37,435 nt of DNA, taken from contig JAJCZG010000062.1 in assembly GCA_029262475.1 (NCBI GenBank), positions 1 to 37,435 on the forward strand, written 5' to 3'. The stretch is from Deltaproteobacteria bacterium. Lineage in GTDB: Bacteria > Desulfobacterota > GWC2-55-46 > JAJCZF01. Under the pieces are notes generated by a model that searched no databases, had not been told where the DNA came from, and saw nothing but the letters and a program-made list of their open reading frames with translations. Position numbers and translations under genes: made by a program. Positions 1 through 37,435 of this stretch are shown here, piece by piece (the first letter of the stretch is position 1; each line of letters begins with the position of its first letter).

Positions 1-58
1 AAATCCCCCCGGCCTGTATGTAGATATATCCGCAAGGCAGCGGATACATTGAGTCTCC

Positions 59-135
<77 letters not shown>

Positions 136-190
136 AAATCAAGTAATATTATAACAAAAGAGGGCGCGCTAATAAAGCGTCAATTCACTA

Positions 191-201
191 CCCCCCCCCC
201 C
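191..201. repeat. C11 homopolymer between the two tRNA genes
   Basis: An uninterrupted run of eleven C residues lies in the spacer between the tRNA genes. It is not in a gene. Such tracts are prone to length variation and sequencing error; no function is evident. Confidence 0.6.
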
Positions 202-297
202 ACAACACCCCGGTAAGAACGAAAAAATCACCCGGATATCTAAATCCGAAGGCCCATTTGAAAGCCCGGTTTCTATAAAGATGGCCGGAAGGTTAAA

Positions 298-374
298 TGG
301 TCGGGGCGAGAGGATTCGAACCTCCGGCCCCCTGCTCCCAAAGCAGGTGCGCTACCAAGCTGCGCCACGCCCCG
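298..374 (-). tRNA. tRNA-Pro (anticodon UGG)
   Basis: The reverse strand gives a full cloverleaf. The acceptor stem is CGGGGCG/CGCCCCG, the anticodon stem is CCTGC/GCAGG with loop TTTGGGA (anticodon TGG), and the T loop is TTCGAAT. The discriminator is A and the encoded CCA is at 298-300. C at position 1 is usual for bacterial tRNA-Pro. It begins 77 bp downstream of the glyQ stop on the same strand. Confidence 0.95.
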
Positions 375-451
375 TATTGCCCATAAGGTAATAGGATCTT
401 ATACCATAGAGCGGATCTATAATCAATAAGAAACAGAGCTGGTAGAAACCG

Positions 452-1336
452 TCACTCCGCCTTGGCCCCTTCTTTTATGAGCGGAAAGCCGAGCTCCTCT
501 CTCACCTCAAGGTATTTCTCGGCACACCCCCTGGCAATTCCCCTTACTCTTGCGATATAGCTAGTCCTCTCGGCTACACTTATCGCGCCGCGAGCGTCGA
601 GGAGGTTAAAGGCATGGGAGCACTTGAGGCAAAAATCATAGGCCGGGAGCGCCAGATTCTTTTCAAGAAGTGTTTTTGCCTCGCCTTCGTACATATCGAA
701 GAGCTTGGTCAGCATATCGGTGTCGGCCTCCTCGAAGTTATACCTGGAGTACTCGACCTCGCCCCTGTGATGGACGTCGCCGTAGGTCACACCCTCGGCC
801 CACTTAAGATCGAATACCGACTCTACACCCTGGATATACATCGCGATACGCTCGAGACCGTATGTTATCTCCCCGGAGACCAGCGGCAGATCTATGCCGC
901 CTGCCTGCTGAAAGTATGTAAACTGAGTTATCTCCATACCGTCTAGCCAGACCTCCCAGCCGAGCCCCCAGGCCCCGAGCGTAGGAGACTCCCAGTCGTC
1001 CTCCACAAAACGTATGTCGTGGGCTAGCGGGTCGATGCCGAGCTTTTCAAGGCTCTCAAGGTAAAGCTCCTGTATGTCGCCTGGAGACGGTTTAAGTATT
1101 ACCTGAAACTGGTAGTAGTGCTGGAGCCTGTTGGGGTTCTCTCCGTAGCGGCCATCCGTCGGACGCCTCGACGGCTCTACGTAGGCCGCCTTCCACGGCT
1201 CCGGGCCGAGCGACCTCAAGAAAGTCGCCGGATGGAAGGTCCCCGCCCCCTTCTCCATATCGTAGGGCTGGTGAATAACGCAGCCCCTCTCCGCCCAGAA
1301 CCTCTGAAGCTCCAATATCAATTCCTGAAAATACAT
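452..1336 (-). CDS. glyQ: Glycine--tRNA ligase alpha subunit
   Basis: This is the alpha subunit of the bacterial heterotetrameric (alpha2beta2) glycyl-tRNA synthetase, the cytosolic enzyme charging tRNA-Gly; alpha holds the class II catalytic site. The 294-residue length is normal. Family signatures are [19 protein letters not shown] near residues 23-41, [19 protein letters not shown] around 54-72, and the conserved [11 protein letters not shown] segment near 154. The start is fixed by a strong GGAGGAG Shine-Dalgarno two bases before ATG. It follows recO by 122 bp on the same strand. The beta subunit gene glyS, which usually follows directly, is absent: the tRNA genes follow instead. Confidence 0.97.
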
Positions 1337-1458
1337 ATCTCCTCCGAAAAATATTAATATCTATAGAATTTACAATATACATCAAATAACGGCCCGTGCC
1401 AACCGGCTGGCGTCGTCTTAAATTAACAGCTGATCCTTGTGCGGCATGGAGCGAATCT

Positions 1459-2268
1459 TTATACGGCGCTGAAGTAAGCAAGCTCAGAATTATTAAGGCT
1501 CCTCAAAAATCTTTGAGAGTTAAACTCCCTGCCCGTAAGATAACCGATAAAGGCGTGAAGCGCCCTCTCCGACTCGCCCAGGATTAAGCTACCCGGGTTA
1601 AGACGCGTAAGTTTATTCATATCAAAGCTCGCCGCGTTACTAAGGAACCTGGCCGTACCCATGGATAACGGCACGAGCCCGCCTCCGGCGCCGTACCCTG
1701 AAGAGGCGGCGCACTCTCTACAGACTAGCCCTCCCCTCGAGGGGCTAAAGAATAGAGCGAGCGAGCCGAGTTCCTGAACCCCCGTGACGCAGCTCACGCA
1801 GCCCACAATATGAGGCATGAAGCCGAGCATCTCAAGTAACCTTATCTCAAAACACCTCGTAAGGGTCGATGAATCCGCCCCCCCGGCAAGGAGACCAAGA
1901 GAACCCGTCAAGAGCTTAAAGACCCTCCTGCCGACCTGACCTTCTTTTGTCGTCTCGTTTACCAGTTCTAAGAAGAAGCTCGCGTGCGCAAGCGTCGTAA
2001 GGTCGCTCTTTATCGACTGGAAGGAATCTACAAGGCTTGAATTCTCAAGGCGCACCAGCTCCGAGCGTCCGTTTGCAAAAAAATCGAGTTTGATGAAGGT
2101 CCCGTGGTCGAGCGTGCCTACAAAACGGCGCTTGCTCCTTCTCCCGCCCTTTGCAATCCCCTTTATCTTCCCGTAGTCGCGGGTATAGAGTGCGAGTATA
2201 GCGTCACTCTCTCCGTAGTCGTATGAGTTAAGTACTACTGCATCGGTCTTGTAGCTGCCGCGCCTCAC
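1459..2268 (-). CDS. recO: DNA repair protein RecO
   Basis: RecO loads RecA onto SSB-coated single-stranded DNA with RecR in the RecFOR pathway and anneals complementary strands. The 269-residue length fits. An N-terminal OB-fold (about 1-80, containing the family-typical YGESDAIL and GRRSKRR segments) precedes a helical domain with a Cys pair CVSC and a second pair CREC, consistent with the zinc site found in many RecO proteins. The start is GTG, overlapping the mgtE TGA stop in GTGA, so translation is probably coupled to mgtE. The recO-glyQ order is common in this branch of bacteria. Confidence 0.93.
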   Translation of the reverse strand: MRRGSYKTDAVVLNSYDYGESDAILALYTRDYGKIKGIAKGGRRSKRRFVGTLDHGTFIKLDFFANGRSELVRLENSSLVDSFQSIKSDLTTLAHASFFLELVNETTKEGQVGRRVFKLLTGSLGLLAGGADSSTLTRCFEIRLLEMLGFMPHIVGCVSCVTGVQELGSLALFFSPSRGGLVCRECAASSGYGAGGGLVPLSMGTARFLSNAASFDMNKLTRLNPGSLILGESERALHAFIGYLTGREFNSQRFLRSLNNSELAYFSAV

Positions 2269-3623
2269 AGCCAGCCCGCCTTAATAAAGACCGCTGCAAG
2301 ACCAAGGAAGGTAAAAAACCCTCCTATATCTGTAAAGGCGGTAACGAAAATGCTCGAAGAAAGCGCCGGGTCTAAATTTAATCGTCTAAGTATCAGCGGC
2401 ACCGTCGCCCCGCCTAACCCGGCAATAAACAGGTTAGCCGTCATGGCGAGGAATATCAGGACGCCGAGCATCACATCCGAACCGAGTATATAGGCGATAA
2501 GACCCGCGACCGCGCCGATGAGGAGACCGTTTGCGAGCCCTACCAAGGTCTCTTTAAAGATGATCTTTCTAGCGTTTCTGAGCCCTACGTCGCCGAGCGC
2601 TAGCCCCCTTATGACAACGGTAATAGTCTGCGTGGCTGCGTTTCCTCCGAGGCCGGCGACTATGGGCATAAGGACTGCAAGGACGACTAACGTCTCTATA
2701 GTGCCCTCGAATATTTTAACCACGCTCGCTGCACAGAAGGCGGTAACGAGATTAAGGAGCAACCACGGGGCGCGCATCTTAAAGGCACGGAAGGGAGGGT
2801 CGAGAGGCTTCTCTCCGACATTAAGGCTCGCCATCCTGTAGAAATCCTCAAAAATCTCCTCCTCGATAACGTCTACCACATCGTCTACGGTAATACGCCC
2901 AAGGAGCTTATTGTTGTGGTCCACGACCGGCATTGTAAAGAGCTCGTAACGCTGGAAGAGTTTAGCGACCTCCTCCTGATCGAGATCGGTAACTGCCATG
3001 ATGGGCTCCGTGTCTGTTACGGTCATTATCTTCTCGGTCCAGCGTGCGAGTATGAGCTTATCGAGCGGGGCGACCCCCACAAGCTCTCCTGATGAATTAA
3101 CGACGAATACATTTGAAATATTCTCTACATGGCTGGCATTTCGCCTTACCTCTTCGATGGCCTCGTCAACGGTGGCGTTCTCGTTGACGCTTATAAGCTC
3201 GGTCTGCATCTTTCCGCCGGCGGTATCCTCGGGGTAACTTAAGAGCTTCTGAAGCTCAATGGACTCTTCGTCGTCGAGGCTGTCTAGTACCTTCCGGGCA
3301 TCATCAGCCGGGAGTTCGCTTATTATATCTGCGGCGTCGTCGGTCTCCATCTCGTCAACGACCTCGACGAGCTCGTTAGATGAGATAACGGCGATAAGTC
3401 GTTCACGAAGGTGCTCGTCTACTTCAAGGAATACCTCGCTCGCAACATCGGGCGTAAGGAGGCGGAAGAGGAAGAGCATATCTTCCTCACTTACGGCATT
3501 GAATATCGCAGCTATATCGGTTGGATGAAGCCCCTTAAAGAGGAGCTTTATCGCTCTGGAGTCGCGCCCCTCAAGAGGGGTTCTAATCAACTCAAGATAA
3601 TTATTCTCTTTTTCACTTAACAT
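2265..3623 (-). CDS. mgtE: Magnesium transporter MgtE
   Basis: MgtE is a homodimeric, Mg2+-gated Mg2+ channel of the inner membrane. At 452 residues the domain order is complete. An acidic N-terminal superhelical domain (about 1-130) is followed by two CBS domains (about 135-255) and a five-helix membrane domain (about 285-450). The membrane domain has the family-typical PIVAGLGGNAATQT and GLGGATVPLIL segments. The many Asp/Glu residues in the N and CBS domains match the cytosolic Mg2+-sensing sites. The start is ATG inside a 14-bp palindrome, with only a weak upstream GGTG. It overlaps recO by 4 bp downstream. No M-box riboswitch is apparent upstream. Confidence 0.96.
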   Translation of the reverse strand: MLSEKENNYLELIRTPLEGRDSRAIKLLFKGLHPTDIAAIFNAVSEEDMLFLFRLLTPDVASEVFLEVDEHLRERLIAVISSNELVEVVDEMETDDAADIISELPADDARKVLDSLDDEESIELQKLLSYPEDTAGGKMQTELISVNENATVDEAIEEVRRNASHVENISNVFVVNSSGELVGVAPLDKLILARWTEKIMTVTDTEPIMAVTDLDQEEVAKLFQRYELFTMPVVDHNNKLLGRITVDDVVDVIEEEIFEDFYRMASLNVGEKPLDPPFRAFKMRAPWLLLNLVTAFCAASVVKIFEGTIETLVVLAVLMPIVAGLGGNAATQTITVVIRGLALGDVGLRNARKIIFKETLVGLANGLLIGAVAGLIAYILGSDVMLGVLIFLAMTANLFIAGLGGATVPLILRRLNLDPALSSSIFVTAFTDIGGFFTFLGLAAVFIKAGWL

Positions 3624-3634
3624 GGTGCACCATG
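3621..3634. repeat. 14-bp perfect palindrome over the mgtE start codon
   Basis: CATGGTGCACCATG is its own reverse complement and includes the mgtE ATG (3621-3623 on the minus strand). In RNA it could hide the start codon, or in DNA it could be a dimeric-protein site; neither is shown. Confidence 0.6.
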
Positions 3635-3966
3635 AACGTCGAACGCACTTTAAAAGCCATTGTAGCAGCCGTTACGGCCATCTAAACGAAAAATGCCTAT
3701 CTTATTAAAATTAGCATAGAAGAAAAAGATAAGCCAATGATTTCAGGAAGGGTTAGGAAATTTTAGAAGCTCCGATCCCTACTCCTCCTGCTCTACCGTC
3801 GTTCCATAGGGGCTCCCTTAGCCGCCGTCTCCGCAGATTCAAGTTTAGCCCCGAGAGGCCGATATAATGGCTTGATCAATGACGCGGCGAAGGAGTATCA
3901 CCTTACCTAGAGAGACAGTATATTCTACATGGATGCGGTTAACCGGAGCAAAAAAAGGATGAAGTC
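3635..3966. other. Divergent intergenic region mgtE / cupredoxin
   Basis: There is no gene here. For mgtE (minus) an extended -10 TGCTACAAT lies near 3668-3676, without a good -35. For the plus-strand cupredoxin gene a perfect TATAAT lies at 3863-3868, again with a poor -35 (CAAGTT at 3840). A Shine-Dalgarno AAAAGGAT precedes the cupredoxin ATG. No ORF, tRNA or riboswitch is recognisable in the rest. Confidence 0.45.
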
Positions 3967-4410
3967 ATGAAAAAGGTTTTTATAACTATCTTACTCTTCT
4001 TACTCGTATCCGTGACCCCGGGCTTCGGGGAAGACTCTCACTCGGAGGAAGAACCGATCAATGTACTCCTGACACTCGATGAATACAGATTCTTACCCGA
4101 AGAGCTTGAATTCGAGTCGGGCAAGCTCTACAGGTTGACTATATATAATGAGGGAAAGATGACGCATGAGCTTGACGCGCCGGATCTATCAGCCCATGTC
4201 TTTACAAAAAAGATAGTCGTCTTGGACGACTCCGGCAATATGATCGCTGAAATCAAGGGGAAGCCCAGAGAGGTTGAGCTTGCACCCGGCAAAAGCCTGG
4301 AGTGGTGGTTCGTACCCTTCGTCGGTGACACGGAGGAAGGGGAGATGGTCTGCGATATTCCCGGGCACAGGGCATTCGGCATGAAGGGGAGGGTTTTAAT
4401 CAAACGGTAG
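3967..4410 (+). CDS. Periplasmic cupredoxin-like blue copper protein
   Basis: This is a 147-residue secreted protein with a Sec signal peptide (residues 1 to about 21; KK, then a hydrophobic stretch ending near GFG). The rest is a single cupredoxin fold. Candidate type-1 copper ligands are present: His in MTHEL (about 60) and the C-terminal CDIPGHRAFGM segment, giving Cys, His and Met in the usual spacing. It is probably a periplasmic electron carrier or copper-binding protein. It is monocistronic, with ATG preceded by AAAAGGATGAAGTC. A partner oxidase is not in the window, so its redox partner is unknown. Confidence 0.85.
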   Translation: MKKVFITILLFLLVSVTPGFGEDSHSEEEPINVLLTLDEYRFLPEELEFESGKLYRLTIYNEGKMTHELDAPDLSAHVFTKKIVVLDDSGNMIAEIKGKPREVELAPGKSLEWWFVPFVGDTEEGEMVCDIPGHRAFGMKGRVLIKR

Positions 4411-4518
4411 GAAGCGGTATCCGGCCCGTAAAGTAATGAACGACCTTCACAACCTCCACCACACTACTCTAGCTAGCCCTTAAGTAGCGGCCTGCAACTC
4501 GCATCTTTAAAGTCAACA

Positions 4519-4539
4519 GGGGGGCATATCCAGCCCCCC
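4519..4539. terminator. Hairpin between convergent cupredoxin and usp genes
   Basis: A 7-bp GC-only stem GGGGGGC/GCCCCCC with loop ATATCCA lies between two genes that converge here. Neither strand shows a proper T tract directly after it, so intrinsic termination is only possible. Confidence 0.4.
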
Positions 4540-4567
4540 ATCCGAGCATTACCCTATTCTTATCTTT

Positions 4568-5404
4568 TCACCTTTCGATGAAGAACGGAATCTCCAAATT
4601 TCTCATTACATACTCCGTAGTGCTACCGAGCACCATGGAGACTACCTTGGAGTGACGCGAAGAGCCGATAAAGACCATGTCAAAACCGTTATCCTTCACG
4701 TACTCGACTATGTGGTCGTGCGGGTCGCCCTCGATAGAGGCGTATTCTATCTTGGCGTCGTAAGGCTCCATGTACTCGGCGGCGGCACTTAAGGCTTCCT
4801 CCCTCTCCCCACCTTTAGAGACAGCCAGGACCGTAATCGGCATCCCGAATGCCACGGCAAACTCTGCTGCCGAATGTAGCGCCTTGCTTGAGTTCTCACT
4901 CCCGTCGAAGGCCAGAAGTGGTTTCTTCGGAGGCACGGTAAACCCCTCCGGAATAACGAGGACAGGTCTCTGTGAACTCCTTATGACCGCCTCAGTTACC
5001 GAGCCCATAAGGCCGTAATCAAACTCTGCATTCATGCCACGCCTACCCATTACAACAATATCGGTGAGCTTCGCCTTCTCGCATATCTCACTTGAGACGA
5101 CACCGCTTGCGATAACCCTGTGCGACTCTACTCCCTCCTCTTTAAGCCTCTCCTCGAATGCGTCGAGTATGGCGGCGCCCCTCTCCTCAAGAAAACTCCT
5201 TAACTTGGAGGAATAGTCCATGAAAGGCTCAAAGCCTAAAGCCCCGGAGAGGTCGTGAAAGAAAGACCCGTCAAGAGAAACGCTATCTATGACGTTAAGC
5301 CCTGTTACGGAAGCTCCAAGACGTTTTGCAATCCATATTGCGGCCTCACCGGCGCTTACGGAGTAATCTGAACCGTCGCACGGCACCAGAATATTTTTAA
5401 TCAA
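4568..5404 (-). CDS. Tandem UspA-domain universal stress protein
   Basis: This 278-residue cytosolic protein has two Usp domains in tandem (about 1-150 and 155-278). Domain 1 begins ILVPCDGSDYS and carries the ATP-binding-type motif GRRG...GSVTE near 120-135. Domain 2 begins LLAFDGSENS and ends with GSSR...LGSTTE. The nucleotide-binding motif is thus kept in both halves, with Arg for the second Gly in domain 2. The start is TTG, placed by AAAGGAGAG nine bases upstream. A perfect TATAAT lies on its strand at 5437-5442. It follows the Clp gene on the same strand, consistent with a stress-response neighbourhood. Confidence 0.9.
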   Translation of the reverse strand: MIKNILVPCDGSDYSVSAGEAAIWIAKRLGASVTGLNVIDSVSLDGSFFHDLSGALGFEPFMDYSSKLRSFLEERGAAILDAFEERLKEEGVESHRVIASGVVSSEICEKAKLTDIVVMGRRGMNAEFDYGLMGSVTEAVIRSSQRPVLVIPEGFTVPPKKPLLAFDGSENSSKALHSAAEFAVAFGMPITVLAVSKGGEREEALSAAAEYMEPYDAKIEYASIEGDPHDHIVEYVKDNGFDMVFIGSSRHSKVVSMVLGSTTEYVMRNLEIPFFIER

Positions 5405-5511
5405 ATCTCTCTCCTTTCGATATATTGAAACATATGATTATAAGTAAACACGTAAAATCACTCAGGCGTCAATTCCTTTGACCCTCAGGATAAAAAAAGT
5501 CTTCTCCTCGA

Positions 5512-7788
5512 CTATACCAGGGCCGGAGCAAACGAGACGCTTGTGATATGAATCTCACCACTAACGACCTCCACGGTGAAGTCGTCTCCATCTTTCCACT
5601 TAAGTGTCACGGGGATCTTCAAGAGGTCGTCTATCTTACGTTTGAGGAAACGAGCCCCGTACTTACTGCTAAAACCGTGTTCCACAAGCGTCTCCAGGGC
5701 CTCCGGGGTAACGGTAAGGGCTTTGCCGTGAGCCTCCATATCCGCCCTAATCCTCTCTATATACATAACGGCAATCTCAGCGACCTCCTCCCTCGTAAGG
5801 GGAGAAAATACTACGACATCGTCAATCCTGTTTATAAACTCCGGGCTAAAACTCCTCTCGACCTCTTTTATTACATTCGCCTTCAGGCCGCTTACGTCAG
5901 CGTCCTCACCCATGTAGCCCAGGGGTTTTAAGTAACGCTTGAACTCGTCCGCGCCGAGGTTGCTCGTCATGATTATGATCGCGTCGCTAAAATAGACCTT
6001 CTTCCCCCTGCCGTCCGTTAACCACCCCTCGTCGAATACCTGGAGGAAGAGGTTTAGGACGCTCGGGTGCGCCTTCTCCATCTCGTCTAAGAGAATCACG
6101 GAGTAGGGTTCGTCCTTTACCATGTTGGTGAGTATCCCGCCGCGCTCCGAGCCCACTATGCCGCGCGGCATGCCGATGAGCTTATCGATCGCGATGGTTG
6201 AGTCCTTGTACTCGCTCATATCAACTCGTATCATCTTCTTATCGTCGCCGAAGAGGAAACGGCTCGTGGCCTTCGCAAGCTCCGTCTTACCGACCCCTGT
6301 CGGGCCGAGAAAGAGAAGCACGCCGTCGGGGCGAGCAAAATTCTCCTTTAGCGGCCCCTTATTTAGACGAAGCCTCCTCGCTAGCGCCTCTATCGCCTCC
6401 ATTTGTCCAACAACCTGAGTAGAGAGGACCTCCTCAATATTAGAGAAGCGTTCGACGGTATCTCTAAAGACCATGTCTCTGGGAATCTTTGTCTCCTGGC
6501 TTATCACTTCGATTACGTCGCCTGAGGAGACAGCCTCGTCTGACCCCCTGACCTCCACCTTTACCGATGCGGTATCGAGCCAGCCTATCGCCTTATCCGG
6601 GAGTTTCAGGCTCCTCATATATCTCTCGCTCATATCCATAGCCGTCTCTACTGCCTCGTCGCTGATAGAGACGGAGTAGTTCTTCTCAAGCCTCGGGCGT
6701 ATGCCGTATATTATATGCCTCGTCTCCTCGATGGAGGGCTCCTTTATATGGACGCACCGAAAACGCCTGGCCAGGGCCTCGTCCTCGGCTATATACTCCT
6801 TGTATTCGGTAAGGGTGGTAGCACCAATTATCTGGAACTCGCCCCTCGTAAGAGTGGATTTAAGAATATTGGCCGCGTCGGAGGAGACCCCCATCGCACT
6901 CCCGGCACCTATTATGGTATGTGCCTCGTCGATGAAGAGTATAAAATTCTTCTTCTCCTTCACCTCTTTTATTATCTTCTCGACCCTGTCCTCGAACATC
7001 CCCCTAAAGATTGTTCCGGCTACGAGAGAGTTCATCTGGAGGTTAAGGATCTGCTTATCTCGAAGCCTCTCGGGGACCTTCTCCGGGTTCATTTCGATAA
7101 GGCGCGCCAGCCCCTCGGCCACGGCGGTCTTCCCGACACCCGGCTCGCCAACGAGCATCACCGAGTTGGAGCGGTCGATATGAAGGAGTATCTCCATCAC
7201 CTGCCGAAGCTCCCCGTCGCGTCCTATAAGGTGCGGGAGCTTATCGAATCTCGCTAGCTTATTTAAGTTAACGGCGAAATGCTTGAGGTTAGGCGGAAGG
7301 TCGTACTTCTTCTTTATCTCTTCGTGGCGTTCGGCCTTACTGCGGATCTTTATGGCTATGCGCCTTGAAACGTGGTCGGGGTCGAGGCCGAAGCTCCTGA
7401 AGATCCTCGGCGGGAGGCTGTGGTTCTCCTGAAAGATAGCCATCAGGATATCGGTCGGCTCGATCTCTTCTCTCTCCCACCTCTGGGCCTCTTCCCACGC
7501 GAGACGGAAAATATTCTTCGTAGCCGGGGGGACCTTCAGGCCAACGCCTATGTACTGACGCGTAACATTTAGATGTTCGTTAAGGAAGTTAAGTACCTGG
7601 TAGGTGTCAAGGGTAAGGTCTTCCATTACTTCAAGGAAGAACTCCTCTTCAACCTTTGCGTAGGCAAGGAATATGTGTTCGACGCCAAGGTAGAAGTGTT
7701 GGCGTTTTCTACTCTCTTCAAGGGCCTCTTCAAGGATCTTAATAGACCCCGGAGAGAGCCTCTTTCTAAGCTCTTCAAGTTCCATCAT
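5512..7788 (-). CDS. ClpA/ClpC-type AAA+ ATPase (Hsp100 class I)
   Basis: This two-ring AAA+ unfoldase has 758 residues. It has an N-terminal double Clp-N repeat (about 1-150). D1 has Walker A GEPGVGKT (214-221) and Walker B FIDEAH (285-290). D2 has Walker A GPTGVGKT (495-502), Walker B LLDEMEKAH (566-574) and sensor-2 GAR near the C-terminus. No ClpC/ClpB coiled-coil M domain lies between D1 and D2, so the layout is ClpA-like. Two deviations stand out. The D2 pore loop reads GIVG where GYVG is the rule, and the ClpP-docking tripeptide position reads LGY (623-625) rather than the usual IGF, LGF or IGL. No clpS or clpP is nearby. ATG follows GAGGTGCTCCC. Confidence 0.92.
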   Translation of the reverse strand: MMELEELRKRLSPGSIKILEEALEESRKRQHFYLGVEHIFLAYAKVEEEFFLEVMEDLTLDTYQVLNFLNEHLNVTRQYIGVGLKVPPATKNIFRLAWEEAQRWEREEIEPTDILMAIFQENHSLPPRIFRSFGLDPDHVSRRIAIKIRSKAERHEEIKKKYDLPPNLKHFAVNLNKLARFDKLPHLIGRDGELRQVMEILLHIDRSNSVMLVGEPGVGKTAVAEGLARLIEMNPEKVPERLRDKQILNLQMNSLVAGTIFRGMFEDRVEKIIKEVKEKKNFILFIDEAHTIIGAGSAMGVSSDAANILKSTLTRGEFQIIGATTLTEYKEYIAEDEALARRFRCVHIKEPSIEETRHIIYGIRPRLEKNYSVSISDEAVETAMDMSERYMRSLKLPDKAIGWLDTASVKVEVRGSDEAVSSGDVIEVISQETKIPRDMVFRDTVERFSNIEEVLSTQVVGQMEAIEALARRLRLNKGPLKENFARPDGVLLFLGPTGVGKTELAKATSRFLFGDDKKMIRVDMSEYKDSTIAIDKLIGMPRGIVGSERGGILTNMVKDEPYSVILLDEMEKAHPSVLNLFLQVFDEGWLTDGRGKKVYFSDAIIIMTSNLGADEFKRYLKPLGYMGEDADVSGLKANVIKEVERSFSPEFINRIDDVVVFSPLTREEVAEIAVMYIERIRADMEAHGKALTVTPEALETLVEHGFSSKYGARFLKRKIDDLLKIPVTLKWKDGDDFTVEVVSGEIHITSVSFAPALV

Positions 7789-7934
7789 GGGAGCACCTCA
7801 AAAAGCAAAACCTAAAATTACCGTATCCGATAAAAGAGCTCTACCGTAACAATACGATAAGAGATTATGCCAGATATCACGGTAAGTGGGGCACGGGTCT
7901 ATCAACCCCGTACTGACTTATTCTACCATACCCA

Positions 7935-8867
7935 CTACCATAATCCCAGCCTTGGATCACTTGGATTTATTTCATCGAACTCGCTGATGAGCTCCATGCT
8001 CTTATCGTCAAGCTCTCTTGGAAGGTTTATCTGTATATTTAGATACATTGCTCCACGGCCTGCGGCGGAGAGGTGTTTGACTCCCTTTCCCTTCAGCCTG
8101 AGCTTGCTGCCGCCCTGTGAGCCAGGAGGTACCTTGAAAGTCGTAAAGCCGTCTATCGTCGGCACCTTTATATTCGTCCCGAGTACCGCTTCCTTCAAGG
8201 TAATGGGGACGTCGAGGTGGATGTCGTCTTCAACCCTTTTGAAGTATGGATGCTTTTGCACCTTTGTGATGATATGGAGACTACCCGGGGGGCCACCGGC
8301 GACCCCTGCCCCGCCCTTTCCGGCGAGCTTTATCCTGGAACCGTTGGTAACGCCGGGCGGGACCTTGACCTTTATCTTCTCAGTCGATCCGCCGCCGCGC
8401 CTTACGGAGACATTCACATCAGCGCCGTTTACGGCATGCATGAAGTCGAGGCTAAGCGTATACTCCATATCAGAGCCGCGCTGGGGCATCTGTGTCCCGC
8501 GTCCCTGGTCGAAGAAACCGGAGAAGAGGTCGTCGAGCCCCCCGCCGCCGCCGCCAAAAGGCCCTCTCTGACCGCCGTGTCCGCCAAAAGGCCCTCCCTG
8601 ACCGCCGTGTCCTCCGAATGGCCCGCCCGGACCGTCGCCGCCGAAGGGCATCCTCCCAGCCATATCGTACTGTCTGCGTTTATCCGGGTCGGAGAGGACG
8701 CTGTGGGCTTCGTTCATCTCCTTGAAGAGCGTTTCCTTCTCGTTGTCATCAGGGTGAAGGTCGGGATGGTATTTTCTCGCGAGCTTACGGAAAGCCTTCT
8801 TTATCTCCTCGGTAGTCGCATCCTTCGGCACACCGAGTATTTCATAATAATCTTTCTTTTTGCTCAT
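7935..8867 (-). CDS. DnaJ C-terminal domain co-chaperone (CbpA type, no zinc finger)
   Basis: This 310-residue class II J-protein stimulates DnaK ATPase activity and delivers substrates. The J domain (about 5-70) has the essential HPD at 34-36. A Gly/Phe-rich linker (about 72-112) contains tandem repeats of the GGHGGQ-GPF type. The two beta-barrel C-terminal domains (about 130-310) contain the VPPG and [16 protein letters not shown] segments. There are no CxxCxGxG repeats, which separates it from canonical DnaJ. It sits downstream of dnaK on the same strand, but a terminator separates them. The Shine-Dalgarno is weak (AAAG). Confidence 0.93.
8551..8640. repeat. 30-bp tandem repeats in the J-protein Gly/Phe linker
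   Basis: Two nearly identical 30-bp units (8551-8580 and 8581-8610, one base different) and a degenerate third (8611-8640) encode repeated Gly-rich decapeptides in frame. The linker can therefore change length by 10 residues per unit without frameshift. Confidence 0.85.
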
Positions 8868-8959
8868 CTTTAAAATAACCCCGGTTTATTCCAACCCCCT
8901 CTTACTCCGTTACACTAAAGAGAGAAGAGCGGGTCGGGTTTAAAGATAGATTCTACAAT

Positions 8960-9018
8960 AAAAGAGGGGCCTCTTCAAAAGAATTGTCGGCAAGGACAAA
9001 AATATCAAAGAGGCCCCT
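8960..9018 (-). terminator. Terminator downstream of dnaK
   Basis: The arms AAGAGGCCCC (9008-9017) and GGGGCCTCTT (8966-8975) pair as a perfect 10-bp stem with a loop of about 32 nt. On the minus strand the stem is followed by CTTTTATTG. It lies 64 bp beyond the dnaK stop and before the J-protein gene. Confidence 0.65.
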
Positions 9019-9081
9019 TAGATGGCTGCGCACAGGGGGGTGTACGCCGGCTCATGGTTTTAAAGTAAATTACCTTTGTTA

Positions 9082-11022
9082 TCAGGTAGTTTCTTCTTTC
9101 TTCTCGTCATCTTTCTCTTCCTCATCCACTACCTCTGCGTCGACTACTTCACCGTCGTCCGCGCCCTCTTCGCCCGCAGCGGAAGCACCGGCTTCACCGC
9201 CGGCGGCCTCCTCAGTGGAGGCTGTCTTATAGAGGATCTCCGCTATCTTATGCGAGGCTGTATTAATACGTTCGATAGCCGCCTTGATGAGCTCATTATC
9301 GTCTCCTTCAAGGGCTTTTTTACCCTCGTCAAGGGCCTCGTCTATCTCTTTCTTGTCTGCCTCTTCTATCTTCTCTTTATTCTCCTCAACGAGCTTCCTC
9401 GTAGAATATAGGAGGCTGTCGAGCTGATTCCTGCTCTCGATAAGGTCACGTCTCTTCTTGTCATCGTCGGAGTGGGTCTCAGCGTCCTTAACGAGGTCCT
9501 CGACTTCGTCCTTGGAGAGGCCGCTTGAAGCGGTTATCGTAATGTTCTGTTCCTTACTAGTGGCCATATCCTTTGCCGATACGTTTAGTATGCCGTTGGC
9601 GTCAATATCGAATGTCACCTCGACCTGCGGGATGCCTCTCGGGGCCGACGGTATACCGACGAGGTTAAAACGCCCGAGAGTACGGTTATCGGTTACCATC
9701 TGGCGCTCTCCCTGAAGCACATGTATCTCGACCTGCGTCTGGCTATCGGCAGCGGTCGTAAAGGTCTCCTTCTTCTTCGTCGGTATAGTGGTATTCCTCT
9801 CTATGAGAGTAGTCATTACGCCGCCGAGAGTTTCAAGGCCGAGTGAGAGCGGGGTGACGTCTAAGAGTACGACGTCGCTCACTTCGCCGCTTAGCACTCC
9901 GCCCTGAATAGCTGCGCCAATGGCAACGACCTCGTCGGGGTTAACACCCTTATGCGGATCCTTACCGAATATCTCTTTCACAAAGGACTGTATCGCCGGC
10001 ATACGCGTCATGCCTCCGACAAGTACAACCTCGCTTATCTCAGATGCCGAGAGGCCGGAGTCCTTCAGGGCCTGTAAACATGGCGTGCGGCTCCTCTCTA
10101 CGAGGTCCATCGTAAGCTGCTCGAATTTAGCCCTTGAAAGCCTAAGGACGAGGTGTTTTGGCCCTGTGCTGTCGGCGGTTATGAAGGGAAGGTTAATCTC
10201 CGTCTCCATGGTGCTCGAAAGCTCTATCTTAGCCTTTTCGGCGGCCTCTTTTAGCCTCTGGAGGGCCATCTTGTCGGCTGAAAGGTCTATGCCCTGGTCC
10301 TTCTTGAACTCGCTTATGAGCCAGTCTATTATTTGAAAGTCGAAATTGTCTCCGCCGAGGTGGGTATCACCGTTTGTGGCCTTTACCTCGAAGACGCCAT
10401 CACCTACCTCAAGTATCGATACGTCGAATGTACCGCCACCGAAGTCGTAGACTACGATAAGCTCTTCGGCTTTCTTATCGAGGCCGTAGGCGAGAGAAGA
10501 TGCCGTCGGCTCGTTTATAATCCTCTTTACCTCGAGGCCGGCGATCTAACCTGCGTCCATGGTGGCCTGCCTCTGGCTGTCGTTAAAGTAAGCCGGCACT
10601 GTGATGACCGCCTCAGTGACCTGCTCGCCAAGGTAATCCTCAGCGGCCCTTTTGAGCTTCATAAGGGTGAAAGCAGAAACCTCCGGGGGGAGATAATCCT
10701 TGCCCATATTCTTACTCTCTACGACGGCGCGACCGCTTGCGTCCTTCTTAACGTGGTAGGGGACCATCTTCATCTCTTCGTTGACCTCGTCGTAGTTACG
10801 CCCCATAAACCTCTTTATAGAGAAGACGGTATCCTCGGGGTTTGTGACGGCCTGGCGCTTTGCAACCTGTCCGACGAGTATATCCTTCTCCTTGGTGAAG
10901 GCCACGACTGAAGGAGTAAGCCTGTTGCCCTCCTCGTTTACTATGATCTTAGGCTCGCCTGCCTCCATGACCGCAACGACCGAGTTTGTCGTACCAAGGT
11001 CTATCCCTATAATCTTACCCAT
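9082..11022 (-). pseudogene. dnaK: Hsp70 chaperone dnaK, interrupted by an in-frame amber codon
   Basis: This is full-length DnaK in one reading frame (646 codons plus stop), apart from a TAG at codon 159 (10546-10548). Upstream codons give the nucleotide-binding start [12 protein letters not shown] to [12 protein letters not shown]. After TAG the frame continues unbroken through [26 protein letters not shown] and HLGGDNFD. It goes on to the substrate-binding domain and an acidic, EEVD-less tail. The TAG occupies the Lys/Arg position of the usual DAG(K/R)IAGL segment, and codon 155, normally Lys, is ATG. The break falls inside the ATPase domain, so neither 158-residue nor 395-residue fragment should work alone. 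ATG at 11022 has an ideal AGGAGG six bases upstream. It could be a genuine mutation, a sequencing error or suppressed. Confidence 0.88.
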
Positions 11023-11108
11023 CACTAACCTCCTGGATTTATTGATAAAAACTTCATGATTGCGTATTTTAAAATCTTTAACCGTTTATTAGTCCTACTT
11101 ACATTAAT

Positions 11109-11137
11109 AACTTAGGTATGGAGAACGAATATGTCAA
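11109..11137 (-). promoter_or_regulatory. Sigma-70-type promoter for dnaK
   Basis: On the minus strand a perfect TTGACA (-35, 11132-11137) is followed after 17 bp by TAAGTT (-10, 11109-11114). The -10 is weak. The predicted leader is about 80 nt. No sigma-32 motif fits. Confidence 0.5.
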
Positions 11138-11283
11138 GTACCTGAGAAGGAAAAAAGAGATTTCTTTAAGAAAAAATGACTATTACAGAGCATTAAGGAG
11201 GTTAGAGGATTAATATGAGAAGATAGGGTTTTAATGGAGAAGATTAAAGAAACGCCTTGAGGCCATCTTAGCAGGAAGAAGAT

Positions 11284-11320
11284 AAAAAAACCCCCGAAGG
11301 AGATTCATTCGGGGGTTTTG
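11284..11320 (-). terminator. Intrinsic terminator of the NrfD operon
   Basis: The inverted repeat CCCCCGAA/TTCGGGGG with a short loop is followed on the minus strand by a run of seven T. It lies about 25 bp after the tetraheme cytochrome stop. A run on the plus side could also let it work in the other direction. Confidence 0.9.
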
Positions 11321-11345
11321 AAAGTTTTATATTTACCGGCCTTAA

Positions 11346-12233
11346 TTAGTGGCCTCCGGCGGTATCTGCCTTGGCGTCACCACCCTCAGTTCCGTGACCT
11401 GCTCCGGCGTCCTCAGGGTAATGGTGCTGCTCATGGTCGGTATTATACATACCTTTCGGGAGCTCCGGCGGATACTCAGGGTCAAGCTGCTTAAAGGGCG
11501 GCTGTACGTCGTGCGGGTTATGGCACTCCGTGCAGGTCCACCACCTGCGCTTCCCTGAATCCTCCCAGCTACCGATGCGCTTACCGTGGATGCCGTCGCG
11601 CCAGTCCCTGTAGATCTGGCCGTGACATTTGCCGCAGAGTACCTGGGGCTGGTTAAAACTCACCTCTTCGCCGAAATGGTTAATGAGTGTATCGCGGTTC
11701 TTTGCGTTATGACAGTCAAGACACCATAGAGCGCCCCTGCCGTGCTTGAGGTTCATGGAGTCGGCTACGATATCCTGATGCATAAATAACTGCCTCGGCT
11801 TCTTCGTAGTAGGGACGGGGACAGTCTCGCCGTTATGGCACGCGGTACACGGCATATAGTAGGCGAGCTGCGGTATTCTAGGCTTTACAACCGCCTCGGC
11901 AGTGTCGTAGTCGGCTCCGAGCTTCAGCATATCACCCATCGGGATCGTTCCCCCGGTAAAGGGGTCGCTCCACCAGAGGACTCCGCTCGTCCTGTCTGAG
12001 CACTTGATATTTCCCCAGTATGGGTCGCCGTCTCCCGGGCCTTCGGCGTCTTTTCCTATACTGGCGTAACCGAGGCTTCCGCTGGTATCTTTCGATATCT
12101 TGGTGTAGCCATCCTCCCTGCTCTCGAAGCAGTCGGTATTGTTCTTTAGCTCCGTATTGTCGGCGTAGGCAGTGCTAGCGACAAGGGCCGGAAGGACTAT
12201 CATGGATAAAATTGCTGTAAAGAAAAATTTCAC
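11346..12233 (-). CDS. Tetraheme cytochrome c of an NrfD respiratory complex
   Basis: This 295-residue periplasmic protein has a Sec signal peptide (1 to about 24, ending AYA) and four heme c sites: CTACH, CLDCH, CGKCH and CTECH. The tail is His- and Gly-rich. The N-terminal 120 residues have no heme motif and include a DPYWGNIKCSDR segment. It is the last gene of the operon small Tat protein / Fe-S / NrfD / cytochrome and probably exchanges electrons with the Fe-S subunit, as DsrJ or Hmc/Cbc cytochromes do in related complexes. The GTG start is preceded by GAGAG. It has four hemes, not the three of DsrJ, so it is not simply DsrJ. Confidence 0.9.
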   Translation of the reverse strand: MKFFFTAILSMIVLPALVASTAYADNTELKNNTDCFESREDGYTKISKDTSGSLGYASIGKDAEGPGDGDPYWGNIKCSDRTSGVLWWSDPFTGGTIPMGDMLKLGADYDTAEAVVKPRIPQLAYYMPCTACHNGETVPVPTTKKPRQLFMHQDIVADSMNLKHGRGALWCLDCHNAKNRDTLINHFGEEVSFNQPQVLCGKCHGQIYRDWRDGIHGKRIGSWEDSGKRRWWTCTECHNPHDVQPPFKQLDPEYPPELPKGMYNTDHEQHHYPEDAGAGHGTEGGDAKADTAGGH

Positions 12234-12278
12234 TTGTTATCTCTCAAATTAGATTATAATAAAACTATCTTATTCGGA

Positions 12279-13511
12279 TCAGGAGTCCGGGTATTCCCTG
12301 AACTTGATCTCCCCGAGAAGCACACCAATAGCGCCCTTGGCGAGTATTGTATATATCAGAAGGCCCGTGGCCCATATTCCGATAGAGGCCATGATCTCAA
12401 TGATACTAGGTGAATACTCCACAAACTCGCCTATAGGGCTCGGTGTGAAGCCGGGAAGAACGAGGCCCATTCCCTTCTCAAGCCAGATGCCGACAAAGGC
12501 GACGATACATACCATCGGGAGTATCGTATAGTTCTTTCTGATCTTAGGGTTAAGAAGCGCTATAAACGATCCTATCATGAAGATCATCGCAGCCCAGAAG
12601 AAGGGCACCAGCGAATTAAGTCCGTGCATACCGGTAATGAGATATTTTAGCGAGAAGGAGTGCTCGGTGCTGGGGTAGTATTCTGTTACGACTTCGCTTA
12701 GCGTCAGGAAGAGCGCAATGCCCAGGCACCAGACGACGATCTGCGAGAGAAGATCAAAGACCTTATCGCTTATCTCGAGGTCGGTATTATTCCGTATAAT
12801 GGAGAATGCCACTATCATGAAGGCCGGTCCTGCCGCAAAGGCAGTGACAATAAACTTTATCGGAAGGACTGAGTGCGCCCACATCGGCCTCGTCGGCATG
12901 GTATTCATTAAGAAAGCCGTTACGGTATGAATGCTAAGGGCCCATACGATTGAGATAATTATGAGCGGCATGTAAAAATTAGTATTTACCGGCTCTCCCA
13001 TGTATTTTTTATAGAGGTAGTAGAAGCCGCATACGACATTCAAGCCCAGGTAACCGTTTAGGGCAAGTATGTCCCAGGTGAGCATGGAGTTCGGCCAGTT
13101 AAAGATGCCTATTACAGGCATGACATGCCAGGCCCTGTCGGGGCGTCCCATGTGAAAGACGATAAAGATCATGCACATGCTTACCGCCGCTATGGCCAGC
13201 ATCTCTCCGAGTACGACTATATGTTTGGTTTCTTTGTGTTTATAGATGTATGCCGGAAAGACCACCGTCACGGCGGCGGCAGCGAGCCCTACAAGGAAGA
13301 CGAAGTTTGCGAGATAGATCCCCCAGGTCACCTGATCGTTTAGGCCGGTGACTATCATCCCGTAGTAACCCTGTATGGCTCCGGCGATGAAGACTAGGCC
13401 GGAGAGAGAAATGAGCACCAATAGCCATAAATAGAACTTGATGCCGCCCTTAATGATGTAGAAGAAGGACTCTATACCGAAACAGATGAAGTTTTGAATA
13501 AATCTCAGCAT
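12279..13511 (-). CDS. NrfD/DsrP/HmcC-like integral membrane quinone-reactive subunit
   Basis: This 410-residue protein with about ten transmembrane helices belongs to the NrfD/PsrC superfamily, whose members bind menaquinone and anchor periplasmic Fe-S subunits. Segments typical of the DsrP/HmcC branch are GYYGMIVTGLNDQVTWGIYL near 47-66, FHMGRPDRAWH near 120 and LEKGMGLVLPGFTPSPIGE near 345-363. GGGAG five bases before ATG fixes the start. It lies 9 bp from the Fe-S gene and 45 bp from the cytochrome gene. No molybdopterin oxidoreductase or dsrMK genes are nearby, so it likely moves electrons between the quinone pool and periplasmic cytochromes. Confidence 0.92.
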   Translation of the reverse strand: MLRFIQNFICFGIESFFYIIKGGIKFYLWLLVLISLSGLVFIAGAIQGYYGMIVTGLNDQVTWGIYLANFVFLVGLAAAAVTVVFPAYIYKHKETKHIVVLGEMLAIAAVSMCMIFIVFHMGRPDRAWHVMPVIGIFNWPNSMLTWDILALNGYLGLNVVCGFYYLYKKYMGEPVNTNFYMPLIIISIVWALSIHTVTAFLMNTMPTRPMWAHSVLPIKFIVTAFAAGPAFMIVAFSIIRNNTDLEISDKVFDLLSQIVVWCLGIALFLTLSEVVTEYYPSTEHSFSLKYLITGMHGLNSLVPFFWAAMIFMIGSFIALLNPKIRKNYTILPMVCIVAFVGIWLEKGMGLVLPGFTPSPIGEFVEYSPSIIEIMASIGIWATGLLIYTILAKGAIGVLLGEIKFREYPDS

Positions 13512-13520
13512 CTATTCTCC

Positions 13521-14549
13521 CTAGTCTATAAAGTAGAAAAATTTAGGATAGGTGTTAAACTCAGCCTTTACCCTGAAAACACGTTTCCTGTCGAGTATCT
13601 TACGAACTTCACTATTCGGGTCGAGCAGGTTGCCGAATTTTCTGGCGCCTACCGGGCATACCTCAACGCACGAGGTATACCGTCCGCGCCTCGACCTCTG
13701 GACGCAGAACATGCACTTTTCAACTACCCCCTTCATACGCGGGCGGTTACCCATGTAGTGCGTATCCGGGTTCATCTCCTTCTTCGGAAGCTTCGGTGCG
13801 CCCCAGTTGAAACGGCGCGCCCAGTAGGGGCATACGCCCATGCACATCCTGCAACCAATGCACCAGTTATAGTCAATAACAACTACGCCGTCCGGGTCGC
13901 GATATGTCGTCCTTACCGGACAGACCTTGACGCACGGAGGCTTTTCGCACTGCATGCACTGCATCGGGAAGTAGAAGGAGTCCTTCTCCGGGACCTTCGG
14001 GGGGTCGTAGTAGTGCTGACCCTCAAGGAGGTAACCCGCGTTACGGTAGGCGTTACCGCCAACCTGCACGCCGTAGTCGCCATCCGGGTAGCCGCCCTTT
14101 GTGAGGGCGGCCTCGGAGAATTTACCCTTCTCCATCTTTATGACCCGTATAAATTCTATCTCAGGGTCATGCCTAGACTGATTATTTTCTTTGACGCAGG
14201 CCTTGACGCAGCGCCTGCAACCAATGCATTTTTGAATATTTAGGGCATAGCCGAAGAGCACGCCCTCCTGGGCTGGCTCGACGCCGACCCTTGTCTTCTT
14301 TCCGTACTCCTCGGAGTAGCGCTTTTCCATGCGCGCCGCAGCCTCTTTCTTCTCTGCGTCGTCCATAAGGCGGTAGTTCTTCTGGAAGTACTCGGAGAAG
14401 GTCATCTTGGCTTCGGCTTCGTCGGAACCCGTTACGAGCGCCGCAGCTCCGGCGACCGCCCCTGCCCCGGCGAGACCAATCGTTTTAAAGAAGTCCCGTC
14501 TGCTCGACTCTTCTTCAGGGGTTTCGTTTTTCTTCTTTTCGTCTGACAA
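13521..14549 (-). CDS. Tat-exported four-cluster [4Fe-4S] ferredoxin subunit (DsrO/HmcB-like)
   Basis: This is the Fe-S electron-transfer subunit of the NrfD complex, exported folded by the Tat pathway (SRRDFFK followed by an Ala/Gly-rich hydrophobic segment). Four Cys-rich cluster motifs occur in order: CIGCRRCVKAC, CMQCEKPPCVKVCP, CIGCRMCMGVCP and CMFC...CVEVCP. Together they supply sixteen Cys for four [4Fe-4S] clusters. An upstream GTG at 14558 is in frame, but it overlaps the Shine-Dalgarno. TTG at 14549 lies eight bases after GGAG and is preferred (342 residues). After the signal region it has a Lys/Glu-rich helix (FQKNYRLMDDAEKKE) that resembles the upstream small Tat protein. Confidence 0.92.
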   Translation of the reverse strand: MSDEKKKNETPEEESSRRDFFKTIGLAGAGAVAGAAALVTGSDEAEAKMTFSEYFQKNYRLMDDAEKKEAAARMEKRYSEEYGKKTRVGVEPAQEGVLFGYALNIQKCIGCRRCVKACVKENNQSRHDPEIEFIRVIKMEKGKFSEAALTKGGYPDGDYGVQVGGNAYRNAGYLLEGQHYYDPPKVPEKDSFYFPMQCMQCEKPPCVKVCPVRTTYRDPDGVVVIDYNWCIGCRMCMGVCPYWARRFNWGAPKLPKKEMNPDTHYMGNRPRMKGVVEKCMFCVQRSRRGRYTSCVEVCPVGARKFGNLLDPNSEVRKILDRKRVFRVKAEFNTYPKFFYFID

Positions 14550-14698
14550 GGCTATCACTCCAGGCAGGCACGCCCACTCTCTATCTGTAACCTGTTATCT
14601 TTCGGAAAGTCCGTGTGCCGCTAGTTAGAATCAAAATAAAGTCGTTTAATGCTCCGCCGCCTCGGCCTGCCGGCGGCTTACCTGCCCTTTAGAAAAAC

Positions 14699-15016
14699 TC
14701 AGGACTTATAGTATTTATAGGAGCTCTCGAACTGCTTTACTATATCCTTCTTTTCCTCATCGCTCATAACAACGTACTCACGCTCTACGAGAGCCTTGTC
14801 TCCGGCGAGTATGTCATCGGCGTACTTCTTCTGGAAATTTTCTTTTGGAATTATAGTTGAGATGGTTTTGGTAATGCCGGCTGCTGCAGCCACGACGGTA
14901 GTCGCAACGGCTGCGTTCTTTAAAAAGCCCCTCCGTGATACTCCTTCGGAGACGGCCTTTACCGCAGTCTTTAGTACTTCCGGTTTCTTATCCTTATCGG
15001 CCATTTCAGCGCTCAC
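14699..15016 (-). CDS. Small Tat-signal protein of the NrfD operon
   Basis: This 105-residue protein (101 if ATG at 15004 is used instead of GTG at 15016) has a twin-arginine motif SRRGFLK and a hydrophobic stretch (about 34-52). It ends in a charged amphipathic helix with MSDEEKKDIVKQFESSYKYY. It has no Cys, so it carries no Fe-S or heme cofactor. The mature part resembles residues after the Tat signal of the neighbouring Fe-S protein. It is first in the operon, about 70 nt after the predicted transcription start. I do not recognise a named family. It may be a membrane-tethered structural subunit or a chaperone for the Fe-S subunit. Confidence 0.75.
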   Translation of the reverse strand: MSAEMADKDKKPEVLKTAVKAVSEGVSRRGFLKNAAVATTVVAAAAGITKTISTIIPKENFQKKYADDILAGDKALVEREYVVMSDEEKKDIVKQFESSYKYYKS

Positions 15017-15089
15017 TTAAGATTCAAAACGGGGTTGATTGGGGCTGACTACAATAGTGTTGCTTTGTATACTGTATCCATTACATCAA

Positions 15090-15118
15090 TTTATATCTTA
15101 AATAATATACCTTGTCAA
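15090..15118 (-). promoter_or_regulatory. Strong sigma-70-type promoter of the NrfD operon
   Basis: On the minus strand TTGACA (15113-15118) and TATAAA (15090-15095) are separated by exactly 17 bp. The predicted start is near 15083. It overlaps head-to-head with the rqcH-side promoter. Confidence 0.8.
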
Positions 15119-15125
15119 GCACTTA

Positions 15126-15154
15126 TTGGCAAGACTTAAATCGCCCGATATACT
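15126..15154 (+). promoter_or_regulatory. Promoter for the RqcH/NFACT gene
   Basis: TTGGCA (15126-15131) and TATACT (15149-15154) are separated by exactly 17 bp, with 5 of 6 matches in each hexamer. Transcription would start near 15161, which excludes the upstream in-frame TTG at 15126 as the start codon. Confidence 0.7.
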
Positions 15155-15191
15155 TCGTAGCTTTACAATTCTTATGGTACAATCCGGAGTT

Positions 15192-16664
15192 ATGGGTCCA
15201 CAACTTTTAAATAATATAGTTCAGGAAGCTAAAACTCTCCTCCTTGGCGCAGTAATCTCTAAGATCACTCAGCCCGACGCAAGGCGCGTCATCCTAAAGC
15301 TCTTCTCAAGGGGAAGGGATTTCTCTCTTCTGATATCCGTAAGGCCCGATATGCCGAGGATGCACCTTACCGGGAAGAAGTACAAGAACCCGCCCTCCCC
15401 GCTCCGGTTCTGCGCTCTTTTGAGGAGCCGCTTGACGAATGCTCGCGTCGAGGCAATAAGGGTAATTGAAGGTGAAGCCATCTCGGAGATCTCGCTTCGC
15501 AGTAAGACCGGCGACGCAGCAGAGTGTCATAAACTCGTCATAGAACTCACCGGCAAGAGCTCCAATATAATACTTACCGATGGGGCGGGCATTGTCGTTG
15601 ACGCTTTAAAGCTCTTTGACGCCGAAGATTCGGTGAGAAGGGTTACGCCCGGCGAACTCCTCGCGCCGCTGCCCCCCGCATCTTCCGGCAGACCCTCCAG
15701 GGAGCTATTAACGGAGAAGGGGGGTAAGACATGGAACGAGGCCGCCGACGAGGCATTTAACTCTATCGAGGAAGCAAGCGACCTTAAACTTGAGAAGAGG
15801 CGCCTCGAACGGAGCGTCAGGGCTCGCGCGAAGAAGCTCCGCAAAAAGATAGAAAACCTCCACGGGGATATGGAACGCGCAAGTGCGGCCACCCGGCGCT
15901 CTCACCTTGCCGAGAATCTCGTCGCCAACTTCTCCAACCTTAAGCGCGGTATGAAAGAGGTTACGGTAACAGACTACTACAAAGACCCCCCGGAGGAGGT
16001 AACAGTACCGCTCGACCCCAAACTCTCTCCGCAAGAGAATATCGACACCCTATTTAAACGCGTTAAAAAAGGGAAAAAAACCCTCAAGTTCACAAAACAG
16101 CGCCTTCCGTCTATTGAAAAAGAAGTGGCGGAGACTGAAGAGTGGCTCGCTAAAACAGGGAAAGTCGAAACCCTTGATGAGCTTACGATATTAAGGGACG
16201 CACTTGAGCGGGCCGGATACATACCAAAAGATAAAAGAGCGCAGCAGGGGCGAGGCACGAAAGCCGCGCCACAGCCAAAGCCGGGTGAGCCGGTAAAGAC
16301 AATCGCCGGACCGGAGGGCTTTACGATCCTCTACGGCAAGAGCAGCGCCGGGAACGACCTTCTGGTAAAAAAATATGGGCGAAAGCGCGATCTCTGGTTC
16401 CATGCGAGGGACTCGCCGGGCGCACACGTCCTCCTCAAGGTGGAAGGCACGGGCAAGGAGCCATCCAGGGCGACGATAGAAGAGGCGGCGCGCATCGCAG
16501 CGAAATTAAGCAGGGAAAAGCAAGCCGGCAAGGTCGAGGTCATCTGCGCCGAGATGCGCTTCGTAAGAAAACCCAAGGGCTCAAAACCAGGTCAAGTTAC
16601 CGTAGAGAGATTCAAATCCATCCTCATAGACCCACACCGGGCAGACGGGCCAGCCCGGTTCTGA
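15192..16664 (+). CDS. RqcH/NFACT family ribosome-quality-control protein
   Basis: This is a 490-residue cytosolic protein of the RqcH/Tae2/NEMF family. In bacteria RqcH binds stalled 50S-peptidyl-tRNA complexes and adds C-terminal Ala tails to nascent chains; older annotations say fibronectin-binding protein. NFACT-N is about 1-200 and contains RMHLTGKKYKNPPSPLRFC. A long Lys/Arg-rich coiled coil is about 215-345. NFACT-R is about 385-490 with DLWFHARDSPGAHV. The frame opens at 15126, but that lies in the promoter. ATG at 15192 (after CCGGAG) is preferred, and 15174 is an alternative. It is short of the C-terminal NFACT-C region, as is common in bacteria. Confidence 0.9.
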   Translation: MGPQLLNNIVQEAKTLLLGAVISKITQPDARRVILKLFSRGRDFSLLISVRPDMPRMHLTGKKYKNPPSPLRFCALLRSRLTNARVEAIRVIEGEAISEISLRSKTGDAAECHKLVIELTGKSSNIILTDGAGIVVDALKLFDAEDSVRRVTPGELLAPLPPASSGRPSRELLTEKGGKTWNEAADEAFNSIEEASDLKLEKRRLERSVRARAKKLRKKIENLHGDMERASAATRRSHLAENLVANFSNLKRGMKEVTVTDYYKDPPEEVTVPLDPKLSPQENIDTLFKRVKKGKKTLKFTKQRLPSIEKEVAETEEWLAKTGKVETLDELTILRDALERAGYIPKDKRAQQGRGTKAAPQPKPGEPVKTIAGPEGFTILYGKSSAGNDLLVKKYGRKRDLWFHARDSPGAHVLLKVEGTGKEPSRATIEEAARIAAKLSREKQAGKVEVICAEMRFVRKPKGSKPGQVTVERFKSILIDPHRADGPARF

Positions 16665-16782
16665 ATCGCGCAACAGGAGAGATTTGGCGCACCTATGCCG
16701 CGTGACGCACACAGATCAGTTTTATCGGCTTTGTTTTTTTCTTAATGGATTCTTGTTGAGTCTAAGGGAATGAGTGCATCAA

Positions 16783-17655
16783 TTATTTATTGTGGCATGT
16801 CCTGCAAACGCCGCTAACGCTGTTGCCGCCTACCCTCCTCAGGAAGAGGCCCGTAACTTCAGTCGGGCCGCCCCAGGTCGAATCCACCTCGTCCCAACTC
16901 GTATTCTTGAAGTGGGGGTCGTGACAGGATGAACACTCGACCTTGCCGTCGCGTAAGATGTCATCTATAGTAGCATCTGATGAAATAAACCCTTTTACAG
17001 ACCAGCGATTGGAGGTAGCCGTTGTGGAGCTTGCATCGCTGCCAAGAGAGGCCGTCAGGGTACCTGCCGTCATCTCAATCGTCGATATTACGGTATTCCT
17101 TGCCCTGAGCGAGGCGACCTTCTCCTTGTACGGTATGGAGACCGGGTGATCGTTTCTGAGGTCGGTCCCTATGACAGCCGTAACGGAGGTAAGCACATCG
17201 CTTACCGTGTTGCCGTCAATGGTAAAGGTCCATCCCATGTCAACCGGTGTGCCTCCACCCTTGCCGGGGGCATTCACGAGTGTGTCGAAGCTAGTAACTC
17301 CGTCATGGCAACTGAGGCATGCGAGAGAGGCTGCTCCTACACCATTGTCGGCGACGTAAGTACCAGCGAGTGTGGTGCCGTAGGCCTTAAAGGAAGCGGC
17401 GGTGCTCTGCCTGTTCCACAGCGGCATCCCCGACCCCCCGTGATGGGGAGTATGGCAGAAGATGCAGACGTCGGTTTCGTCGTTACTTATGGTACCCCCG
17501 GTTGATCCAAGGTTATGCGGTGTATCGACGATACCGGAGGCAGCATCCCCGTAAGTGAAGTCGCTTGGAATCCCGCAATAAGCCGCCTCCTCTGCAAACA
17601 AACCGACAGCCAGCCCCAAAAGAAGAGCTAAAATTTTAAGGGGAAATTTATTCAA
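16783..17655 (-). CDS. Tetraheme cytochrome c, HTPH type (paralogue 1)
   Basis: This 290-residue exported cytochrome has a signal peptide (1 to about 27) and four heme sites: CIFCH, CLSCH, CSSCH and CRTCH. Distal-ligand candidates HNLG, TPH, NDHP and CHDPH are conserved in all three paralogues. The last heme motif lies two residues from the C-terminus (CRTCHNK). A Ser/Thr-rich loop (SSTTATSNRW) and VKGFISS precede heme 3. It is the first of three tandem paralogues on this strand. The only start I can support is TTG at 17655. Its AGAGG lies about 16 bases upstream, so translation initiation may be weak. It is probably a periplasmic or extracellular electron-transfer protein. Confidence 0.88.
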   Translation of the reverse strand: MNKFPLKILALLLGLAVGLFAEEAAYCGIPSDFTYGDAASGIVDTPHNLGSTGGTISNDETDVCIFCHTPHHGGSGMPLWNRQSTAASFKAYGTTLAGTYVADNGVGAASLACLSCHDGVTSFDTLVNAPGKGGGTPVDMGWTFTIDGNTVSDVLTSVTAVIGTDLRNDHPVSIPYKEKVASLRARNTVISTIEMTAGTLTASLGSDASSTTATSNRWSVKGFISSDATIDDILRDGKVECSSCHDPHFKNTSWDEVDSTWGGPTEVTGLFLRRVGGNSVSGVCRTCHNK

Positions 17656-18297
17656 AACGTAATTCAGTAAACCTCTTTAATGGTATAAAGTCCGTGCCGG
17701 TATATATTACTATGCCTGCACCCAAGCCAGTAGCCGTTAGAGCGTTCGGGCTGCAAAAAACAGTCTATACAGTGTGAGAAGGAGCCCTAAGAAGCTCCCG
17801 TACCGTTAAGAGGGGATTTTTATAATAAGTAGCCGTAAAAAGACCCGGCATTACTTCACCATCTCCGTAAACGTCGTCCAACCTTCACCATGAACCATAA
17901 AGCCCCACGAGAATTACTCCAATAGTATATATCGGCAGAAGTAGACCCGGACTTTAATAATTTCTTTTCAGTGTAGTTCCGTTTATCGGTTTTTAAGATT
18001 ATTAATAGAGAGGCTGGAGCTGATATGAAAAAACTTGTAGCAACGCGCTAAGGGACTTGGCCCGGGGGGTGGGGGGGGCAGGGCTGGTGGGGGCATACGG
18101 AAAGACACATGGGCGTGCAAGCCCGCTCTTTTCGCTAAGCGAGACCTCGGAGAAAAAGAGCGCACTTAAGCCGCGCGCACGGTAACGCAAAATGGGAGTG
18201 TAGAGAAGGCTACGCTATGAACGTATTGGACAGAGAGTTCTTTATAAGGGTGATCTTTTGTGAAATCTTAAGAGAACGAGGCGGATAGACGATCCGG
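17656..18297. other. Gene-free 642-bp spacer between tetraheme paralogues 1 and 2
   Basis: No convincing ORF is present. On the minus strand it would form the long leader of paralogue 1. Visible structures include a hairpin GGAGC/GCTCC near 17774-17794, a G-rich tract at 18062-18095, and a 9-bp inverted repeat CGCTCTTTT/AAAAGAGCG (18124-18132 and 18154-18162) enclosing an inner TCGCT/AGCGA stem. Part of 17840-17900 resembles the leader of paralogue 2 (GTGAAG and TTCATGGTG elements). I see no clear -35/-10 pair. Confidence 0.5.
18062..18095 (+). other. Potential G-quadruplex tract
   Basis: The plus strand has G-runs of 6, 8, 3 and 5 separated by 1, 2 and 5 bases, which fits the classical four-run G-quadruplex rule. 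It lies between two cytochrome genes, downstream of paralogue 2 in the direction of transcription. Confidence 0.65.
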
Positions 18298-19182
18298 TTA
18301 CTTGGCGTGACAGGTCCTGCAGACGCCGCTTAAGCTGTTACCGCCAACCCTTCTAAGGAAGAGGCCGGTTACAGTGGGGGCGCTGCTCCATGTGGACTCC
18401 ACTTCGTCCCAGCTTGTATTCTGGAAGTGTGGGTCATGGCATGAAGCGCATTCAACCTTACCGTTACTAAGCAGGTCTCCAATCGTTGCCGATGAAGAGA
18501 TGAACCCTTTAACCGCCCAGCGGTTGGAGGTCGCTGTCGTGGAGCTGGCATCACTGCCTGCAGCAACTGACAACCCTTCCGAGGTCATTACCAGTGAGGA
18601 AATCAATGTACTGGTAGGGCGAAGTGACGCTATCTTCTCCTTATAGGTAACCGATATAGGGTGGTCGTTGGTAAGGTCGGTCCCTAGTACCGCAGATGGC
18701 GAGGTAAGCACGTCGCTTACGGTATTTCCGTCTACGGTAAAGACCCAGTCGAAGTTGATAGGCTGGTTCGTATTCACGCCGCCGTTACCCTTACCCGGGG
18801 CGTTTACCAGGGTATCAAAGCTAGTGACTCCGTCATGGCAGCTCAGACACGCGAGCGAGTTGGAGCTTATATCGTTATCGGCAATGAAGCTGCCGCCAAT
18901 CGTCGTGCCGTAGGCAGTAAAAGATGAGAGGGTCTGCCTGTTCCACAGGGGGCCGCCTGCGACACCGATATGCGGAGTATGACAGAAGATACACATATTA
19001 GTAGTGCCGTTGGTTATAAAAACGCTGGTGGCACCCAGGTTATGCGGGGTATTTGCTATATTACCGGTTGCGAGGCCGTACGGAAAATCGCTCGGCACAC
19101 CGGCACCAGCCGTCTGAGGCGCCAGAAAGGAGATGGCGATGGCTAGTAGAGGAATCGAAAGTTTGGCGAAAAAAAATTTCAT
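18298..19182 (-). CDS. Tetraheme cytochrome c, HTPH type (paralogue 2)
   Basis: This is a 294-residue paralogue of the flanking cytochromes. The signal peptide starts MKFFFAKLSIPLL and ends near AGA. The heme sites are CIFCH, CLSCH, CASCH and CRTCH. The protein contains exactly eight His: four in CxxCH and four in conserved positions (PHNLG, TPH, NDHP, DPHF). This predicts bis-His ligation of all four hemes with none to spare. The frame opens at 19281, but the added 33 residues have no signal character. ATG at 19182 is the likely start, though its Shine-Dalgarno is poor. A strong promoter lies about 250 nt upstream. It ends CRTCHAK. Confidence 0.9.
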   Translation of the reverse strand: MKFFFAKLSIPLLAIAISFLAPQTAGAGVPSDFPYGLATGNIANTPHNLGATSVFITNGTTNMCIFCHTPHIGVAGGPLWNRQTLSSFTAYGTTIGGSFIADNDISSNSLACLSCHDGVTSFDTLVNAPGKGNGGVNTNQPINFDWVFTVDGNTVSDVLTSPSAVLGTDLTNDHPISVTYKEKIASLRPTSTLISSLVMTSEGLSVAAGSDASSTTATSNRWAVKGFISSSATIGDLLSNGKVECASCHDPHFQNTSWDEVESTWSSAPTVTGLFLRRVGGNSLSGVCRTCHAK

Positions 19183-19440
19183 GAGTTCGGTTTCAGAGCC
19201 TTGTAATTGCATTAAGAGACTAATAGGCCAAAACGACGAAAAAGCGCTGTCAACGTCGCCAAAATAAAATTTTAGCGGCACTGCGGCGCCTTCACCACAA
19301 GCTCCCTGAATCCACCATGAATTCCGGAAATGATCTACGAAAGTAATATTAAGTCAGGATGATTCTTTGCGTCATATTCCGTCATGAAAGATGACTCATC
19401 AACAGTGCCTCTAACTCTGTCCGGCACTAGTATGTGGTAT

Positions 19441-19468
19441 ATTCTAATATAATAGAAAATTTTGTCAA
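19441..19468 (-). promoter_or_regulatory. Promoter for tetraheme paralogue 2
   Basis: On the minus strand GCTTGACA (-35 at 19463-19468) and TAGAAT (-10 at 19441-19446) have a 16-bp AT-only-rich spacer. The start is predicted near 19434, leaving a leader of about 250 nt. Confidence 0.75.
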
Positions 19469-19901
19469 GCATTTTTTTCTACTCAATCATAATGGCACTT
19501 GTTTGGCGCCTTTATCCTACCAGCTCTCCTATTTGCTTCTATGAAGTCAAATAACTATAAAGCCGTATAGCATAAGTTAAATTGCCGCCTTTTAGTCAAG
19601 GTCTATAGATGGCCGGTATTACTTATTACGACAGCTTGCGCAACACTTGATACGCTCTTGGCGCGTCTCTGTTAAGCGCACGGCTTTCTGTTATGGCTAC
19701 AATTGCCAACTATTGACTCCGACAATTTAGATTACCCTGCTCCCCCCTGCCTAATCGACTTTATATTCTCTTACTTAAATACCTATACTTAGTCTTCGGT
19801 TGCGATGCCGGTTGCGATGGGCGGTGGGCGCGGTGTCAAGTTGTCGCACCTGGTCTTCACCTCTGATACGTAAAGCTTCTCACTTAATTAATAAGCTACA
19901 T

Positions 19902-19940
19902 AAAAAAGGGCGGGCTGAGTATTCAGCCCGCCCTTTCTTA
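19902..19940 (-). terminator. Intrinsic terminator after tetraheme paralogue 3
   Basis: The arms AAAGGGCGGGCTGA and TCAGCCCGCCCTTT form a 14-bp stem with a 4-nt loop, followed on the minus strand by a T-run. It sits about 47 bp after the gene. The flanking A-run on the other side makes it potentially bidirectional. Confidence 0.92.
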
Positions 19941-19986
19941 TTGTAGAGGTAAGTCAATTAAATCAACTCACACTTAGGAGTTCGCA

Positions 19987-20889
19987 TTACTTGTTGTGGC
20001 AAGTCCTGCAAACACCGGATACGCTGTTACCGCCGACTCTTCTAAGGAACATGCCGTCGCCGTCAATCTCGGTGCCCCAAGTGGACTCAACTTCGTCCCA
20101 GGTGTTGTTCTTGAAGTGCGGGTCATGACAGGAAGAACATTCAACCCTGTTGGCGGTGGTCCTGAGGAGATCGCCAATCGTAGCGCCAGTGTTGATGAAA
20201 CCCTTTACAGCCCACCTGTTAGCAGTGGTTGTAGTGGAGTTGTTCTCATTGTTCTGTCCGGCTGTGAAGCCTGCCGAAGTCATGATAACGTCACTGATGA
20301 GCGTGTTGGTGGCCCTGAGTGAAGCCTTGTTTAACTGGTAGGCTACGGATACCGGATGGTCATTTGTGAGGTCCGTACCGATGTTGAGCCTGGTGGAGCC
20401 GATGATATCGGATACAGTGTTGGTATCCTCGGTGAAGGTCCAGTTAAAGTCAGTCCTGTTGGTGTTGTTGGACCCGTCGTTACCCTTACCTGGTGCGTTT
20501 ACGAGGGTGTCAATGGTGTTGACACCATCGTGACAGCTTAGACAGGCGAGTGTGGCTGCGCCTATGTCGCTATCAGCAATGAAGGTACCGGCTACGGTTG
20601 TGCCGTATGCGGTGTAGGTCGTTGTCTGAGCGCCCTTTGCCCATAACGGGGCGTGGCTTGCGCCATGGTGAGGCGTATGACAGAATACACAAATTTCAGT
20701 CGTTCCGCCGTTACCGTCACTGTTGTCTGCCCTGAAATGGACACCGTATGCGCCAAGGTTATGACGTGAACCCGCGATACCACCGGCGGCTACGTCAGCC
20801 GGGAAGTCAGACGGGGATAATGCGTTGGATGTGGCTGCAACGCCGAATACGAGGCCAAGACCGAGGGCCAAAGTTAAAAATCTTTTCAT
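19987..20889 (-). CDS. Tetraheme cytochrome c, HTPH type (paralogue 3)
   Basis: This 300-residue exported cytochrome has a signal peptide MKRFLTLALGLGLVFGVAA ending near SNA. Its four heme sites are CVFCH, CLSCH, CSSCH and CRTCH, with the same HNLG, TPH, NDHP and DPHF distal positions and terminal CRTCHNK. It has extra His (GVHF, TPHHGASH) and an Asn/Thr-rich insertion before NRWAVKGF. The start at 20889 is supported by AAAGGAGCAGGACAT upstream; the frame opens 11 codons earlier. It has the best ribosome-binding site and the best terminator of the three paralogues, plus its own promoter. It is therefore probably the most highly expressed. The NHL lipoprotein gene lies directly upstream. Confidence 0.92.
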   Translation of the reverse strand: MKRFLTLALGLGLVFGVAATSNALSPSDFPADVAAGGIAGSRHNLGAYGVHFRADNSDGNGGTTEICVFCHTPHHGASHAPLWAKGAQTTTYTAYGTTVAGTFIADSDIGAATLACLSCHDGVNTIDTLVNAPGKGNDGSNNTNRTDFNWTFTEDTNTVSDIIGSTRLNIGTDLTNDHPVSVAYQLNKASLRATNTLISDVIMTSAGFTAGQNNENNSTTTTANRWAVKGFINTGATIGDLLRTTANRVECSSCHDPHFKNNTWDEVESTWGTEIDGDGMFLRRVGGNSVSGVCRTCHNK

Positions 20890-21144
20890 ATGTCCTGCTC
20901 CTTTCAAAAGTTGAAAAAACATTTACCACTGCTATTTAGCTTCAGACCATCGTCGGTCTTAATTTGGCGGGGAGGCAAAAAAAAACACCTCCACCATCAT
21001 CGTCCCCAATGATAATGCGGCGTCGTCACCACAGTGAAAGTTCGTTGACCCTCCTTGAACCAGCGAACGGATAAAATCTGACGTACATATAAGTATTCCC
21101 TCTAAACCCCTTCATGAGAATAGCCTACTTATAAACACATGACT

Positions 21145-21173
21145 ATTCTAAAGGTTAAAGGACTCTTAGTCAA
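21145..21173 (-). promoter_or_regulatory. Promoter for tetraheme paralogue 3
   Basis: On the minus strand TTGACT (21168-21173) and TAGAAT (21145-21150) are exactly 17 bp apart, with 5 of 6 matches each. The -10 is identical to that of paralogue 2. Confidence 0.7.
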
Positions 21174-21244
21174 GGGGAAAATTAATAAAAATTAATTATT
21201 TTTTTTGAGTATTGTAAGTGGTTGGATTTGTTTGTGAATTTATT

Positions 21245-21300
21245 GGCATTAGCCACGGAAGATAATCGATTATGCCTTGAAATCTTCCGTGGCTAACGCC
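21245..21300. repeat. 19-bp inverted repeat downstream of the NHL gene
   Basis: The arms at 21245-21263 and 21282-21300 (core TTAGCCACGGAAGAT) are complementary with one mismatch and an 18-nt loop. It lies 56 bp after the NHL stop. There is no T-run on the minus strand, so it may act as an RNA 3' end stabiliser, a factor-dependent terminator or a relic of a small mobile repeat. Confidence 0.8.
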
Positions 21301-21355
21301 ATTTTAATCTTTGATGCGTTAAAATTTACGCGTTCTCGTACTATTCTGCCGCGTC

Positions 21356-22411
21356 CTACTTTACAAGTGTCACGCCCTCTTCAGTGCGTTTCTTGTGCTT
21401 TTCTCCAAGGAATTCATAGACGTTTACCCTCTCATTCCACGAATCCGCGATGTATATGTAATCATCCTTGTCTATGTACATACCGGCCGGGAGGATGATT
21501 GCTCCACGGTTTTTGCCGTAGCCGCTGAAGGCGAGGAGTACTTCTCCGTCCTCATTGAATATCTGTATGTTATTAAATGCTGCGTCCGCGACGTATATAT
21601 GTCCTTCCGAGTCGACAGCGATGCCTTTGGGTCTGGCGAACATGCCGGCGCCGTCACCGAACTTGCCGAAGGTGATAACAAAAATGCCATTCTTGTCGAA
21701 GACTTGAACCCTTGCGTTCATGGTGTCGGATACGACGAGGTCGCCGTTCGGCCCTACGGCTATGTGCGCCGGGTAGTTGAACTGACCTTCGAGCGTGCCG
21801 CGTCCGTCGCCGACTTCGCGCAGGTGCTCGTGCGTAATGAGGTCGAAGACATGGATCGTGTGCGCGGCGGTATCCGATACGTAAAGTAAGTTGTTCTTCG
21901 TGTCCGCGGCCAGGCCGGTCGGCCTGTCGATATTGGAGTCCTCGCCGATGCTCTTAAGGAAGTTACCCCTATTGTTGAACATCATTATCTCTTTAGACTG
22001 AGCATCGGTGGCATAGACGTTACCGGCGCCGTCTGTAGTTACGCCGATGGGTTTTTGAAACGGGCTCTTGCCGTAGCGAAGCAGCGACCACGCGTCCTCA
22101 TTCACAGGGTCCAGCGCAAAGACGACGGTGAGAGCGGTATCGGTAATATAGATTACTCCGGCTTCGCTTACATGAACTCCCATCGGCTTTATAAGTGTCT
22201 TTACCGGTCTGCCGCCAAGGAGTACATCTGCTATAAGGCTTGCTTTATTGAAGTCTCCGGGGCCTACGTACTGAGTGGTGTATTTTATCCTCGGCTGATC
22301 CGGCGCGCCCGGCCAATAGACATCGGGGAGCACTACCGGCCCGCAACCGTATGTAAGTATCATGGCGAAGAAAACAATAAGTCCTAGTCTAAGTTTTTTG
22401 CTCTGTAGCAT
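21356..22411 (-). CDS. NHL-repeat beta-propeller lipoprotein (left copy)
   Basis: This 351-residue protein has a probable lipoprotein signal (hydrophobic 8-22, then TYGC with Cys at 23). It continues as a beta-propeller of about six NHL repeats, seen as recurring KPxGV, IYVADAAFNNIQIFN and FNYPAHIAV-type strands from about residue 70 to the end. There is no heme motif. Such propellers are protein-interaction scaffolds, and NHL proteins occur next to Geobacter filament cytochromes of the OmcS type. It lies upstream of tetraheme paralogue 3, has a promoter at 22483-22512, and starts at ATG after GGAAGAGGG. A paralogue at 29027-30136 also precedes a tetraheme-module gene. Confidence 0.9.
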   Translation of the reverse strand: MLQSKKLRLGLIVFFAMILTYGCGPVVLPDVYWPGAPDQPRIKYTTQYVGPGDFNKASLIADVLLGGRPVKTLIKPMGVHVSEAGVIYITDTALTVVFALDPVNEDAWSLLRYGKSPFQKPIGVTTDGAGNVYATDAQSKEIMMFNNRGNFLKSIGEDSNIDRPTGLAADTKNNLLYVSDTAAHTIHVFDLITHEHLREVGDGRGTLEGQFNYPAHIAVGPNGDLVVSDTMNARVQVFDKNGIFVITFGKFGDGAGMFARPKGIAVDSEGHIYVADAAFNNIQIFNEDGEVLLAFSGYGKNRGAIILPAGMYIDKDDYIYIADSWNERVNVYEFLGEKHKKRTEEGVTLVK

Positions 22412-22482
22412 CGGCCCTCTTCCTATCTTTTGTGGTTTGTTTTTTACTGTAAATATTCTACTGTACTTTCGTATGACAAGTA

Positions 22483-22512
22483 ATATTACTAAAAGGTAGT
22501 GTGGTATGTCAA
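22483..22512 (-). promoter_or_regulatory. Promoter for the left NHL gene
   Basis: On the minus strand CTTGACA (-35 hexamer 22507-22512) is followed by TAATAT (22483-22488) at 18 bp. The start would be about 65 nt before the ATG. Confidence 0.55.
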
Positions 22513-22571
22513 GATTTTCATACTGAAAGCACGTCTCCGGCTTGGAGGCAAAGGGGGTTTTAGGGTTATTA

Positions 22572-23420
22572 TTAAAGGCCCCTGCGGTATTTAATTATTC
22601 CAAGTCTCCTCTTCGCCTCAACTATGCTCCCACTGTATTCGTCTTCGTAGTTTGATGCGACCTTGATGAATCTTTCGTAATTTGAGGTGGCTTCATCGTA
22701 GTTGCCGAGCCTTTCGAATATGAGGGCTATATTATAGAGTGGTTCCGGGTCGCTTGGATTGTTATCGGCAGATAGTCTGTAAAACTCAAGCGCTTTTTTA
22801 AGGTTGCCCTGAAGGTAGTAGGTGTTGCCGAGGCCTGTCATTGCAGAGCCGTTCGCGCCGTCTATCTCCAGTACTCTTTTGAAATCCGCTTCCGCCTCCC
22901 GAAGCTTGCCGGACTTTCCGTAGGCGGTGGCCGCCTGGAGCATCACCCTCGTGTCGTCAGGCCACCTCGCTCTGGCTCCGGAAAGAAGCTCCAGGGCTTT
23001 GGCGTCTCCACCGAGATCGGCGTAGATGCCGGCGAGTGCCAGGTACGGCTCTATAAGGTCAGGTCTTTCCCTGATTACGTATTCGAACTCGGCTTTGGCT
23101 TGAGGGAACTTCTTTACTTCCCTCAAGTAGACGCCCATGTTGTAGCGAGCCTCCACGTCGGTCGGGTTTAGCGAGACGGCGGTACTCAGGCTCAGGTACG
23201 CGCTTTTGAGGTTTTTGGCCCGGGCGTGCGCCAGACCGAGGTAGGTATGTCCCCTGCTCTTCATGGGGCTCTTCCCTGTTACGTCTTCCCAGAGTGTGAA
23301 CTCGTCTGCCCAGACGCTATTTCTCACGTAAGTGGCAACGGCGTAGACGGTGCATATTATGATGAGGGTTAAGATAGCGGCCTTGAAGGACGCCGGTGTT
23401 TTGGAGTTTATTTCGTTCAT
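22572..23420 (-). CDS. Membrane-anchored TPR protein
   Basis: This 282-residue protein has one N-terminal transmembrane helix (about 14-32) and about six TPR units from residue 55 to 280. Examples are ARYNMGVYLREVKKFPQAKAEF and SAMTGLGNTYYLQGNLKKALEF (shown in parts by their G-Y-A pattern). The segment after the helix (WADEFTLWEDVTGKSP) resembles the hinge between membrane part and TPRs in the neighbouring TMTC-like protein (LETLWRDTIRKNP). It may therefore be a shortened relative. TPRs probably face the periplasm and bind partner proteins of the cytochrome system. ATG follows AAAGGGAAG. Confidence 0.85.
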   Translation of the reverse strand: MNEINSKTPASFKAAILTLIIICTVYAVATYVRNSVWADEFTLWEDVTGKSPMKSRGHTYLGLAHARAKNLKSAYLSLSTAVSLNPTDVEARYNMGVYLREVKKFPQAKAEFEYVIRERPDLIEPYLALAGIYADLGGDAKALELLSGARARWPDDTRVMLQAATAYGKSGKLREAEADFKRVLEIDGANGSAMTGLGNTYYLQGNLKKALEFYRLSADNNPSDPEPLYNIALIFERLGNYDEATSNYERFIKVASNYEDEYSGSIVEAKRRLGIIKYRRGL

Positions 23421-23486
23421 CTTCCCTTTTTGAATTCACCGGCGAGAGTGTCTTTTGAGCTCCCTGGTCCAAAGCGGTAATTCAGG

Positions 23487-24143
23487 TCAACGCCAGCGTT
23501 CCGTTGATTTATCTTGCGAATCGCCTTTCATTACCACATGGCATCTCCTGCAATTCGCGATGGGGAAGAAGTTGAAGGCGACTTTTCCATGGCACCTGCC
23601 GCACCATTCCCCCTTAAAGATGTCGTTCATGCTCATCTCGGGGTTTCCGCCCGCCTTCGGTACGAATATCTTGGGGTGGCAGTTGTCGCAACTGAGCCAG
23701 TATGTGTGTATTGAGTGGGGGAAGAGCACGTTTGACATGAGCGGCACCTTGGCCTCAATGAATATATTGAGGTTAAGCGGCGGCATCTCTTCCACTCCGG
23801 GCTCGATAGAGCCCCGTGGAGATATCAGCCCCTCCATGACCGCAGTCGTCCAGTTGACCTCTCCGCCCTGTCCCTTGGGCAGCCCGTCGAGAGCGACGGT
23901 CTTGGAGGTGCCTTCCATAACGCCACCTCTGTCGGAGAGTTCCCTGAAAAATTTCTCGTAGTAATCGCTCCGTTCGCTGTACGAGGTTGCTTGCTTGGAG
24001 GGCGTGAGCCCGCCGCTGTCGTCTATAGGCCCCTCGTTTAGGAGCTCGTTCATATCTACGCTACATCCGAGGAGGATTATAGATAGGATAATGACGGCGG
24101 AGACCACAAGGTACGGCCTGATTGTAAGAGAGCCCGGATTCAA
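23487..24143 (-). CDS. c7-type triheme cytochrome lipoprotein
   Basis: This lipoprotein has about 218 residues with signal IILSIILLGCS, so it is tethered to a membrane. The C-terminal c7-like domain has CDNCH, CGRCH and CRRCH plus NVLFPHSIH and GNPEMSM. The N-terminal half lacks hemes. It nevertheless aligns with the middle of the hexaheme protein at 32892-33788 (GEVNW...A...G.I.P), whose C-terminal domain shares HPK/HPE, GGNPEMSM and CHGKVAF. The frame opens at TTG 24152, inside the Shine-Dalgarno. TTG at 24143, nine bases after GGAGG, is the better start. It probably relays electrons between the inner-membrane complex and outer cytochromes. Confidence 0.88.
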   Translation of the reverse strand: MNPGSLTIRPYLVVSAVIILSIILLGCSVDMNELLNEGPIDDSGGLTPSKQATSYSERSDYYEKFFRELSDRGGVMEGTSKTVALDGLPKGQGGEVNWTTAVMEGLISPRGSIEPGVEEMPPLNLNIFIEAKVPLMSNVLFPHSIHTYWLSCDNCHPKIFVPKAGGNPEMSMNDIFKGEWCGRCHGKVAFNFFPIANCRRCHVVMKGDSQDKSTERWR

Positions 24144-24276
24144 GAGTTTCAACCTCCGGCGACCCTGGGAAATAAGCAGGACGCCCGTTCCTTCAAAATA
24201 GTCGTATTCATGGTGTATAGCTGTGTGGAGTCCTTAAAAACCGATTGACACCACAAGAATCGACTGCTCTTTAAAT

Positions 24277-24304
24277 ATTATGATAATGGAGCGGACTGTG
24301 TCAA
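24277..24304 (-). promoter_or_regulatory. Promoter for the c7 lipoprotein gene
   Basis: On the minus strand GCTTGACA (-35 at 24299-24304) and CATAAT (-10 at 24277-24282) have a 16-bp spacer. It lies between the TMTC-like gene and the c7 gene, so the latter can be transcribed independently. Confidence 0.65.
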
Positions 24305-24333
24305 GCCCGAAGGCGTTACCCCGTCATGATATA

Positions 24334-26499
24334 TCATTTTTTTACGTTTTTCAGGAGCTTCTTCGCTATACTCAGGTTCTTTCTGAATCGAGGGCTATCA
24401 GGGTTCAGTGCGGATGCTTTCTCAAAGCTTTCGACCGCCTCCTGGTATCTTTTTTCTTCAAGATAGGCGGAGCCGAGGTTATTTAGGGCGTCCGCGTAAT
24501 CAGGTTTTATTTCCAGGGCTTTCCGATAATTCGAGACCGCCTCGGCGGTCCTGCCCATATCCGCAAGCGTAACACCAAGGTTATAGTAAGCTTCGGCGTA
24601 TCCGGGGTCGATCTTCAGGGCTTTACGGTAATAGGATGTCGATTCGTCGAATTTTTTTTGTTGGGAAAAGATAATCCCCAGGTTGTTGTAAGCATAGATG
24701 TTGTAGGGTTTGTAGCGTATCGCATGTTTGTAGTGCGTGGCGGCCTCAGGAAGCCTTCCGAGGGAGAGTAAGATGTTTCCGAGGTTATTATGGGCGTCGG
24801 CAAATGTGGGTTTGCTCCGTATGGCGCTCGCGTATGACTCGGACGCTGCCTCGGGCAGCCCGAGCTTCGTGTAGGCGATAGCAGAGTTGTAGTGGGCATA
24901 TGGATGGCCCGGTTTGTAGGTGAGCGCTTTTCTGTAGTAGCCTAACGCCTCGGAGTATTCGCCACGGTCCGAGAATGTGATTCCTATATTATAATAGGTC
25001 TCCGCGTCGAAGGGTTTTAGGCGTATCGATTCGTTGTACTCGGCCATAGCCTCGTCGAACCTTCCGAGGCGCGAGAGGGCGTTACCGAGGTTGCTTCTCG
25101 CTTTGGCGTGGTCGGGCTTAAGCCTGATTGCATTTCGGTACGACTCCACGCTCTCTTCGAGCCTGTCCCTTGAGGCGAGCACTGTGCCTAAATTATTATG
25201 TGCGATCCACGCCGAAGGGTTCTTCCTTATTGTGTCGCGCCAGAGCGTTTCGAGGCCGGTGTAGACATACCCCTGCTTCCAGGTAAGGACGCCGAGCGTT
25301 ATAATTGCCGCCACAGAGAGGGCGTAGAAGAGGGTTTTTGTGGGAATGGAGCCGCCACCCCTTACCGTAAACGCCCACGCAGGGATCGCTACGGCTATTG
25401 TGATTACGCCGAGGCTTGCGAGGTACTGGAAATGGTCGGCGACGAACGAATACCTAAACGGGTAGACGTCGAAGAAGCCAAGCGCCGGAAAGAGCGTCAC
25501 GATAAAGAATGCGAGCGCGGCGACTGGGCCCCGGCCTATCTTCTTTAAGGATAGTAGAAGTATCAGCCCGAGTAAAAGCACCCCGGCGGTGAAGACCCAC
25601 TCACTTGCGTCTGTTGCGTCGATACTCCACCTTGGGTATATAAATGTTAGCTCGACCGGGTAAAAGAGTTTCATGGCGTAAAAACTTGCGATCTTACCCG
25701 AGAGCACTACCCTCTCTACAAATGTCATGGACCACTCAAGCCCCATAGCGCCCACGCGCGAGACTTCCAGGCGTGCCGTGTTTAGCCCCATAAGGCCGCC
25801 TCCTATAAAGAACGGAACCATGAGGGCTATATAGCCGGGCGTTGGCATTCCGACCCGGTACCATCTTATAATGAGGATGGCTACGGGGAGGGTACAGGCG
25901 ACGGTCTTACTGAAGAGCGCCATTATAAAGAAGAGGATGGAGAGGAGATACCAGCGTCTTCCCTCTCCGTCGTCGAATTTCAGGAAGGTAAATAACGCCG
26001 ACAGGTAAAAGAGGCCGGATAAAACGTTCTTCCTCTCTGTAATCCATGCGACACTCTCCACATGCACCGGGTGTACGGCGAATATCAGGCCAACGATAAA
26101 GGCCCCTGGAATTTTAAGGCGTCTCAAGATGAACCATACCAGCATGGCGTTCATGGAGTGTATAGCGACGTTTACGATATGATAGCCTATGGGCTTAAGC
26201 CCCCAGAGGTAATGCTCTATCCAGAAGGTTGTGAATACGAGCGGATAGTACTGCGGGCTTTCGTTAGTGAACCAGATACGTTTTAGGCCGTCGATGCTTT
26301 GGAGGAGCGTGTTGTTTAGGACATATGCGTCGTCGTCCCATATAAACCCCCCTCCGATAGACGGAATGTAGAAGGCGAGCGTGACTGCGGCCAATATGAT
26401 TGCGCCGGCCAGAGGCATTAGATATATTTTCATATCTGTTTCGCCCAGGGTATCAGCATAGTTTTCTAATTCATTATTCATAGCCTTACTATTTAGCAT
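24334..26499 (-). CDS. TMTC-like membrane protein with C-terminal TPR repeats
   Basis: This 721-residue protein has an N-terminal polytopic region (about 24-410, roughly ten or more helices) and eight consecutive 34-residue TPRs (about 425-700). The first lumenal loop carries an acidic WDDDAYV motif (54-60), as in GT-C glycosyltransferases and eukaryotic TMTC O-mannosyltransferases. HPVHVESVAW and ITERKNVLSGLFY are also typical of this family. Function in bacteria is not established. From its relatives I infer transfer of a sugar from a lipid carrier to exported proteins, the TPRs selecting substrate. Neighbouring cytochromes with Ser/Thr-rich loops are candidate substrates. The start is uncertain: M7 and M23 are alternatives. 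Confidence 0.88.
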   Translation of the reverse strand: MLNSKAMNNELENYADTLGETDMKIYLMPLAGAIILAAVTLAFYIPSIGGGFIWDDDAYVLNNTLLQSIDGLKRIWFTNESPQYYPLVFTTFWIEHYLWGLKPIGYHIVNVAIHSMNAMLVWFILRRLKIPGAFIVGLIFAVHPVHVESVAWITERKNVLSGLFYLSALFTFLKFDDGEGRRWYLLSILFFIMALFSKTVACTLPVAILIIRWYRVGMPTPGYIALMVPFFIGGGLMGLNTARLEVSRVGAMGLEWSMTFVERVVLSGKIASFYAMKLFYPVELTFIYPRWSIDATDASEWVFTAGVLLLGLILLLSLKKIGRGPVAALAFFIVTLFPALGFFDVYPFRYSFVADHFQYLASLGVITIAVAIPAWAFTVRGGGSIPTKTLFYALSVAAIITLGVLTWKQGYVYTGLETLWRDTIRKNPSAWIAHNNLGTVLASRDRLEESVESYRNAIRLKPDHAKARSNLGNALSRLGRFDEAMAEYNESIRLKPFDAETYYNIGITFSDRGEYSEALGYYRKALTYKPGHPYAHYNSAIAYTKLGLPEAASESYASAIRSKPTFADAHNNLGNILLSLGRLPEAATHYKHAIRYKPYNIYAYNNLGIIFSQQKKFDESTSYYRKALKIDPGYAEAYYNLGVTLADMGRTAEAVSNYRKALEIKPDYADALNNLGSAYLEEKRYQEAVESFEKASALNPDSPRFRKNLSIAKKLLKNVKK

Positions 26500-26895
26500 A
26501 AAAAGAGTATTTCTTCAATAAAGGTTACCGGGTTATCAATCGGTAAATGTCACGAATCTTAATCCGTTGTCGGTGGGGCGGTTAATATATTTGTTGAATT
26601 GCCTGCTATAGTTATGGTACAAATTGAATGTTAGCCCGCTGGAAAAGGTTTGCTTACCGGTACTCTCCGGCTCGTTTTTTTCAAGTGTTTCCCTGTAGGC
26701 CTCCTGCAAATGCCGGTACGCCGAAGGCCTCCGCGATGAAGGAATCTCTAAGGGAAAACCCTTCCGTCGGGCGGATGCGTGGTAGGGTGAAATAGCGTGA
26801 AGACGGCGTTACTTAAGTGTGCAGACAGCGTTATAGATAGGGTTTTGGCGCTGTAATCCGGGCTTTATGGATTAAACTTACTCAAGGATATGATC
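26500..26895. other. Divergent spacer between the two arms of the cytochrome locus
   Basis: The region separates the minus-strand TMTC-like gene from the plus-strand PQQ-propeller gene. Toward the plus-strand gene an extended -10 TGCTATAGT lies near 26604-26612. A leader with several stems follows: AAGGG/CCCTT with an A4 loop (26750-26763), CCGC/GCGG enclosing it, ACAGCG/CGCTGT (near 26825-26854) and TAATCC/GGATTA just before the ribosome-binding site. No ORF is supported, and no known riboswitch is recognised. Confidence 0.45.
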
Positions 26896-28077
26896 ATGGT
26901 AAAGTTTTTTTTACGGTTTGCTGATAAGCGAGTTAATAGTCAAAAAGAGCAGATGCGTCTTCCGGGCGGTCTGGCGCTTATATTTACCCTTGCTGCGCTA
27001 CTGGCCCTCTCTCCCTCACTTTCGGCGGCGGGGTCGTGGCCGATGTTCCTGGGAGGTCCAGCTCATAAGTCAATATCAAATGAGCCCCTTTCTGTTCCGC
27101 TTGATATGAAATGGCGTTTTAAGACCGGCGGGGAGATTAACTCTTCACCGGTAATAGACGGCGGGAAGGTTTTTATAGCTTCGTACGACGGCCACCTTTA
27201 CGCCCTTGACGCCTCAAGCGGCGATGAGCTCTGGCGTTTTAAAACCGGCGGCGAGATCCTCTCAACACCGGCTATCTCCGGCGGTGTAGCCTACTTCGGG
27301 TCGAAGGACGGCAATGTTTACGCAGTTAACGCAAGCGACGGTTCTCTTAAATGGAAGTTCGAGACGAAGAGGGAGGTGCTTACCTCTCCGGTCGTCGCGC
27401 AAGGCTCTGTCTTTATAGGGTCTTCCGACTCGTTTCTCTATTCCATCAAAGCATCTGACGGCAAGCGTAACTGGAAGAGGAAGCTCGCCGACACCGAGAA
27501 GTACAGCGGCATATACTCTTCACCGGTCTATAATGACGGCAGCGTCTATATCTCCGGCAAGAACGGAATAGTCTACTCCTACGACGCCGAGAGCGGCGGG
27601 AGGAACTGGTTCATGCTCACCTCCTCGGCCATCTACTCATCCCCTTCCTTGAGCGGCACCACACTATTTGTCGCTTCATACGAGAGGATTCTTTACGCAA
27701 TCGACACCGCAAAAGGTACACGGCTATGGAGAAAGAGGCTTCAGGATTGGCCGTACTCTTCTACTTCAATAGATGGAACTACCGGTTATATAGGGCTTAA
27801 AAACGGTGATCTCCTAGAGGTCGGGCTCTTTAAAAGAGGGAAGGCCAGGGTCCTGAACACCTTCCCCGCCGCTATAAATGCCACACCCGTCAAGACCGAA
27901 GGCGGCCTCATCTTCGTTGGCTCCGAGGACTCCAATATCTACGCACTTGATCCATCCGGCGGAGAAATCGTGTGGAGCTATAAGACCGGCGGCGGTATAC
28001 ATGCGAGCCCCGCCGTGGTCGACGGCGCTCTATACGTCGGAAGCAAAGACGGTTACCTGTACGCATTCGGTTCCTGA
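26896..28077 (+). CDS. PQQ-type beta-propeller periplasmic protein
   Basis: This 393-residue exported protein has repeated beta-propeller blades of the PQQ/WD40-like type. DGHLYALDASSGDELWRFKT, DGNVYAVNASDGSLKWKF and NIYALDPSGGEIVWSYKT show the Tyr-Ala-x-Asp...Gly...Trp pattern, with about seven blades from residue 60 onward. It has no heme motif or dehydrogenase active-site Cys pair, so it is more likely a BamB-like scaffold than a PQQ enzyme. ATG at 26896 follows AAGGATATGATC; ATG at 26890 is too close to that site. ATG at 26953 would give a more standard signal peptide (MRLPGGLALIF). It faces away from the TMTC-like gene. Confidence 0.87.
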   Translation: MVKFFLRFADKRVNSQKEQMRLPGGLALIFTLAALLALSPSLSAAGSWPMFLGGPAHKSISNEPLSVPLDMKWRFKTGGEINSSPVIDGGKVFIASYDGHLYALDASSGDELWRFKTGGEILSTPAISGGVAYFGSKDGNVYAVNASDGSLKWKFETKREVLTSPVVAQGSVFIGSSDSFLYSIKASDGKRNWKRKLADTEKYSGIYSSPVYNDGSVYISGKNGIVYSYDAESGGRNWFMLTSSAIYSSPSLSGTTLFVASYERILYAIDTAKGTRLWRKRLQDWPYSSTSIDGTTGYIGLKNGDLLEVGLFKRGKARVLNTFPAAINATPVKTEGGLIFVGSEDSNIYALDPSGGEIVWSYKTGGGIHASPAVVDGALYVGSKDGYLYAFGS

Positions 28078-28191
28078 CGCTTCGCCGGTCGCCGGTGGAT
28101 GCATTGCCTGAGGGTTGAAAGACCCTCTGGCTCTCCAGACTTGGAGATTAATATATTTTAACTCTCCGGTAATGCTTATTTAAAGTATTAT

Positions 28192-28200
28192 TGGTATAAA
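28192..28200 (+). promoter_or_regulatory. Extended -10 promoter of the right-arm cytochrome operon
   Basis: TGGTATAAA is an extended -10 element (TGn plus TATAAA at 28195-28200). The -35 region is poor. Transcription would start near 28207, with a leader of about 130 nt. Confidence 0.5.
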
Positions 28201-28206
28201 ATAGCC

Positions 28207-28339
28207 GTCGGAGAACCGGATCAAAGAACCGCAGGCTTTTTTGAAATTGTCGGCTTGCCCTATAAGGCAAAGCCAGGCAGACTTCGCCGCAGACCAGCGG
28301 CAACGACCTGTACCGTAACTTCAGATCTCCGGAGTATTT
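28207..28339 (+). promoter_or_regulatory. Structured 5' leader, riboswitch-like
   Basis: CGGAGA (28209-28214) can pair with TCTCCG (28326-28331), enclosing the leader and part of the ribosome-binding site GGAG (28331-28334). Inside are GGCTTGCC/GGCAAAGCC with one bulge (28252-28274) and GCCGC/GCGGC with a 6-nt loop (28287-28302). No known riboswitch class matches by eye. Confidence 0.4.
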
Positions 28340-28906
28340 ATGAGCAGATTTCTTTCAAGTTTACTTTTAGTGATCCCTGTCGTCCTAGTCTACTCCACCT
28401 CATTTGCCGTGGAGCATGATGATTACCAGACGGTGCTTAAATCCCTGATAAACCCCCATGAACAGATAAATGACGAAGGTGATGTGCTCTGGGGCACATG
28501 TATCATTTGCCACCCGACCACGCCCGATGTCGATAAGGATAAGTCCATTGAGGACGTAAAACTCCGCTTCGAAGATAATCTGAGGGACCTCTGTTACAAG
28601 TGTCACCCGCAGCCGATGCATCCGGGAGGAGCGTGGATGGGACTGGCTATGGGAGATGATACCAAGGGCTCTCCAAACCACTTGATTGAGCCGCCGCTAG
28701 CTATTGCTAACAATATGAACCTCTCGCTTAAGGAGTCTAAGATAGCGCTTCCCCTTACGCCCGGCACCGGCAGGATATTCTGCGCTACATGTCATAATCC
28801 CCATGAGAGGGGACTGCTGCGGGGCAGGGCCGACGCCGGAGCTGATATCAGCCAGAGGTTAAGAACGAGCGGCGGGACCATCTGCCAGTTCTGTCACAGG
28901 AAGTAA
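28340..28906 (+). CDS. Tetraheme cytochrome c, exported
   Basis: This is a 188-residue protein with a Sec signal peptide (1 to about 23, ending SFA) and four heme motifs: CIICH, CYKCH, CATCH and CQFCH, the last two residues from the C-terminus. Other His (HPTT, HPQPMHPGG, NHLIEPP, CHNPH) can act as distal ligands. It is not a close relative of the three HTPH paralogues, but it shares the CxxCHNPH element and the terminal CxxCH. It heads a plus-strand operon with the right NHL gene 120 bp later. ATG follows CCGGAG by five bases. Confidence 0.88.
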   Translation: MSRFLSSLLLVIPVVLVYSTSFAVEHDDYQTVLKSLINPHEQINDEGDVLWGTCIICHPTTPDVDKDKSIEDVKLRFEDNLRDLCYKCHPQPMHPGGAWMGLAMGDDTKGSPNHLIEPPLAIANNMNLSLKESKIALPLTPGTGRIFCATCHNPHERGLLRGRADAGADISQRLRTSGGTICQFCHRK

Positions 28907-29026
28907 CCGGGATATTTTAAGTAGTAAAGAGGTCTTTTTCTCCGGCCCATAGCGTAATTTTTTCTCTCCACGCGGGTTTCCCTTCAAACGGGTGGACGGC
29001 TCGTTCATAATGAAAGTCTAAATGCT

Positions 29027-30136
29027 ATGAGATGTATATCGCATACGTTTAATTCACTGATGGAACGCTTTGAAAGGCGCCTTGACGCGGCGGCGAAGAG
29101 GATTTTTTTCTTAACCGTCCCCGCCCTCTTAATCGTCGCTCTGATCTCGCTTACCGGATGCACTACGGGTGGCGGTATAGCCCTTGACGAGGAGAGGTTA
29201 GCCCCGCCGGGCTCTATGGTATGGCCGCCTCCTCCGGCCGACCCTCGCGTCGGTTATGTGAAGACGCTTAAGCGCCCCGCAGACCTCGGAGGAAAAAGGG
29301 GCATACTAAAGTCTGTGATAGACCTGATCGTCGGCCCTAACGAGGACAGGGTGATTAAGCCCTTCGGCATCTCGGTCGACTCCAAGGGGAGGGTTTTAAT
29401 TGCAGATTCGGCTTTTAAAAGCATTCATATCTTCGATATCGCGGCCAAGAAATACAAGCGTATCAACAGGGTAGGCGGCGAGCTCTTTACCACACCCGTG
29501 GGGGTGACAGTAGACCTTCTTGATAATATCTATGTCTCGGATTCCACCGCAGGCAAGGTATACGTTTTAAATAAGCGAGGGCGTCTCATCTTCACCATAG
29601 ACGGTCTAAAGAGGCCCACCGGCGTTGCAATAGATCATAACGAGGGCTACCTCTATGTAGTCGATACCCTGGCTCACGATATTAAGGTTTTCGACCTGAA
29701 GGGCGATTATATAAAGACTATCGGCCTAAGGGGAGGGGAGGACGGCGAGTTTAACTATCCGGTGGATATCTTCGTTGACAATAACGGTGATATCTTCGTT
29801 AGCGACTCCATGAATTTCAGGATTCAGGTCCTTAATAAAGATGGCCGCCTCCTCGATACATTCGGCGAGCACGGCGACAGCACCGGGAAGCTCGGCAGGC
29901 CCAAGGGGCTCGCGGTGGACAGGGACGGGAACGTCTATGTGGTTGACGCCATATTCGACACCGTTCAGATATTTAACAGGGACGGGGATTTTCTCTTAAA
30001 CTTCGGGTCCAGGGGAACCGGACCGGGTGAGTTCTGGCTTCCTTCCGGCATCTATATAGATAGTAATTCGTATATATATGTCGCAGACTCCTATAACGGC
30101 AGGGTACAGGTCTTTGAATATCTCGGGGGTAATTAA
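29027..30136 (+). CDS. NHL-repeat beta-propeller lipoprotein (right copy)
   Basis: This 369-residue lipoprotein has a hydrophobic segment 27-44 followed by LTGC (Cys at about 45). It then has about six NHL blades, with NIYVSDSTAGKVYVLN, IFVSDSMNFRIQVLNKDG and YIYVADSYNGRVQVFE as examples. It is paralogous to the left copy: the same EFNYP.DI, ARPKG/GRPKGLAVD and C-terminal VADS.N.RV.V.E.LG pattern. It precedes the 11-heme gene by only 2 bp, so the two are probably translated together. The Shine-Dalgarno is weak for both ATG 29027 and ATG 29060; the latter gives a shorter N-region. It probably resides in the outer or inner membrane facing the periplasm or exterior. Confidence 0.88.
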   Translation: MRCISHTFNSLMERFERRLDAAAKRIFFLTVPALLIVALISLTGCTTGGGIALDEERLAPPGSMVWPPPPADPRVGYVKTLKRPADLGGKRGILKSVIDLIVGPNEDRVIKPFGISVDSKGRVLIADSAFKSIHIFDIAAKKYKRINRVGGELFTTPVGVTVDLLDNIYVSDSTAGKVYVLNKRGRLIFTIDGLKRPTGVAIDHNEGYLYVVDTLAHDIKVFDLKGDYIKTIGLRGGEDGEFNYPVDIFVDNNGDIFVSDSMNFRIQVLNKDGRLLDTFGEHGDSTGKLGRPKGLAVDRDGNVYVVDAIFDTVQIFNRDGDFLLNFGSRGTGPGEFWLPSGIYIDSNSYIYVADSYNGRVQVFEYLGGN

Positions 30137-30138
30137 AA

Positions 30139-32415
30139 GTGTCTGATAGAATTATAGTATCACACGGCAGGTGGCGCGCAGGTGCCCTGATAAAGCGTTC
30201 TTTTGCGGCTGGACTTATCATTTCGTTCTTATCGGCGGTCTTCTATCCGGCCCTGGCGGGTGCAATCGTCGCCGATACCAAACACAACCTTGGCTTCTAC
30301 TCACCGGGTATGGTTAAGAGCCCGGATACTACCGAGATATGTATATTTTGCCATACGCCCCACAGCGCCAACCCCGAAGGTCCCCTCTGGAACAGGACGA
30401 ATTCAGGGGCCACTTATGTAGTTTACGCAACCGATACGATGGTATCCAATACGGGACAGCCGACCGGCTCGTCGAAGCTTTGTCTTTCCTGCCACGACGG
30501 AACGATAGCCCTGGGGTCGCTCTTAAACCTTCCGGGCGCAAGCACAAGCGGTCTTTTAAATGTCGAGGGGGCTGACGCGGGTAAGATAGGCTCCGCATCG
30601 GCTTCGCATATCGGCACCGACCTCTCCGACGATCACCCCGTATCATTTTCTTACTCAAACGCATTTCCCGCCAACGCGGAGATCCACGACAGCTCGACGC
30701 TACCCCCTACGGTAAAGCTCGATAGCGGCGTTCTCCAGTGCACGGCCTGCCACGACCCGCACGGAACCGACTTTGATAAGTTCCTCGTGGCTTCTCTAGA
30801 CTCCGCCGGGTTATGTACGACATGCCACAAAAAACTTTACTGGTACGCCGACACGCCGGTCCACAGCACATCCACCGCCGTATGGAATAATACCGGGACA
30901 AACCCGTGGCACGAAGATTTAGGCGCTACAGGATACGCCGACGACACACCGGCTCTCCAGGGGTGCCTATCGTGCCACCGCTCCCACGGAGGGGCTGCCG
31001 GCATGGCCCTCACAAAAGGGGTGAACCCGGGGCTGGCTACAGAGGTTGGCGAGGAGTGGACATGCCTCTCGTGTCATAACGGTACTGTCGCGACAACGGA
31101 TATGACACCCTACTTCAACGGAATGAAGTTCTACCAACATCCGGTCATGGACTCTATGAAGTACGACACTCACCAGCCGACAAGGCCCGTAGCCGGTGAC
31201 CCGGTAAGGGAGGACACGACAACCCTTGATCTGGCGAACAGGCACGTCGAGTGCGCCGACTGCCATAACCCGCACGGCGCAAAGACCGGTAACCATACCG
31301 TCGGCGGCCCCAACGGTAATGTCGCAGCGCCGAACCTCTACGGTGGATGGGGAGTAAAGCCGCTTACATGGCCCGCTAACCTTCCGGGCGCGATTATCGA
31401 TAACACCGCCTTGAACTATACGATAGTCGACTTCGATACCACTACGCCGGTAAGTGACAAGCTCGAAGGCTATATGTGCATGAAATGTCATTCTGCATAC
31501 GCCTACGGCACGACCATCGCAAGCACTCCGGAGGTGCCCTCAGGCAACGCTGACGACAGCCTGGGTGTCATCCAGTCGGATATCAGCGGAGATTTTAACC
31601 CGAATAACGCAAGCTTCCACCCCGTATTCGCCGTAGGGCTTAATCAGCCGATAGCAGGCGCAAACCCTAACTGGGGAGTGGGCGGCACGCTTACACAGAC
31701 ATTCCGTTACGTTGAATTTACCGGGCTGGAAGTGGACAGGAGCGGATTTTACAACATGACGCATACGAGCAAAGTAACATGCTCGGATTGTCACGGGTCG
31801 AATCTCCCTACAGACGTCAAAGGCCCGCACGGCTCTGACAATAAATGGATACTGCGGGGCAACGAGACCGGTGTCGGGACTTCGGTGAACTTCTGCTATA
31901 ACTGCCATCGCAGGGACGTCTACGGCGATAACGGTTACATAGACGCCATAGGCGCATTTGCAAACCCGAAGAAGAGCAGGGTTAACCACCCGCCCGGGCT
32001 AAGCGTTACTTCACCTTTCTACGATTCGCTCGGCGTCTATACTGGTAATAACTCGAATAAGTTCGGCAACCTTTGCCTTACCTGCCACGGCGGAGCCTGG
32101 GGCGGAGACGATAACGGCGCAACACCCGATACCAGCATCTACTTAAAGAGATTGCAGCTACCGGGAGAGGAATATAAAGATAGGATACTTGGCGTTCACG
32201 GCTCAAACATAGGCGACGACCCGGACCTCATAGGTGATGAGAACCTGAGTCACAGGATGATGAATGGCGCGTGCGTCCAGTCGTATACCAAGCCAACGAC
32301 GACGTCGGCCGGTTCGATAGTCTTCAGGGCCGCCGTCCCGGGGACCGACAAGATGTGTAACTTTAACTTCGGCACGGTCCCCATACCGACTACTGAAGTA
32401 AACTATGACTATTAA
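30139..32415 (+). CDS. Undecaheme (11 CxxCH) cytochrome c
   Basis: This 758-residue exported cytochrome has eleven heme motifs: CIFCH, CLSCH, CTACH, CTTCH, CLSCH, CLSCH, CADCH, CMKCH, CSDCH, CYNCH and CLTCH. Residues about 45-235 reproduce the HTPH tetraheme module (KHNLG, CIFCHTPH, CLSCHDG, DDHPVSF, CHDPHG). About 500 further residues add seven hemes with long Gly/Asn/Thr-rich linkers. Two Cys near the C-terminus (ACVQ and MCNF) are outside heme motifs and may form a disulfide. The signal anchor is SFAAGLIISFLSAVFYPALA. It starts at GTG two bases after the NHL stop. It is probably a large surface or periplasmic electron conduit. A heme-free OM barrel partner is not in the window. Confidence 0.9.
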   Translation: MSDRIIVSHGRWRAGALIKRSFAAGLIISFLSAVFYPALAGAIVADTKHNLGFYSPGMVKSPDTTEICIFCHTPHSANPEGPLWNRTNSGATYVVYATDTMVSNTGQPTGSSKLCLSCHDGTIALGSLLNLPGASTSGLLNVEGADAGKIGSASASHIGTDLSDDHPVSFSYSNAFPANAEIHDSSTLPPTVKLDSGVLQCTACHDPHGTDFDKFLVASLDSAGLCTTCHKKLYWYADTPVHSTSTAVWNNTGTNPWHEDLGATGYADDTPALQGCLSCHRSHGGAAGMALTKGVNPGLATEVGEEWTCLSCHNGTVATTDMTPYFNGMKFYQHPVMDSMKYDTHQPTRPVAGDPVREDTTTLDLANRHVECADCHNPHGAKTGNHTVGGPNGNVAAPNLYGGWGVKPLTWPANLPGAIIDNTALNYTIVDFDTTTPVSDKLEGYMCMKCHSAYAYGTTIASTPEVPSGNADDSLGVIQSDISGDFNPNNASFHPVFAVGLNQPIAGANPNWGVGGTLTQTFRYVEFTGLEVDRSGFYNMTHTSKVTCSDCHGSNLPTDVKGPHGSDNKWILRGNETGVGTSVNFCYNCHRRDVYGDNGYIDAIGAFANPKKSRVNHPPGLSVTSPFYDSLGVYTGNNSNKFGNLCLTCHGGAWGGDDNGATPDTSIYLKRLQLPGEEYKDRILGVHGSNIGDDPDLIGDENLSHRMMNGACVQSYTKPTTTSAGSIVFRAAVPGTDKMCNFNFGTVPIPTTEVNYDY

Positions 32416-32449
32416 GATGACCAAAAGGGTTTTTCACAGGAGTTTAATA

Positions 32450-32848
32450 ATGGACGCAGGCAGGGTGTTTTTAATATCTGCCGCCGTACTAATAATCCTC
32501 CTTTGCGCTCTAACCCGGGAGAGTAAGGCTCAGTCCAGTTATGTGAACCCGCATATCAAGGGAGCCACAGGGCTTTGCGGCGAGTGTCATTCTAACCCGC
32601 CGGATTTGCTAGCCGATGATGTGGCCGTCTGCTTGCGTTGTCATGATGGCAGCACCGCAGACCATCCCGTTACCAGGCACCCGATAGACAGGGTTGTGAG
32701 GATCACGACGCCGTCTCCGCTTCCGCTAACAAGGGATAATAAAATTGTCTGCTCTACTTGCCACGACCCGCACGCCGGTTCCGGCTTTAGAGCTTTTTTA
32801 AGGGTGAAGTACAACACCCTCTGCATACAGTGTCATGTGGATTATTAG
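32450..32848 (+). CDS. Small tetraheme cytochrome c
   Basis: This 132-residue exported cytochrome has a signal peptide (VFLISAAVLIILLCALT, cleavage near SKA). Its four closely spaced heme motifs are CGECH, CLRCH, CSTCH and CIQCH, in a mature protein of only about 105 residues. DHPVTRHP and CHDPHAG supply distal His. The frame opens at 32405, overlapping the upstream gene. ATG at 32450, seven bases after AGGAG, is clearly the start. It is probably a soluble periplasmic shuttle between the inner-membrane module and the larger cytochromes, by analogy with c7 and small tetraheme carriers. Confidence 0.9.
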   Translation: MDAGRVFLISAAVLIILLCALTRESKAQSSYVNPHIKGATGLCGECHSNPPDLLADDVAVCLRCHDGSTADHPVTRHPIDRVVRITTPSPLPLTRDNKIVCSTCHDPHAGSGFRAFLRVKYNTLCIQCHVDY

Positions 32849-32891
32849 TCCGGCCCGTGTCCGGTACGTATCATTTTACGGAGGTCTATAA

Positions 32892-33788
32892 GTGGACAAG
32901 AAGAGTTCTACTGCCTTTCTGGCGCTAATGCTAATAACCGTTCTCACAGCCATTGCGTTTTTTGCCGGCGTCTCCACTGCCGGGGAGCCAACCATCGTGG
33001 ACAGGGTGGACAGGACTAAGGAGATAGACCCGGGTAAGTACGGCAATATTATGATTAATAATAAGACCGGTGAGGGGAAGGCGATGCCTGAGGTAGAGTT
33101 CCCGCATTGGTTACATAGAAGTAAGTTCACATGCAAGGTCTGTCATACCGAGATCGGGTTTAAGATGAAGGCCGGGGCCAATGACTTTGTTATGGCTAAT
33201 ATATTTGCCGGTAAGGACTGCGGAGCCTGCCATAACGGCAAGGCCGCCTTCGCTGTTACGGACTGTAATCGCTGCCATACCGGCGGATTGCCCAATGAGA
33301 AGAACCGCATTATAGAAGAAGCCCTCCATGAGCTTCCGGTGGACGACTTCGGAAATAAGATCAACTGGGTTAAGGCATTAAGGGACGGCGATATAAAGCC
33401 TAAAGCATCGCTTGACGGCACCGGAGAAATGACCGTCGTTGATATGGATATCCTGATAGACGTAAAGAAGTTCGCACCGGCTCCGCCAAAAGTCCTTTAC
33501 CCTCATAAGGCACATACCGAGTGGCTCGACTGCTCAAGCTGCCACCCCGAGCCATTTAAGATGGAAAAGGGCGGTAACCCGGAGATGAGCATGAGGAAGA
33601 TACTCTCCGGACAGTACTGCGGTACTTGCCACGGCAAAGTAGCCTTCCCTCTTACCAATTGCTTCAGGTGTCACAGCGCCGAGCCGGAGCCGCTCGAGCT
33701 GTGGCCGGACCCTTACGCGGAAGATGCTGCCGCCGATAAAGATAAGAAGTCCGATACCACCGCCGACCCGGACCCGATGGATGAGTAA
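32892..33788 (+). CDS. Hexaheme cytochrome c with two c7-type triheme domains
   Basis: This 298-residue exported protein has signal LMLITVLTAIAFFAG. Domain 1 (about 65-140) has CKVCH, CGACH and CNRCH. Domain 2 (about 200-275) has CSSCH, CGTCH and CFRCH with FPHWLH and YPHKAH before each first heme. The tail is Asp/Lys-rich and lacks hemes. Domain 2 and the linker match the triheme lipoprotein at 23487-24143. The GTG start follows GGAGG by seven bases. It is the last gene of the right-arm operon, before a strong terminator. Confidence 0.9.
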   Translation: MDKKSSTAFLALMLITVLTAIAFFAGVSTAGEPTIVDRVDRTKEIDPGKYGNIMINNKTGEGKAMPEVEFPHWLHRSKFTCKVCHTEIGFKMKAGANDFVMANIFAGKDCGACHNGKAAFAVTDCNRCHTGGLPNEKNRIIEEALHELPVDDFGNKINWVKALRDGDIKPKASLDGTGEMTVVDMDILIDVKKFAPAPPKVLYPHKAHTEWLDCSSCHPEPFKMEKGGNPEMSMRKILSGQYCGTCHGKVAFPLTNCFRCHSAEPEPLELWPDPYAEDAAADKDKKSDTTADPDPMDE

Positions 33789-33812
33789 CTAAATATTCTT
33801 TTGTATTTATTA

Positions 33813-33852
33813 ACAAAGGCCGCTCCAAAGAATGGAGCGGCCTTTGTTCTTT
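33813..33852 (+). terminator. Intrinsic terminator of the right-arm operon
   Basis: ACAAAGGCCGCTCCA (33813-33827) pairs with TGGAGCGGCCTTTGT (33833-33847) as a 15-bp perfect stem with a 5-nt loop, followed by TCTTTC. It lies 24 bp after the hexaheme gene. Confidence 0.9.
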
Positions 33853-33964
33853 CACCGCCGTGATTTCCGTCCATATGAGTCCTCAATCGCGCCACTATAG
33901 GTTAGAGCTATCATATTACAGTTATTTGCTGTGACGTTGCACTTATTTGTGCTAAACTTTTCGT

Positions 33965-36580
33965 ATGGAGGTTATAACTTCCCATACGAACGCTGACTTC
34001 GACACCATCGCGTCAATGGTAGCTGCTAAGAAGCTCTACCCTGACGCCCATATCGTATTTCCAGGTTCCCTTGAGAAGGCTTTGAGGGAAGCTCTCTCAA
34101 GCCTTTCCCTGCCTTTTGAAATAGAAAAACTTAAATCCATAGACCTCGAAAAGGTCACTCGGCTGATACTCGTCGATGTCCGTAGTGATGCGCGTATCGG
34201 CCCCTTCTCTGAGGTAGCCGCGAGGGACGGGGTGGATATCCATATCTACGATCACCACCCTGAGACGAAGGACTCCATCCGCGGCTCGGTCGAGGTCATA
34301 GGCGAGTACGGTTCGACCTCCACGATACTTACCCTTATTATAAAGGAGCGCGCATTACCCCTCTCGCCGAGTGAGGCGACGATACTCATGGCGGGCATCT
34401 ATGAGGATACGGGTTCTCTTAGCTACCGCTGCACTACTACGAGCGACTATTCGGCCGCAGCTTTTCTCCTTGAGAGCGGCGCGGACCTTGTGCGTGTCTC
34501 CGATCTCCTCTCTAACGAAATGACCCCCGAAGAGATCGATATCTTAAACCACTTTTTAAAGAGCGAGACCAAATACTCGGTTGGCGGGGTCGATGTCGTC
34601 ATTGCCGTTGGTTCTGTTGAAAAACATAAGGACGACGTCTCTATAATAGCCCACAGGCTTACGGAGATTGATTCCCCCGGAGCGCTCTTCATGCTCGCCG
34701 ACGCCGGCGACCGTATACATCTGGTCGCGAGGAGCGCAATAGACGAAGTTAACGCCGGGCTCGTAGCAACGGAGCTTGGTGGGGGAGGGCACCCGAGTGC
34801 GGCGAGCGCCACGCTTAAGGGGCTCTCGCTTATAGAGGCGAAGGAGCGCCTCCTGGGGGCTATTAAGAAATGCGTCGTGCCTAAGATTATTGCCGCAGAT
34901 ATGATGAGCTCTCCGCCGATAAGTATTCCTCCTAACGCCACTATAGAGGAGGCCGAACAAAAGATACTGCGCTTTAACATAAATGCGGTCCCGGTCTGTG
35001 AAGGCGGCGTAATGTTTGGGATACTGACGAGGCAGACCGCCTCCAAGGCGGTCTATCACAAGCTTTCAAAGTGCAGTGTAAGCGAGTATATGACGACCGA
35101 GTACGAGACGGTCTCACCTGATACCTCTATAGATGATATCCGGATAAAGGTATTTAGCCACGGGCAGAGGCTTTTGCCGGTAATAGACGCGCTCGGCACG
35201 CTAAAGGGCGTCATTACGAGGACGGATCTCCTAAAACTCCTTCAGGACGAACTCGTCGAGCATCCCGGGCGTGACGGCACCGGCAGGCGCACGCGTTCGC
35301 TTAAGAGCCTTATGGGTGAACGGCTCCCGGAGTGGGTGATGAAGCTCCTCGTTGATGCCGGCGAGACGGCTTCGGAGCTCGGCTTCAGGGCATACGCCGT
35401 TGGCGGGTTTGTAAGGGACCTGATACTACGGCGCGATAACCTCGATATTGATATCGTTATAGAGGGGGACGGCATCGTATTCGCCACAGAGTTCGCCCGG
35501 CGGCAGGGGTTTCATATAAAGAGCCACGAGCGTTTCAGGACGGCGGTCCTTAAAACGCCGGACGGTTTTCAGGTGGACGTGGCTACGGCAAGACTTGAGT
35601 ATTACGAGGAGCCTGGGGCTCTCCCTACGGTCGAGCTATCTTCCCTGAAGCTCGACCTCTACAGGAGGGATTTTACCATTAACACCCTTGCCCTCGACAT
35701 AACCCCGCCGAAGTTCGCTACCCTTATAGATTTCTTCGGTGCTCAGAGCGATATAAAAGAGAAGACCATAAGGGCGATACATAATCTGAGCTTCGTAGAA
35801 GACCCGACGAGGATACTCCGGGCGGTCCGCTTCTCCGAGAGGTTCGGCTTCGGTATAGCAAAGCAGACGCTAAATCTCATAAAGAGCACCCTTAAGCTCG
35901 ACTGCTACCGTCAGCTCTCGGGAGCGAGGCTCCGTGACGAGCTCAAAAATATTTTAAAGGAGGATATCGCCGCCTCTGCCCTTACGAGGCTTAACGAACT
36001 CGGAGTGCTCAACCTGATAGATTCGAGTATTAAGTGGGACAGGCGTATGGAGGCGCTATTCGAGCGCGCAAGGGATACGCTCGCATGGTACAGACTCCTC
36101 TACAGAAAAGAGCCGGTAAAGGTCTGGCTTGTTCTCTTTCTCGCGCTTACCGACCAGGTGGAAGATGCCTCTCTTATGGCGCTCGCCGGGAGGCTTACTA
36201 TTGAAGGGAGACGGACGAGGGAGATACTCGGTGCAAGGCGCCACGGCATCGACGCTCTTAACCGCTTGCGACATGATGCGTCGCTAAGCGCCAGTGAGAG
36301 TTACCGCCTCCTTAATCCGCTGCCGTTAGAGGTGACGCTTTACCTGATGGAGAAGAGCGAGGACGAGTCGGTCAAGATGGTCTTCTCAGACTATATAAGC
36401 AGAGAGAGGGGCATCCAGAAGACCCTTTTAAATGGTGCAGACCTGATGGAGATGGGGGTAACGGAAGGGCCAATGGTCGGTCTGCTCCTAGAGCGTCTCC
36501 TCGGTAAACGGTTAGACGGAGAGATAGAGACAAAAGAGGAAGAGGAAGAGTTTATAAGAGCGGCCCTTAAGGCCCGTTAA
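33965..36580 (+). CDS. DHH / CBS / poly(A) polymerase-type tRNA nucleotidyltransferase fusion
   Basis: This 871-residue cytosolic fusion protein has an N-terminal DHH phosphoesterase-like domain (DADFDT-type start, YDHHPE with DHH at 96-98) and DHHA1 with GGGGHPSA (272-279). Two CBS domains follow (about 310-430). The class II nucleotidyltransferase head starts AVGGFVRD (478) with catalytic D494 and D496 in DIDIVIEGDG, then RRDFTINTLA and the RNA-binding neck. Such fusions act as A-adding or CCA-adding tRNA enzymes in Aquifex- and Deltaproteobacteria-like genomes. Which of the two activities applies cannot be read directly. There is no Shine-Dalgarno before ATG. Its last 150 bp are duplicated immediately downstream. 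Confidence 0.92.
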   Translation: MEVITSHTNADFDTIASMVAAKKLYPDAHIVFPGSLEKALREALSSLSLPFEIEKLKSIDLEKVTRLILVDVRSDARIGPFSEVAARDGVDIHIYDHHPETKDSIRGSVEVIGEYGSTSTILTLIIKERALPLSPSEATILMAGIYEDTGSLSYRCTTTSDYSAAAFLLESGADLVRVSDLLSNEMTPEEIDILNHFLKSETKYSVGGVDVVIAVGSVEKHKDDVSIIAHRLTEIDSPGALFMLADAGDRIHLVARSAIDEVNAGLVATELGGGGHPSAASATLKGLSLIEAKERLLGAIKKCVVPKIIAADMMSSPPISIPPNATIEEAEQKILRFNINAVPVCEGGVMFGILTRQTASKAVYHKLSKCSVSEYMTTEYETVSPDTSIDDIRIKVFSHGQRLLPVIDALGTLKGVITRTDLLKLLQDELVEHPGRDGTGRRTRSLKSLMGERLPEWVMKLLVDAGETASELGFRAYAVGGFVRDLILRRDNLDIDIVIEGDGIVFATEFARRQGFHIKSHERFRTAVLKTPDGFQVDVATARLEYYEEPGALPTVELSSLKLDLYRRDFTINTLALDITPPKFATLIDFFGAQSDIKEKTIRAIHNLSFVEDPTRILRAVRFSERFGFGIAKQTLNLIKSTLKLDCYRQLSGARLRDELKNILKEDIAASALTRLNELGVLNLIDSSIKWDRRMEALFERARDTLAWYRLLYRKEPVKVWLVLFLALTDQVEDASLMALAGRLTIEGRRTREILGARRHGIDALNRLRHDASLSASESYRLLNPLPLEVTLYLMEKSEDESVKMVFSDYISRERGIQKTLLNGADLMEMGVTEGPMVGLLLERLLGKRLDGEIETKEEEEEFIRAALKAR

Positions 36581-36720
36581 TGGTGCAGACCTGATGGAGA
36601 TGGGGGTAACGGAAGGGCCAATGGTCGGTCTGCTCCTAGAGCGCCTCCTCGGTAAACGGTTAGATAGAGACAAAAGAGGAAGAGGAAGAGTTTATAAGAG
36701 CGGCCATTAAGGCCCGTTAA
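36431..36720 (+). repeat. Tandem duplication of the fusion gene's 3' end
   Basis: Copy 1 (36431-36580, within the gene) is repeated at 36579-36720. Copy 2 lacks an 8-base stretch (CGGAGAGA after GGTTAGA) and has two substitutions. It also ends in GGCCCGTTAA. The 8-base loss breaks the frame, and copy 2 is outside the gene because of the TAA ending copy 1. Confidence 0.95.
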
Positions 36721-36769
36721 GTGTAGTTATATAAGGGAGTAAGAGCCGGAGTGTGGTCGGAGAATTTTG

Positions 36770-37063
36770 CTAGCGGCTTCGTCCCTGCCTGAGGGCTGAG
36801 AAAAATATTATGGCCCCGGCCCCGATAAGAATAAGGTTCAGCCAGCTAGTCCCGGTAAGCCCCGCCTTCGCCTTAAAGAGGGAATTTAATACTCCGAGCG
36901 CCACGAGGGCAAAGCCGATTACGCGTCTGTTTACGCCCTTTACGGCGGAGGTTTTGTCTTTATCCGCCTCTAACCCGGACGGCTCCTCAACGCCGTCCCC
37001 GTCAGGGTTGTCGGCGTGTTTTCCCTCCGGGCCTTCAGGGGAGGCCGCATCACGGGGCGTCAC
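36770..37063 (-). CDS. Small two-TM membrane protein, unknown function
   Basis: This 97-residue protein has an acidic, Pro/Gly-rich N-terminal half (to about 45) and two hydrophobic segments (VIGFALVALGVLNSLF and LNLILIGAGAIIFFSAL) separated by about 10 residues. A basic C-terminal tail (RQGRSR) follows. It starts at GTG overlapping the upstream TGA in GTGA, so it is translationally coupled to the radical SAM/PCP_red gene. I do not recognise a family. The location suggests an accessory role to the upstream gene product. Confidence 0.7.
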   Translation of the reverse strand: MTPRDAASPEGPEGKHADNPDGDGVEEPSGLEADKDKTSAVKGVNRRVIGFALVALGVLNSLFKAKAGLTGTSWLNLILIGAGAIIFFSALRQGRSR

Positions 37064-37435
37064 GACTTACTATCCCCGCGTCCGGTCCTGTCCTTAAGTT
37101 CTTTCATTATCTCAGGGGTGATCTCCGTAATGTTACGCGAGCGGGCAAACTGTTCGACACCCTCCCTGACCATTGGTTTAAGGAAATCAGGCACCCTGTT
37201 GAGCCTCCTTACAGCCTCAAGGCTCCATACAGGGATCCATCTCTTGCCGTCTTTGGCGGCTTTTGCCTCCCGGCTCTTTTTGGCGCCCTTTGGAGGGTCG
37301 TACTCGCACCACGGGTCCGTGCCCATAAGCCCCTCGCCGGAAGCGAGCGCCCTGGCCCTGCACCCACCGCAGAGCGTATCGTAGTCGCACTCTCCGCATT
37401 TGCCCTGAAGCTCAGGCTCCCTTAGTGAACGGAAT
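37060..37435 (-). CDS. Radical SAM/SPASM protein C-terminus with PCP_red domain (partial)
   Basis: The gene runs off the window at its 5' end; 125 codons plus stop are present. The first part has a SPASM-type auxiliary Fe-S pattern, CGECDYDTLCGGC (C-x2-C-x5-C-x2-C) followed by RARA and DPWC. This is as in AhbC/AhbD and NirJ radical SAM enzymes of siroheme-dependent heme b and heme d1 synthesis. The C-terminal part (about the last 45 residues) has PDFLKPMVREGVEQFARSRN and ITEITPEIM, typical of the PCP_red (protochlorophyllide reductase-type) domain. I infer a tetrapyrrole-modifying enzyme, which fits the heme demand of the locus. The radical SAM CxxxCxxC is outside the window. Confidence 0.82.
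   Translation of the reverse strand, partial: FRSLREPELQGKCGECDYDTLCGGCRARALASGEGLMGTDPWCEYDPPKGAKKSREAKAAKDGKRWIPVWSLEAVRRLNRVPDFLKPMVREGVEQFARSRNITEITPEIMKELKDRTGRGDSKS

Follow-up and report, generated by a model that had tools for sequence, protein, structure and literature searches.

An OmcE/Uet-type multiheme cytochrome locus with a candidate filament adaptor in a deltaproteobacterial genome

The cytochrome OmcE is built of heme-packed subunits that form electricity-carrying filaments outside Geobacter cells. The filament is a helical polymer in which one heme is ligated by a histidine of the adjacent subunit, and the traits of the family further include an extracellular location and glycosylation. 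The heme packing of OmcE is shared by OmcS (PMC9473688). The assembly, anchoring and membrane wiring of cytochrome nanowires have been described as an open question (PMC12307469). Geoalkalibacter ferrihydriticus also has an OmcE homolog (PMC12016550), whose locus includes two NHL proteins and a cytochrome that putatively oxidises quinol. Another related system is Uet (undecaheme electron transfer), for which the outline in PMC10734462 lists a tetraheme cytochrome (UetA), a PPIase (UetB), a barrel (UetC), triheme c7 cytochromes (UetDEG), NHL proteins (UetHI) and an 11-heme cytochrome (UetJ), and places the complex in Tenderiales and some Gallionella.

The window analysed here is a stretch of 37,435 nucleotides (contig JAJCZG010000062.1) from the genome of a Deltaproteobacteria bacterium. 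Its region 16783–33852 carries eight multiheme cytochrome genes with a total of 40 CxxCH motifs, versus 0.12 expected after shuffling the residues of the same eight proteins. This count, obtained from open reading frames and motifs, agrees with the first-pass annotation, as do the presence of two NHL proteins, a PQQ/BamB-like propeller, a TMTC-like protein and a TPR protein, the position of an NHL gene directly upstream of an HTPH-type OmcE domain in both the minus- and the plus-strand arm, and the absence of porin, pilin and cytochrome-maturation genes from the window. A scan for Sigma-70 promoters and terminators gave little above chance. Outside this region, close by, the minus strand at 11346–14594 encodes a possible quinone-side module comprising a tetraheme cytochrome, an NrfD/DsrP-type membrane protein and a DsrO-type Fe-S protein, which is tied to the cytochrome system by proximity only.

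By homology and predicted fold, the three tandem tetraheme cytochromes of the minus strand belong to the OmcE family. OmcE1 (16783–17655, 290 aa), OmcE2 (18298–19281) and OmcE3 (19987–20922) each carry four CxxCH motifs, and signal-like N-termini are visible on the OmcE-type proteins, including OmcE1; together with a further copy on contig C91, they share 55–67% pairwise identity. A profile of 66 relatives matched OmcE from Geobacter sulfurreducens across the whole chain (PDB 7TFS; residues 10–232, E=2e-50) and, again over the full chain, a second OmcE-family PDB entry, 9YUQ (2.4e-44), whose 16 chains of one sequence are compatible with assembly. In a phmmer search OmcE3 matched 7TFS with E=1.1e-13. 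Eight histidines are invariant in the 66 sequences, namely the four of the CxxCH motifs and H54, H85, H189 and H269, which align with the OmcE motifs TKH, HTPH, NDHP and CHKVH; the entire OmcE2 protein contains exactly eight histidines for four hemes. These proteins are thus predicted to bind four c-type hemes with bis-His ligation at the OmcE positions, and the invariant H54, near the N-terminus, is a candidate donor to the heme of a neighbouring subunit. A Foldseek search of the PDB with the AlphaFold model of OmcE3, a heme-free monomer with a pLDDT of only 59, returned 7TFS as the sole match (prob 1.00, TMt 0.53). A strong hairpin was noted at 19905–19936, just 3' of OmcE3.

Besides whole-chain homology, the window proteins share with OmcE the order of the four CxxCH motifs, the four distal histidines and a chain that stops just past the last CxxCH. 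Unlike OmcE, these putative filament subunits have longer chains (290–327 versus 232 aa) with Ser/Thr-rich inserts and occur as three tandem paralogs; five-heme variants are encoded elsewhere in this genome (locus L042) and in relatives (L041). The first-pass annotation had proposed an OmcE/OmcS-like conduit and a search of the tetrahemes against OmcE, OmcS and archaeal filaments. The OmcE half of this idea held, in view of the profile match, the ligand pattern, the 7TFS fold and the extracellular-electron-transfer gene context, while the OmcS half did not: the profile matched OmcS only locally, at the CxxCH motifs (1.4e-6, with no stretch passing alone), and the window tetrahemes have four hemes in contrast to the six of the OmcS filament. 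Membership in the OmcS family, which requires six hemes and the OmcS sequence, was thus rejected, as was membership in the archaeal filaments, since whole-chain matches were obtained only with OmcE and 9YUQ.

The largest cytochrome of the locus, a UetJ-like protein with 11 CxxCH motifs (30139–32415, plus strand), consists of an OmcE domain with four hemes (aa 25–232) fused to a seven-heme domain (aa about 233–660). It matched 7TFS with E=1.4e-24, spanning the whole OmcE chain, and with 2.3e-50 when a profile was used; in the PDB, 7TFS was the only significant Foldseek match of its model (TMt 0.59), likewise a heme-free monomer of middling confidence (pLDDT 66). All 11 hemes are retained in 51 of 55 distant homologs, and their conservation extends across 13 phyla. 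Thirteen histidines outside the CxxCH motifs are invariant, for 11 hemes, including H242 just past the OmcE domain; H49 in the N-terminal part is invariant. On the tree of 11-heme proteins, sequences of the host's order form a clade, and the nearest relatives outside it include Sulfurimicrobium and Thiobacillus MAGs.

The 11-heme gene lies in a plus-strand operon opened by a secreted BamB/PQQ-type propeller (26890–28077, Pfam PQQ_2 3.8e-49), followed by a 188-aa tetraheme cytochrome (28340–28906), an NHL lipoprotein (29027–30136; LTGC lipobox, Pfam NHL 1.8e-29) whose gene ends 2 bp upstream of the 11-heme gene, the 11-heme gene itself, a small tetraheme cytochrome of 147 aa (32405–32848) overlapping it by 11 bp, and a hexaheme c7 cytochrome (32892–33788). 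Both tetrahemes carry four CxxCH motifs. This gene order is intact in the loci of the host's order: the propeller has an ortholog (41–51% identity) in every complete relative operon, and the first and second tetrahemes have orthologs in all relative operons (45–59% and 34–49%, respectively). The 188-aa tetraheme was rejected as a filament subunit, as it has no relative in the PDB and is not OmcE-type in that search. The hexaheme c7 protein has six CxxCH motifs in two triheme domains (TIGR04257, nanowire_3heme, 1.8e-36) of the kind found in the multi-triheme c7 structures 3OV0 and 3OUE (E=2e-44 to 3OV0); it differs from 3OV0 in having two domains versus four matched stretches, and from both structures in being tied to an OmcE/Uet operon.

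On the minus strand, the OmcE-type genes are accompanied by an NHL six-bladed propeller, a probable lipoprotein (21356–22411, Pfam NHL 1.7e-32) whose relatives also precede OmcE-type genes, a putative accessory TPR protein with an N-terminal transmembrane segment (22572–23420), and a triheme c7-type lipoprotein (23487–24152; three CxxCH motifs, LLGC lipobox). The latter is probably a periplasm-side electron carrier and has an ortholog with 53–68% identity in the OmcE loci of relatives; it also matches TIGR04257 (1.2e-16), so that the c7 proteins of the two arms are related, as had been claimed. The next gene on this strand (24334–26499) encodes a TMTC-like membrane TPR protein, a possible protein O-glycosyltransferase weakly associated with the locus; because many TMTC-like genes occur across this genome, it was rejected as evidence for a dedicated filament glycosylase.

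Comparison with relatives did not bear out the earlier view of the two arms as diverged versions of one module. The plus arm is the operon that carries the fused 11-heme protein and is itself conserved. The counterpart of the minus arm in relatives is a filament-subunit locus of its own, c7-NHL-OmcE-PPIase-monoheme-FGE-barrel. A synteny search, suggested for the NHL/HTPH pair, covered 46 distant loci from 13 phyla. The 11-heme gene is immediately preceded by NHL in 41 of these; a barrel is nearby in 41, an OmcE-like gene in 39, and all three occur together in 34. In this genome, contig C99 carries an OmcE fragment, a PPIase, a monoheme protein, an FGE pair and a beta-barrel, so the lack of a porin is a trait of the window's contig and not of the genome. 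The barrel, without a Pfam family, was missed by a wide barrel profile at E 0.001 and located through synteny and an HMM specific to the order (2.5e-116); the order barrels align with the wide ones (hhalign, 99.6%, E 1.7e-24). The barrel gene and the 11-heme gene do not share a contig in this genome, nor a locus in relatives, unlike in the compact cluster seen elsewhere. The operon of relatives also includes an NrfH-like 7-heme protein of the quinol-oxidase type; no intact gene for it or for its HAMP neighbours was found in this genome.

As far as the published Uet outline extends, this genome has every component type, matched by parts list: the window holds the 11-heme protein, tetrahemes, two NHL proteins and c7 cytochromes, contig C99 holds the PPIase and the barrel, and the outlined adjacency of UetJ and an NHL gene is seen here too. 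Unlike the single cluster described for Uet, the genes are split over at least two loci, likewise in relatives, and an extra PQQ/BamB-like propeller, two further tetrahemes, and the monoheme and FGE-like proteins of C99 have no place in that outline. The Geoalkalibacter ferrihydriticus locus similarly groups an OmcE homolog with two NHL proteins, but its large partners are reported to be MtoA/MtoC-like rather than an OmcE-fused 11-heme protein (PMC12016550). The porin-cytochrome complexes MtrABC and OmaB-OmbB-OmcB are marked by an MtrA/MtrC-type decaheme or an OmcB-type cytochrome together with an MtrB/OmbB barrel; in a search with the DmsE/MtrA and OmcA/MtrC families no match exceeded the cut-off, and the C99 barrel falls in no Pfam family. 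The locus is a variant of a known OmcE/Uet-type system, not a new kind. Given the OmcE homology, the Uet parts list and the C99 porin and PPIase, the conduit idea is largely supported and the suggested new family is not.

Most parts of an OmcE/Uet-type conduit for extracellular electron transfer are probably encoded in this locus. The OmcE-family paralogs would be secreted and would polymerise on the outside of the cell to form a chain of hemes. The 11-heme protein would join this chain through its OmcE-like N-terminal part, as a terminal or adaptor subunit, and its seven-heme domain would exchange electrons, outward or inward, with an outer-membrane conduit around the C99 barrel. Transfer through the periplasm may fall to the c7 and small tetraheme cytochromes. 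The NHL and BamB-like propellers may be scaffolds of the envelope or lipoproteins that act in assembly, and the PPIase of C99 may aid folding of exported proteins. More tentatively, the 11-heme protein could possibly be specialised as the terminal subunit: its OmcE domain would dock via H49 onto the last OmcE-type subunit, and its seven-heme domain would provide the ligand otherwise expected from a next subunit and would plug the filament into an outer-membrane barrel. Against the conduit reading, whether cytochrome filaments are physiologically needed is under dispute even for Geobacter, as outlined in PMC11077965, and deletions of NHL-linked multiheme clusters in Desulfovibrio ferrophilus left Fe(III) oxide reduction unimpaired (PMC9769857).

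It is somewhat unlikely that the system serves for electron uptake rather than export, with minerals, electrodes or partner cells as donors, a role suggested for Uet of cathode-oxidising Tenderiales. Heme chains are able to work in both directions. The parts list matches Uet as outlined from cathode oxidisers (PMC10734462; PMC5371394), and Sulfurimicrobium and Thiobacillus are among the nearest relatives of the 11-heme protein beyond the host's order; however, Geobacter OmcE is linked to the reduction of external acceptors (PMC12307469) and the NrfH-like protein of relatives is of the quinol-oxidase type. Rather unlikely is a system without a filament, in which neither the 11-heme protein nor the OmcE-type tetrahemes assemble and each is an individual outer-surface or periplasmic cytochrome that hands on electrons in collisions, a mode suggested for many multiheme clusters: the window lacks a pilin or secretion gene and export is not proven by the number of hemes alone (PMC9769857), but homology along the whole chain to a protein whose solved structure is a filament, retention of every distal histidine and the 16-chain 9YUQ entry argue for assembly. 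A filament family new to science and unrelated to OmcE or OmcS is highly improbable, since the Ser/Thr-rich chains with insertions and the mere 26–40% identity to distant members are outweighed by the whole-chain OmcE homology with an identical ligand set, which refutes it.

Returning to the OmcE/Uet-type conduit, the analysis joins the OmcE nanowire and Uet literatures through sequence and fold. A conserved protein of which one part is an OmcE-type subunit, with an NHL lipoprotein gene next to its own and, in most loci, a barrel and an OmcE-like gene nearby, makes nanowire assembly, anchoring and wiring testable in many phyla. The conserved 11-heme protein may be the plug by which the filament is attached to the membrane; if so, it would link cytochrome nanowires to the cell envelope as a connector defined by its sequence and kept across 13 phyla.

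The genome from which the contig derives (2.4 Mb, 145 contigs) is rated 100% complete, and its nearest relatives are MAGs from groundwater and sediment. In the locus at 16783–33852, eight multiheme cytochromes carry 40 CxxCH motifs, compared with 0.12 in shuffles of the same proteins, and the genes form two divergent arms separated by a 391-bp gap (26499–26890). According to PMC10734462, the undecaheme electron transfer (Uet) complex of Tenderiales comprises an 11-heme cytochrome, a tetraheme cytochrome, a triheme c7, an NHL pair, a PPIase and a barrel, all of which this genome shares; Uet names are applied here on the basis of this parts list. Since the set of parts matches, the locus is a known type in variant form, in which filament subunits of the OmcE type occur together with conduit parts of the Uet type.

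The three tetraheme paralogs of the minus arm, OmcE1 (16783–17655), OmcE2 (18298–19281) and OmcE3 (19987–20922), belong to the OmcE family. A single-sequence search of PDB with OmcE3 retrieved OmcE of Geobacter sulfurreducens (7TFS; 1.1e-13) and a second OmcE-family entry (9YUQ; 1.7e-10). A profile of 66 relatives matched the entire OmcE chain (E = 2e-50); OmcS matched it only locally, at CxxCH. Exactly eight His are invariant in the 66 sequences, namely those of the four CxxCH motifs and H54, H85, H189 and H269. The latter four, all with counterparts in OmcE, are predicted to provide one distal ligand for each heme, and OmcE2 has no His in addition to the eight. The AlphaFold model of the OmcE-type tetraheme is weak (pTM 0.57), and its sole Foldseek match in PDB was 7TFS (prob 1.00), at a model pLDDT of only 59. 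In five-heme variants, encoded on another contig of the genome (C91) and in relatives, the additional CxxCH falls between hemes 2 and 3; one relative carries five five-heme OmcE-like genes in tandem (G026:C53, L041 5295–10432), a strong expansion of putative filament subunits. Between OmcE3 and OmcE2 lies a 14-bp perfect hairpin (19905–19936; AAAGGGCGGGCTGA-GTAT-TCAGCCCGCCCTTT), which, as a terminator or a stabiliser of the mRNA, could govern the ratio of subunits.

The UetJ-like 11-heme protein (30139–32415, plus strand) is an OmcE subunit extended by a seven-heme domain: residues 25–232 match the complete OmcE chain (1.4e-24 by sequence, 2.3e-50 by profile), and Foldseek comparison of its model with OmcE gave a TMt of 0.59. 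The plus arm is tight, with 2 bp between the NHL and 11-heme genes and an 11-bp overlap between the latter and the next gene. Within the order comprising the organism's relatives, 11-heme identity is ~53–58%, and the operon is fixed as propeller, tetraheme, NHL, 11-heme, tetraheme and hexaheme c7. The relatives' operon is additionally headed by a gene for an NrfH-like membrane cytochrome with 7 hemes, which has a small HAMP membrane protein on either side (L027 4875–7061 and equivalents); in the window this position is occupied by the minus arm, and a search of the genome found no intact copy of the NrfH-like gene.

In a single scan of a genome collection at species level, homologs of the 11-heme protein came from 13 named phyla; 51 of 55 distant homologs retain 11 hemes. 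Of the 46 distant loci with sufficient upstream sequence, 41 have NHL immediately upstream of the 11-heme gene, 41 contain a large outer-membrane barrel, 39 contain an OmcE-like gene and 34 combine these three features. Inside the order the trait is patchy among the members searched: OmcE-type and full-length 11-heme genes are present in families f1, f6 and f7, and were not found in the searched members of f2–f5.

A barrel profile built from the distant 11-heme loci and run over the order traced a second locus, arranged in relatives as c7, NHL, OmcE, PPIase, monoheme, diheme FGE-like, (spermidine-synthase-like), FGE-like, barrel and TPR. The genome's own copy lies on contig C99, where a 693-aa protein is recovered by the barrel model of the order (2.5e-116); hhalign shows homology between the order's barrels and those of the wide-phylum set (99.6%, 1.7e-24). 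The minus arm thus corresponds to a barrel-less filament-subunit locus adjoining the 11-heme operon. From size, composition and a C-terminal aromatic residue, we infer both to be beta-barrels; a Pfam search of these putative barrel proteins gave no family matches. Two FGE/SUMF1-like proteins, one with a fused diheme segment, are kept between OmcE and the barrel in the order (L185 10832–12853; L176 7297–10776). C99 stops partway through an OmcE gene that shares 91% identity with OmcE3 across 94 aa (L185 14792–15076), an assembly break at a repeat, and the number of OmcE paralogs in the genome is therefore a minimum.

On the minus strand, 2 kb from OmcE1, genes for a tetraheme cytochrome, a DsrP-like membrane protein (349.8 bits against a cut-off of 350) and a DsrO-like Fe-S protein (11346–14594) probably form a quinone-linked module; some distant 11-heme loci (L089, L105, L133) likewise have NrfD/Fe-S-like genes nearby. 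The neighbouring dnaK (9082–11085, minus strand) contains an in-frame TAG at 10546–10548 ('...ATMDAG*IAGLEV...'), reflecting an assembly error, a mutation or recoding.

The respiratory role of cytochrome filaments is itself under debate (PMC11077965). The analysis establishes homology, architecture and gene context; we infer secretion and polymerisation of the subunits, an adaptor role and the direction of electron flow. Periplasmic c7 and tetraheme carriers would pass electrons to and from a barrel complex in the outer membrane, which the 11-heme protein would bridge to an external chain of OmcE-type subunits; the PPIase and the propellers of the NHL and BamB-like types would aid assembly. 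In OmcE, a His of the neighbouring subunit ligates one heme (PMC9473688; PMC12307469). If the invariant N-terminal His is this inter-subunit ligand, the 11-heme protein would dock at one end only, its added domain (13 invariant non-CxxCH His versus 11 hemes in the whole protein) closing the other.
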